A program made the position numbers and the translations under genes. A stretch of 64,000 nt of DNA from Perkinsus chesapeaki. Its lineage: Eukaryota; Perkinsozoa; Perkinsida; Perkinsidae. Below, one piece after another: positions 1 through 64,000 of this stretch. The first letter of the stretch is position 1. Each line of letters opens with the position of its first letter. The stretch is from contig JAAPAO010000001.1 in assembly GCA_013115145.1 (NCBI GenBank), forward strand, positions 268,529 through 332,528, given 5' to 3'. A model generated the notes under the pieces. That model saw nothing but the letters and a program-made list of their open reading frames with translations, did not search any database and was not told where the DNA came from.

Positions 1-1560
1 AACGATACCATGTGAACCCTTAATCTATGTACTATTTCCTATTGAGGGTGGAGCTAAAGCGAGCTTATGGAGACTAGTGTTGAGTGGGCATGAGAAACCC
101 AGCAAACACAGTCATATAACTCTTCTGCGATATAGAGGATGGTATGTTTCATGGGCCATCCCCTACAACGAGCAAAGCATGTCTCTCGTCCACAGATATC
201 GAATGATACCGCGGCCAATGGGGTCTGTTCCCCCAATTTGTTCACTATGTTTTATTAACCATGCCCCCCATGCCTACTCACTACTAGCCTACATGGCTTA
301 CATCTTCGATAGTACAGGTTATCATTAACTAAGCAACCAGGGTTCCATCTACGGCACGACTAAATGCTGGTCCACAGTTGGTACTTAGTCTCCTCTCATC
401 CCTCTATGACAACCCCCATAACACTTACCCTAGCAATAGCCTTATAGACTTCCCTATCCGGCTCAGTCTGATATAATATATAATAACGACATAGTGGGTA
501 ATAGGTATAAGGGCAGCCTAACTCCCCAAACACTCTGACCGTTGTACATCCCATCATCCCTACATGGTTCAAAGCTCTCTGGATCGGTCCGGCGGCGGCT
601 CAACTCGGTAGGATAACCACTACGGTCAGCTTCCCGCTGTAGATCCTGTAGGGTCGCACTTACCTGGCACGCAGTGATCTCATTCTACCGACTAGAATTG
701 CCTCCAAGTCGGAAAAGCCAAGGCTCAAGAATCTCCTCTAGAGACCAAAGCTTACAAATTTTTTCGTCAATCTATAACAGTGAACCTCAATAACTGCGTA
801 ATTGTGATGATATAAAGTGCTGGTGATAAGGAAGCATCGAATGCTCCCCCCTCAAGAGCCATAAAATAGGTATAGGCACCCACCCAGTTACTACCACTAT
901 CGTAACCGTCCTGCCGCCATCCACAGCTCCACTCAACTGCACAGGTAGACCGCAATGGAGGTATAGCTTAGCCAGCAATACCTAGCACGCTTGCATCTAG
1001 AACCTCACGATACAGCGTTAACTACCCGCCGGAAGAGCTCCAATACATCTGACCATTCCTTACCTCCATCCGAGGCTTTCCTTGAATCTGGTAGTGCTCG
1101 AAATGCACTAACCTGATGAAGAAGTCAAGACGAACCAATGCGGATAAACTGAGTCTACTAAACTACGGATCAAATTATTAATCCGATAAAATGAGTTGAT
1201 TGGACAACTAGATCAGGGGATTCCCTAAACGGCAGCGAATACAAGCCTAGATATCGTCAAATCCGCTTGTTGCAGAATGGGTCTGATGCCATGGACCGAG
1301 GACAGTTGCGATAAGGAGGGAGCTAATTGCCAGCAACCCTACAAATGCTTGTTTCTCCTTCTCAAGCTGGACCCGCTGCATGCTTCGGCCTGTCTCATAA
1401 ACCTCCTCCCCTTTAAAGCATTTACCATACCTGAACCACGACCACTCTTACACTATGAACCCCCCCGACCAAAAGCCATCAAAGGTAAGATCTAGTAAGG
1501 AGCCATAGTACATTTTGAAACGCTTCTGTACGCCAGTAATGACTCACATGCTGACAGCTT
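1..1560. other. Gene-poor stretch, nothing recognised
   Basis: I see no open frame with protein-like composition, no RNA gene and no clear repeat here. Short open stretches on both strands have random-looking composition and no splice-linked continuation. Confidence 0.5.
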
Positions 1561-1589
1561 CATCCTCAGTAATGATTCTCTTCATCTGA

Positions 1590-4500
1590 TTGCTCTTCCT
1601 CATTCCCTCATCCAACCCATTCGGCATGGTCAAGGCTACCATCTGGCAACGTGTATTAACAAGGCTACCAAAGATGGGAGTGGCTCACCCAATCGTAACG
1701 CTCAGTGTGGCATGGATCACTGTGACTGATAGAAGTAATGTGACCAACAAGTATCCTCCCACTTACTCTATTGCTTTGATTTCCCCCTTGAAAGCAGCAG
1801 TGAGCTCCTCTATATTCACCACTGGATGGTCATCAGCAAGCATCTTGGCACGTACCATGCCTCCTCCTAACACGCAATAGGGACAGTTGGAGAGGCACTA
1901 TAAATACCTGATGGAGCTTTAGAGTTTGATGAACTCATATGTGACGCAACATTTAAAGGGGCCTGAAAAAGTGATGAGTACTTGCCATTAACTAACTTCA
2001 AACACTATGCGCGGTGTGATGCGTTGAGAAACAGCGAGATTTATCAAGAGTCCAAGATAACTATCAGCGTAATTCCAGAAGTTTTTCTATGAGACTGTTG
2101 TGTAGGTGGCATGGCAATAGCGCAAGCGAACGCGCGGGATTCCTGATGGGAGAGGCTCAATCATCAGTACTTTGCCTCTATGCCTATCGACCCTGTATCA
2201 AGCCTGTCCATGATGGGCTTGGCCAAAGCCACCCTACTACCACTAAAGCTTGCTTGTGCTGCTGGGGGTAGGAGGAGGCGATGATGATATCTATCAAGGT
2301 CATCTAAGGTACTTCTAGTGGTGCTCATGTTGCTGCTGCTCCCTTGGTCGGGGCTGCCCATATGATTGAACCCTCTAGTCTGGCGGTTAAGGCATCAGCA
2401 GCAGCCATCAGTAGTGCATCACTCCTCTCCCATCATCCTCTGTATTAGGTGGTAAGGCGGGCACCGCGGTAGCAGCCACCGCTCCACCGCCACCACAGGG
2501 GCAGTCTATTCTGGACAACGGCCACCAACATGATTTCTGGTGGCAAGTCACACACGAGGTTAATCGCCTTCCTGCTCGCTGGGCTGGAGATCTGGTTTAG
2601 GGCCAGGGACTGAGTGCCGATCAGTTGAAGCATCCAGAGGCAATGGGAATCACTTCTGAGGATGGTGAGTTGTGTCGGCTGTCCCCCTCTGTCTGTTATT
2701 ATGGTTCTGACAGTACCTGTGAGCGCCGTTCCCAATCCCTACGCCATGACAACTAAACCCACTGGCAGCATGTGGGGTCCGTGGCATTACTCTCAAAATG
2801 GCGGACAAAGTCAGGACATGACGAACGTTATTGACCAAGCAAACCAAGTAGCCTTCAATAACTAATAATAGTACCCCTCATATCAGCTGACATCGAGCTT
2901 AGCCAAGAGCCCGGCCTTGAAAGATTCCATCAAGATGTATCAGAACATGGCCGCCGAACTGAAGGCTCGCGTAAGATACTCTTCCGTCTTGAACAGACCT
3001 TGGTCTCTAGCACCCTGAGTTTGGCACCTTCATCACCAAGGAGAGCACCCTCGCATCACTCCAAGGTGAAGGGGAATCTATCGGACTTAGAGTACCATGC
3101 TGTTTCTCAGCGCCGCTGGCAATGCTCGCCCAGGGAGCCACATCCGACTTCATCGGCACCGTATCGGCTGGTAGCAGGCATATCTCTGTTATTTCCTTGT
3201 TGCAAGGTAATCATCTGCCGATATAAAATACAGAAATTGGAGCCATTTCGGGACAAGCAGGATTGGCCGAGTTGCGACCCGAGCTCAGAAAAAGCCACAT
3301 TTTCATGATGTTGATTTGTTCATCATATCTGTTACTGTAGATGCGAGTGCGGCAGTTCACGGCTTTTGCTGTGAGTATGGTGGATCATGGATGGGTATGC
3401 CAGCAGTTGTGGCGGAGATAATGGCTTCATAACTTAATCATAAAATGATTTTACTTATTCTCATTGGTTCTCGAGACCATCGCGTTGAGTGTATTCGACA
3501 TGTATCGCCTGGGGGAGTTGATCTGGCAAATCCGTTTCACTTCAACGCCACAGAACATGGGGAGCCGTGGCGATTTGGTGCTCGATCATCACACCAAAGA
3601 TTCCTGTGTCTTTCTCTGAGTGCCGAAGCTTTAGAGAGTTACAAGCTATTCGTTAATAATGCCGATAGATCCCATCACTGGATCAGCGATAGCTGCCAAA
3701 GTCCTCTGCACTACCGCTGCTGCTCTCCCACTAAAGATGGCTGCTGTGTCATGTGAGTTCTCTACCAAAGCTCATGCTCACGTAGTGCTGGTCAACTTAG
3801 CTCATTCCGCTGCGGTGGCGGCAACAACTGCGATGCCTCCACCCGAAGTTACAACCTTCGCGCCGACAGGCCCTCCAGAGATCACCTCCACAATGCCATT
3901 GGTGCAAATTGATACAGCTAGTCGACCAATAGGTATATTAATACTCATTAGTATCTTCCGCATACATCGGTCATAGTCACGGCGCCTATCACCATACCGC
4001 CGACACCAACGATGACTATCCCGTCGGACGTCCTTGCCAATATTGAGGGGCTCGTCAACGCCATAAGAGTGAGCTTGAGGCTACAGCGAGGAGGATGTCC
4101 GCTCAGCTACCTGAGCCGACCTCCTTCGCTCCATCGACTCCAGGCGGCACGTATCACGAATTCCCAGGGCCTGTCGACGTCCGCACCCTCCCCCATACAG
4201 GTCATTCCTCATGGTGTCTAAGCCGTTACCTTCTCAGTAGGTCATGTGGGCAGCGGCGGCGGTGGTGAAGTAAGGACACTATCAGATATTGGAATGCAGG
4301 ATGTTGTTGATAGGGCAAATGACGTAAGGGGTAACGGTTCGTTGTGTAGAGGATATAAGCGGTATTTGCTTGATATAAACTCTATAGTCTACTTCATGCC
4401 CAACTGCACCACTGGGCTCATTGTAGCCTAATACATAGGGAGGTCGCTGTGGGGGGGGCAAGGGCTTGAGGAAGGTGGGAAGGCAGTATAGTTGTTGGAG

Positions 4501-5140
4501 GGCGGCGGGAACGGTCCCGATATATGGTAGAGCGATGACAAGCAATGCTGTAGAGAATGGTGATGCGGAATGTGGTTCGACTCTAATGAGCCTGTGCCTT
4601 CACCGAGCTGCTGGAGTCGCTCTTGTTCTTCTCCATCATCACTACTCATTGCGTTCATTCTATTCAGCTGAATAGGCAGCTTCATGACAACCCAAGCCAG
4701 GGTATCCCGACAAAGCTCTATCAAGATGTCTACGATGAGATTGTCCGCCGAGTAAGATGATGACCTGTTCCCTCGACAAGTGTTGTTAATTATTACCAGT
4801 TACCCGCCTTTAGAGGATACGATCCAACACCACAGATTCGAGCGGCAATCGTTGATAATATCACCAACGCTCCTGAGATCACTCGTGTGCAGCAATTCTC
4901 AACCATGTTTGGTCTACTCGTGCCTTTTAGCCCTTCCCGTGGAATCCTCCGGCATCCATGAGATGATTATTCCACTGCTAAATGCGATGAGCGCCAATTG
5001 CTGTGAACTGTGCCGCAGACCGGAGCGCCAAGGAGCTTCTTCCTCATCATCATCCTCGAGTAGCTTCCTCGACATCGAAGGTAGATGTTCGACGTTACCT
5101 TCTGAGGCGTATCTTTCTGTACAGATACAAGCTTTTTAAG
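1590..5140 (+). pseudogene. Decayed Pro/Thr/Ala-rich multi-exon coding relic
   Basis: Several broken + strand stretches look like former exons. At 3659-3976 the translation is rich in Ala, Thr and Pro (for example MPPPEVTTFAPTGPPE). At about 4700-4735 a frame reads KLYQDVYDEIVRR and stops exactly at a gtaagat donor; about 60 nt later, after a ctttag acceptor, it continues GYDPTPQIRAAIVDNITNAP and then meets stops near 4960. Similar helical stretches ending at gtaag or gtgag donors occur near 2920-2972 and 4020-4070. No complete frame can be assembled and stops interrupt all of them, so I read this as remains of one or more low-complexity genes. I do not recognise the family. It could instead be a functional gene whose introns I cannot place. 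Confidence 0.35.
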
Positions 5141-5867
5141 AAGGCTCTGGGACCAGACGTATATGGGGTATGCTGATGCCTGGATAGGCGTCCCCTCTGC
5201 TATCCATGAGATAATGGCATGAGTAGTTATCATCATCATCAGCGGCGGCGGCTACATTTCTATGTAACCTATTTCACCAACCACTTTCTATCAATTGATT
5301 CTTACCATACTATTATTGCGTTACAAGTACAAGCATATAACCATTTACCAAGGGGTAGTAGCACCTGCTATATAACTCTACAGACCGTCATAGGATACCA
5401 CGCACGATCACATGGGGATAAGTAACACTTATACTCGATGCCACCCTCATAACAAGGCCATGTTACAGACTTCGACTCGAATGTACCTCCAAGCACACTT
5501 GCTTCCCAAAACATTATGTTCCTCTGCGATGTTAGGATTATCAGTCTAACTATAAAGGGGGACGAGCTCGACTGTCAATCCTATTACAAGGGCACATCTT
5601 TATTTTGAAAGTTTTCAATAACAGATGAAATGTTTTGCCGCCTTAACTCGGAAACCAAAGCCAATACGATATAAGATACTGCATAGCCTACGTTAGCAAA
5701 AACATGCGTACTGTACACGGTGTATTAAATCTATGAAGAATCATTATCAACAGGAGGGGTAGACTCTTCATCAACCGGGGGTACATATGGAGCCAATCGG
5801 ACGCCATCAGCTGGATGGGCAGCGTCATTTCTGATCGGCAATGATCCACTAGTGGCAAAAGTCATTC
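5141..5867. other. Intergenic, nothing recognised
   Basis: AT-richer sequence with no supported open frame, RNA or obvious repeat. Confidence 0.4.
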
Positions 5868-7120
5868 TCACTTATTAAGTGGTTGTTGATGATTCATCGA
5901 CTCCACAAATGAATTGGTGCCAGGTTCGCGTTTAGCCGTGGCACGGCTCGGCATCGGCGCCAGTAAGGGCGGCGGTGGACTACCAACTCTCGGTAAGCCC
6001 CGGAACTGTTCCGACGAAGACGCCATTTGGGACCTGCCACCATGAGAGCGCCTGCGCCTCTTCGTAGCGTACCCTTCTGTGCCACGGGATTCGTTAACAG
6101 CCTTGGTTGCCGCTGCCACAGCTGCATTGAAGATGGCTTGATCTGCATCCCAAGCTGACGAGGGTGGTGCTGTTGGTGGCCGCTGATTAGCGTAGTACAT
6201 CTGAGATATCGGCCAGGAAGTGGAACACGTCAAGCGGCGGAGGCGGTTACTGGTGAATTATCTCGCCATTGTTCCATCATGCGGCATACTTGCTGTTGGA
6301 TACATTCCCTTATCTGCTGTTCAATCCTAACAAGGTGGCTCCCTGTCACGTTGTCCTCAATGCTAATACTCTTACTGGCTTCGAATCATCTCCTCTATAT
6401 ACAAGGGCAGTCCAGAACGCTGCTGCTGTGGTGGCGGTATATCTGAGCACGGAACTCCTTCTAGATGTCCTCCTTTATCGTGCTGCCTTACCGTAGTAGC
6501 CTGGACCGTACACAGGAGATGGCATCCTACTATGGTACCTAATGAGCGGTTATCGTGGTAACCCATTCCTAACTACGCTTCCCTAGACGGCAGCAGACCA
6601 GAGGACATCTGCTGCTGCTGCTGTTGCTGTTCGTATCTGTATATTCGTTCATCAACCATCACACACCGTCATGGATCCCACCTTCCCTCCATAATAGCCA
6701 TCGCAGCTGCTGCCACTGCGGCCCCAAAGGGATCCTGACCAGGGCTCTTAGCGTACTGGGCTGAGGGGGCTCCAGCCGTGTGGAACTGCTCCCCAGACCA
6801 GCAGCTCCCTGGGTTGTTGAAGCCACTATGAAGGCGTTGTCTAACTCCCTCTTGGAACTGACGCTCCCATCTGAGAGCATTGCTCCTTCAACTAGTGCTA
6901 TAAACCACCGACTGTATCCTAGCCATCTCCTCCTGCCTCAGTGCCGCCTCACGGTAGATACTCCACTTTGAGAACCCAGGACCATTCTGGTAGCCTGCCC
7001 AAGAGGTTCTGGGCCTCGTTACCTCTATGCATAGCTCACCATAAGCGGCTGGATCCATAGGGAAATCACCGGGAGGAAACTGATGTGAAGGTCTGAGTAA
7101 CAGACGTATAGGAGCATCAG
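5868..7120 (-). pseudogene. Gln-rich, gag-like coding relic
   Basis: Read on the minus strand from about 7120, a frame gives a protein-like stretch (KWSIYREAALRQEEMARIQ), meets an in-frame TGA, and continues in the same frame as ALRWERQFQEGVRQRLHSGF and then GQDPFGAAVAAAAMAIMEG. Further on come a run of seven Gln residues and an amphipathic stretch (IEQQIRECIQQQVCRMMEQW), followed near 6233-5868 by a basic segment with KRRRRSHGGR. Stops and frame changes separate these pieces. The mix of a helical, Gln-rich, basic protein resembles the structural (Gag-like) part of a retroelement, but no zinc knuckle, protease or reverse transcriptase is visible. The assignment to a mobile element is therefore only a suggestion. 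Confidence 0.35.
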
Positions 7121-8066
7121 ATGTTAGGCACAGACGAATATTTGATATTTGCTACTATTATAGGAACACATTCTCTATCAACATTCTCATTCTACCTACT
7201 CCACATTATATGCACTTTCCGACTTCCTAGGAACACGCCTCCATTTGGAGGCCAGATGTGGCCTCGAGAGATACTAGTGACATAGTGTGACAATAGGCTA
7301 ATAGCAAACATAATAAAGTGTATGTTGTTAGTTACAAGACAGGCGGTATTCTTCAGTCTACTGGGAAATATATCCTTAGCTCTCTCTCCCAACCTACTCT
7401 GGCAGGCACGGTGTCGGTGACGGTACTGATGTGCTGGCATATGGACTTGAGGCTAGTGAGGATGACATAGGAGAACTAGAAGCGCATCGAGCTCGACCCT
7501 GGCAGCACGATCTAGTCCCCTCCACCGAGTAGTTGAGTACTCTAAGATTGCCCATAAGCGTTTGCCAGTCCATAGTGACCCCGGGAGCCAAAGGGGCAAG
7601 AGGGGAGCCTCCTACTGGACTTGATACCGGAAGTGATGGTGCGAAACCTGATAGGTCATCTTATGGTGGAATATGCACCGATTCTTACATGGTGGAGTAG
7701 CTGACGGTGGAGGCAGCTGCATACCAAGGGGCCTAGGAACCCTCTTATTATTAATTGGTAGCTGCATTGGTACCTTACGGAAAATGCCCCATCCCGGGAT
7801 CGAACCCTCGACCTTTCCCTACCTTATTATCGAAGTGATCAGACTGTGTATAGGCATTCGCCGGCCCGGATGTAATCTCTTTCGAGAGATCGACTGAAGT
7901 CGGTAGTCCAGGAACACTCATAATGTAGAATAAATTCAATCTCTCGAAAAGAACCTCTCCCATCTGCCCAACTGAACGCAGCGCCAGCATCAATAACAAC
8001 ATAACTCATTGGTAAAATGGTTTCATGAAGTTCTCTACACAGACCGCCGCCTACGGTGACGATTTT
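7121..8066. other. Intergenic, isolated tRNA T-arm-like word
   Basis: No supported gene. Around 7795-7815 the minus strand contains a T-arm-like word (GAGGGTTCGATCCC), but a whole tRNA cannot be folded around it. Confidence 0.35.
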
Positions 8067-9333
8067 TCACCGCTTCGACGTCTTGACCTGATAAATAGTA
8101 ACACGAGCTCGCAACTCCTTCGTACTATGGAGATCATAGCTTGATCGCCGCGATCGTGGATGAGGCTGGTCGCTATATTGTCGATGTCGAGCACTACCTC
8201 CAGTGCCCACCCGAGATACTCTACGTGCAAGGTGCTCAGGCTGTTCATCAAGCAGCCCTCTATATGTTTGTGGGACTACAGCCCGACCGTGTGATGGTCT
8301 CCGGTGCTGCTGCTGCTGCTGCCGGTCATTCAAGCTAGTAATGGATTGACCGGACGGCGACCTGGTGGGATGTGCATGGCTTCCAGAGGTTGATACAGAT
8401 CCTGTTGGCCTGGGCCCAGTAGGGAGCTCCAGGTCTCTCGGACTGATAGGCTCCTCAATATCGCCCACCTTAGTTCCGAAATCTGAGGAGGATAGTTCTT
8501 CGAAGCTCGTTGCCGATGAAGTAATGAAGGTACCGATGGAGACGCTCCGTCTAGGTGCCTCGACTTGATGATAAGTATCCTCCTTAAGTTGAGGCCGGAC
8601 TCTTAGGTTGGAGCGTGCACTAGTATAGGCGATGCCGGTGAGTATGCTGACAGCTACCAAGGAGCCCCCTATTATAACTGGAAAAAATAACAGAGGTAAA
8701 GGCGGTACAGTGGGGCTTACAAACAAGAGCGATGCCCGAGATACCCTTATCGTCGACATCGGGCTGGATTTGAGGGCCACCATCAGTCCTGAAGCCAGGA
8801 GGAATGGACGGAATGATTAAAGTGAACAACCTACGGTATATTATTTCCTTGATAGTTGTTGTAGAATCTATCACATGTAACACCATCACCATTACGAGCC
8901 AATGCCTTATCAACTTGACAGAGTGTCTGGCTGCTGCCACTGACAACAATAAACCAATCACACTTCACTAAACTAGTTTCGCGGCCAAATTGAAAGGAGC
9001 GATAAAATTGAGCTGTAAAGGTTTCTGTACGGATCCTGAGCTTAGTGGCAAATTCACAGAGTTGACCTATCAGAAAAACAAAACAGAGGCGACAATCCTG
9101 AGTTCACCTGGAGTCACATAAAGTTGGATCACGATCCCATTGGACCTCGAATCTTTGAGTATCAACATCCTAAAGAATGGTATTATTAGTGTACGCGGAT
9201 TACTGCCTCCTACTTGAATGATATAGGCTGATAGATAGGTACCAGAGCTAGGGTACTGAGCCCACACTCTAGAGCCTACATTACAGGTATAGACAAGGTA
9301 TAATAAGGATAGTAAAGGAAGGAAGGAAAACAT
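8067..9333 (-). CDS. Predicted type I membrane protein, family unknown
   Basis: Starting from the ATG at 9333, six short exons join in frame. Exon 1 encodes a signal peptide (MFSFLPLLSLLYLVYTCN), followed by introns of about 52, 44, 41, 46 and 43 nt with GT-AG ends. The lumenal part contains several Cys (QLCEFATKLRIR, LVKCDWFIVVSGSS, TLCQVDKALARNGDGVTCDR). A single membrane segment reads GIALVFIIGGSLVAVSILTG. The cytoplasmic tail of about 190 residues is rich in Ser, Pro and Arg, with a run of five Gln. Total length is about 300 residues. Every junction keeps the frame and gives sensible protein, which supports a real gene. I recognise no domain. A secreted or surface receptor-like protein is the simplest reading. 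Confidence 0.65.
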
Positions 9334-9387
9334 ACCAAAGTAGACGGAAAGAACAAAACTTCAAAATAAATTGCGCAGTTGGAAAAA

Positions 9388-9458
9388 TGACAGGTGTGGG
9401 GATCGAACCCGGATCGCTCATTTCCATGGACTGTGCGCACCAATTCTGCTAACAGTTG
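9388..9458 (-). other. tRNA-like element with A and B box
   Basis: The minus strand has an A-box-like word (TAGCAGAATTGG), 30 nt later a B box (GGTTCGATCCC), and then a TTTTT run at 9387-9383. The acceptor ends do not pair and the T stem has two mismatches, so this is not a normal tRNA. It may be a tRNA pseudogene or part of a tRNA-derived short interspersed element. Confidence 0.4.
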
Positions 9459-9466
9459 TTTTGTGA

Positions 9467-9727
9467 ATGCTCTACCCTATCGTTGTACATGTAGAGTTTC
9501 CTTCACTCTTTAGGATGACCAACATACCCGAAGTTCTTTGTCGACCGTCTTCCTTATCATCTTCTCGATCTTCTAATCTACCCCGATGGAATGGGAGACA
9601 TCATGTTGTGTTCTCTAAGGACAATGAATGCTTTACCAACTATGCAAGGAGCTATTTTGATAGGCCACGGACATTCCTTGAGGATGATATACTCGAAGGG
9701 GCTAAGATCGAGGTCCACGCAATGTAG
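9467..9727 (+). CDS. KDN/RSYFDR-motif protein, paralog 1
   Basis: An open frame of 86 codons contains WNGRHHVVFSKDNECFTNYA and then RSYFDRPRTFLEDD. The same order of motifs (W-[ND]-G-R-H, F-[SA]-K-D-N, R-S-[YF]-F-D-R) recurs in the next frame at 9935, and the two DNA stretches are visibly related, so selection on the protein is likely. The N-terminal third may hide a short intron (a gtagag...tttag pair at about 9490-9512). No signal peptide is obvious. The family is not one I recognise, and the true start is uncertain. Confidence 0.45.
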   Translation: MLYPIVVHVEFPSLFRMTNIPEVLCRPSSLSSSRSSNLPRWNGRHHVVFSKDNECFTNYARSYFDRPRTFLEDDILEGAKIEVHAM

Positions 9728-9934
9728 GCAATGTTGGGCTCACATGGTTTTGGAAACCAACCCAAGTTCATAGTCGAAGATGCTTTCAAGCAGTCAATTT
9801 TTCTGGGGCGCATGGGAGCTCCGGGGGAGAGCAGTGTGACATAATGAAGATACTAGTACCTTGTGTACGTTATTGTCTGACACTGTATACGGAACGAACG
9901 ATGGGGATTCCGTAGGTTTACAGGAACAGATGTT

Positions 9935-10411
9935 TTGGTTAGGTACCCTACGTGGCGGTTAGACTGTTTACCACCTGGCTCCAAGGCAGCTCGAAAGTGC
10001 CCTCCTAAAAGGCGCCTATTGACGAACTCGAGGGGAATGCCAGTTGACCGGACATCAAGTGCCCAAGAGGGTCACTGGGATGGCCGTCATGCGGTGCTAT
10101 TCGCAAAGGACAATGACGTTGTCTATACCGAACAAAGATCATTTTTTGATCGCTTCCGAGATCGGCCTAATTTCTCCAAAGATCCTTTCCAGAGAGGTGG
10201 GAAGGATTCCCTATGGTTGAGCAAGCCAGTAGAGGTTGCGTTGTTCTCTCCGTTAAAACCCAGCTGGAAGCTCAGCCAGACTAGTCTTCATTACAGGGAG
10301 GGCAGTGGCCTCGGTCCCAGAGCCTCGAGTATGCCTAAATCAGGTAGCCTTGGTTGTAGAGTGGGTTGGATAAGACAGAGTGTTGTTAGTATTCCGATCA
10401 GCATTTTATGA
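9935..10411 (+). CDS. KDN/RSFFDR-motif protein, paralog 2
   Basis: An open frame of 158 codons carries WDGRHAVLFAKDNDVVYTEQ, then RSFFDRFRDRPNFSKDPF, matching paralog 1 roughly 400 nt upstream. The C-terminal half (about 60 residues beyond the shared block) is Ser/Lys-rich and has no counterpart in paralog 1. The start used is GTG- or TTG-like upstream context aside; an ATG further in (GMPVDRTSS) is an alternative. I do not recognise the family. Its support is paralogy plus open-frame length. Confidence 0.45.
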   Translation: MVRYPTWRLDCLPPGSKAARKCPPKRRLLTNSRGMPVDRTSSAQEGHWDGRHAVLFAKDNDVVYTEQRSFFDRFRDRPNFSKDPFQRGGKDSLWLSKPVEVALFSPLKPSWKLSQTSLHYREGSGLGPRASSMPKSGSLGCRVGWIRQSVVSIPISIL

Positions 10412-10439
10412 GCCTGGAGAGTGTGATTGGGTGGAGCGT

Positions 10440-10560
10440 CATCAGGTGTCGTTCAGTCAAACAAATCCATCTATAAGTAAAAACCTGCGGAGCTATTTCG
10501 ATAGGTAATAGGAAGGGGGAGGATGGGTGTTTAAAAATCCTACCATCTTAAGTGGAAACC
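10440..10560 (+). pseudogene. Relic of a third KDN/RSYFDR paralog
   Basis: At 10487-10505 the DNA word for RSYFDR almost matches paralog 1 (17 of 17 bases differ at only one position around ggagctattt), but two stop codons follow at once and the upstream KDN block is not recognisable. Confidence 0.4.
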
Positions 10561-12381
10561 TCAATGACATTGTCCTCCGTTGAGGCTGCCATTCAAATAG
10601 GCCGTCTGTCGTAGACTGAACCTGAGTGTATTTCCGAGCTGATCTCTTGAACGTTAATCGCCGATTAAGCTGCCGTTGGAAGGTCCATTAGCTCAAGTGT
10701 TGGGTTGAGCTCGAGCATGTAGCGTTATAGAACTACTTGATTGTTGTGGAAGAACAGTGTAGTTGATAGTAATCTGCATTTGACTTTGGGGTAGGAGTTG
10801 GTGCCATTTTAGGCCTAGGGATCTAGTGGACGTACCTGGTGACGATTCATCATTAAAGGAGGTATTCATACCGACATTTCCGCAGAAATATGGGATCTAT
10901 TCAGACAACTGATGTAGCGAAGTCCCCCCGACAGCTTGCCGTTACTTGGCGGCTAGCTCCGGATGGCCGCCGAATTAGGCGGAAGCAGGTAGGCTGAATG
11001 AGGGGATAGGGGAAATCCGATGCTACCAGAAGGGATGCGTTTGATTATCAAATGTTGCATACACATGGTGACACATCGTGCTTCTACTAGGAATACTATC
11101 ATCAAAGATTGGATGCATCGAGGGAATTGGTAAAAAGCGATGTCATAGCCTATGCGCCTAGAAATTACGAACGTGTCTCGTGGGCACTTGGAGGCATCTT
11201 GAGGATCATCCTCTCCCAATGAGCTGCTGTATTGATAGGCTCGCACTGCGGCATTCTTCTATCCACCGACGGTAGTATGGATTCCACCTCGACGGAAAAG
11301 AAGAGGGAAACAGGCAGCTACAGAGGAGCTTGAAGGTAGCTTGGTGGTTGGGGGCTTATCCATGATGCTGTTTGTTAAAGGTACCAATGAACATGCTTGA
11401 ACAACATTTAGAAAGCATGTGTTACTGATGTTATGGATAATAAGTGTAGTGTTGTAACTGGGGGAGGGTTAGGGGAGAAAGATAACAGCCGCTGTTATTA
11501 ACGGCAATAGTAATACTACTGATAATATATATAATACTATTAGTAATAATGATAAATATAAGAGTATTAGTAATGATGTTATATATAATAGTATTAGCAA
11601 AGCAGCGCCTCTCTACAGATTGAATTATATCATACTTGCTGTATAATTTGTTAACCTGCCTACCATCTCGCTAAGTTGTGCCCTATCCTGAGTCCACTTA
11701 TGGATACCGAATTAATAACCCAAGCTACCTCGTATACTGCCCTTAACAGAGGCATTCTTAATACCATAATAGACCCACAACACGTACATGGTAATAATAA
11801 TAAGAAGTATATCAATTCGCACAATGGCTATTACTCAGTTGAGTATCCTCCTAGAACCGTGGAAAGGTTCCTGTATAGTTCCCCGGTGCCTACTAATGCT
11901 CCTCAAGGAGGAGTCAGAGTCTACAGTCCAAAGCCAGGTAGGTGAGACTGAGCTGGTCACTTGATGGTTGATCAGGTGTGTTGATTAAGACGGATCCGTT
12001 GGTACCATGCCGAGATCGAAAGGGTAGTAAGTTTGAGAGGACCCATTGGCATTGACCATGTTATATGTTAGTGTCTTTGTAACGTTATGAGGTTGTTGAG
12101 TTCCTGGGGGGTCTTCGGGGAGTTGATTGCATCTTCGGCTGCATTTGTCGCATTCATTAATCCTGCCTAGGACTAGGGATGTATGTGATGCGATGGCTAG
12201 CGGCCTTGGAGCCAATAAGTATTTCAATCATGCACGTCTTCCTCGACAGCCGTTTCCTATCAGCCTCAGTTGCTATCACCATGTCTGATGGTGAGATACC
12301 GGAAATAGTGAACCAATGACGTAAAAACTTTTTACGGGTTTTCGGGGTTTTTCCTAACAAGCCTTCCTGTGAAGGTTTGGT
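10561..12381. other. Intergenic with weak coding candidates
   Basis: Apart from the AT-rich triplet block at about 11.5 kb, I see only short open frames. Two on the minus strand (12227-11985 and 12360-12157) and one on the plus strand (11676-11945) are somewhat protein-like but have no motif, paralog or splice-linked partner, so I do not call them genes. Confidence 0.35.
11498..11598. repeat. AT-rich ATR/TAG triplet low-complexity tract
   Basis: About 100 nt made mostly of TAA, TAG, TAT and AAT triplets in irregular order, standing out from the mixed composition around it. It looks like an old microsatellite. Confidence 0.6.
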
Positions 12382-12813
12382 ATGTTCCCACGAGCATCGT
12401 CGTATGGTAGATTGTCATTTTCTATTGATGTCATCTCTGTTTTGATTATGCAGTCATCGCTTCCCCCACTGAACGCTACTACGAGCGTCTATTCTTGCGG
12501 CTCCACAGAGCGTCATTTTATTCGAGAGTTTGACAACACAAATTCCTGTCTTCCTGATATATTCAAATCTGGTAGGATATATGGTTACAAAGATATTGCC
12601 AGGGGAGTTGACCGAGGCATGAGGGCTGGTATGAAGCAAAGTGAAGGAAAGCTGAAGGGAGGAAAGGGCAATCCGCCGATGGATTCCATGTCCATGTGGA
12701 GCAGTTCTGGCGACAGTAGCTTTGGAGGGGACTTGTGGTTGGAGGATAGCAGTACTGGACATATGGCAACCATACGGAAGGTAGTAATAGAGGGGAAGTG
12801 TACGGTAGTATAG
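12382..12813 (+). CDS. Hypothetical open frame of 143 codons
   Basis: The frame opens with ATG and encodes a Ser/Gly/Lys-rich C-terminal half (GVDRGMRAGMKQSEGKLKGG). An alternative splicing of its first part (donor after 12406, acceptor before 12455) gives a different short product ending RASFYSRV. Open frames of this length are expected a few times by chance in a window of this size, there is no recognised domain, and its tail runs into a TAG-rich repeat. Treat as tentative. Confidence 0.25.
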   Translation: MFPRASSYGRLSFSIDVISVLIMQSSLPPLNATTSVYSCGSTERHFIREFDNTNSCLPDIFKSGRIYGYKDIARGVDRGMRAGMKQSEGKLKGGKGNPPMDSMSMWSSSGDSSFGGDLWLEDSSTGHMATIRKVVIEGKCTVV

Positions 12814-12870
12814 TACGTAGATAGTATAGTAGTCGTAGTAGTATAGTATGTAGGTAGAAGTGTACGGGCT
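12802..12870. repeat. TAG/GTA-rich microsatellite-like tract
   Basis: Dense irregular repeats of GTAGTATAGTA-type words over about 70 nt. Confidence 0.6.
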
Positions 12871-13233
12871 GTTACGTACTTGTAACGGGGGTAGTAGCTG
12901 GGAAGGAAGGGTAGAATTAAGGTTATGGGGTTACCTGTGGGCTATATTGGAACATGTAATGGAATATACTATAGATGATGCTGCTCTACTAGCTGCATAG
13001 GCACAGCGTGCCCGGCTTTGATAATAGTCGGTTGTCGTAAATCCGTCCGAGTTAGACGACCTGTATAAACCGTCCAGGCCAGTAAGTTCGAAGCATAGCA
13101 AGACATTTTACACTTCAATGTTGGTTACTTTTCGAGGACTGTCACTCAGTGGCGGCTACTAGAAATGTTTCTGTGCTACCGTGTGTTAGTGGTACCTCCG
13201 CCTTGCTGTTAGGCACCGTCTAATAGCGCGGCC

Positions 13234-15777
13234 ATGTCGACCAGTTATTCAGCTCTGAGCGTCTTGGAGAAAGAGGACTCCAGAGTGTGCGCTAGACACC
13301 ACAGTGTAGAGCAAAGGCTTAGAGCGCTTGCTGTACTGGAGGATAAACATCGACGGTACTTGGAAAAGATCCACGAGTAAGTTGAAGCGCTGCTGGGTCT
13401 GGATTATTGGGAATGGTTTTAGGCTCCGAGAGAGTGCAAGGGAGGATGCGGCGAAGTTGAGAGATCGACTGAAGAGTATACGAAAGGAAGGCATGGAGAT
13501 TCGGGCGATGAACCGAAGTCATGGAAGTCGGGATCATCACATCAGTGTGCCCAATCTGCTGGAATTGGCACCACTTGACGGCAGATTAGCGTTAGAGAAT
13601 GTAAAGCCTAACGAGGAGGATGGAGGAGATGGCAGCTGCGATGTTGCCGGTACGATCTTGCATGACATGTATCGACGCATAAGCCCGCATATACGTGGGA
13701 AATCCCATACGCAACTGGCACGGCGAAGATCGGGGAAGTCGGAGGAATTTGCAAACTATCGTCGCCGCAGCGTTATTGGTGTGTCGCAGGCAGGAGTAGA
13801 TCTCCCTATGTTGGAAAGGTTGGCTCGGATAACTCGCTGGCTTAACAGTAATTCGGGCAAGTGGGGACCGTCGGCCCAGCCTGGAGCTCTGAATGTGAAG
13901 GCATTGATGACGATGACGCCTCGAGGGGCATTGAGGAAAGTGCTAGAAGTGCGGTGCGGAAGCCTTAAGAAAGCGTATCAAAGTCTCGATCTGAACGGCA
14001 ACGGGGAGGTCTCCCTGCATGAGTTTGAGGATGGGCTGAAATCGCTTGGAGTGCCATGGGCTGACATCACTGGCACGGGGAAGTTCAGGACTGTATTCAA
14101 ACTTTTCGATGAGAATGATACCGGCGAGGTTAACCTGGTGGAGTTTTTGGGGGTTCGCCCGCATCCGACGCGATGGGAGGATATGACAGACGAACAGAAA
14201 TGGTAAGTCTGGGGGTTAGCGGAGTTGTTAAGGGTGCAGGATAGGGGCTGTAATGCAACGGTAGAGGGGGTTGTTGTTAATTATAGAGGATATCGGGTAG
14301 GATATGAGTTGGTTAGGCACCATTATACAAGGGGAGTCTGCGATATGCTACCATCGGCCGCAGTTGCAACGACAATGATGGATGGATGTTACAGGAATAA
14401 GAGAAGGCTTTCGGGGGACAGGTAACACAAAGTAGACATGTATGCATGGCAAGATTAATCAAGATCGGCCTGGTAGACTATTAGTCCCAATATTCCTTGT
14501 TTCTGCCAAATTTGACCGGTCATGAAGTGCTTATCTTGGCTTAACGTTTTGGACAGCTGCGGCGGTGGCGTCGTGGTGATATTGGATACTGAAGAGACGA
14601 CTTCGCCTTCGCATTACCGTTGGCTTGAGCGGGAATTGCTATTAATAGACCACCTGCCCAAGAATTGTGATCACTGTCACTTATTGCAGGACTGCTGCTT
14701 GGAAAGCCAACGCCCCTTCGCCCTACGCCACTCTGGCGAGGATACGGGCAATGGAAGACTCGCGGCACTTCGTTAAGATGAGATTCAGAAGCGGCGACCA
14801 CACCGTTACGAAGAAGTAAGGAGAACCTTTCGAGCTTACATTTGCAGCATTGTTAGAAAGATACGTTAAAGTGGGCACAGATCTGAGGAGTCTGAGGAAC
14901 GAGCGACAGGCGGCAAAACAACGCATGGAGGACTCGCGGCGGAGGTGTGATGCGATGATACATGAGATGGGTCACTACAGGAAGGATATCGGAAAGGCTT
15001 CCAAGGAGCTATATGTGAGATACATCATCCTCGTTCGTGATTGTCGGTTTCAGACCTCCCTGGTGGCCTCAGCCGACCTGAATGCTGAGATGTTCAACGA
15101 GGCTGGTGATAAGAAATCAAAGAACAAGTGCGAGAAACTCCTGCATGAATGCTCGGAGGGTTGAGGTCAGATTCGTCGATCGGGCTGAGAAGAATCGACG
15201 AGCTTTAGAGAGGCGCAGAACTGAGGCCGCTGATCACCTAAATGCCCACAGTGGTGGTGGATCAGTATTTGAGGCCAATAGGCAGCGGTGCTTCGATGCC
15301 GAGGCAATCGATAAAGTCATCATCACCATCGCATGGTCGTTGGTCTGATGCAAAGCGTGCTGCTTGTTAGGTGCACATTTTCATGAACCTTGAGGCAGAA
15401 CTGTCGCCGCGGGAGAGAGAGGTTCGGAAGGTCGCCAAGGAATACGATATACCGCTTATCGATGCCGAGGATGTTTTCTGCCAGTTTAAAAAGGCAAGGC
15501 TTCGGCAACATTCGTGACTTAACTACTTCAAGTCAGGTCTGCCCAGGGGACTCCTCGCTCATGAACCGGGCGCAGTTCGAGACTTTAATTTTGCATCTCC
15601 TTAAGGTGAGTCTCTCCCTGCATGAATGCGTCACCACCGTGGCCTCAGCTGACAGCAGTGCGCCCTAACAGACTTGAAGAGTGGTGGCGAAGTGCGGACA
15701 AACGGCAGAGGGGGCAGATTGGGTTTGTCGACTTCCTTCGCTTCTATTGGCTTCGCCTTCGTGATCGTTCTTCATGA
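13234..15777 (+). CDS. EF-hand calcium-binding protein with coiled-coil insert
   Basis: From the ATG at 13234 about nine exons join in frame. The first part is helical and basic. Two canonical EF-hands follow: loop DLNGNGEVSLHE (near 13990) and loop DENDTGEVNLVE (near 14110), each with acidic or Asn ligands at 1, 3 and 12 and Gly at 6. A 487-nt intron then ends at 14691. The next exons encode long charged helices (LRSLRNERQAAKQRMEDSRR, AEKNRRALERRRTEAAD), predicted coiled coil. The C-terminus has two weaker EF-like units (LMNRAQFETLILHLLK and RQRGQIGFVDFLRFY) lacking most ligands. One intron at 15494-15536 seems to use a GC donor. The order EF pair, coiled coil, degenerate EF pair suggests a calcium-responsive structural protein, possibly cytoskeletal; the exact role is unknown. 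The gene ends 131 nt before the PI4K start. Confidence 0.75.
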
Positions 15778-15907
15778 CCTTCATGCCACCTCATCATGCT
15801 CATATTGCTACTGTCACTGTCTCCTCTTTTGTGTTGCTTGCTCTATCCTGTCTTAGTTGAATGCTCCTCCTCTCCTCCTCCTCCTCCTCCTCCTCTTCTT
15901 TGTCTTG

Positions 15908-18214
15908 ATGACTGCCTCTCCGACGACCCTATTCAAATGCTGTCTCGGCCGGAAGTCCTGCTATCAGGACGCCATCAGTATGTGGGCCAACCAGTCCTTC
16001 TCCTCTCTCCTTGGTAACACAGCAGCAGCAGCCGATCCCTCACGAGAGGCTACTCCCGAGGATCAAGATACTCCTCGGCACGAGGATGACATATCTATCA
16101 TGGAGGTAGGTTGGCGTCTCTAGCTCCTCTACTCCACCATCAGGCACTATGGACCCTTCATCGTTCCCCAGATGCGGCGTCGATAAATAACCTGCTCGAT
16201 GTTCTGCAGGATGCCCCATCTGCCGTCATCGATCGTTGGCTCTTGCAGATCTTCTGTGCTTTGGTCAACGCTGCAGGTGACTTTAAAGATGCCCTCCGCC
16301 GCCTGTGCGGTGTGTCGCCTTATATATCCCTCACTCTCTTGGGCCTCGCCCAGGTAGCCGCTCAAGATGGGCATGCCGCCGATCTCGCTGAGGTTTGGGT
16401 CAACGAAGACGACACTGAGGACCCATCTGTGACCTGCATGGACCTTGTGCGGCAGTTGGGCGACATTTCGACTCACGTGGCGACTCTGCCATTTGCCCAG
16501 CGGAAAGAGGTGCTTGAGTGGCGGTTGAGGAAGGTGAAGCTGTCGAAGGGCTTTTGGCTACTCTTCGATACCTGGCAGGACATATCCGAGCTCGACCTGC
16601 CACGTTCTTTTCTTCTGAGTGAGTGGAGCAGCTCCGCCCCTTTTCACGTCTGCGTTCGGCTTCAAGATGATGAGCAGTCTGTTCCAGAGGGCCAAGCCGA
16701 GATCAACGGTGTTCCTACGGTGGGCAGCCTCGCTGGACGTTCCGGTGGTGGCGTTCTATATCCGAGGTCAATCCTATGCCTTGCTCCAAAACGGTCTCGA
16801 AAGTCAGCTTCTACGGGAAGTCGAGGATCATCATCATCACCGAGCAAACAACCCCCACGGAGGAGCACTTCAGCAAGGCCTTCAGCTGCAGCCATCGTTT
16901 TGTCGGAGGCATCGTGTGCCCTCCCGAGTGGGCGTCGTCTGATCTCTGTCGTGGCTAAGGCTGGCTCGGCCCACATACTGCAAGAGCGGCTGGCACTGTC
17001 CATGATAGCGTGGGCGCGAGCAAGATGGATGGAGTGTCCTCGGGGCAGCCTTGAGCGATCCCTTGGTGAAGCCGTCAAGCTTTATCGGGTGTTTAGCACG
17101 ACTAGTGGGGGCGTTGTCGAAGCGATACCTAATGCGGTTAGTCTAGATGCCCTTAAGAAGGCCTATGACGGTGAACAATGGGGATCCCTGCGAGCCCACT
17201 TTGAAGATAGATGGCCCGGCGGCGGCAGCAAGAAGGGTGGTGCCGATACTGCCTTGGACATGTTTTGTCGGTCTATGGCAGCATACTCTGCCATATGCTA
17301 TGTACTGGGGGTTAGGGATCGCCACAATGCCAATATATTGCTGTGTGATAATGGTAAGTTCATGGTCGACTAGAATTAAGAGTGTTGCAGTTGGATCGAT
17401 TCGTACCGCTGGAGTATAATAGTATCTCAGTCAGCTTCCCAATCGTACTTGGCTCGCCATGGCATCCTTTTGATGACTGTGTTGTTCATCTAACGGCGTC
17501 CCATTTACCTATCAATGATGCTCGACACTCGTCTAAGTACATTGAATCCTCATAAACAGATCACGACCTTATACGTTCATCATCATGAAGTATATCATAA
17601 CACTAGCCACCATTCAGCCTTCTTTCGTATATCTCTTAAGTAGCTCGAGCGTGGTGTCCTGACTCCACTCATCTTCAGGTAGCATCTGCCATGTCGACTT
17701 TGGTTTTTTCCTCACCAACAGTCCCGGTAACGTGGCCTTCGAGCCATCTTTCAAACTTACAGAGGAGCTAGTCGAAGCGTTGGGAGGCGAGAGTAGTCGA
17801 CGCTTTGGTGTGTTCCGGGAAATGGTCGTCCGTGGCTGCATTGTACTTCGACGAGAGATCGACACACTGAAGAGCATGATCGAGGTAAGGGCCACCACGT
17901 TACCCTATGCGCCGCATTACCCCTCTTAGCTACTTTTCCCCGCATCCGCGGATGGTTGGTGGCTGGGCCCGAAGCTGCCGTGCTTCGCGCAAGGCAAAGA
18001 GCAAACGCTCGTTCAGATGGACCAGCGGTTGAGGATAGAGTTGACCGAGAAGGCCTTCAGAGAGTACTTGCTAGAACTTATAGATCAGTCCGTTGCCAAC
18101 TGGCGCTCGAGGTAAGCCATCTGATCATCGTCCTTCTCCTTCGCGACCTAATGTTGATGTTGTTGTTCTAGATGGTACGATAAATACCAACGCTACTTCA
18201 GCGGTATACTGTAA
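15908..18214 (+). CDS. Phosphatidylinositol 4-kinase, PI4KB/PIK1 type
   Basis: Five exons (15908-16105, 16144-17353, 17679-17884, 17930-18111, 18172-18214) give about 612 residues. The kinase domain shows PNAVSLDALKK (the NAVS block of type III PI4Ks), the catalytic loop DRHNANILL and the metal-binding HVDFGF, which is split by the intron in front of it. Downstream come EPSFKLTEELVEALGG and the end YQRYFSGIL, typical of PI4KB/Pik1 rather than PI3K. The enzyme phosphorylates phosphatidylinositol at the 4 position, mostly at Golgi membranes in known relatives. Upstream lies a helical region like the lipid-kinase-unique domain. The protein is shorter than animal or yeast relatives. The linker at about residues 240-300 is Ser/Pro/Arg-rich, as in PI4KB. 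The start at 15908 is the first ATG of exon 1 and is less certain than the rest. Confidence 0.85.
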
Positions 18215-18528
18215 TATAACAGTGCAACCATGTTAATGATACTGCTGCTGAAGAATTGATGTTATCCTATTTGTTGTTGTCGTGTTGAAGTTCCACAACA
18301 GCAGTCAGGCAGTTTACTTATTGGCCTACCAAAAGGCCGCTGCTCGCCTGCTTACTAATGCTGCTGTACTCGGGATTCTCTCACGCCTTCGCTTACTGCG
18401 CCGCTGCGAGTTACATATAGTCAGCAGTATGCCCACAGCCCGCGATAATATGTCCTTAGAATGCCGGTCAATGACATTGTCTTACTCGACCAGTCGGCTC
18501 ATCAGGCTATCCCTTATTACTCCACAGT

Positions 18529-19123
18529 ATGTCTAGCCCTCCCCAGCGACCCTCCTCGGCAGAGCCCATCTTCCCACCAGAGCCGCTAGTACCACGGCAC
18601 GTCCTCGAATCCTTGCTGTGTGATAGGAGCAGTGCCCTGGTCAGCCGAGGTGAGACAGCAGTCCTACGTGTGCAGACTTGCGAGGCGTCCTCCATGTCAG
18701 TGCCATTGTCTGACGAGGCCCTTCGAAGGCTGTCCTTCGAGCTGGAAGCCCTCTCCACTAAGCTGGCCAGCGAGGCTTTATCGTGCTGTAAGGAGCGAGT
18801 CAGAGGGATGTGTCAGGAAGGAGAAGGAAGCAACAGTGATGTAAAACCTCTACATCAAGTACACGTACTGAAGCACGGTAGAGTATTCAGGCGATGATAG
18901 ATGGGGGAGCTGCGGAGGAAGATGACCTCATGCGTGAGCTGGAGAAGGGGGATGATTCTTCACCGAATCAAATGGTAGGCTGCGGCCTTCCCGAGTTGGC
19001 AGTGGTGTTACTCTTTAGCCAAAAAACGAGCATCGGTTAACTCTCGAAGACGTCGTGATGGCGGCCAAGTCTCTGAGCATGGTGTTGCCCAGCAGCGTAC
19101 AAGAGCAATTGGCCCATGGATGA
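18529..19123 (+). CDS. Histone-fold protein, TAF-like
   Basis: Exon 1 (18529 to about 18798) encodes a Pro-rich start and two helices (VPLSDEALRRLSFELEAL, STKLASEALSCCKER). A 93-nt intron ends before 18891; exon 2 encodes an acidic loop (GGAAEEDDLMRELEKGDD), and after a short intron exon 3 encodes HRLTLEDVVMAAKSLSMVLP and ends at TGA 19121-19123. The pattern of a long central helix, a loop and a final LTLEDV helix is that of the histone folds of TFIID/SAGA subunits (TAF4/TAF6-type), where the last motif is typically LT.EDV..AL. Which TAF it is cannot be decided by eye. It sits 315 nt after the PI4K and 253 nt before the PHD gene, all on the same strand. Confidence 0.5.
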
Positions 19124-19375
19124 GGATATGATATCTGTATGGTGTCTCTACATGTGCTCAAGGGGATGGAACGAGCGACTGAATGAGCAAACGGCGATCC
19201 TGTTACCATTTCAAGCGACGTACAATTTCTTTCTGCGGATTTTAGTTGCATTTGGTATCTTAGCCACCATATCGATGCTTCTATCAAAATGATCGTTGGG
19301 ACAGTACCAAGTTTCATGCTTTTTCCTTTTCCTTCGACTGTTTTTTATTCGACCACATTGCAGTAGTCGACCACG

Positions 19376-21446
19376 ATGCCCGTTCCTGTTTCACAACGTA
19401 AAGTTAACTCCATACGAGAAGACCTCCTATGCAAGGTGACTTGAGTGCCACTACGTCGGATAAGGCTACTGTGATGACAGGATCGGGACCGAGAGGCCGA
19501 GGCCATGGCCCAGCTCTACGACATACCACCCACCACAGGATACGACAACGTATGGGACTTGATCGATGAGGTTTACTCCGACCATCTGGTGAAGGTGCGC
19601 TGGTGCCGGCAACTGAGAGTGCGATGCCTACCTGCCTACCCGTTAGGGTCCCCTACGGAGCGGCATAAAGGAGATTAGAAACACATGGCGGAAGGTCGGT
19701 TTTAAAAGTAACAGGCAGCGGAAACCTTCAAGGCGGCGAGGGCAGGGATCAAAGGAGGACAGCAACAGCACCACTACCAGTGGCAGCGCACTCGGCCATG
19801 GAAGCTCCAAACCCTCCACGACGAGCACCAAGCGGAAGCGAGAATCTAAAGTGAAGGACCCTCAGGTGACCGTTCTTCCTTGCCATTCCGGGCTCGAAGT
19901 CCTCTCCCAGGAATTGCCTCTTGATGCCGCGGAATCACAGTCTGGTCTACATGCGAAGAACGTTGCCCTGTGGTGGTGCGATGGTTGCGGTTGGAACTCT
20001 GAGAAATCCTCTGATTCTCTAGAATGTGGATCATGCAAGGTGCAGGTACATAAACAATGTGCCGGTATCAACTGGGGTGAGCTCGTTAGTCCACCACGGT
20101 TTGATGCTTTATTTCCCTTTAGGTACGGAAGGCCTCTGTCAACTGTGTGCGTCCGTGGCCAAGACGGAAGGGGCATCTCTGGACGATATGAAAAACTTCG
20201 GATTGGAGCTCGTCTCGGAGCGCAGCCCTTGCAAGATATGCAATCAGAAGTAGGCGAACTCCGAGTGGGCTGATGAAGATGATGACGACTTTGTTTCAGT
20301 TTCCTCGATTGCGCAAGCGACTCTGGTGATGTTGTTCGAATCGGCCTGTATATGGTGGCTGCAGGTTGCCATTGGGCGCATGCTTTATGCATTAAATACT
20401 CCTCTCAAGAGCCCTCCTCGACATGCCAATTTAAAGACCTTTGTGGCGGCTTAGCCGGAGCATCAGTATGCTGTAAAGCTCCTCACTGCCAGATTGCTGC
20501 TCACGCCCTCTGCGCTGCCTTTCGGTTTCGGGTAACTCCCAGCGAGCCGAAGTTCACTTGTGACTCCCACCTTGCCGTTGGATCACCAAAGGCATCGTCG
20601 CTCGAGGAGAGTGAAGCCTCTCCTGATTCGAGCAACTCACGGTACCACCGCAACAAGATCCAATTGATGGAGTCGCCGATCGCCAGTAGAAGGCGCCGAC
20701 GGCGGCCCGACTATGAGATCCCCAAACCTGCGGAGCCACCGAGGGTGCCGCTGTTCGAACCGGAAACCCGCCGAGAGGCAAGCTCGCCGTCACCGCCGCC
20801 CGGAGGGACGGCTGCTGCTGGCAACGAGCCAACACGAAAGAGTTTTCGAGGAAACAACATTGCGGATAAGATCGCCGCAGCCCTTCAGGATCCCGAAGAC
20901 GCGCCGGAGGAGCAAACTCGATTGATGCAGGAAGCACGAGTTATAGAACAGAAGCTTCACGAGAGGGAACGGAAAGGAGGATACCTCAGCCTGGCCCGCC
21001 AGTTCATGAAGTTCCTGGCAAAACGTGATTCAGTGCCACGGATACAACTGAGAAGGTATGAAGTGGATGGCGCGTATGTCGGGATGTTGGAGCCTTGGCA
21101 ATTGCAGAATGAAGAATCTTTGAAGGAGCGTGAACGGTTGGATGCCAAAAACAGAAGGATGGTTACTCTCGGGGATATCAACCGAGATGTGGATGACGAC
21201 ATCCCTTCACATGACGTGGAGGCCACTACCGCCCCAACGGAAGGCCTTGCGATCGGACTCAACGGTTTGCCGGTAATGCCAGATCCAACGCCCTCTGAGC
21301 GAGTGCCGCCCGGAGAAGGTGCAATGAAGAACGACATACCGTCGCCTGACTATGTTGATCTGATGGAATCAGAATCGGAATATGATGGTGAAAGCTCCGA
21401 TTCTGAAGCGACCAAGAATCGTCGACGTGCATGGTGGGAGACTTGA
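19376..21446 (+). CDS. PHD-zinc knuckle-ePHD (PZP) chromatin protein, copy A
   Basis: Exon 1 starts at the ATG 19376 (MPVPVSQRKVNSIRED), followed by in-frame exons from about 19486, 19673 and 20327. The protein has a basic region (RQRKPSRRRGQGSKED), a first PHD finger (WWCDGCGWNSEKSSDSLECG, KVQVHKQCAGINW, LCQLC), a knuckle (SPCKICNQ) and an extended PHD (GCHWAHALC, VCCKAPHCQIAAHALCAAF, FTCDSHL). This C-rich order matches the PZP domain of BRPF/JADE/AF10-type histone H3 readers. The rest is disordered and acidic, ending ESEYDGESSDSEATKNRRRA. I see no bromodomain, PWWP or acetyltransferase. It probably binds unmodified H3 tails as an adaptor in a chromatin complex. It converges on an arginine kinase gene with a 340-nt gap, and the pair is duplicated at 30-34 kb. 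Confidence 0.75.
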
Positions 21447-23524
21447 TTGTTCCGATTTACCTCCGTGCACTCCAGCGACTGTTACCATTACTTTACGTTG
21501 TTGACTTGACTTAGTAAGATCTACATAGCATTAGTTATCATCCCAATACGATTGACTTCACTATTATCTAAATAGATAATTTGTTTCGTTGTGATTAACA
21601 ATTAAAAGCGAATCAGAACTCATCCAATACAGTCATACTAACAACTCAAAACCGGTTAAAGTAAAGATCTCAAAAAACGACACGTCCTTACGGCTATTTC
21701 ATGAGTTATATGAAAACACTCACAAGAATTTAGTTCATTGGTATGTTAGAAGAACATTCATTTAATCCATTACAGTGGTGGAGTTACTAGAGTTGATCGT
21801 CAATCTTCTCACCGTTCTCAAGAGCTTGCTCCAACTTCACCAATTTGGCGCATCCCTCAACCATAATATTGACCAACTGAACTTCGCTCTTACCAATCCT
21901 ATCCTCGTTGGAGATATCGTAGATACCACCAACAGAGGCAGAGTCGACACCAGAACCACCACGAGCTTGAAGACCAAGCTTCTTGCAAATAGCCTTGAAG
22001 TCTGGTCTAGCAGAGAGTAGTGGAACCTTCATCATAGCTGAAGCACGGAGGCCAGTTCCCAAGTTACTCGGGCATGTGAGGATGAACCCGAGGTGGTCGT
22101 TGTGCATGAAGTCGTAGCCCTCGCTCTTCAAAACATCTTGTACACCATTGACGGCGATGCAGAATCGCTTGAAAATTCTCTTAATATCAGCACCCTTCTC
22201 CATGGAGATAATTCTCATGTGATCTTCCTCATTGACCCAGACGAGGAAATTCTTTTCGTCATTGTGGAAGATGCCGCGAGCATCAGGCCAGTGGCGACCC
22301 ATTCCGCTGGATAAAAGTAGAGTGGAATCAGGTTCTTGGAAAAGGAAGTGATTCTCTCTCATGTCTTCTTCCTGATCTTTCGACATTCCACCGGGCTTCG
22401 GCTCGTAACTCTGCGATCCATGAAGAGGGTAGTAGTCACCCTTGAGCTCCTCCTTAAGATTGAGGAGACCCTTTACAATAATGCGCTCGAGCTCACGCCT
22501 CTCGTCGAAGGTAACACTCGGGGGCAAACGAATGCCACGAACCGAGCGACCAGTGCGGACACGAGTGGAGATGACGTACCTGGAGATAGGTCAGATCCGA
22601 CGAACTGCAGAGATCATCCAAAGCCAGACGGTCGCCTTACTTTCCGGTGGGATCGATGGGGGTGTCGGAGACCTTGGAGAAGTCAAGGTCGGTGGTATGC
22701 TTCGCGTCAGCAGGAAAACCGCCATGGCGACTATCAATTACAGGATCGAAACTGAAAAGGGAAGACATGCAACCTCAAACGTCATATGAAACCTACAGAT
22801 CCTTGAAAACTTCGTAGCTCTCTTCATCTCCAGCAACAAGGCCAACGGTCTTGATGGAAGGGTGCCCGGGGTTGTCAACGCCGGTCTTGAGGCATTTTCC
22901 AAGGTTAACACCTGAGAAGAGCGTTCATCTGGCACAGAGACACGACTGGTTACCATTCTTTGTAGTCTTCCCCTTCAGCTTCTCGTAGATTTCTGGTTTT
23001 TCGCACATCAGTTCTGCCATATAGCTGCTGTGTTTGGACAAATCAGGCAACTTCTCCGGGAGCTGAAGGGACAGAATGGAACGTGATAATAATTCTCCAA
23101 GCACAGTGGAGCTATGGAACGTTAAAGGCGCAGTGGTGAGTCAATCAGTGATTGGTGAGAAGTCTTACGTTGTCGGGGTCGAAAGTTGCCTTCTTCTCCT
23201 CGCACATATACTCCTTGTCACCGAGGCCCAACTTGATCCACTCGGGGAGATGTTCAACGGTGGGGGCCAGTCCAGTAGGAGGGTAAGAAGCCATTGTCTG
23301 TAAGGGGAGAGAGGGTGCGAATAAAAACGCTGAGAAAGATAGTCGAGCACCCGGAATGACATGCCTAATCATGAAACATACCATATGAAACGAATTCACC
23401 AAGAGCTGGCCGCCCTAAGAGCAACTAAGAAGTGTAGGAGAGATCGGATAAGAAAGAGACGATAAGTAGGGGCAATCTCGGTTGAGACGAGACTGCTACT
23501 TCGATTCTAATCGATTTGGGACGC
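19538..23524. repeat. Segmental duplication, copy A
   Basis: From the GGATACGAC word at 19538 to the GGGACGC word ending at 23524, this stretch matches 30028-33999 in direct orientation. Core parts differ by about one base per 50-100, while the last 170 nt beyond the kinase 5' end are clearly more diverged. Confidence 0.9.
21787..23294 (-). CDS. Arginine kinase (phosphagen kinase), copy A
   Basis: Exons on the minus strand: [19 protein letters not shown] from 23294; [36 protein letters not shown] and [34 protein letters not shown]; then [12 protein letters not shown] and the long last exon 22574-21787. The catalytic half has [14 protein letters not shown] and [12 protein letters not shown] with the reactive Cys of guanidino kinases. 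Size and motif spacing fit the usual 350-360 residues with ADP-guanidino kinase fold, and the sequence is closer to arginine kinases than to creatine kinases. It reversibly moves phosphate between ATP and a guanidine (most likely arginine) for energy buffering in the cytosol. It carries four introns, of which the first (about 105 nt) differs slightly from copy B. Only a few residues differ from copy B (for example V/L before NEEDHM, D/E in the FDERR region). Confidence 0.92.
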
Positions 23525-23993
23525 GCTTGAATCACCATTGAATCGATCGTCTCCAGCGGGAAGCCTTATGCTACCCGCTACAGTGTCTTTGCCCTCGCGA
23601 ACCGATCCTCAATAAACACAACAGCAAGACGAGTGCACGGGTAATCATCTGGTCCCAGCGGATCAAGCCGTGATGGACAGATGCCGCTAAACATTTCAAT
23701 GTTTCAGCGGCACAAGATAGACATCGATATATATAGGCATACATTAGACCAGCAAACCGAGTACCGAGTCGGTACTGGCATAGGCCATGAAATGTGCAAC
23801 TCCTGAGGAGTGGTATCTCTCAGACAAGTGCAACGCTTGGAAGGTTCGACTTTTTTAACACATCATCCGAGCTCTCTCAATCCTGGCTTCACCGACCATA
23901 TTGCCGCCTCTGCCTCGAGTATTAGTACTGGCGCAGCCGAGGATATTGACGGAAGACCGGTAGCCAGTGCTACGCAGCGTCGAGCAAGAAATT
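23525..23993. other. Region upstream of arginine kinase A
   Basis: Presumed promoter region of the kinase; no motif can be named. No further gene is supported. Confidence 0.35.
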
Positions 23994-24310
23994 TCAACGG
24001 AAACTTTCTGTTGAAAGGCTTTCTGTCAGAAAGCCTGGCCAAAGGCGCATAGATACGAAGTAGTGAGGTCTGTAGCCGGTCACGTGCCCTTCACCGAAAG
24101 CACCGATGGAATGTTGAGTCCTGTAAGATACACGAACAGACATTAAAGACCGGTATTCGGACTTGTCAACCAACCGCAGGTCTGAAACAACCCCAAGCAA
24201 GGCGACAGCAAACGCCGAGTTCCAGATCAGCGACAAGAATACCGGCATCCAATAGCGTCTCATGGGGTAAACCAACCAGGCCATAAATACGACCACACAC
24301 TGATCACCGA
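23994..24310 (-). CDS. Candidate membrane-protein exon(s)
   Basis: After an acceptor at about 24303 (cggtgatcag) the minus strand reads CVVVFMAWLVYPMRRYWMPV and FLSLIWNSAFAVALLG, two likely membrane-spanning stretches, followed by a charged segment (VDKSEYRSLMS). The frame stays open for about 100 codons. The 5' exon(s) and the 3' end are not resolved and no family is recognised. Confidence 0.35.
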
Positions 24311-24619
24311 AACCCTAGGCGGCATACATGGATCAGTAGACGAGTCGAGAGACCACAGCAAGTTTCAAAAGCCCTCAACAAGCACGAAGCTAATATCAAA
24401 CACCGTAGCATCAACCCTTCTCGACCCAGCACAGCTCCTGGCAGAAAAAAGACCCCAACACCTCCTACACCTTAGTCTTTGTACTAAGATATGTCCACTT
24501 GTAGAGCAACTAGCTGCAGGAAAATGGATGAAGACATGGAAAGAATAAATGGTGTAAAAAAGAAAGGGAGGAAAAAATCGTGTGTTTTTACCACAAACTT
24601 GAGCCAGCATGGCAACAAT

Positions 24620-24798
24620 CTACGCTCCGACAACAATCATCTTGCCGTCACTACTACAAATGCACAATCTACCCGACTTCTGCTCGAACTGTACCTCCAA
24701 GCACTTCGTGCTTTCCGAAACGTGTCTAACGAAGACGACAAGTTTGCCAGAATGAACGGGCGCGTGATAGGCTTTGTTGCAAGGCTCGGCACGGTACT
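24620..24798 (-). CDS. C-terminal exon of a Cys-containing protein
   Basis: Following an acceptor (cttgttcag) at 24799, a 179-nt stretch is open and protein-like, with YRAEPCNKAYHAPVHSGKLV, VFVRHVSESTKCLEVQFEQK and RLCICSSDGKMIVVGA, ending in TAG at 24620-24622. Four Cys in 58 residues suggest a small secreted domain. A Ser-rich hydrophobic start (MRLSSSSSFLL at about 24920) could be its signal peptide, but the junction phase does not fit, so the upstream part is unknown. Confidence 0.4.
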
Positions 24799-25012
24799 CT
24801 GAACAAGTAGTAGATCAGTCCGGAATGCTTGTGGCCGAGATGATGGATATTCCATTGTCTTGCTTCGCTACTTTGACATTACACAAGCAAAAATGATGAT
24901 GATGATGAGAGCCTCATAATGGGACTGTAATGTGAATGTTCAGAGTGTTAGCAGCTGGCTCTTTTTCGGTTGTGGGCTCCTGTAGTATTTAGCGATTGAG
25001 CGATATTTAGCG

Positions 25013-25269
25013 AACCCTCGGGGATGTCAACCAAGATGTCCTCTGAGCGAGTGCCACCCGGAGAAGGCGCAATGAAGAAACTGCGTCCGTCGCCTGACTG
25101 TATTGATCTGATGGAATCAGAATCGGACTATGATGGTGAAAGCTCCGATTCTGAAGCGACCAAGAATCGTCGACGACGTCGCCGACTGCGTCGCAGAACA
25201 CAAAATTCAGCGGCAGAGCAATGGCGCAGTAACTTACTCGGGCTAAGGCTACGGCGCTCACAATCATAG
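25013..25269 (+). pseudogene. Third fragment of the PZP gene 3' end
   Basis: The stretch matches the last 150 nt of PZP copies A and B (SSERVPPGEGAMKK..., ESDYDGESSDSEATKNRRR), joined directly to a shorter upstream piece that matches GDINRDVD about 100 nt earlier in the parent. The intervening part is missing. Instead of the parental end RRRAWWET it continues RRRRRRLRRRTQNSAAEQWR to a stop at 25269. No promoter or N-terminal exons are present. Confidence 0.7.
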
Positions 25270-25861
25270 CAACGCTACTGTGGCGTCACGGAGCTCCATA
25301 ATGCACTATTTGTTGATTCACTCCTACGAAAATTAGGAGCGCGGGAGCGCGGCGCAATAATCGATAAAAATTCAGGATGTCAAAGACGCTAATCGCAAAT
25401 CGTGGCTCTGTGAGAATATAAACAGTGATCGTACACGCCAGGTACACGCCTGCGAGTGCCATAAATGTGATTGTATCTTCGATTATGAGGGATTCTGAAT
25501 GCCGCATTCATCTGCACGCAAGAGCGACTCCGAGCCGGGTTCAGCCGCTTGTGGGTCAAATTTTCACTTTCGGAAGAGAAAGTCTCGGCTAGCCACCGAC
25601 TCTGTTTAACAGATGGAGAGACGCGAGGTCATTGGCGGTCCTCGCAAGCGTCGAAGACTGGATACATCGGCCCCGCGATCTAGAGATGTTCAACAAACTG
25701 GAGGAAAGTTGTAGACAGAACCGGTTCCATGTTCACGGCCCTATCGCGGTTCAACTGTGTTCTGCGCGGACGTGCGGGTTGTGTTGCCTTGCCTATATAA
25801 TTCGTCCTTGCCACCTTGCGGCAAGGTCCTTGCCAGACATTTACCGCTTCCTACTCGGAGC

Positions 25862-28146
25862 ATGTTCACTACTCTCCTACTTGGCCTCCTCCACTGGTCA
25901 GAAGCCGTCCACAATCTCACGGATTTCCTTAGCGCGTGAGGAGGGATATGCTGCAGGCAACATCACGGCCGCCAACCTCCACAACGACGCTGAATAAATT
26001 CGATGATATGATAATGATTCCATTCTGTCGCTCAGGCATCCCTAACCAGGGGGCCGTAGCCTCTCGCAGTTGGGTCGCTGGCAACAGCTGTCCTTTACAC
26101 AGCTAAAAGACCACTCACAAGGTAAATTCGTGCGGGCTAATAAGGAATGTGCTAGTCTAGCCCTGCTAAGTACGGGATAGACACAAGCGCCATTCAAAGA
26201 ACGCTTTCAATTTCTAGGTCCGAAAGCTGGCACCTTTTCACAGCAGTATCTGAATGACTCTAGCTCTTTCGATCCGAGAAAACGAGTAAGTCTCGCTTTA
26301 TGAATCATGTAGAGTGTTCTCAGCTACGTCTTCTTGTGTGATCGTCGTGCTCCCAATAAACTCCTCGCAATAAGGACATTCAGAATTCTAGAACTTTATC
26401 AGGTATTCTTCTTGGCCATAAGCGATGTGGGTCTCCCACATGTACTTGCTGGTACCGTGCTTGACATGGAAGGGGTGGCGCGGCGAGCTGGAGCGGCCAT
26501 GTTCGTACTGGAAAGGAGGCGAGGACAACTCGAACGCCTATCTTGCTCTTCTAAAATCTGAAACTTAGGTACGCTGGTACTAGCTTTCCCACACAAGAAT
26601 ACTCTACCGAAACGCTCGAGAAGTTCTTTTCGATGGAGCAGTTTGTCGCTGATGTCGCAGCCTTCGCGAGGCACTTACAGGCTAACATGCCTGGAGTGAA
26701 GATAGTCCTATTTGGATGCAGCAATGCCGGGGTACGAATCTCGCACTACTCGGTCAAAGCCAAACCGAACGTTTCAGCTTATCGCCGCCCTGGCCCGAAA
26801 GGAACACCGGGACATCTTCATTGGAGCTGTCACGTCCTCAACTGCATTCAAGTTTAAACTGGCAAACGATGAGTCGGTCATCCGGGAAGTTTGAGTGGTT
26901 TGGAATCGGTTACATCACCGGCTATCTGTATAGAGTACATCTGGGCTTCATTTAGCCTGGGCAAAACTTATATAGCTACGACGGCGTGCAAATCGAAATT
27001 CTGAGCTCAGAATTACACGTTCTTTATGGCTGTGATATACCGAGTCTTCTCAGGTTCTACTCCTTCGTATCCCAGGAGTTGTCTAACCCGAGCCTCGGAG
27101 GTAGTCCACAATGTCTGGCTACGGTGAGTCATAAGAACCATCGCCCTTGGGCAGTTCAACTGCCGTAGTTGTAATCTCTCGTAGCTTACCAATGCACACA
27201 TGGATTTTGTCAAGTCCATGGAGACAGCTGAAGGACGCCGAGAGGTCGAGAAAAAACTTGAAATTTGTGATGGGATCCTCGACGTTGTGAACAATCAGAT
27301 ATACACGTAAATATTAGTACTATTTCAATTCTCATTTATATCATTGAACGTGTTAGCACGATTGAGGCCAACTTACTGGGGGTGGATCTACAGTATAATG
27401 ATCCTAGGACAAATGTGGATTATCGCAACATAAAGAAGATATGTGGTAGACTCACGGAAGGAAGGTGAGGTCAAATTTCAGCTTCTGATATCGTCCTTCT
27501 TATTCAGTGATGCTGCGCTCGACAAGCTGGCTGACATCTACAATACAAATCAACCGCTGCCGCCTCTCCATTGTCGAGGGATAACGGCGAGTGACGTAAT
27601 TGATTTGTAATTTAGTGGGTTAGTGGGTATACAGTTTCAACTTTAATGTGTTTTTCACGGAAAGCCCGATATTTGCAGATTTAAGAATAGAATGGACAAC
27701 AGCCCAGCAAGGTTAGGGTTCTTCGAAAAATGCAACACTGAAGGGTTCCTGGAGTGCAGCAGAGGAAGCTGTGCTTTCTATACAAGTAAAAGCTGGGTTG
27801 ATTTCTGGCTCATGGCGTGTAAAGAAGGCTTCGGACTGTCCAAGGATGAGGTATGCTGTTGTGTACATTGTACACTGTACAATAGATCACGTGATTACGA
27901 AGTGGCAAGATACTTAAGAACATCGCAGACTTTCAGCGGTACGTTAAGAAAGACTTGAATAAAACTAGAAATATATTATCCATTAATGGAGATGCCGATC
28001 CTTGGTATCCATCTTCGATCACTAAAGCAAGAAAGGGCCTCGATGTTATGTGGGTGAGATATCAGAAATATAATAACCAACTCAAATGCCTCCGGTAGGT
28101 GAAAGGCGCGTCACATTGCTACTGGTGTACTCACTCCAACGAGTAA
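25862..28146 (+). CDS. Serine peptidase, family S28 (prolyl carboxypeptidase-like)
   Basis: Exons: 25862-25935 (signal peptide MFTTLLLGLLHWSEAVHN), 26060-26121 (LSFTQLKDHSQ), 26218-26285 (GTFSQQYLNDSSSFDP), 26403-26518, 26569-26731, 26778 onward, and further exons to TAA 28146. S28 hallmarks appear in order: RYAGTSFPTQEYSTETLEKF (the EHRYYG-like block), MEQFVADVAAFARHL, the nucleophile motif VLFGCSNAG, FIGAVTSSTAF, NGDADPW with the catalytic Asp, and VKGASH with the likely catalytic His. The intron at 26519-26568 seems to start with GC. Family members are secreted or lysosomal and cleave after proline; the signal peptide fits. The His region (GASHCYW) differs from the usual GAHHLD, so activity is not certain. 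It lies between the two duplication copies but is not itself duplicated. Confidence 0.8.
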
Positions 28147-29299
28147 GTAGTGAGAGTTGCTTATGCACGGAAGCTTCTCCCTAGCGGTCAAGGTTCTGTA
28201 ATTCTATTATTGACTTTGTGGAGTTCTTTTTTTGCTTACCGTAAAGTTATCCGGTTGTTTAATCAGGGACGTCGTAAACGGCATTCTCGAAGTTGTGGAT
28301 AAGTGGCTTGCCTAGCGGAGCTGTGCATCTCATAATCGCAGTCGGTGATGATTAATAGCCAGTCGGTGATACCGTATCAAGATGCTCACTTAGCGTCCTT
28401 GAGCATCGTATGCTTATTGTTCACCGCTGTCACTAGTATGAACGGCTCGGCTCTGTTCTATCGTTGTGGGCCGTGCTTTAATAGACATTTTTAGCTCGCC
28501 AGACTCGTCATTTCGTAGTCAGCTGTTACTGGTAGAGCAGCCGACAGAACTTATCAACCTCATCAAAGCACCTGTTTGTCGTTTAGCACTAGTTGAGTTC
28601 GAAGTTTGGAATGGAAACCGCGAGTAAGGAAGTCCAGCAAGGACGCTCAATCAAGATGCTAATGTCACGTTGCGTGCCTGGGTAGCGGATGTTGAACAAC
28701 GCGGTAGAGCATCCGATGTCCTAATGAAAATGAGACACTGTCTCGGAGACACTATCACATTAATGTAACGCCGTGACTGAGCAGAGACATCACATACCTG
28801 GAAGTTAATCTCAGGATCGACCACTGCTCCGACGAGCTCAGTAGCTGCACTGTGGAAGACCCATTACACAAAGGTTTGGAAAGCGATTTAACGCGGGGAA
28901 AACGGTTCTTCAGAGGCTCCATCATAAGCTCGAGTAAGTCTTCGCTCTATTACCGAGTTTTAAAGGCTAGCTTCGGTCTACGTATACTTCTGGTGGCATC
29001 GTGTCCTACACGTGCTTCAGTGGACGACAGCCTTTGAGCGTCGTTCTTCATGTTTTTGAGCCCATACAGCGTATAGTGAACAGTACTCGGGATATGTAGA
29101 AATTCCATGATTCATGAATTTGTGCCCTGAATCATAGTTCAGGCCTCGAACCGAGATCTGAGGTCTGTTTAACTGCGAGCATAGTGCCTCAGCGATAGTT
29201 TCTACGGTTCTCTTATGTTACAAATCAGGGACCCCGACTCAAGGAGAGATTCCCGGTTTAGGCACAGCGCCGTGGATGCGCCTTCTCCCTTGATGTTCC
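28147..29299. other. Intergenic, nothing clear
   Basis: No supported gene. Some exon-like bits (SECIDDLRQFPEGSRQHSRK near 29314) begin just beyond it. Confidence 0.35.
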
Positions 29300-29960
29300 T
29301 AATCAGTCTGAGTGTATCGACGATTTGCGCCAGTTCCCTGAAGGCAGCCGCCAACACAGTAGAAAGAAATAATCCCAGACCTTATTTCAGCGACAAGTAG
29401 CGGTTTCACTGTAAGCATAGTTTCCGTGGCACTCCCAGTCTATCCAATGTGCGAGCTCGGCTTAATGAAGCAACAGAGGAATGGCGCGGACGGCTAGGCG
29501 AACAACAGAGAGAAGCTCGACGCCTCTCCGAATCGATCGATGAGAAAAGAGGCCTACATAAGGCTAGAGGATATTTATGCAAGTAGGAAAGGCTTATATG
29601 TCAGAGACCATCCGAGTGTATCGAACCAGGAGCCTTCAGCCTAATTCGCTAAGCTATTTAAACTTGAAATATTTCCAGACTTCATGCATTCTCGAGTGTA
29701 TTCTGCAGGTACTGCAATACACAAGTCAACTTACTCAAACAAAGCTTACAAGGAGACGAACAATAATGCTCGGCAGATGAAGGCTTCGACTCGCCTGGTT
29801 TTATAAATGACATAGCTCATTCAATCGGTAAGCCAACCGCGCTGCACGAATTATCGTATCTGGGAGCTTGTAGAAACTCGGCGAGCCAAGCGGTACAACC
29901 AACTCTCAAAAATTACGATCGGCCTCTTGAATGTGGAAAAGGATCTCCGTTTATTGTAAG
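29300..29960 (+). CDS. Candidate multi-exon gene, unresolved
   Basis: Several short frames bounded by splice-like signals look coding: SECIDDLRQFPEGSRQHSRK after a tcag acceptor, then VRARLNEATEEWRGRLGEQQ with REARRLSESIDEKRGLHKA (charged helix), and near 29785-29960 DEGFDSPGFINDIAHSIG at a gtaagc donor continuing ETRRAKRYNQLSKITIGLLN after a ttgtag acceptor. The phases between all pieces cannot be settled. No domain recognised. It ends just before the duplicated PZP copy B. Confidence 0.3.
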
Positions 29961-30027
29961 GGACTCAAGTGACATCTGATTATAATGTGCTTGAGTACAA
30001 GTTCAAACAGCGGCCTGTTGCCCATAA

Positions 30028-31935
30028 GGATACGACCACGTATGGGACTTGATCGATGAGGTTTACTCCGACCATCTGGTGAAGGTGCGCTGGTGCCGGC
30101 AACTGAGAGTGCGATGCCTACCTGCCTACCCGTTAGGGTCCCCTACGGAGCGGCATAAAGGAGATTAGGAACACATGGCGGAAGGTCGGTTTCAAAAGTA
30201 ACAGGCAGCGGAAACCTTCAAGGCGGCGAGGGCAGGGATCAAAGGAGGACAGCAACAGCACCACTACCAGTGGCAGCGCACTCGGCCATGGAAGCTCCAA
30301 ACCCTCCACGACGAGCACCAAGCGGAAGCGAGAATCTAAAGTGAAGGACCCTCAGGTGACCGTTCTTCCTTGCCATTCCGGGCTCGAAGTCCTCTCCCAG
30401 GAATTGCCTCTTGATGCCGCGGAATCACAGTCTGGTCTACATGCGAAGAACGTTGCCCTGTGGTGGTGCGATGGTTGCGGCTGGAACTCTGAGAAATCCT
30501 CTGATTCCCTAGAATGTGCATCATGCAAGGTGCAGGTACATAAACAATGTGCCGGTATCAACTGGGGTGAGCTCGTTAGTCCACCACGGTTTGATGCTTT
30601 ATTTCCCTTTAGGTACGGAAGGCCTCTGTCAACTGTGTGCGTCCGTGGCCAAGACGGAAGGGGCATCTCTGGACGATATGAAAAACTTCGGATTGGAGCT
30701 CGTCTCGGAGCGCAGCCCTTGCAAGATATGCAATCAGAAGTAGGCGAACTCCGAGTGGGCTGATGAAGATGATGGCGACTTTGCTCAGTTTCCTCGATTG
30801 CACAAGCGACTCTGGTGATGTTGTTCGAATCGGCCTGTATATGGTGGCTGCAGGTTGCCATTGGGCGCATGCTTCATGCAATAAATACTCCTCTCAAGAG
30901 CCCTCCTCGACATGCCAATTTGAAGACCTTTGTGGCGGCTTAGCCGGAGCATCAGTATGCTGTAAAGCTCCTCACTGCCAGATTGCTGTTCACGCCCTCT
31001 GCGCTGCCTTTCGGTTTCGGGTGACTCCCAGCGAGCCGAAGTTCACTTGTGACTCCCACCTTGCCGTTGGATCACCAAAGGCATCGTCGCTCGAGGAGAG
31101 TGAAGCCTCTCCTGATTCGAGCAACTCACGGTACCACCGCAACAAGATCCAGTTGATGGAGTCGCCGATCGCCAGTAGAAGGCGCCGACGGCGGCCCGAC
31201 TATGAGATGCCCAAACCTGCGGAGCCACCGAAGGTGCCGCTGTTCGAACCGGAAACCCGCCGAGAGGCAAGCTCGCCGTCACCGCCGCCCGGAGGGACGG
31301 CTGCTGCTGGCAACGAGCCAACACGAAAGAGTTTTCGAGGAAACAACATTGCGGATAAGATCGCCGCAGCCCTTCAGGATCCCGAAGACGCGCCGGAGGA
31401 GCGAACTCGATTGATGCAGGAAGCACGAGTTATAGAACAGAAGCTTCACGAGAGGGAACGGAAGGGAGGATACCTCAGCCTGGCCCGCCAGTTCATGAAG
31501 TTCCTGGCAAAACGTGATTCAGTGCCACGGATACAACTGAGAAGGCATGAAGTGGATGGCGCGTATGTCGGGATGTTGGAGCCTTGGCAATTGCAGAATG
31601 AAGAATCTTTGAAGGAGCGTGAACGGTTGGATGCCAAAAACAGAAGGATGGTTACTCTCGGGGATATCAACCGAGATGTGGATGACGACATCCCTTCACA
31701 TGACGTGGAGGCCACTACCGCCCCAACGGAAGGCCTTGCGATCGGACTCAACGGTTTGCCGGTAATGCCAGATCCATCGCCCTCTGAGCGAGTGCCGCCC
31801 GGAGAAGGTGCAATGAAGAACGACATACCGTCGCCTGACTATGTTGATCTGATGGAATCAGAATCGGAATATGATGGTGAAAGCTCCGATTCTGAAGCGA
31901 CCAAGAATCGTCGACGTGCATGGTGGGAGACTTGA
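30028..31935 (+). CDS. PZP chromatin protein, copy B, 5'-truncated
   Basis: This copy matches 19538-21446 almost base for base: same PHD finger (WWCDGCGWNSEKSSDSLECA), knuckle, extended PHD (VCCKAPHCQIAVHALCAAF) and acidic tail. The duplication starts inside the second exon of the parent, so exon 1, its start codon and the promoter are missing. An in-frame TAA lies directly upstream of the junction. Without a new upstream exon the protein could only start at an internal Met. The domain-coding part has no frameshift or stop, so either the duplication is recent or a new 5' end is used. Confidence 0.6.
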
Positions 31936-32275
31936 TTGTTCCGATTTACCTCCGTGCACTCCAGCGACTGTTACCATTACTTTACGTTGTTGACTTGACT
32001 TAGTAAGATCTACATAGCATTAGTTATCATCCCAATACGATTGACTTCACTATTATCTAAATAGATAATTTGTTTCGTTGTGATTAACAATTAAAAGCGA
32101 ATCAGAACTCATCCAATACAGTCATACTAACAACTCAAAACCTGTTAAAGTAAAGATCTCAAAAAACGACACGTCTTTACGGCTATTTCATGAGTTATAT
32201 GAAAACACTCACAAGAATTTAGTTCATTGGTATGTTAGAAGAACATTTATTTAATCCATTACAGTGGTGGAGTTA

Positions 32276-33780
32276 CTAGAGTTGATCGTCAATCTTCTCA
32301 CCGTTCTCAAGCGCTTGCTCCAACTTCACCAATTTGGCGCATCCCTCAACCATAATATTGACCAACTGAACTTCGCTCTTACCAATCCTATCCTCGTTGG
32401 AGATATCGTAGATACCACCAACAGAGGCAGAGTCGACACCAGAACCACCACGAGCTTGAAGACCAAGCTTCTTGCAAATAGCCTTAAAGTCTGGTCTAGC
32501 AGAGAGTAGTGGAACCTTCATCATAGCTGAAGCACGGAGGCCAGTTCCCAAGTTACTCGGGCATGTGAGGATGAACCCGAGGTGGTCGTTGTGCATGAAG
32601 TCGTAGCCCTCGCTCTTCAAAACATCTTGTACACCATTGACGGCGATGCAGAATCGCTTGAAAATTCTCTTAATATCAGCACCCTTCTCCATGGAGATAA
32701 TTCTCATGTGATCTTCCTCATTGAGCCAGACGAGGAAATTCTTTTCGTCATTGTGGAAGATGCCGCGAGCATCAGGCCAGTGGCGACCCATTCCGCTGGA
32801 TAAAAGTAGAGTGGAATCAGGTTCTTGGAAAAGGAAGTGATTCTCTCTCATGTCTTCTTCCTGATCTTTCGACATTCCACCGGGCTTCGGCTCGTAACTC
32901 TGCGATCCATGAAGAGGGTAGTAGTCACCCTTGAGCTCCTCCTTAAGATTGAGGAGACCCTTTACAATAATGCGCTCGAGCTCACGCCTCTCCTCGAAGG
33001 TAACACTCGGGGGCAAACGAATGCCACGAACCGAGCGACCAGTGCGGACACGAGTGGAGATGACGTACCTGAAGATAGGTCAGATCCGACGAACTGCAGA
33101 CAAAAGCCAGACGGTCGCCTGACTTTCCAGTGGGATCGATGGGGGTGTCGGAGACCTTGGAGAAGTCAAGGTCGGTGGTATGCTTCGCGTCAGCAGGGAA
33201 ACCACCATGGCGACGATCAATTACAGGATCGAAACTGAAAAGGGAAGACATTAAGCCTCAAACGTCATATGAAACCTACAGATCCTTGAAAACTTCGTAG
33301 CTCTCTTCATCTCCAGCAACAAGGCCAACGGTCTTGATGGAAGGGTGCCCGGGGTTGTCAACGCCGGTCTTGAGGCATTTTCCAAGGTTAACACCTGAGA
33401 AGAGCGTTCATCTGGCACAGAGACACGACTGGTTACCATTCTTTGTAGTCTTCCCCTTCAGCTTCTCGTAGATTTCTGGTTTTTCGCACATCAGTTCTGC
33501 CATATAGCTGCTGTGTTTGGACAAATCAGGCAACTTCTCCGGGAGCTGAAGGGACAGAATGGAACGTGATAATAATTCTCCAAGGCACAGTGGAGCTATG
33601 GAACGTTAAAGGCGCAGTGGTAAGTGTCAATCAGTGATTGGTGAGAAGTCTTACATTGTCGGGATCGAAAGTTGCCTTCTTCTCCTCGCACATATACTCC
33701 TTGTCACCGAGGCCTAACTTGATCCACTCGGGGAGATGTTCAACGGTGGGGGCCAGTCCAGCGGGAGGGTAAGAAGCCAT
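32276..33780 (-). CDS. Arginine kinase (phosphagen kinase), copy B
   Basis: Same exons and motifs as copy A ([12 protein letters not shown] with the reactive Cys, [22 protein letters not shown]). The start is [19 protein letters not shown] at 33780. Differences are a handful of substitutions plus small intron indels (for example about 9 nt lost near 33100, and one or two bases gained in the first intron). All frames are open, so both copies may be expressed. The proximal upstream region is only partly conserved with copy A, so their regulation may differ. Confidence 0.92.
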
Positions 33781-34175
33781 TGTCTGTAAGGGGAGAGAGG
33801 GTGCGAATAAAAACGCTGAGAAAGATCGTCGAGCACCCGGAATGACACGACCAATTATATACAAAGCAGACTCACGCGAGCGCAGCCGGTCTAAGAGTGA
33901 TGGAGGAGTAGGGGGGAGTTGGATACAAAAGAGACGATAAGCAGGGGCAATTGCGGTTGAGACGAGACTGTAACTTCATTTCTAATCGATTTGGGACGCC
34001 CTTTATTGGCGAGCCAACACACGACTGGGCGCGCGGGAACTTGCGCAAGTGGAATTGTGGACAGAGGCAGAGCACCAGGGTCGGATAGGATACTGTCTAG
34101 AGCAAACTGTAATGTTTACATAGCATTAATTAAACGCACGCGATCACACTTATGCATTGAAGGAACGGCTGAAAA

Positions 34176-34248
34176 AGCCTTCTGCCGGAGTCGAACCGAC
34201 GACCTCCCGCTTACTAAGCGGGTGCTCTACCAACTAAGCTAAGAAGGC
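34176..34248 (-). tRNA. tRNA-Thr (anticodon AGU)
   Basis: Full cloverleaf on the minus strand: acceptor GCCTTCT/AGAAGGC, D arm TAGCTTAGTTGGTAGAGCA, anticodon stem CCCGC/GCGGG with loop TTAGTAA (anticodon AGT), variable AGGTC, T arm GTCGG-TTCGACT-CCGGC, then a T run at its 3' side. There is no intron. The A and B boxes are intact, so it should be transcribed by Pol III. Confidence 0.96.
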
Positions 34249-34267
34249 GTCGAAGCTGAAATGCCTC

Positions 34268-34390
34268 AGGCGACGGGTCTTGTGCAAAGGAACCTACCAT
34301 ATTACTCGGATCAAATTCAAATGCTCCAGTCTTTGTTCCGTAGTCTCTACCGAACATTGTTCCGAAAGCGGTAGCGTAGTTGCTGAGCAT
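34268..34390 (-). CDS. Candidate small coding stretch beside tRNA-Thr
   Basis: From an ATG at 34390 the minus strand reads MLSNYATAFGTMFGRDYG and TKTGAFEFDPSNM, then reaches a gtaggt donor. The composition is protein-like but the remaining exons are not found, and the 3' continuation runs into the tRNA gene. Confidence 0.25.
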
Positions 34391-34593
34391 GTTGTACGAG
34401 AGATGGTGACAAACCCATTAGCCACGGATTTCCCAAAATATACTCCAACAACTACGGGTAGTCGTCCCACAACAGGCATAAAGAGAAGCTGACATCGAAT
34501 ATGTGGTTCCTATCGAATGCGAAGGGACTAGTTCGAAACAGACCAATTATCCAGATCACATTATCTAACATCAATGATGGTACATCATTACCA

Positions 34594-34653
34594 TTGGTAA
34601 CTTACCAACTTGGTAAGTTACCAAGCTTACTTGGTAATACCAAGTAAGCTTGG
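34594..34653. repeat. Two adjacent perfect hairpins
   Basis: Arms 34594-34608 and 34610-34624 are perfect 15-nt reverse complements with a 1-nt centre. Arms 34621-34636 and 34638-34653 are perfect 16-nt reverse complements with a 1-nt centre. The two units overlap slightly. Confidence 0.9.
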
Positions 34654-35276
34654 GACGCCGGGACCGTTACAACAATCAGAATGAAGTCTGCTCAAGTTTC
34701 CAGCCTATAGCGTTACAGCGTAGAATTCACCGCCACTGTAGTACATCGGGAGTACAGGGTTGTCACCCCCGCATGTAGACAACTTTTCGTAATACACTAA
34801 GAAGTAATCATCCAATGTATAGCAGAAAGGATAGGACTACTCATGCAGACTCTGGTAAACAAATGAAACTCGGCCGCCGAGTCTCGGCGATTCCACGGAT
34901 AGCAACGTGACGTTGGGCTCTGATCAATGATGACTCAATAAACCTTACAGGCTCGGGGTGCCCAGGTACGGAATACTGCGAATTCTATCCAGATAGTGCA
35001 AAAAGAGATGATGCACGTCACCGTCACCAGCTGGTGATCAAGCTACTGCCGCGGATTCCCCAAATTGGGGACCCCAATACCGTATTGGCAATACGAACTA
35101 CACGCCCATTAATGGGAAATATTTTCGCTCGCCATCAGTTATTTCTGAAACGCTTTACGAAACGGCTTCCCAATAAGTTTCGTATTCACTCATGAAAATA
35201 ATCTGTCGTGGGGTAACAGTTCGGACCATCAGAATCTCGTGTCCTCCTCAGCTCGGTTATAAGCTTACTCAGTTAA
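34654..35276. other. Palindrome-rich spacer
   Basis: No gene seen. It contains short palindromes such as TCCCCAAATTGGGGA at about 35048 and CCAATACCGTATTGG nearby. Confidence 0.5.
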
Positions 35277-35682
35277 ATGTCAATACTGACTGCCTTAGTT
35301 CTCGCTCTCGCTCTCATGAGCACTGCCGTGGGAAACCCGTACCCACGGTTTTCGCCGGCATGGTGGGCCTGGGAGCAAGAGTGTGGCCAGGGCCACGTGG
35401 TACCGAATGAGGGGTCCGGCGGGTGCTGGGAGGAAGGCATGACCTCAACCAGCCCCACTCCTCTACCCACCACCACACCACCGCCGGATGATATCGGCTC
35501 GGAGACAACTGAGAGAAATTTCCGAGCCCACAGAAGCAGTGGATCGAGGCCCATGTAAGTTTTGCTGAGGAAAATTCACTAAATTACTGTATAACTGTAT
35601 AAAGACTCTCTTGCTTTTGTTCAGGCTCGATCTAATTGGGTACTGTGGGTTGCTGACTTTGGCCCTCTACGGCGGTCTGTGA
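35277..35682 (+). CDS. NPxPxFSPAWW family secreted protein, member 1
   Basis: Two exons (35277-35554 and 35625-35682) give 111 residues. Residues 1-18 form a signal peptide (MSILTALVLALALMSTAVG), with the predicted mature end at NPYPRFSPAWWAWEQEC. Then come a second Cys (GGCWEEG), a Thr/Pro-rich linker (TSTSPTPLPTTTPPPDD) and a hydrophobic C-terminus of about 18 residues (LIGYCGLLTLALYGGL) encoded by the last exon, like a GPI-anchor signal or a tail anchor. The intron is phase 2 and its last exon is 58 nt, exactly as in member 2. The protein is probably displayed on the cell surface or secreted. Function unknown; I know no family with this motif. Confidence 0.7.
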
Positions 35683-36849
35683 AGATAATCAGCTCATCAA
35701 AAGGTACGTTCGAGTGAGACTCGCTCGAGTCGTGACTACGTAGTTCGTACGTAGTGATTCACGACTCTTGAACTTCACGACTCGTGGATTCAGACACAAT
35801 TCAACAACGTGACTCTTCCTCAGTTACCTCGGACCCAGGCCTTATTTGATGAGCACCAGTGGTGGTAATGCCATCCCTAATTAATATGACTGAGACGGGT
35901 CCAATCGTACATTGCAGTGTTGTCATAAAGATATATCCACATTGTTGAGTTACGAGTTAAATTCCAAGGTTTTCGATAATATTTCATAACTCTCAAGTCG
36001 CGACTACATGGATTTCTACTAGTCAGCGTTAGAAAAGAAATGAGGCAAGCTTCAGAGTCTGACCATACCTCCAATTTAGAAAAGAGGAGTTGCACAGCGG
36101 AAGTTGCGCTTGTTAACCGCGCGCGCCCAGAAATGGGCCCCCAACGTAAAGTACGCGCACAGTTTGTCCACGTCCTACCACGGCGCCACAATTGCCCGTA
36201 CTACCATTCATAGGACTCTCCACCAAAGACTGTAAAGTAGTGTCTCTGACCGCTAGTAGGTGACACCCCACCAGGGTTTTACATCACTAGGTGTTAGTAA
36301 CACCGTGTTACCTACTGCGTGATACGAGATCCAGACTTCAGATGGACGGGGTAGGCGCGTGGGAGTGACATGCGTTTGTAGACTGACGGACAACCAAGGG
36401 ACATGGGCCTGAGCGAATTGAAGCTTAGCTCAAACCACAACGTGTGCAAGACTTAAACTTCAAGTTGAAATACCCGAGATGGAGATAATCCCCAGGGGAT
36501 TCCCCATCGGGGAAATTACTGAACGTTGAGTTACTAAAAAGCGAAGATGCACGATGAAGCCGTGTCAGGAGACCACTTCAATAGCGGAGGGACTCTCAAG
36601 CACAGCAGCAGACCAGCCGTAGCCACTGGCTACTAGCCAGAGGTATTGAATTTCCATTCACTAACAACCAAACACCAACGAAGAAAGAAAATGTCATGGA
36701 GCTCATGGCGAGTCAATTATACAAATGGTTTCAATGGCAGGCGCTGTGCTTGCGTCCGTTCAACAGCTGCCGTCGAAGGGACATCAAATGCAACATGACA
36801 TCATCGTATTCACAGCGTGACCGTAGAATAACAGATGCTGGAGATCCGG
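35683..36849. other. Palindrome-rich spacer
   Basis: No gene supported. At about 35725-35767 lies an interrupted inverted repeat (GAGTCGTG...CACGACTC with inner ACTACGTA/TACGTAGT). Further short palindromes include CCCCAGGGG and TCCCCATCGGGGA near 36490-36512. Confidence 0.5.
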
Positions 36850-39800
36850 TCCTGTATGGCGTCAACGGCGTTGAGCCTCGGAAATTGAACCTACATGAAT
36901 CCAGCTCAGGAACGCGACTACCACCTCAGAGCGATTCGCACGCATTGGGAGTTGCACTTCGTTCCGGTGTACGTGGCGTTCCAGTCTCTCTATTTCCTGA
37001 CATGCTGCGGTAGCAAGATGTTGTGAATCCGCTGGACCGTGCGGGGATTCCAGTAGACGCCTAAAGTCGAGGACCATGACACCGTTTAATAAGGTACAAA
37101 CGACAGGAAACCATGCACAGGCCTGGCGTTGGGTTAAGAGCGAATAGCAGGTGCCAGAAGCAGCTCACCTGCTCCAGTCGCAGCTTTTCGCACCGTCGGT
37201 CAACTTCCCTTTTCCACTGCATATTGCGCTCATAAAATCGACTGGCCTCGGCAGCTGAATAAAGGACACCCCTCACTGTGGAATGTACGGAGTGTTCGAC
37301 GAGATGCTCGTTATCAGTCATTTCCTGAGAAGACAGGATGGGCGAATGTAAGCACTTATACTGGGACTATAGTGATGTAACTGAAGACGATCCACGTGGT
37401 AGGAGAGCTGCAGACTACAGCCTGTAGTATAACTCCATCATTCTGTCACACTGCAACTGTGAACCACAGTGTCACCCGCCGAAAGTTCTATCTTAAAACT
37501 TCAAGAGCCGAGACTTGAGAGCAATTCAAGTACTGTTATACTATAACTTACGAACCGTTATACATGAGGGTTATAGGCTATTGATAGTAATCGATTATCT
37601 ACTCTCTATATACCATCATTACTACAGGATAATCCAAAAGGGACCACCCACTGAGATATCATGCTGCGTGGAAGAATGTGTGTCTTATGGGCTCTAAACT
37701 CTCGCAGAGGTCTCCCTCATGCTTCACGAGCGGTTGATGAAATTCGGGCAACGCCCAGAAATATCTCAATGATCAATACGCCCATCAATCAATGAACAAT
37801 AGACTATACAGAAACGGATGCTGGCTAAATCCGGTTACATTCCACAGATTGCCCCCTTAGCATGCTGGACGAGCCCGAACGGGTTTGAGTGCTAAACCGG
37901 CTTCAAAAGGGGTCAATGATCCCACAGGTACCCCTGCCTGTCATGCTGTCACACAGTCTTACAGCACTGACATCTTTGAACGCATAACCCTGTAGATAAC
38001 TGAGTCGGATAAACCATTCAGAATCTAGAATACAGCAGCCTACAGCAGTTACCGCCCCCCTTCTAGTGAGAACAGCGAGTCGAATTGACCCTCGCTCACC
38101 TTAGCTAGATCCCGTCGTTGCCTCGCCCATTCCAGTGTCCTCTCTCTCTCCACTTTCCAGGCTTTTGTCCGCTGATACATACTATCCAGATTACGAGGTA
38201 CACTACTCGACCTAGTAGTTGCTTTTCGTGGTGATAAACGAGGTGAGAAGGTGCACTAACACACTACCATCAAACACACACTTGAAAAAAATTACCTCTC
38301 GCATCTCCTCAGCTGCTTTCAGAGACCTTGCCTGAACCACCTTTTCTTCTTGTAGTCTACAACGCTCGCGAGCTCTAGAGTATATGTCACTGCCTCGGGA
38401 TGGAGCGGTGCGGGGAGTTGATAACTGGTTAACTTCTGGGGTTGCTGTTGAGCTCCGAGGAGTTACGGGTGGGGCAGCGAGAGCTCTCTGAGACGCACGC
38501 CTGATAACGAGCATAGAACACAAGCTTAAGATTCCCAGTGACAGTAGTGTACTTCATCTCACGCGAGTGTATGGCAGAGTATGAGCCCATACATTTCCGC
38601 CCATGAAAATCCCTAGAAGAATGCTCAATATCTTGCCGGGTCTCATGCACACTAGGCTCACTAGTTCTCCGGTGCCGACCTGAAAACGAGCGAAAGATCA
38701 CGTTAAGGGGACAATTTCTCCGGAACTGAGCCTCACTCATCTTTGTTTTATCGGTAGGAGCTAGCGCAGTTTCGGGCACAGTTGGATGGCGAGTTGCTGT
38801 CTTCCCCAGCGACAAACGCTTTGCAACAGGCTTGATTCCACGCAAACTCTGTTTGGCCTTGGCCGCATTTTGCATTTCAACTCGCAAGCCGGGCTCATCG
38901 TCCCTAGGCGGATCCTCCTCCGTTGTTGTATGGGAGCTCTTCGCTTCATTAAGCGTAACATTCACTCCCTCATCTGGCAACATACTCGCTACTGGTTCAT
39001 GTGCTGCAGTCTGGGCCAACGGCGAATCTCGGTACCGCTGCCCTGCTTCGGGCGTTCGGTATCCTGAGCTAGCCTCTGTACCGTGGAGGTTAGAATACGT
39101 CAAGGCCCTAGGCTCAGAAGCTATATCCATCGAGCTTTCACTCGGCTTTGAATGACTATCGTCCCTCCGAAACGGGCCCTGTCGACGTGGTGTTAGCAAC
39201 GCTTTGACAGTCTTAGGGTGGGTGTCCTTCGCCGCCCTCGGGAAACGGCCATCATGATGATCATCGATGATGGCATCATTGATATGTCGACTAGTTTTTC
39301 CCTTTTCTTCCCGCATGCAGTGCCCTGCAAGGCGTTGCTTATCAAACTCAGTTCTTGTTCTAGGAACTGTTCGCCTCAAAGCTATATCAGAATCCTTGCT
39401 TGACAGCCTTCTGACCTATAGGATAAACTGTTACTGTAGTAACAGGGGGTACTACAGTAAGAGATAAAGAGCCTGCTTCAGACTGTCGAGCCTTCGATCG
39501 ACTGCTCCCGTGATTTTCTCCCCATGCGGCTTGGCCTTTTCCCGCAACCCTCAGCCTGGCTATCTGCTGCATTTTTCTGTACCGATCTTCTTTCGAAGTT
39601 TCATCTGGTAGCTCGGATATTGTCCCTCGCGAGTTAGGTTGAGCCTCGACGACCTGGCGACGTTACACATCGGTTACACCACCAGAAGTACCGGTCGGGA
39701 ACAGTTTTATAATCACAAAGAGACCTGCCTGCCGTTCGCGCCGAGTCACAGTAAGTTATTGTCAATAACGTAAAATAGGGATTCAATACTTGCGACTTGA

Positions 39801-40185
39801 AGACTTCAAGTTGAAGTCTAATGCCTCCCTCATCACCTTAGGATCGGTTGACTCCGAGCGAAACTCTTCCGAAGGGCGTTCGGAGAGCGAACACCGATTG
39901 CCACTCCCTACGCTGAAATCACCAATACCAAATTTTTCACTTTTGAGTCCCGGCAGCGAACGATCGCCTGAGGTATCCAGCCAACAATCAACCGATGACA
40001 AAGTCCTGGGTACCAGATATGGTGGATGGCGAAAGATCGCTTATTATCGTTCGTTGTATCCGTTCTTGGGCTGCACTAACCCTGCTTTGAAGCTCAATGG
40101 ATTCCCAGTTCGATAGGTCGGTCACCACATCGGGTGACAGACACCCCACGGGAATCTCAGAGGGTGAGCTTCCCGATTCGGTCAT
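36850..40185 (-). CDS. Disordered/coiled-coil protein with repeated short motif
   Basis: From the ATG at 40185 (MTESGSSPSEIPVGCLSPDV), exons join through gttagt...cccag and other short introns into a large mostly disordered protein, with its long exon at about 39412-38545 (AKSSHTTTEEDPPRDDEP, FSGRHRRTSEPSVHETRQD). The C-terminal exons carry a repeated charged helix: IYSRARERCRLQEEKVVQAR, MYQRTKAWKVERERTLEWAR and FYERNMQWKREVDRRCEKLR. The repeat (aromatic-x-R/E-R...W/R-K-x-E) resembles units found in many protist cytoskeleton- or flagellum-associated proteins, though no named domain can be assigned. Junctions near 39840-39665 and 37215-37075, and the 3' end, are uncertain. The gene lies between members 1 and 2 of the NPxPxFSPAWW family on the opposite strand. 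Confidence 0.5.
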
Positions 40186-40735
40186 AAAATATATTATACA
40201 AGCAATTAATCAACTGAGAAACGCGTTTATTAACCGCATGTACATACGAAACCAAATACATCTTTGGTCCCTGCCAGGCAGTGCCCAAGCCAGCCAGGTT
40301 TAACGTGAATGAGATGACCTCATCATTAGGCGACCAACGGCTGGTAATACTCAGCCAATAGCACAGTACTACCTGCCCCTATCCTATCACCCTGCTATCC
40401 TATTAGACTGTTATCCCTTTCATCGGAACATCCCCACCGTAAAAGCGTTCCTGTTGACAGCAAAGAACGAACTCAAAACAGACAGAAAACGAGAAATAAT
40501 CATTAACATTTTGATCCATGATCACAGTGTGAGTCGAGATACGCTGAGAGCGCATAACAAAACTCGCTCGCCCGAAATCGATCGTCCGCGACCGACAACA
40601 TGTGAACCGTTGTATGCATCACTAGGATAATGTCGCAAGTTGGTCACAACGAGAAATCGGACTCGACCTGTCATTTACAATTGCATAAACACTAAGGGAA
40701 CTTAAAGTTTCAGTTCGTTTTACTAATTATCACCA
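40186..40735. other. Divergent intergenic region
   Basis: It lies between the minus-strand coiled-coil gene and family member 2, so it should contain both promoters. No named motif or further gene is seen. Confidence 0.4.
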
Positions 40736-41131
40736 ATGCCGTCTTATATGGTCCTCATCGTCATCGCTTTCCTCTCCGCCGTGGGAGTTGCTGGGGAGAA
40801 CCCGTATCCTAGGTTCTCTCCAGCGTGGTGGTCTTGGGAGGCTGAGTGCAACCCGGATTACTCGGTCGGTAATGAGACTTTTCCCCATGTGGAAAACAGC
40901 AATCGGCCACCTCACCTCCCTTGGAAGCCACTTCACAACCCTGGGAGGATGGCTCGGATGTTACTACTACATGGAAACTCCGAGCCAGCGACAAAAGCGA
41001 TGCCAAAATGACGTAAGTACATTGTCGATAAATATTGATTTGTATAGTCTGGAATGCTATTTGTTTTCTTCAGGTATTCAGCTCTCGGCTCATGGGGATT
41101 GCTCACGGTGATGGCGGTGAATATTCTGTGA
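40736..41131 (+). CDS. NPxPxFSPAWW family secreted protein, member 2
   Basis: The signal peptide MPSYMVLIVIAFLSAVGVAG is followed by ENPYPRFSPAWWSWEAEC. Read without splicing, the frame ends early at 41009-41011. If a 35-nt GT-AG intron at 40865-40899 is removed, the frame runs through a Ser/Thr/Pro-rich linker (QSATSPPLEATSQPWEDG) to a phase-2 intron (41013-41073) and a 58-nt last exon encoding YSALGSWGLLTVMAVNIL, hydrophobic as in member 1. That gives 99 residues and the same last-exon size, so I favour the spliced model. The alternative is a frameshifted pseudogene. The probable role is a surface protein of unknown function. Confidence 0.6.
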
Positions 41132-41776
41132 GCGACAGTGATGACCACGTAGGTGGGTGAGCCAGTAACAACATTCAACACACCCACGATTCATGTCCTC
41201 TCAGGTGGTCTGCAAGTGCGAGAAGTACCATTTTCTAATTCGTTGGATAAACCTGCAAAGCAGTTACTTTCATAGTGATTTGCGTTCATAGTTCTCGGGG
41301 GTCCCTACGCAATTACACTTGGCATGAATTGCACAAGGTACTTGGCGTAGTAGTTCCGTGCTGTAGAATGGCTCTACATGGTCTACGAGACTCGATAATC
41401 GACTAGTACCGAGTTGCAACATTTGTTCGTTATTCTCATAGGCCACCCTTTATCACCCGCTCCCGCCAGGCCATAAGGCTCCTAGTGAACACCATTGGTA
41501 GCATAGGCTTCTAGTGAATGCATGTATCCTTAGTCGGTTACCAGCCGAGTCTCCAATGTCTGGCGTATTCATCTAACTCTTAACCACGAATCGCAGAGAC
41601 ATTTAGAAAAACTACCGCACGACCGTCAAGGCTGTTCACTGCATTACCTAGTTCCTATTCCCAGCCTGCCTGTAAGAGAGTTAACACAACATCTGGCCGT
41701 TCCTATGAAACCACCTAGTCATTAACGTTTTCTAATAGTCCCAAAGCACCATCAACCCTTTAACGGGATAGAACGG
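41132..41776. other. Intergenic, nothing recognised
   Basis: No supported gene between family member 2 and the 3' end of the SF3B3 gene; the two genes converge. Confidence 0.4.
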
Positions 41777-44700
41777 CTACAACACGCGGTTGCGAATATC
41801 CTCCAATTTCTTCATGACCTCCTGCGGAGTCTTGTCCATATCGACAGCGATCTGGCGTTGCTTTTCGGCAGGCAGCTCATAATATCTGATCACAGCCACA
41901 CGTTAGGACAGTTCAAGCGCACAGTTGGTCCTAAAACCAGCTGGACACCTAACTGTGCAGAATACCCTCTCATTGGTATCCGTATACTTTCTAGAAATTA
42001 CCCCCATCGTGCTCACACGCCCACTTACACTTCACATAGATCGGCATCGATGAAGTTTTTGACAGGATGGTAGAAGGAGCGGTACATAACGTGTTCGCGC
42101 CCTGTTAGACTCGGAGAAGCTGCAGTATTCCGCATATGCATCTCAAGTGCCTAGCATGAACAGTCCACACTACAGAGCAAAGCCGAGTTTTCGGCGGCTA
42201 CCTGCAGGAAGGTGTGCTCTCGCTTCGAAGAGAAGGGATACAGTGCCCCGATAGTTCCGAGAACCGTAGAATATATGATGATTTCAGCGCCACCCGCTAC
42301 CATTGTCACCTGAAATAGTTACAGTAGTGGAAGCTCATAGCTATAACGATCCATTACTCTTTGAAGCGAAGTTACCGTCTCTCCAACGTGGAAGTGGCCG
42401 ATCAAATCCATCTGAAGGAACAACCAATGATTTCCGCCAATGGAAGCTGGTGAATGCAGATCGACTAGGCGCAGGGTACCGAAAGGATCGATCATAAATA
42501 TACACCTTACTTTAAATGTATTGCCGGATACATAGTCATTATCACGACCAGGAACCAATCTCAATGTAGATATGCCTTCAGCCTCAACGACAGGACTGAA
42601 AGTCGGTAGACTGTGAAAACGAAGATGAAGTATACTACAACGTACCGTCCCCAAGCACCAGCGTCCTTGGCATCTGAAGGTACTCGCAGGATGGCGAGGT
42701 TGTCAAACTTATCCCCAACAACTATGGTCTGCGGGCAAGAAGAAATAGCGCATCACTAGAGACGGTAACATCGAACTCACGTTGTAATCAAGTACAGCCG
42801 CGGCTGTGATGCACCTCGGATAGGTATCATCCGAGATAACCTACAAGACAGCAGCCAGGTCACAGTCCCATGAGTTGTAACGGCAAGACTTACCTGCATC
42901 TGATTGTCGCTGTACCTCCATCTCAAAACCATAATACTATCCCTACTATCAGCGGCAAAGATGCGATCCTTGTTCACATCGAGCCACATAATTCCACCGG
43001 ACTCCGGTAAGAACTTATACTCACATTTTTTCAGCAGCCGCTTTTTGCCCAATTCGTAGATCCTGAACCCACACGCAAATCCATGCGCAATGTCTATGGT
43101 AGAGTCCTTACCGTAGAACGGGTGCCACCGTTGGAGACCCGCGCAGGGCAACCAGTAACCGTCCTTCGAAGGGATACATTGCAGAAGGGACGCCTAAGCA
43201 GAGGCGTGCATAGCTGCAGTCGAGAAGCGAGCCTCGTGGACTTACCTTCTAGCGGAGTTACGTGAATGAGCTGTAGGTTGTAGCTCTCATCGTAAAGATA
43301 CGTCTTGATGTAGCACTTGCCATGGGCCGATCTCGAGGGATTATGTGGATCGACACCAGTAGCAGTACCAACTACGAGACACGGGCGGTTATCCTGACAT
43401 TCGCAATGTCGCCATATAATAAGCCTAGGGAATCACCTTGAGCTGGTAGAAATAACAGACAGTCATAGCAGTGGCTGCCTCATCAACATCAAGGTCCAGC
43501 TTGAAAGAGGTAGATGCTGTCAGAGGGTCTACCACTCGGATACAGGAGCCCCATTTCCCATGCCCAGCGATATAGGTTCCCACCTAACGACCAGATAATG
43601 CCAAGATGAGGTGCTTGGCTCTTACTTGGCTCTCTGGTGGAGGATCCATGTCGGTATCATCGTCCTCTCCAGCATCAACCTTGATCTTCCTCAAGGCTTC
43701 CCTAATCTCCGCCTTAGTCTCTTCGTTATAACTGCGATTATAATCCTTACGGTTGAATGGCATATATAGGCCCTACGCATTGTGATCAGACTCCATAACA
43801 GCAAGCATGATCCTGTTGTCCATAGGAACCGCATCAGTCTGTCCAGATAACAGCTTTGGTGGAGGAAGAGGCAAGAACTTCCTTCCAGTGTAGGAAAGAG
43901 GCACCATAACCTGACGAAAGGTGAACGTCACGATGAGGAGTAGACCACAGCCTCACCTGATTAAAGGTCTCATTCAGCCTTTCCACACTGACAATCCTAA
44001 GAACTCGCTGGCTGGTAGTACATATGCCTTCCTGACAGTTCTCAATGCTGAAGGGGGCGGCCAGATCGAACCTCGGCAAAGCCGGGATCTTGCTGCTGCC
44101 GGGTGTGTCTTCATCCTCAGCAGCGGCGAACCTACCATATCCGAAAGTAACATACACCGTTAATGTTGAAGAATCTTACGTTAAAGGAACACACTGATAC
44201 TGACCACCAGAAGCTCCAGCAGCTGAGTAGTCGTTGGCTTGGAAGCACAGGAAAGGTCGTGCGCTCATCGCCACCATTGCTGGGCGCCCACCGTCGACAG
44301 TAAGAGGGCACAAAGTAACCTGAAAGAATATTCCAACATCAGCTGGAGTGCTGAGTGGGATAACTTACCCGTCGTGGTCCCAGCACACGCTGTCTCTGAT
44401 CCGATAGCTGCCCTGTGACACCATCGATGACCGACCGCACCAGTACACCATCCTCGAGACCGATCGCCAAGTAGAGCGTGGAAGTTGTTCCCTGGCCGAA
44501 CTGCAACATGCAGACAGATGAAGCCGTGGTCCTAAGGGCCTGTGCTGCTAGCTGCCTTAATGGACGATCAGAGTCCAAGGAAAGAACACGGACAGATGAG
44601 TCCACACCGGCCACAGCCATGAACTGACTTCGAGTTCGACCAGATGGAAGAGGTTGCACGCAGAGGGCAGCAACCTCGCAGCCAATATCACGCTTGGCCA

Positions 44701-46827
44701 CCTCACTGAGATGACCATTGGTATCAGCATCAAGTTCGAACAGCTGTATTTCACCACCAGATAAAGCAATCACCACTTGAGAGCCATTGCTGGCAGCCAT
44801 CGTGACCTGCCTTCCAGGCGGCGCTCGCCACTCAGTAGTTCTACGACCGGCTGCAACGTGACGGATACCACTTGGCATAACCTAACAATAAAGTCCCACG
44901 GTGATGCAGGTTGACCGTAATTGATCACGAGGCTTACCTGTATAGCACTCTTATCTTCCATCCTCATGGCAAAGAGTGTCGGCTGATCCTTAGCGAATCC
45001 TGAGTCCGTAACTTCATGAATGTTATCAGAGGTTACCAATAAGGTCAGAGTTTGATCCACGAATGACACCACGATGTACCGATCGGACTCGACCTCACCC
45101 TCGGACACCGGCGCATAACTAGCACCGAAGGGCTTAATCGTGAACAACGCGTTTGGTTGGCCTGGCAGTTCTGAAGCCCCAGCTTCCCCAAGTGTTAAAC
45201 CATGTCGTAGGATCCTCAGGGCAGACCTTGGGCCTCGACCAGACAAGGCGTATATCTGGCATCCAGCCGACATACCAGTTGTAACCGTCTGCTGCATCCC
45301 GCTTCCATCTTGCTGCATAACCTGCGTCTGTGTACTAAAGCAGTCCATAACCTTCATATCTGTGATAGGAGCCAAGCTGCTAAGCTCGTCAAACGGAGTG
45401 AGGTTCTTGAGATTCCGAGGTTTAAAGGCCACAACAGCGTTCTCTCTATTAGGGTGTGAAGAAGTGACAATTGCTGGACTCTCATCACCAAGGCTCGCAA
45501 ACTGGTATAAAGCGTGGTTGCCGAACTCCGATGCCGCAAAGAGGAAACCGGTCTTCAGGACGCATATGGAAATGGCCACGGGTATAGAGTCGAAGTAACT
45601 AACATTAAGAAATTGAAGTCCGGTACAGGATGCTGAGAACTTACCTGCATTGAATCTCAGATACTACTCCCTCCTTATGGCTAAGGGTCACCTTGTAAAG
45701 GTCACCGTACTCAGACTGTATGAGGAAGAAGAAGAAGTTCTTCAGCTTATGTCGACTCCAGCAGACCACCATCAGACCTTTTTCAGCTGGAGTATCCAAA
45801 CGTCTTGGCATGGCACATGACAGTACTGGATGTCCCTGAAGCCAGCCATCCCTCTCGAGCCACCATAAACACCCTACCTGCTTATAATATGAGAGGAAGT
45901 TCTCGCAGCAAAGTAGAACACCGCCAGGACCATCGGTGCCACCTGGAACTGGTATCAGGTCGTGTGCCGAGAAGGGTATCTTGTCGCTGTGCTTTCTAGT
46001 GACCTACCCCCAAGAAAAGTGTCCGTATGCTAAGACATGTACACCTTACATGATTAACGCCGAGGTCCATCTCATACATTGTCAGGAGCTTCTGCGGATT
46101 TGGTCCCTTCTTACCAAAGTCATCGTACCTGCATGGCAATAGGTTAATGGTCCCCGCCCTAGAGATGCAACACTTACTGGCACTCGATTGCGGCGTACTG
46201 GGGGTTATCGAAACCGACATCTAGCCCAACCGTTGCGAAAGCAATGGTGTAGCTTTTATGGGCCTCCAATGGGGATGAAATCGTGAGTCTCGATTGGAGA
46301 TCTCTGTTGAGAATATAGACGAATTTTTGTCGTTCCACGGCGGAGACCATACAACTACGCCCCTTAGGATCAACCGCCAGATACTGACCAGGCACGGTAC
46401 GTCGGCAACCCCTAAGAAACCCTTATAGGAGTCGCCCTAATCCAGCCAACTTACGTCTTTCCATAAGTCTCTTGATGAACCTTATCAAATACGTTCTTGG
46501 TTGTGTTGTATTCGAGGATCACAATTCGCCCAGAATCCGAGCCAACGAGCAGATAGTCTCTGTTGGCACCGACCAGTCGGAATGTCTCTAGCGAGCGTAT
46601 CAAGCCAAAACAATTCACCGATATAACCGTCTGAAGTCTATTTTGCTCATCTGGGCGGAGCAGCTCCAGAGTCGACCCTAAACTGTCAACTGAAGATCGA
46701 GACTAACGGACGAAACACTACCTCTGGCCACAACGATCTCCTGGGCCTTGGGTGCCGAGAAGTTACCGTAGACCGCACACGCGACGGCCGAGGTCTTCGA
46801 CAAGGTCAAGTTATAGAAGTGAGGCAT
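41777..46827 (-). CDS. SF3B3: Splicing factor 3B subunit 3 (SF3b130), many introns
   Basis: The start [20 protein letters not shown] at 46827 and the stop after [11 protein letters not shown] at 41777 match the two ends of SF3B3. In between, on about 20 exons with 45-60-nt introns, are clear landmarks: [157 protein letters not shown] and [11 protein letters not shown]. It is the beta-propeller (CPSF-A/DDB1-like) scaffold of the U2 snRNP SF3b complex, which helps recognise the branch site. Length agrees with about 1200 residues. Some exons in the middle are short and I did not place every junction. The 3' introns near 41.9-42.3 kb are longer than the rest. Confidence 0.93.
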
Positions 46828-46993
46828 TTCCTAGGATGCCAACAATAGCAGCCACCCCTACTGAAAATACTATTGCAGGCGATAGTCGAATAAAGAAACA
46901 CATAACATAGGAAACAAACGTGAGAAGACGCCATGATTAGAAACATCATCACTTGAAAAAATGGCTTGGCAGACTCATAGTGCCGCTAGTCAC

Positions 46994-48508
46994 CTAAACG
47001 CAGGAATCGGCCGAAGCCGGAACAGTCACCAATGTGATTACGAGACTGCAGCCTCCGCTTATACTGACATTATCATCGCCGTCTTCAACTACCAACTGTC
47101 CGCCTCGAGCAGATAGCATTACACACTTCAGGGGCCTGATTAAGTTCTGTGCCCCGTAGGGAAATGATAAATAAATTTAGACAAGGTAAGCCCCCTACTA
47201 CCCTTTAACCCCAATAGATGTCATATACGGGCCTATAACAGTGTGGCTGCTACCGTTAACAGGATCCTCTGGAATGCCATTCCATGGGGCAAAGTACCTG
47301 CTGTCACCACGGTGCAGGTTGAATTCTCTCTAGTATGTCTTACCGTGAATATACAACAGCTCCAGCCCCGCTGCCCGCATTGCTACTCTGCCAGCACATT
47401 ACGCTGACCCCTCTGATAACATCATCACCATGCGAACCGAGTAGCGCAGTGTTGTCCTAACATACCAGTCGCGAGTCAATACAGGCCGATCGTTAGCTGA
47501 GTCGGCGACTAGTAACAGCCAAGTAGGAATATATCAGCGCTGGGAGCCACATGTATATTGTACATGCAAGTTGGCTTACGGCCTTCACTTTAAAGGCGCA
47601 TAGCAGTCTACAGCCAAACAGAGATCGCTAGCATACAGGACCCACAGGTGAAAGACGCTTTATAGTATCTTCCCCTTCTTCCTTGCGACATACAACCAGC
47701 AGTTTCTTCGCCTGATGTGATACAGCTACGTCTTCCACCTGCCAAAGATCCAAAGTTGCCAGATCTTTTACCACACGGCATCACTTCCTCCTGTCTCAAC
47801 CCGAGGGCCTTAATGATTCGCTGAGTCCACTCCGGAAGCTGGGCACTCGAGAAGCGTTCCTCGGGTGGGTTTCGTGGGAATCCCAGAGTGTACGACTTCA
47901 TAGGGTCTTCTTTCTCCCCGGCCCCTTCACGCCCTACTACCTACAAAGGCATACTACATAGATCTGCGACAATCAATGCTGGACCAACTAAATCTCCTGA
48001 CGTAGTTTCAAAAACATATGCCTCAGGCACGTGTTGATTTGTGGCCGGTAGTAGGGCCTGAAAAATTCACCCTGAGTAGCATTCAGTGCGGAGTAGCCAC
48101 ATTACATCCAGGCATCTGGCTGTTGCAAGCGTGGCATGTCCACACAATGGCACTTCATTCCTGACAGGAAGACAGTGAGATAGTACATACGCATCTACGA
48201 AGAGCACTACGTTGGAGTGAACCATCGAAGACCATATCTCCCGACGGCCTCGTCAATTCTGCTAACGAATGCCGTCTCCGAATGACGTAACTCGGCCGCT
48301 ATAGCTTGGCACGCCTGCCACACCCAAAGGAGCTCACCAAGCTCGATTCCTCCATCACTACCTCTTCCTTCAGCGTCTTTCCCTTTGGCACCACAACTAC
48401 ACCTGCAGGATTGCCTGTAAAACGAATCTCAAGGCCGGCAGGCGCTGGATCAACAAAAGCGTCGGCAACATAGGCTGGCAGAGGAACCACTACGTGCTTA
48501 TTAGTCAT
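46994..48508 (-). CDS. PhzF-family isomerase-like protein
   Basis: From the ATG at 48508, exons read HVVVPLPAYVADAFVD and RFTGNPAGVVVVP, then ELRHSETAFVSRIDEAVGRY, LRWFTPT, NEVPLCGHATLATARCLD, the central YTLGFPRNPPEERFSSAQLP and KKLLVVCRKEEGEDTIKRL, then YFAPWNGIPEDPVNGSSHTV and LSARGGQLVVEDGDD, ending at TAG 46994-46996. The FTGNPA, the Glu in SETAFV, the CGHATLA loop and the EDPVNGS.H block are the PhzF family signatures, with both halves of its two-domain fold. The family includes trans-2,3-dihydro-3-hydroxyanthranilate isomerase, but eukaryotic members are mostly of unknown substrate, so I do not assign a reaction. Some middle introns, especially around 47.3-47.6 kb, are uncertain. It sits 103 nt downstream of the RING-CH gene and 166 nt upstream of SF3B3. 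Confidence 0.82.
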
Positions 48509-48610
48509 ACTTTTAAGAGAGAGTAGCGCTATGTAATCAATTATCCGTACTATAACGCACGTCAAGTGGAACAGGATCAAATACACAACTAACCAAGTTA
48601 CATGAACATT

Positions 48611-49472
48611 TCACATCAATTCGCTTGCGGAGACAGGATCTTCATCTGAGGAGGCGGCGTATTCTAGATGTAATACTTCATTACTAACCTTCAGCTTCGC
48701 CTACAGGTGGAGATGACGACGGCATTTGAGTTCCTAGCAGCTCGTCCATTAAAGCGGTCAACCTCTTCAAGTCTAGGGTCTTCAATTCTTGTGCGATGCG
48801 ACTTCTTCGACTTTGAATCGACCGTGCCCCTGAAAGATCATCCCAAAGCCAGCGTCTGCTAAACCGAGACCTACGGAATAACAAGGTTAAGGCGAGTCCT
48901 GCAATGAGGACCAGGGCGGAGAGCCTTAGCTGATGATTAAGGGTTCTCTTGTTATTACTAGCGCGTTGCATAAACTGGCTTGACCTGCCTAAGCTCGGGA
49001 ACGGTGGCTCGACTGTCGTTGTAGTATCCACTTCAATCGATTCCGACCACCAGTGTCTAGGGGATACCACGAGCTGCGCTAAACCACTGAATGTGACCTC
49101 ATCGTCACCGTCTTCGTCTGGTCCGGGTGCGGTTAGAATTATCCAAGCAATTGCAACAACAGCCATGAGGATGACCGCAGCACCGATTTGAACCAGAGCC
49201 AAGCGACTAGCCATTCTTCTCAGTTTGTCATCGCAATCCGGAGGGATAAAATACTTGCTCCGACACCGCGGGCAATGACTTGTAAGAGTCCTCCTCAAGA
49301 ACCCCTCAACGCACTGTCGATGAACCAATCCGGCATCCTCCGACTTTTTATGACAGTTACATATGCAAATGAGCAGATCCGGGAGCTCGTCACTCCCACA
49401 CTGTGCGCAGGAAAGAGCCCGATTTGAGTGATCAGGCAACGACGTTGAATCGCTACACCGTCGGCCAGTCAT
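48611..49472 (-). CDS. RING-CH (MARCH-type) membrane ubiquitin ligase
   Basis: The start at 49472 leads into a C4HC3 RING-CH domain at residues 22-75: CAQCGSDELPDLLICICNC, then HRQCVEGFLRRTLTSHCPRC. Two membrane segments follow (VQIGAAVILMAVVAIAWIIL and LRLSALVLIAGLALTLLF) with an acidic, Thr-containing loop between. A basic helix completes the tail. The main frame stops at 48684, but a gttagt donor just before it joins a last exon (DEDPVSASELM) ending at 48611. MARCH-type enzymes use E2s to ubiquitinate membrane proteins and control their endocytosis or degradation. Two membrane spans and N-terminal RING-CH are the usual layout. Its substrate cannot be told. Confidence 0.85.
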
Positions 49473-49926
49473 AAGTTCTCAAAACGTTTCAGGTGAAGAT
49501 CAGGCGGAAACGATTGTTAACGCGCGCTAACTTTTTACACGACCGGATTTTTTTTCACAGCGTATGAGAGCTCGGAGCAGACGTTGCAGCTCTTGAGCTG
49601 AGCTCGCGGAGCCTTGTGTGGCCATGGTGGCATGCATATTGCGGAATGACAGCGACACTACCGTGACACGGTAACGATCCTCCGAACTAGTACTAATACG
49701 GGACATACAGGTCATCGTGTCCCCACTTCCCGGAATCGACGGGCAAAACTCGCTCGCCCAGCCGAGTCTTGAAACGGCCAGCCGTTTCTAAATTGACGCG
49801 CTCTGTTAAAACGGTTAACCATAGTTGGTTCTTTGGACGTAGGAGTTTGCAATGCTGTAATTCTTTACGAAACTTTTTGCTATTACTTCGGTGATTCTGA
49901 CTTTTAGGGTTATTATAAATCTATAA
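49473..49926. other. Divergent intergenic region
   Basis: It lies between the RING-CH start and family member 3. A short minus-strand frame (49715-49527) starts MTCMSRISTSSEDRYRVT and could be a small gene, but nothing supports it. Short palindromic words occur near 49740-49790. Confidence 0.35.
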
Positions 49927-50319
49927 ATGATATTCCGTTTGGTACTACTCCTTTCTACGATGCAGACGAGTGCTATATGCAGCCAGAACCCATTTCCACA
50001 GTTCTCACCTGCTTGGTGGCAGTGGCTGGCTAAAAACTGCCCTGAATGGTCGCTTGGAGGTGACCAATCCTCGTCTACTCTCTGCGATATCGAATGGCCA
50101 ACGCCACCGTCTAGCGATGATACTAATGACCTGGCTATTGCTACACCATCTGCGACTGACCTGGTTACAGATTCGGAATTCACTACTGACTTGGCCACAA
50201 CAACCACTAAACCGGGCCTGAGAGGAGAGCGTAGCATGTGCGCCAGCTCGCAAACTGGCGTAGCATCGTATTTGGCCCTTATGGTGGCAGTTCATCTATC
50301 CGCTGCCCTGTTTCTGTAA
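49927..50319 (+). CDS. NPxPxFSPAWW family secreted protein, member 3
   Basis: One uninterrupted frame of 130 residues. Signal peptide MIFRLVLLLSTMQTSAICSQ, mature head NPFPQFSPAWWQWLAKNC, then Cys in TLCDIEWP, a Ser/Thr/Pro-rich linker (TDLATTTTKPGLRGE) and a C-terminal hydrophobic stretch (SYLALMVAVHLSAALFL) of the kind removed on GPI anchoring. A Ser/Ala/Gly site (CASSQTG) lies about 8 residues before it, suitable as an anchor site. Unlike members 1 and 2, no intron precedes the C-terminus. Its clear single-frame structure supports the architecture inferred for the others. Confidence 0.75.
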   Translation: MIFRLVLLLSTMQTSAICSQNPFPQFSPAWWQWLAKNCPEWSLGGDQSSSTLCDIEWPTPPSSDDTNDLAIATPSATDLVTDSEFTTDLATTTTKPGLRGERSMCASSQTGVASYLALMVAVHLSAALFL

Positions 50320-51780
50320 CATAGTTGACTATTACAATTAATTTATAAGATGGAAAAACATGCAATGCTGTTTTTGACTGATTAAACATGTTATTGAGTT
50401 ATATATTTATAATATGATTCTGGTATCGAGGTAATACCGCCCTTATCGTGTACTTGGAGGTGGCGCATTGGCTGCGCGCTACGGTGAGACACTGTGTCCC
50501 TAATGGGGATACAAACAGCATATATTCCTAAGGACCTATGGAGAACAGTTCTAGTGGAGCCGCTCCTGTAAGTCCAATGATGGGACCAAGTCCAATTATT
50601 GGACCAGGTCCAATGGACTTTTTTTGGACTCCAATAAACAGGCAACCAAACCTCGCAACCACATCTGCATACGTACGCACGCATGCGCAATCATGTGTCA
50701 CTGTCTCCTCAGGGGAATTACTCTGCGCTGCCCGCAAAGAAATATGCTTGCCGAAGGCAAGCATTTTCTTGCGCGCGTCAACTTTTTTCTTGCACTGGGC
50801 AACTTTTTTCTCGCGCGCCACAAAACTTTCCCTAGCCCTGCAGGCAACTGAGCTGTGGGTCTACAGGTGTCAGACCCACCTGTGAGTGGCGATGGCCGAC
50901 CTACAGGGAAGTGGGGGTGAGGTAGCGGCTCAATTCGGGCTTGCGCGTGTCCTGCGGGACCCGGATTAACTCCCTCTCCCTGCAAGCAACTGAGCTGTGA
51001 GGCTAGAGGTGTCAGACCGAACTGTGTGTGGCGATGGCCGACCTAGAGGGAAGTGGGGGTTGAGGTAGAGGTTCGATTCGGGCTTGGGCATGTCCTTAGC
51101 GATTACGGATTAGCTTGCAGTTCAGTCCGAGAGTGGAGCTGTCTAGATTCCGCCTATGACTTCTCTTGTTCTGGTCTGTGCGGAGGGGTGACTCTGTGAG
51201 GCTAGAGGTGTCAGACCTCTGCTACTATCAGTTGACATGGAAGTTCCATGATGGAACAACATTCATTTCACATCAAGCGCTCGCCGTTTTTGAAAGTAAC
51301 TCGAACTCTGACGAGCAAGGTTCATTATGATCAAACGACATATCCATTGTTAACATGCAGTGTCTACGGTCATTCCTCGCGCGGTAATTATTCTTTCCTC
51401 TGTGTACAATCTGAGTAATTTTATGGTTGATTCTGACGCCTTGTAGACCGCCTTATTCTCAGTGGGCCTTTAGTTGTCTTTATGGATAGTTGGTACTTTA
51501 ATGACGAGACTCGTCCATCGTGAGAATCACATATCGTCTTGCTAGGTTAGCAACCTGAGGTTACCTCTGGTAAGTGCTGACAGGGATTCCAGGTGGATCG
51601 TCCACGATGGACCCTATCGTGCTCGAAAACTACCAGTATACAAGCGGGCTAGTGGAAGAAGGGAAACGGTGTATAGCGAGTGAAACCTTCGCAGTTTCGG
51701 AATCATTTCCATAGCGCATAATCGTATGCACGCATGAGTTATCAAGTCTCGATTTCCAGCGTTCTCAGTACGATTTCTCT
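50320..51780. other. Palindrome- and repeat-rich spacer
   Basis: No gene is supported. At about 50570-50630 a cluster of GTCCAAT/ATTGGAC inverted words occurs. It also holds the 142-nt tandem repeat described separately and a palindromic 22-nt word at 51236-51257 that recurs at 63296. Confidence 0.55.
50836..51119. repeat. 142-nt imperfect tandem repeat (two units)
   Basis: Both units (from 50836 and from 50978) contain the ordered words CAACTGAGCTGTG, AGGTGTCAGACC, GGCGATGGCCGACCTA, GGGAAGTGGGGGT and TTCGGGCTTG. A third partial copy of the GAGGCTAGAGGTGTCAGACC word lies at 51198-51217. Confidence 0.85.
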
Positions 51781-54092
51781 ATGAAACGCGCCCGGTCCAA
51801 GGCTCAATCTTCCAAACGAAGCAGGGAGGAGCCGAACGAAGTCGAGATTGAGCCAGAAGACTTCTCCTCTGTAGTTGTGGCATGTGAGTCCCGTGAAGAT
51901 GTGTTGGAACTGATATCCACGATGGAGTATGAAAGCAGCCAGACGAGAGTCGCCAACTCATCTTCCTTGAAAGAGCCTTCGGCGTCGAATATGGCGAGTC
52001 CTCAAGCCCCGTGCTCTCAGTGCCTTAGGACATTCAAGAGGCAGCGGGATCCCGGACCTTGTGCGACGTGCAGTAAAGCTCGTAAAACCACTCAACGATG
52101 GCCAGAGAAAAGTGTGATCTCGGCCATCGAATCACTCAACACCAAGCTTGAAAATTACAGCAAGGAGCTGGAGAGCGGTTTGGGATCCGGCAGCAGTCGC
52201 GCGACGCCGGTAGCTGTAACAACACCGAAGTTACCTAATGTTGACATGTTCGGCCTCTACGAAGTCCCAGGGGAGTTCAGTAGTCCAAAAAAGAATGGAG
52301 TTGGTTTTGGTGGAGGGGAATACGATGATGCCAGCAGAATATCCCGTGGAAATATGCTAAGCTCACTGCAGCAATCACTGGACAAGGCCAGCTCGAAGAT
52401 CTTGCGATATCTTTCCGGCGTGATTGACTCTCCTGCTTTCGTCTTAACTCGCAGAATAGCCAGCGGGCTATCTAAAGTTGTGGTTTCTGCTCTTACGGAG
52501 TGGCTCAGAGAGTCTTGGATTGACCTCTGTGGGCGTCGGAAAGTTCTTCTGGAAGCGATTTTGCTTTTCTTGGAGTCGACCATCAAGCATAAATCGTTAG
52601 TACCGTTGCTTTGCGCGCCCGTAGGCACCGATTCCACTAGTATGATAGCTACATTGCGAACGCTTGCGATACAGGCAACACTAGGGGATGACAAGCTTGG
52701 ACATCGAGTGCGAGAAATCGCGGCATCGATAGAGTCTGAGTGGGCGGAGTGGAAGAATGCTCCGGAAGCCGTTCGAGGCCGGCATGCCCGGTGTCGGGGA
52801 ACTGCCAAGCGTAAAGCTGTTTGCCCAACACAGGAAGCTCAGGCTGATCCTTATATAGAAGCATTGAAACATTGCCAACTAGTATCATGTGGTGGAATAG
52901 CTGCTGTACACAAGTATGCGAAGAGCAGTCTTCCGGCAAGTGCAGCGGCGGCAGTGAGAAGTAGGATCAATGGGGGTGGCGCGATGATTGAGTAAATTTG
53001 TATCAGAGGCTCTGGTTTAAGCCACAAAATTCTGCTACTTCTAGGCCTTAAGAGCTATTATAAGGGAATTCCTCGTTTAGGATAGCTTGGGAACTCTTCA
53101 GACTCGACTTCAACTCTGGGAGTGGTAGGCTATGATTTATTCAGGGATACACAATGAACTGGGATGCCTGGCGACGAGTTTGCCGCTACATCCTGAGTCG
53201 TCGATATTTGTAGCATATGATGACCGTCGAACAGATCTCTTAAGAGCACTCATCACAGGTCAGATTTCGTTTGACCATCGGTCTTTTCACAGCATTCCTT
53301 TGACAGGTCCAGCGGATACGCCGTACGAGAACGGGTGTTTCGTTTTTGATATCCGTGTACCGAGCAACTATCCTCGCTCACCGCCGAATGTATCACTCCT
53401 CACGACTGGCAAAGGGACTGTAAGGTTCAATCCGAACCTCTATTCGGACGGGTGAGTCCTGCAGTATGAGAACACGGTAAGGTTAAGTCTGTAGGCACGT
53501 TTGTCTATCGTTGCTGGGAACTTGGAGTGGGCCAGGCTGGTCCCCGACGTCGACTTTACTACAAGTGCTGTTGTCTATACAGAGTTTGATCTTCGTATCT
53601 GAGCCATATTTCAACGAGCCTGGTAAGTTACTTGCTTTCGGTGAGTCCATTTCTCTCCCTGTAGGTTACGACAGTTTTGCTGGTACACCTGGCGGGCAGC
53701 GGGCCTCTGAACAATATAACCATGTTGTCAGAAAAGAGTGTTTAAAGTGGGCTATGTTAGAGAAGATGAAGGACCCTCCTTTGGGGTTTGAAGAGGTATT
53801 TGTTCGGGAAATCATTTCCAATATCGAATTGCTGATTGTATCTCAGGTCATACGGCAGCACTTTAAGCATCGTTCTGAGGCTATTCTAGCACAGTTGGAG
53901 AAGTGGAATAACATACCAAACGATCCTTTCAAAGAAGAGGTCGCAAGGCTAACTGTGGAGCTTCGGCAGCGACTTGACATTAAACCAGCATCGACGAGCA
54001 CAAATGGTATCAATGTGGAGGAGTGCTCAACAGCAGAGCCATCGGTTACATTGCGGCGGAGTGAACGGCTCCGGAAGAAGGCGAAATTATGA
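51781..54092 (+). CDS. BIRC6/UBE2O-type ubiquitin-conjugating enzyme (E2)
   Basis: The long first exon (51781 to about 52972) encodes a basic start, a CSQCLRTF...CATCSK pair of CxxC motifs at about residues 79-99 (possible zinc site), helical regions and [20 protein letters not shown]. Joining at a gtggcg donor and a ttattcag acceptor gives [20 protein letters not shown], then [42 protein letters not shown] and [17 protein letters not shown] with the catalytic Cys at 53502-53504, and [18 protein letters not shown]. This is the large UBC domain of BIRC6, UBE2O and plant UBC23/24. The usual Lys before VCLS is His here. No BIR repeat is present in this protein. The C-terminus is basic ([12 protein letters not shown]), possibly nuclear. 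It would carry ubiquitin and perhaps act as a hybrid E2/E3. Confidence 0.87.
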
Positions 54093-54535
54093 TAACGTTG
54101 GCCGTATTCTGTTTCCAAAAAAGTATCATATTCACGATTGCACAATAGGTTTATAGGCTTTACAAGTATGTAGTGGACATATCCTGAAGTTGCTGAACTG
54201 ATTGAGTCACCGTAGTTTGGCTGTTGTCACTTGGTCGTAGAAATCCTTTTTATCAACTCTCTGTTGCGTTAGTGAATCTTACACATTTCTATGCCCATCA
54301 ATGACAGGGTGACGTGGTATTGATGAAGTGGGGTTGTTACTATTGCTTCACTCGGTCTTCGATCGTTCGTCACAGGTTGTCCAACGACAGTCCGTAGCCT
54401 ACGTAACTGCCTTCTGGAACTAGGCTTGCGTCGTGAATAGCCCTCTACATGGGATTAGTACCAACTAATAGTAGTAACGCGACGCCTCTTCAAAACAACT
54501 GGACATAAATGATACTCATAGTGCTTCTATGGTCT
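54093..54535. other. Convergent intergenic region
   Basis: It lies between the 3' ends of the E2 and Dpy-30 genes. Nothing else is seen. Confidence 0.5.
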
Positions 54536-55257
54536 TCATTTCTTCTCTTGTACCTCTGAACCAGCAGCTTCTTCCGTTTCACTATTCGGTTCCTCCTTTT
54601 CTTCTACCACATCATTCTCTACCTCTTCATCACCTTCCTGTACCTCATTGCCCTTCGGATTGTGCTTCAATAGATATTCAGCCACGAACGTCACTGGATC
54701 CTCGGGCCGCTCCCGAGCGACAGCATCGAGTGCTGGAACCAGAACGGGCGCAACGGTCTCCTCAAGCCACTGTCGGAGGGGGAGCTGCTGGGGCTTTGGC
54801 ATGGGCGATGGCTCCTCGGCGGCCCTTTCGATCTCGGCAGCAACTTTTCCATTTGGATATGCCTCACTTTTACCTAGAAGATATCAGTGTGGATGTGTCC
54901 GGGACTCTAGTGGATGCAAATGGTACTCAATTCTCATACGCTAGTCCACGGTTTAGCTTGTACAGCCAAGAGGATAGTCTGTACTGCAAGGAACATATGC
55001 GCTTCCAAAATGGCTGACCACTACTACACCTTGAGTACCCGGGTGTATTTCCAGCGAAAGGACAAAGCGACGGAGCTAGACGCCGAATAGGATAAAATAT
55101 ACTAAACACGCCCAGTATCACCTTCCTCTGGAGCATCACTCTTTTCTTCATTAACTGGAGATGTAACCTGGTCCTCCTTCTCTTCTACCTTCTCCTGCTC
55201 GTCCTCAGCAGGGACGGTGGGGGTCTCGGGGTCCTCGTGCGTCTCGGTAGTAGACAT
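54536..55257 (-). CDS. Dpy-30 domain protein
   Basis: Exon 1 from 55257 encodes an acidic start (MSTTETHEDPETPTVPAEDE). A long intron (about 250 nt) separates it from exon 2, which continues GKSEAYPNGKVAAEIERAAE and then the Dpy-30 motif: LPLRQWLEETVAPVLVPALD and AVARERPEDPVTFVAEYLLK, matching the two-helix dimerisation motif (YL..TV.P.L..GL...A..RP.dPi.fLA.YLL) of DPY30 and RII-like proteins. The tail is very acidic (EVQEGDEEVENDVVEEKEE). Dpy-30 proteins act either in Set1/MLL histone methyltransferase complexes or as docking parts of the flagellar radial spoke. The longer acidic tail does not decide which. It starts 89 nt downstream of the Myb gene on the same strand. Confidence 0.82.
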
Positions 55258-55346
55258 TTAAAGAACACTCTATCTTTACCAATAATCATCCACAGACCTC
55301 AAACAGGAAGGTTTGATTAATTCACTAAACTCGAGCTCATAACAGT

Positions 55347-57222
55347 TCAAGATACTCGCTCTCCTCCTTGCGCTTCTTGTCGCTGCTCTCCTCCTTGTGC
55401 TCCTTGTTGCTGTTCACTTGTCTGTGATGTAGACGGCTCAGATTCGGCTGTTATAAGCCTCTTAAAATCGCTCGGTAATATCTCTGGGCGTTCGTCAGGT
55501 ATGAGCCCTCCTCGCATAACAGCTCTCCTAGTCTCCCTTTCCTCCTTAATTCTTTTTACGTCCTCCTCGTCCGCGATCTCATTCCACTTTCTCAGTAAGA
55601 AGTTATCAGACCGCTTCACGAAACTCTGGCTAATCAGCGACCACTTCGGCCCGAATTCGTCCACTAACGCCTTCAGCAACTCAGACTCCTCCTCAGTCCA
55701 AGGCTCCTGATCGTAGCCCTCGCTTTCATGACATATTTTCTCATACCGCTCTCGACATGACATATTGGTCCGATCCCGAACAAGCTCAGCTACGAGACCC
55801 CAGTCAATCCTCTTGCCTGAGCACTCAACCATCTTTACAGCCATCTTTAATCGCTTGTTCTCCTCTACAGTCCACATAGAGCCAATACCTCGGTGTCTTT
55901 TACTAATAAGTTTTCCATACCGCTGCCTCAGCTGTGCTGGCGTGTGATGAGTCCCCATCTCATAGGCTATCTCATTCCAACACCCTTTACCATGCTTCTC
56001 GGCGTACTTCAGTAACGTTTCTTCTTGCTCCCGTGTGAATGTCTTTGGCACAGCTACAGGATCCAAGCTGCGATGATATCTGAATAGCCGTAATAGAAAA
56101 GTCATTGAAGTAAAGGATTGTTGACTTACCTCTGGAAGCATGAGCAAGGGGTGCGGTTGGTGCCCAGCTCAGCAGCTATGGACGCCCAATCCAGATAATG
56201 ATGCTTCTCTGCTAGTTTCAACAACTGTGTATCCTCCTCCTATAATAGAGCTCCATACCAACAGCAGCGCTCTATATTGTTGTTACCCTTGTATATTCAG
56301 AAGTGTTAATCCCAGGTGCTAGCTGATGTTGCCACAGTGCCCTAGCGCAAGCCGGTGTCCGACAATGACGCCATTCAAGTGACTCTCTACCAGATTGGCT
56401 TATCAGTAACTCATATACTCTACGCCAGTTTATTTCCACAACGACATCAAGCTGGGTAGCCAGCTGCTCGATCTCGTTATAGCCATCACAGTTATCTACC
56501 TGCAGCAGCACCACAGACTTCACTTCACTTCAGCCCAATCCCCTACCAATTGACGAATCTTATCTCGGACTTCTGGAGAACTTTTCCCGGATTCTTCATT
56601 GAACAATGAATTCATTATACCTTCTTTAACGTACTCTACAACAGCCCATTCAACGGCTTCACGGTCCTAAAAAGTATAGCAAGTGAAAACATCCACAGTG
56701 GTTTAGGCTACTACCTCTTTAATGTCCCGCGAGAGTACTCTTGTGGCGCTGAGTGGTCGGAGGTTTGCAATGGCATACTGGTCACGTTCGTAGGCTTCCA
56801 CCAACTTAGAAGGAACATTAGAGTCATCACCGATGCAATCAGGCCTGGATGAAGACATAGTGGCGCCGACGGGGGTAACCACAAGCGCGAGTCGGGGAAG
56901 GAGCGGTATGAGACCAATTTGGAATCACCTGCACGCACACCCAAAACTACCTCAAAGATTGGAACCATCGTTTCGGTCTCCGCCGCGTAGACAAGTCCTC
57001 CTGTTCCATGAAGTCTGTTAATGTATTCCTATGGTTTTCTAGTCTTCCTTGTATTCGTTGGTTATTCTCTGAGCACTCTTTTAATTTTTTTATTATAGTA
57101 TCAATATTTGCAACGTAATCATTGTTCAACTTCGTGGCACTATCGAGTCCACCACTCTGACCGCCACTTCTTGCGGCACTCACGGCCTCCTGTAGTCGTC
57201 GCGTCTGCCGCCTAGTTCGCAT
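55347..57222 (-). CDS. SNAPC4-like multi-repeat Myb protein
   Basis: The start at 57222 (MRTRRQTRRLQEAVSAARSG) leads through a coiled coil (NIDTIIKKLKECSENNQRIQ) and several exons to four to five Myb repeats: INWRRVYELL...CRTPACARALWQHQL, EEDTQLLKLAEKHHYLDWAS with TNRTPCSCFQRYHRSL, FTREQEETLLKYAEKHGKGC with HTPAQLRQRYGKLI, MWTVEENKRLKMAVKMVE with TNMSCRERYEKI, and EPWTEEESELLKALVDEFGP with KRSDNFLLRKWNEI. The RTP..CFQRY.RSL link between repeats is typical of SNAPC4, the large Myb subunit of the snRNA-activating complex, which binds the proximal element of snRNA genes. The tail is Gln/Gly-rich. It would act in the nucleus in transcription of snRNAs. Junction positions in the first third are approximate. 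Confidence 0.75.
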
Positions 57223-57352
57223 CGTTATCAACAGTAGCGTGACAAGATCACTGCCGTAGAAGCCTCCTCTTGCTTTCTTAGTAAGACTTGTATTTTCTTC
57301 ACGTTACATTCTCACTATCAGAACGGCTCACCATCACCCAACACGTACTGAG

Positions 57353-58448
57353 ATGGAGTTTAATGCGGCTGCGAATGAAGTGACTGAGGGCTTCCAGGAA
57401 ACCAGCAAAGGCGTGAAAATCCGGCCAATTTGCGGCCCAGTGGATCCTAAAGTGGAGGAAACCGCCAGCGAGCGGATATGTCGTCTTCGAGGTCTTATCT
57501 CGAACAGAAAGGGCTCCAGCAGAGTTGCACTATCCAAGCCTGGAAGACCTCTGCTGAGCTTCGATAAACTCCGAGATGAAGCTGACAAGGAGGATGAGAA
57601 TGATGAAGGGCTTGTTGTGGAGTTCATCGATCGGAGGCGCAAAAGCTGTGGCCGGAACACTCTGAGAAAGTTTTTGGATAGAAGCAAAGCGCTTCCTGTA
57701 TTCACCGTTCCTCGTCGGCCCTTAGCTGCAAATGACGAAGCTCCTACGGCAGTCCGACAGCAGATGCCAGCTGGTAGAATAGAAGCAACTCCAGCGGAGG
57801 CTACCGGTGCTAAGGGGCTACATTCGAGCATCGTCATGCAGCCTAGTGAGGAGCCTCGTAGAGGGGAATATTGCCATGAGGAGGATCGAATGGAAGGGGC
57901 GAAGCGTTGTGAGGCCCCGGAAAAGCGGGATAGACTGAGACTAAGACGAAGTACATCCGAACCCGACTTGGCCGTTCGTCGGAGCTCTGCTGGCAGCGAA
58001 GACATCGCAGCTGCCGAAGAGTGCAACTCGGAACCCGAGGATTTCATCAGGAAGGTGATGATGTATCATACAGCTAAGCTGGTTGTTAGTGATCCTTAGT
58101 CCAACCGAAAGAGGAAAGTGAGGAAACGGAAAAGGAACAGATTTGTAGACGATGCAGCGAGCGAATCGGGATCAAATATATCCGGTGATGAAGATGAAGA
58201 AGTGGACGGAGACGGTACGCAGAGGAGGGCACCAGCTGAAGGGCTGTAATAATGAGGCGGGTTCCAATCCTTCAGGCTACCTATCGGATTTAATAGCGAC
58301 AGACGTGGAAAGTGATGCATCCGACTGTGATCCACGATTCTTGCATCGGCAATGGGAAGAGGACATGGGGGATAGGATGCTGAGAGGGATATTTGGCAGA
58401 GGTGAAGTTCACCGCTTTCGAATCTCTAAAAAAGAATGGTTCAAATGA
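57353..58448 (+). CDS. Basic/acidic nuclear-type protein, family unknown
   Basis: Exon 1 (57353 to about 58053) encodes a charged, mostly disordered protein (LLSFDKLRDEADKEDENDEG, RLRLRRSTSEPDLAVRRSS). A 46-nt intron (gtgatg...ccttag) joins it in frame to SNRKRKVRKRKRNRFVDDAA and SESGSNISGDEDEEVDGD, and a second short intron (gtacgc...cttcag) to GYLSDLIATDVESDASDCDP and a stop at 58446-58448. The basic patch KRKVRKRKRNRF is a likely nuclear localisation signal. The order FVDDAASESG...DEDEE recalls acidic tails of some DNA-repair helicases, but no helicase is present, so I assign no function. It diverges from the SNAPC4-like gene with a 130-nt shared upstream region. Confidence 0.6.
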
Positions 58449-58769
58449 CAGGTAGAATCTCTCGTCGCCGTGAAAGTAGTCTCGGAGGGATGTTATTCTC
58501 GGGCATCCAAAGGGAACACCAACAGCCAACTTCACTAGTAGCTGCTGCTGATGCCTGTAGGAGACAACGGCGACGACGCTCCTGTAAGTCCGAGATGACA
58601 TCGCTCTCACTTCTGGCACAACGGTGTATTAAGCAGCAGCTATTGATGCGTGCTCCAGTGCCATGATAGATCGGCGATAGTTCCTGTTTTAGCTGCCTAT
58701 GTTTTTCAAAAACTGCTATTATTGTTAGACTGCAAGAATCGTGGATGTCTAGGTTTCGGTGAGGGTTCT
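58449..58769. other. Short spacer, nothing recognised
   Basis: A short + frame (58436-58666, RRQRRRRSCKS) overlaps the end of the previous gene; it is probably chance. Confidence 0.35.
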
Positions 58770-59352
58770 ATGGATACATTCAACCCGAATAGAAAAGTGC
58801 AAGTCATAATGAAGGAGAATAAGGAACGGCTTCTTAATGCAGCGAATCGTCAGGCTTCGACGGTTACCGAGCCCAAAGAAGGAGGTTGTCATTGGATATG
58901 GGCTAACCGTTTCGCCAACATGCTTTCCCTTTAGGAAATGCAGTGCACAGCCGTGCTAGTCCCCTGGTAAATAAATCCCTCAAACGCGTGTCCCTTGGGA
59001 TGCGCGACGAGGCCTGCGAGTTGAACCTTAAGAGGACCGTCGGGTGGGTATTGTAGATCATAGAACGGCGGTTGCTGTTGGATGGAGCTCCGAGCCACAT
59101 TCCAAATGCTATTACATTACTGGGTGTCTCCAGGATTGATGAGCCTCCTCGTTGCGCGCCAAACCCACTGCAAGTAATCCTATAATGCTTAGCTACAGTA
59201 GGCGTATATGCTCCCCTAATTGATAGAATTCTGACATGGATTCGTTGAAAAGCTCAGAAGCGTGCGGTTTTTATTCTTGTCGTTCTTCAGGTTTGTCCGC
59301 CGACGAAGCTCTCGAGGAAGACCAGCTGGCGTGTTTCTTAGCGGTGGTTTGA
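58770..59352 (+). CDS. Small four-exon protein, family unknown
   Basis: From the ATG at 58770, exon 1 encodes MDTFNPNRKVQVIMKENKER and LLNAANRQASTVTEPKEG. In-frame exons follow: GNAVHSRASPLVNKSLKRVS with LGMRDEACELNLKRTVG, then GIDEPPRCAPNPLQ, then NSDMDSLKSSEACGFYSC and LSADEALEEDQLACFLAVV, ending at TGA 59350-59352. All three introns (about 48, 84 and 53 nt) keep the frame. The protein has about 125 residues, is helical at the start and has several Cys near the end. No domain recognised. The continuity over three introns supports it, while the weak donor of intron 1 (gttgtc) does not. Confidence 0.45.
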
Positions 59353-59698
59353 CCCACGAAGTTGCAGTCCGTCAAAGGTCCACTCGGTTCGTGTCCACCA
59401 CATCTGTGAAGTCTCAGCATGGAGTCCGACGTTTCATATTTGGCGCTTGAGTCGGAATGTCATCTCAGCGTCGTCATCCTTCCGATCGTCCGGACGGAAG
59501 ACCTTCCACGATCATGGAGTACACTATTGCTTCTCTCTAATTCCATATTGTGTTACGAGTAACCCCGTGAGCAAGTGGCTCGTACGGGGACATCCACCGC
59601 CCTGGATCAATACGCTCGCATGCTTGTTTGTGAATGTAGTTCAATACTAGCAACACGATAAATCGATTATCAGAAACATCACTAGGAACCATGCAATG
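59353..59698. other. Convergent intergenic region
   Basis: Nothing supported. Confidence 0.4.
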
Positions 59699-62302
59699 TC
59701 ACCGGATGCGCTTCCTCCGGAATAATGTTGCAGCTGATGCCTGCGCCCAGAACACGCCTACAAGGAACATGACTAAGAACACTACATAACGACCATCAAA
59801 CCAACCTGGATCGACCTTCCCGGCTTGATCTTTCACCATGTAGGGGTGCAGCATGTGTCGAGTGACCTTACCCAGATCTCCCGATATCTCCCAACCATCG
59901 TATCGAACAGGCGATATTCGTTTCTCAGGGCAACCCAGGGGTAAAATGCCCCATGTATGGTAAGCGCTTCCACAGCTACGACCACCCAAAATAATGTAAC
60001 GCTTAAGGCAGCCCATTGCTCGTAGTTGAGGAGTCAAGTCATCGAAGCCGTCCCGCAGATGAGTAACTATCGCTGTTTGTGGATGGTAATGGTTACCAAC
60101 GTCCTCTAGTGTAGCCTTGACTGCAGCTGGCCATTTGAGCCGCCCTGTATAGGGGCATATGCTGGGTCTGTACCCGAAATGCTTTGGGAACATTGTGGTC
60201 TCTACAGCGGGACTGTCATCAATCGCAGTTGGTTTACTGGAACACTCCTCATTCTTCCGCCATGGCCTATCCTTCTCAGTTACTTGTTCCTTCGCTAGGA
60301 TATCGAGTGCAATAACCTTCACTGAGCTCTTGGGCGCTATCGCGGCGATGACCTCCGTCAAGAAGTAGCTTAGCCTGGTTGAGTCGGGCCCTACTACTAA
60401 AACATTGCTGCTGTATTGTAGGCAGTATTGAACAAGCGCCGTTATGAACTCATGAGTGATAGCGTAACTTGTGATATCACCGAGCGAATGCAACCAACTC
60501 TTCATTGGCCGACTAGGAAGGGGTCTATGCCTCGATCCCAATTTCGCGGTCTCCCAGTCAACAAGGTAAGGTAAGAGGAATTCATCGTTATCACCTTCGG
60601 CAGGGATCCGCCTGGTCGCTGAGAAGTACTGTCATTCCCCGCACGCCAGCCATGGCCTACCTATGTTCTCCAGTACCCATCTCTTGCTCGGGTCTGATAT
60701 TCTCAGTTTCTTTATATCATCGCTGGTGTCCAGAGAGCTCGCTAATTGATTCTCATTGTAATCGTACAGCGCGAAAGCTTCTTTGACGACACCCTCGGGT
60801 ACAAGTTCAGCTGGGCTGTACGACACTAACGACTCGAACGCGGCCTGGCTGCCATTGCAGTCTATCTTTCGTTGCCGCAATTGCGCCTTCTCAATCTCTG
60901 AACGAAGGTTGTCGCCAGCCTACATTCGGTAGTCCGAATATAACCTTGAACGAGAGCTAAGCTCCATAATTTGAGATTTATAATCGCTAGGAAATGTGGT
61001 AGCTCCTTCCGCATCGCGCTCATATAAATTTTCACTCGTTTGTTCCGATAATCAGCGTACCTACAAAAAGCTACAGTCGTCCGCCATGCTGAGCCGAAGG
61101 CATCCACTCACTGCCTCCAGAATCTCGAGACGTGATTCCGTACAAGTTCGAAGACTTTGCCCGGAAGAAACCTCATCCATGGCTCCATATGAGCACCGTT
61201 ACGTAGCGGACCCGATCGGAACGTCATCAACTCCAGAAACGTCTTGGCTGGTGTCCTGAGCGACCAGACAAAAGTTAAGGTTATATACAGACAGCGACAT
61301 ACCCTAGTTTTGATGCTTCCGGAAGATCGTCATTATTTGGAGGGCCGATAACGCGCATGCAAGTAGGCCGTCGATAAATTCGATGATACACCGCCTTACC
61401 GTTGACTACAGGAATACGATTTTGGATGGAATGTTTCCTGGCAGGAGCCCACATTTTGTTCGGTCATCGAAGAGAAGCCAATCGTTGATATCCGGTGGAA
61501 TGGCCTTGTCAACAGAATGTATCCATTCTCTAAATAAACGAGTACCGATGTCCACACTAGCGTGAAGTCATAATACCCAGCCACTCCAGATTCGCTGTAT
61601 TCACTATATATGTGGTCTACAATCTCCGCCATTTCCTCGCGGCTAACAAGGCTAGCTGCGGCAGCTGGATCATCAGGATATTTACCTGAAACATACAGTA
61701 TCTTGACTTTTAACTATGGTATGCTCTCCACGAACCATGCATGTAGGCATACGCTGAATTGAGCTCTTGATTAAGCGTGCGGCGAACCACACGCCCTCCC
61801 CATTGTGAGTCCAAGTTATTGCCTACGGAGGCATGTTTGAATCAAAATTTGCCATAAGTGCTACTTGTGGACAATGCCCTTTCAAGTGCAGAGAGTTGCA
61901 CATACGTTTGCATTGGTTCTTGCCTTAAGGCAGCATCCTTTATCTTCAATAGATGCTGAAAAATTGGGGTGTAGCAGCTAGAGATGGCCACGAGCCTTCA
62001 TGATGTTAGCTTACATCTCCGGTTTGGAAAGGATTCTTCAACATCGATGCTGAGAAGAGCTCAACCGGTTCCACAAACCCCCTGGTGGCCTCTATGATCC
62101 CCTTCAGAATAGGGTCTCGAACGAGTAACGTAGATGATGAACTGCTAATCGTCGGTGGCTCTGGTTGTGTTAGCAAGATTTGCTCAGCATTGTTAGTAGG
62201 CTTTGATGGGATCGCATCGGCTGCCTGGGGGATAACAGAGGCCCTGGTCCCCTCCAATTTGAATCGAGGAATCCTCCTGTGAGCTCGAAGACTGAATGGC
62301 AT
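59699..62302 (-). CDS. Multi-exon protein with C-terminal membrane segment, unknown
   Basis: From the ATG at 62302 (MPFSLRAHRRIPRFKLEG) about ten exons follow, including LLKIKDAALRQEPMQTYVQL, NNLDSQWGGRVVRRTLNQEL, KYPDDPAAAASLVSREEMAE, REWIHSVDKAIPPDINDWLL, YRRPTCMRVIGPPNNDDLPE, KTFLELMTFRSGPLRNGAHM, YADYRNKRVKIYMSAMRKEL and FESLVSYSPAELVPEGVVKE. The last exon (about 60620-59699) has LVQYCLQYSSNVLVVGPDST and VKVIALDILAKEQV, a pattern like the first strands of a Rossmann fold, then RYIILGGRSCGSAYHTWGIL and a hydrophobic segment YVVFLVMFLVGVFWAQASA before a basic end (LFRRKRIR). The start may be a mitochondrial targeting or basic leader. I recognise no family. Several junctions, above all near 61.0-61.3 kb, are approximate. 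Confidence 0.55.
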
Positions 62303-63481
62303 TACTAATTGTGAACTGGAACTAATAGGAACTGGAACTTCCGAACTATTCGAAAAGACGGGCGCGCGAGTGAGGCTAGTTCGATCCCAGTTAATGTACT
62401 ATGAAAAAACGCAACCGCAACTAAGATCTTGCGCCGAGATTGCGAGGGAACAGTGCATGCAACGGCCTGAAACAAACGGGCGCAACGAATTAGCAAGAGA
62501 TATAAATATTCGTATACTGTGACACTATGGGATGGAATTACTCATCAATAATCACCAAAGCACTCGGAAGTCAGCGTCGTCGATACTCACAGTTTCATAT
62601 CTAGCTGTTTCACCAATACCGTCCCAGAGGACACACAGCGTGCCAGACTTGCGCAGTGCAGACCTTTCCGGAACGAAATTTCCTACGGGAACTCCAACCA
62701 GGGGATATGCTACAGAGCTACTAGTAGAATTGCTACTGTAGCAACAGAGATGCGCATCCCTACACGGGATGGCATTCGCTCATCTATGGGACTATAGTCA
62801 GTCTCACCAGCTGCTCGTAGACGAAAGGTGAACGATGTGCAGAAAAAAGTACAGAGCACCGTCTCACTGTGAGACTCTCACGCGCGGACAAAAATACTGA
62901 GCGGTTCAATAATGGGTCGCTAGGAATAACGGCTGGGGATAATGGGTCGTTAGACTCGGTTCGAACTGAACCGTTCAACTTGAACCGAGTCTAACGACCC
63001 ATTATCCCGCGCATGTTGCGCAGCGCAACGGCGTCCAACGAAATCCAAGGTTCTACGGTTGAATGATTCAACCTGAATCATATTCAACAAACGATACGTG
63101 GGATCCTCATAATGGGGACTTACATACTAATTAGGTTGCTTACCAATTGGAGCATTGGATGACCTGAATCTTGGTTATCAATTTGGTTTGAAATGGTTAT
63201 TAACTTAATAACCACTTCCACGGCTCATAGTGCTGATACATCCTTCGTCGACTCCGGAAACGATATCGTCGACTGTGTCATTCATGGCCTAACTCCATGG
63301 AAGTTCCATGATGGAACGGTGAGTTGGATGTGGTTGTAACATTGAATGGTGTTCAGGTGTGATCCGGACGAACGCCGCATGAATTATTCCATTTAACGCA
63401 TAGTGCGTGAAGCGTTAGATCCTTGTTCAGTTTCGTGTAGGGTTTATGAGTTAATAGTTACTCATAACTGCAGCAGTTAAT
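62303..63481. other. Palindrome-rich spacer
   Basis: No gene is supported. It contains a 27-bp perfect hairpin (62936-63008), a degenerate direct copy of its left arm at about 62908-62925, and the palindromic 22-nt word at 63296-63317. Confidence 0.55.
62936..63008. repeat. Perfect inverted repeat, 27-nt arms
   Basis: Positions 62936-62962 and 62982-63008 are exact reverse complements, with a 19-nt loop between them. Long perfect arms of this kind suggest recent origin, gene conversion between arms, or a small foldback element. Confidence 0.95.
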
Positions 63482-63614
63482 TTGCTTCTGCTTACTCGTT
63501 ACTGCTTTGCAGACGTTGACCCACGGCGAGAACCCATTCCCGAGATTCTCGTCGGCATGGTGGGAATTGGAAGAAAACTGTCTATTTCTACATTCAAATA
63601 ATAGACTCAATTAG
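63482..63614 (+). pseudogene. NPxPxFSPAWW family relic, member 4
   Basis: The frame reads a hydrophobic stretch (LICFCLLVTALQTLTHG) followed by ENPFPRFSSAWWELEENC, the family head with Pro to Ser at one position, and then a stop at 63612-63614 after only 14 more residues. No ATG is found in frame: a TAA lies 9 nt before the hydrophobic stretch. There is no Thr/Pro linker and no C-terminal tail. It is most likely a truncated, inactive copy, unless an upstream exon supplies the start (a ctgctttgcag word precedes the head). Confidence 0.7.
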
Positions 63615-64000
63615 GAGACACTGCCCTAGCCAGCACAGCTTACTGGAAGATGCAACGGTGCACCGTTGCAGCAACGGACTTCATATCTTCACATTCGGAC
63701 TTCGTAGTTCGGTGCGGCACCGACGGTGCCCACTGGAAAGAGCACTGTGCACTTGCAAGGAATGGACATTTCAGTTTATATGCAGTCATGTTCTTCGCGA
63801 GGAATTCACCTTGGGATTCGATAATGACTCCCAGGCGGTCAGAAGGTACGGACTGCAGCCTGCACAGTGCAGTGCAGGCCAAAGACGTTTCTAGCACCTG
63901 AATTTCTAGGGGGTTTGCGTAGAATCTGGGGGGGGGTGGCAAAGGCCCCCTTTTTTACTCAGCCTTATCGTGGCGCACCCTTTTCTTACATGCACGCAAG
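63615..64000. other. Palindrome-containing end of window
   Basis: No gene supported. A perfect 20-nt palindrome lies at 63651-63670, and an inverted repeat with arms GCCTGCAC/GTGCAGGC at about 63858-63879. Confidence 0.5.

Follow-up and report, generated by a model that had tools for sequence, protein, structure and literature searches.

A small family of putative secreted proteins with a conserved tryptophan-rich head in Perkinsus chesapeaki

The head-bearing genes and their surroundings

The stretch of DNA analysed here (hereafter the window) comprises 64,000 nucleotides from Perkinsus chesapeaki, a species of the alveolate genus Perkinsus, and corresponds to bases 268529-332528 of contig C1 in an assembly of 35.4 Mb and 884 contigs; the end of the window coincides with the end of this contig. 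Molluscs are the hosts of Perkinsus parasites. The killing of oysters and clams by Perkinsus species has been described (PMC2868825, PMC10800547). In a six-frame translation of the window, the pattern NP[YF]P[RQ]FS[PS]AWW, hereafter the head, is matched exactly at 35334, 40799, 49987 and 63531, always on the + strand and at the four places given in an earlier note on this DNA, and a scan allowing up to four substitutions revealed no head in the window beyond these four. The genes that carry the head, together with the features lying among them, are listed below.

35249..35251, + strand: CAG after a pyrimidine run, upstream of the start of member 1; possible (trans-)splice acceptor
35277..35682, + strand: member 1 (FOL47_000089, 111 aa), exon 1 35277-35554, exon 2 35625-35682; head NPYPRFSPAWWAWEQEC at 35334
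40736..41131, + strand: member 2 (FOL47_000091), signal-like start, head NPYPRFSPAWWSWEAEC at 40799
44.3-45.6 kb: RSE1/DDB1/CPSF1 propeller gene, between copies of the head family
49927..50319, + strand: member 3, single exon, 130 aa, head NPFPQFSPAWWQWLAKN at 49987
53.1 kb: ubiquitin-conjugating-enzyme exon
55.3-56.1 kb: Myb gene
63468..63614, + strand: member 4, probable relic, head NPFPRFSSAWWELEENC at 63531

Unrelated genes are thus interspersed among the copies of the family. The two exons of member 1 are separated by an intron of 70 bases with GT..AG ends (35555-35624), and exon 2 encodes LDLIGYCGLLTLALYGGL, the hydrophobic tail of the protein; the public model FOL47_000089 is identical. 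Most introns in P. marinus genes are likewise shorter than 100 bases and have the canonical GT-AG borders (PMC3101222). Member 2 has an in-frame TGA at 41009-41011, one base ahead of a GTAAGT donor (position 41013). Further on, positions 41074-41131 form a tail-like stretch that encodes YSALGSWGLLTVMAVNIL in a frame other than that of the head. Counted from the acceptor, this stretch has the reading frame of exon 2 of member 1, and both are 18 codons long; the gene of member 2 looks broken, mis-assembled or unusually spliced. The model FOL47_000091 joins the head to another downstream frame, lacks both the hydrophobic tail and the S/T/P-rich linker, and bears the UniRef name of an alpha-carbonic anhydrase domain protein. 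The linker of member 2 also contains two tandem copies of 21 bases (80% matches) at 40906-40946, a hint that the length of the stalk changes through short in-frame duplications. In member 3 a signal-like start, the head, an S/T/P-rich linker, the residues GLRG and a hydrophobic tail follow one another in a single open frame. Member 4 is a 48-codon open frame in which no ATG occurs from the preceding stop to the head; the earlier note had called it a relic, a status that these features make likely and that is uncertain because the copy lies less than 0.5 kb from the contig end. As member 2 is without an in-frame tail and member 4 is apparently dead, two of the six copies known in the assembly (see below) are damaged or mis-assembled.

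Upstream of the start codon, a [CT]AG trinucleotide at a distance of 19-29 bases was found in all five members that have a start codon, and in 294 of the 1149 ATGs of the window. Furthermore, a pyrimidine run before an acceptor-like site is present within the upstream 70 bases in four of these five members, 40736 being the one without it, and at 299 of the 1149 window ATGs. Spliced-leader trans-splicing is known in Perkinsus (PMC2868825, PMC3101222), and the upstream [CT]AG sites, as candidate acceptors, would fit this mode of expression, which is no proof of transcription.

The window also contains a segment of 4 kb that is present twice in direct orientation (19537-23528 and 30027-34003) with an identity of 97.5%, and a 137-base piece of which recurs at 25040-25175 (92.7%). 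The largest + strand frame of either copy had no match in Pfam, no inverted repeat was found inside the copy at 19537-23528, and a flanking duplication was not obvious; the segment looks like a recent duplication or an unclassified element. Just past its second copy lies a tRNA gene on the - strand (34176-34248; Rfam, 67.2 bits).

Copies in the genome and relatives in databases

When the whole assembly was searched with a 33-base degenerate version of the head pattern, allowing up to three mismatches, seven matches were found on the forward and none on the reverse strand, and the reversed control pattern gave none on either strand in the same search, so the head is not a product of chance. Five of the seven matches are exact, and those on contigs C539 and C829 have three mismatches each. 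The match on C829 was rejected as chance since its frame hits a stop within the head. The check that the earlier note had proposed added two intact members outside C1, which extends the family beyond the window:

C767, head at 85125: intact, 97 aa, single exon
C539, head at 4656: intact, 116 aa, single exon; accepted by its anatomy despite three mismatches

The family thus consists of six copies of the head in the assembly, four of them inside 28 kb of C1; such genome copy counts are lower bounds. In the alignment of the head, six of 18 columns are invariant. A relaxed pattern gave 37 matches (17 forward, 20 reverse), the top six of which are the family, and the remaining 31, at two to three mismatches, do not exceed the 32 that the control pattern gave. 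In addition, whole-protein searches of the genome with C539, 49927, C767 and 35277 brought no further convincing member: the C539 protein matched three members at E values of 5e-5 to 1e-3, and two of the searches gave two weak matches each at E 0.3-0.7.

The two additional heads lie near contig ends, at a distance of 3.1 kb (C767) and 4.7 kb (C539), and it is possible that both were adjacent to C1 in one array broken at contig ends. As a candidate explanation a single split array was set aside, no tested feature connecting the contigs. Nor did the contig ends show a telomere-like array: a search for five such motifs in three stretches (C767, last 2.2 kb; C539, first 3 kb; window, last 3 kb) gave a single TTAGGG. 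A recent segmental duplication of the head genes was likewise rejected, as the DNA comparisons show no similarity around the copies: the four window copies have none in common at E 1e-5, and at E 1e-3 the window has none in common with C767:76000-85999 or with C539:1-10000. Among translated frames of at least 70 codons from the C767 and C539 stretches, only the C767 member matched the window, and did so via its head, with the C539 member falling short of E 0.001 in this comparison. No repeat common to the copies of the head genes was found.

Profile searches over 5.8 billion proteins returned three proteins each (from 1302 and 3202 candidates), all of them products of the window. These searches require common five-residue words and similar length, and among 37 word-sharing candidates for longer head-bearing proteins none scored. 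The members scanned had no match in Pfam, and a search of PDB by sequence gave nothing meaningful (four rows at E 1.9-7.8, otherwise none). In NCBIfam a single match to a small-protein family, at E 0.45 and for one of the five members, was regarded as chance. Four head strings were also sought in the text of 5.39 million papers, where the sole match, to one string, was a paper on radar. As far as the protein database, Pfam, NCBIfam and PDB reach, the sequence comparisons therefore support a family that is apparently undescribed and lineage-restricted, in agreement with the earlier statement that no known family has this head. Neither C767 nor C539 was returned by the profile searches built with them, and therefore missing annotation could equally hide relatives in other Perkinsus; the absence of the family from other Perkinsus species in the searched database is weak evidence. 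That these two intact genes for short, putatively secreted proteins (L003 1432-1725 and L013 1432-1782) did not turn up suggests that genes of this kind are under-represented in protein databases, and the annotation of this genome may lack others.

Selection on the head and anatomy of the proteins

For the first 11 head codons, the 15 pairs of the six copies pooled give a pS of 0.82 and a pN of 0.11, i.e. a ratio of 0.14, which rises to 0.19 when 13 codons are taken; these values come from pairs that are not independent, from heads of only 11-13 codons each, and from a pool that includes the relic copy. The synonymous sites of the head are close to saturation, which shows that the copies are old and that its amino acids have been conserved. 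The head is under purifying selection, and the pooled ratio across copies lies far from the value near 1 that the earlier note had named as speaking against its reading. Identity over the five members with a start codon is 96/130 (0.74) in the 13 columns of the head, and only 31/197 (0.16) in the signal region and 117/569 (0.21) in the body, so that the great divergence outside the head, as previously claimed, is borne out.

In the three window genes, a hydrophobic signal-like stretch stands directly before the head, as the earlier note had seen, with a best 10-residue N-terminal hydropathy of 2.33-3.07; across the five members with a start codon this value lies at 2.33-3.33, except in C767, where the signal-like start is weakest and its 1.72 falls below the cut-off of 2.0; 21 of the 154 window frames lie above that cut-off. 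On the translations, with the -3 and -1 residues judged by eye, the head appears to lie either right at the likely mature N-terminus or some five residues from it at most. At the other end of the protein, 35277 (when spliced), 49927, C767 and C539 have a mean hydropathy of 1.36-2.26 over their last 20 residues and no charge in the last 15, so that by hydropathy a GPI-like tail is present in four of the five members with a start codon, and 40736 as assembled is without one. The claim that all three window genes keep a hydrophobic C-terminus holds, accordingly, for 35277, by way of its exon 2, and for 49927, and fails for 40736 at the in-frame TGA. Among the ATG-started window frames of at least 60 codons, three of 154 have so hydrophobic an end, and two of these three also have the N-terminal stretch, namely 49927 and a minus-strand frame of 87 aa; both cut-offs, for the end and for the N-terminus, were picked after the family had been seen. 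In a stricter anatomy scan covering the window and two stretches of 10 kb, only 49927 and C539 pass, and C767 fails.

Serine, threonine and proline together make up 0.36-0.40 of the linker in four members and 0.29 in 40736; hence a Ser/Thr/Pro-rich linker, formerly ascribed to all three window genes, is found in 35277 and 49927, with 40736 being poorer. In the window frames the mean content of these residues is 23%, and five of 65 frames, member 3 possibly among them, reach at least 36%, which makes the enrichment of the stalks modest. A second common feature is GLRG, which precedes the tail in three of the five members (49927, C767 and C539). As for the machinery, Gpi16/PIG-T (PF04113), a subunit of the GPI transamidase, is encoded at C94 with a score above the curated cut-off, and GPI attachment is therefore probably available to the organism; C13 peptidases are also encoded in the genome, a class in which Gpi8 and legumain are pooled.

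An AlphaFold model of 35277 was built from three sequences and is of low quality (mean pLDDT 56, pTM 0.26). It places helices at 2-18, 27-39 and 94-108, the second of them in the head, and leaves the linker unstructured; its best-scored ten-residue block is in the head, which has an extended start followed by helix 27-39. A fold search with this weak model gave no match and is uninformative.

Possible roles of the head

The best explanation, to which we would give an even chance, is that these genes form a small P. chesapeaki family whose proteins stand on stalks at the cell surface, probably with a GPI anchor, and in which the N-terminal Trp head is the functional part. If the genes are expressed, the signal peptide would route the protein to the secretory pathway and be cut off at the head or within a few residues of it, and the GPI transamidase would swap the hydrophobic C-terminus for a lipid anchor. 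A disordered, Ser/Thr/Pro-rich and probably O-glycosylated stalk would then keep the head off the membrane. The head itself, NP[FY]PRFSxAWWxWE, may consist of NPFPRFS as a short extended segment and, after it, a helix rich in Trp, and may bind one constant partner, be it a receptor of the host or of a sibling cell, a glycan, or a wall component; we propose that because of such a partner the head is conserved and the stalk and anchor signals drift. A surface role of the family is likely; that the head may serve adhesion or recognition is a hypothesis. A narrower version, in which the head is a new Perkinsus surface ligand for one constant receptor or glycan of the mollusc or of a sibling cell, carried on interchangeable stalks by a family confined to this lineage, is in our view rather unlikely. 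The head is constant and not diversifying, which would argue against its being a target of host immune pressure.

The strongest rival, in our view still an unlikely one, is that the head serves in sorting or processing, as a signal that a trafficking receptor or a protease reads, the remainder of the protein being cargo. It would account for a short conserved motif about 0-5 residues past the likely cleavage point on bodies that share little, and the purifying selection on the head fits it equally well. However, the cargo would be a short stalk without a detectable Pfam domain, ending in a GPI-like tail in four of five members, and the head, with its six invariant columns out of 18, is long for a motif of this kind; furthermore, one would expect a general sorting signal on a variety of cargo proteins, whereas the genome searches, whose counts are lower bounds, found the head on this family only.

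Perkinsus cells possess walls, and the family could instead contribute to the wall or coat, with the Trp head docking on a wall polysaccharide or self-associating, and no recognition of other cells being involved. We consider this quite unlikely: a conserved aromatic head on divergent stalks would suit a constant ligand such as the cell's own wall, and the head shows no sign of the diversification that host-driven recognition might produce, but no repeated assembly motif is visible by eye in the stalks. It is less probable again, and in our judgement improbable, that the genes encode precursors of a secreted peptide, i.e. a pheromone or an antimicrobial, with the Trp/Pro-rich head being released and the remainder serving as a spacer. 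The composition of the head and its place at the likely mature N-terminus agree with such a precursor; Trp-rich antimicrobial peptides are cationic, however, whereas the head has a net charge of -2 to +1 over 17 residues, no conserved dibasic cleavage site follows it (by eye), and a peptide meant for release would have no use for a C-terminal anchor, unless the protein is shed. Finally, that the copies are what is left of a mobile element, or of a family once useful and now in decay, is very improbable: one copy has no start codon, another has an interrupted frame, and a duplicated 4 kb segment lies in the same window, but four copies have a complete frame, the heads have lost synonymous identity and kept amino-acid identity, and the copies are without the similarity in surrounding DNA that a recent element would leave (thresholds E 1e-5 and E 1e-3).

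The reading as stalked surface proteins with a functional head brings to mind several known systems. In its predicted architecture the family is similar to TcSMUG/TcMUC, the small mucin-like GPI-anchored surface proteins of Trypanosoma cruzi, whose short precursors consist of a signal peptide, a short N-terminal segment, a Thr/Ser/Pro-rich stalk and a GPI signal. The conserved parts of TcMUC are its signal and GPI ends; the family described here, in contrast, conserves the head, while its signal and GPI ends diverge. PEXEL, RxLR and [YFW]xC, found in secreted proteins of parasites and fungi, likewise are short conserved motifs that come soon after a signal peptide on otherwise divergent bodies, but the Perkinsus head is longer, aromatic, and placed at or near the likely mature N-terminus, and it occurs on one small family only, together with a GPI-like tail. 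The P. marinus protein PmMOE1, compared here by its description alone, is a Perkinsus protein that has been tagged in the laboratory (PMC8062965). It has been used for GFP fusions, and its description there does not mention the head motif; the list of extracellular P. marinus proteins given there is short (PMC8062965). The family overturns nothing known about protist surfaces. A strictly kept and probably exposed head of 13 residues would be a concrete and cheap target for studies of binding at the parasite surface.

The alpha-carbonic anhydrase domain proteins are connected with FOL47_000091 by the UniRef name only. The assignment was rejected, as the members scanned have no Pfam match to PF00194, and the name is taken as automatic. 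At the six carbonic anhydrase places in the genome no match to the head pattern was found. One long frame was inspected at each: the N-terminal part is visible, and the head absent, at L015, L016, L018 and L019; at L020 the frame starts within the enzyme, and at L017 the frame examined is not the enzyme. The alpha-carbonic anhydrase frames of L016, L018, L019 and L020 (on C505, C46, C45 and C505, respectively) end, as judged by eye, in a hydrophobic stretch, and these enzymes are possibly GPI-anchored or membrane-bound.
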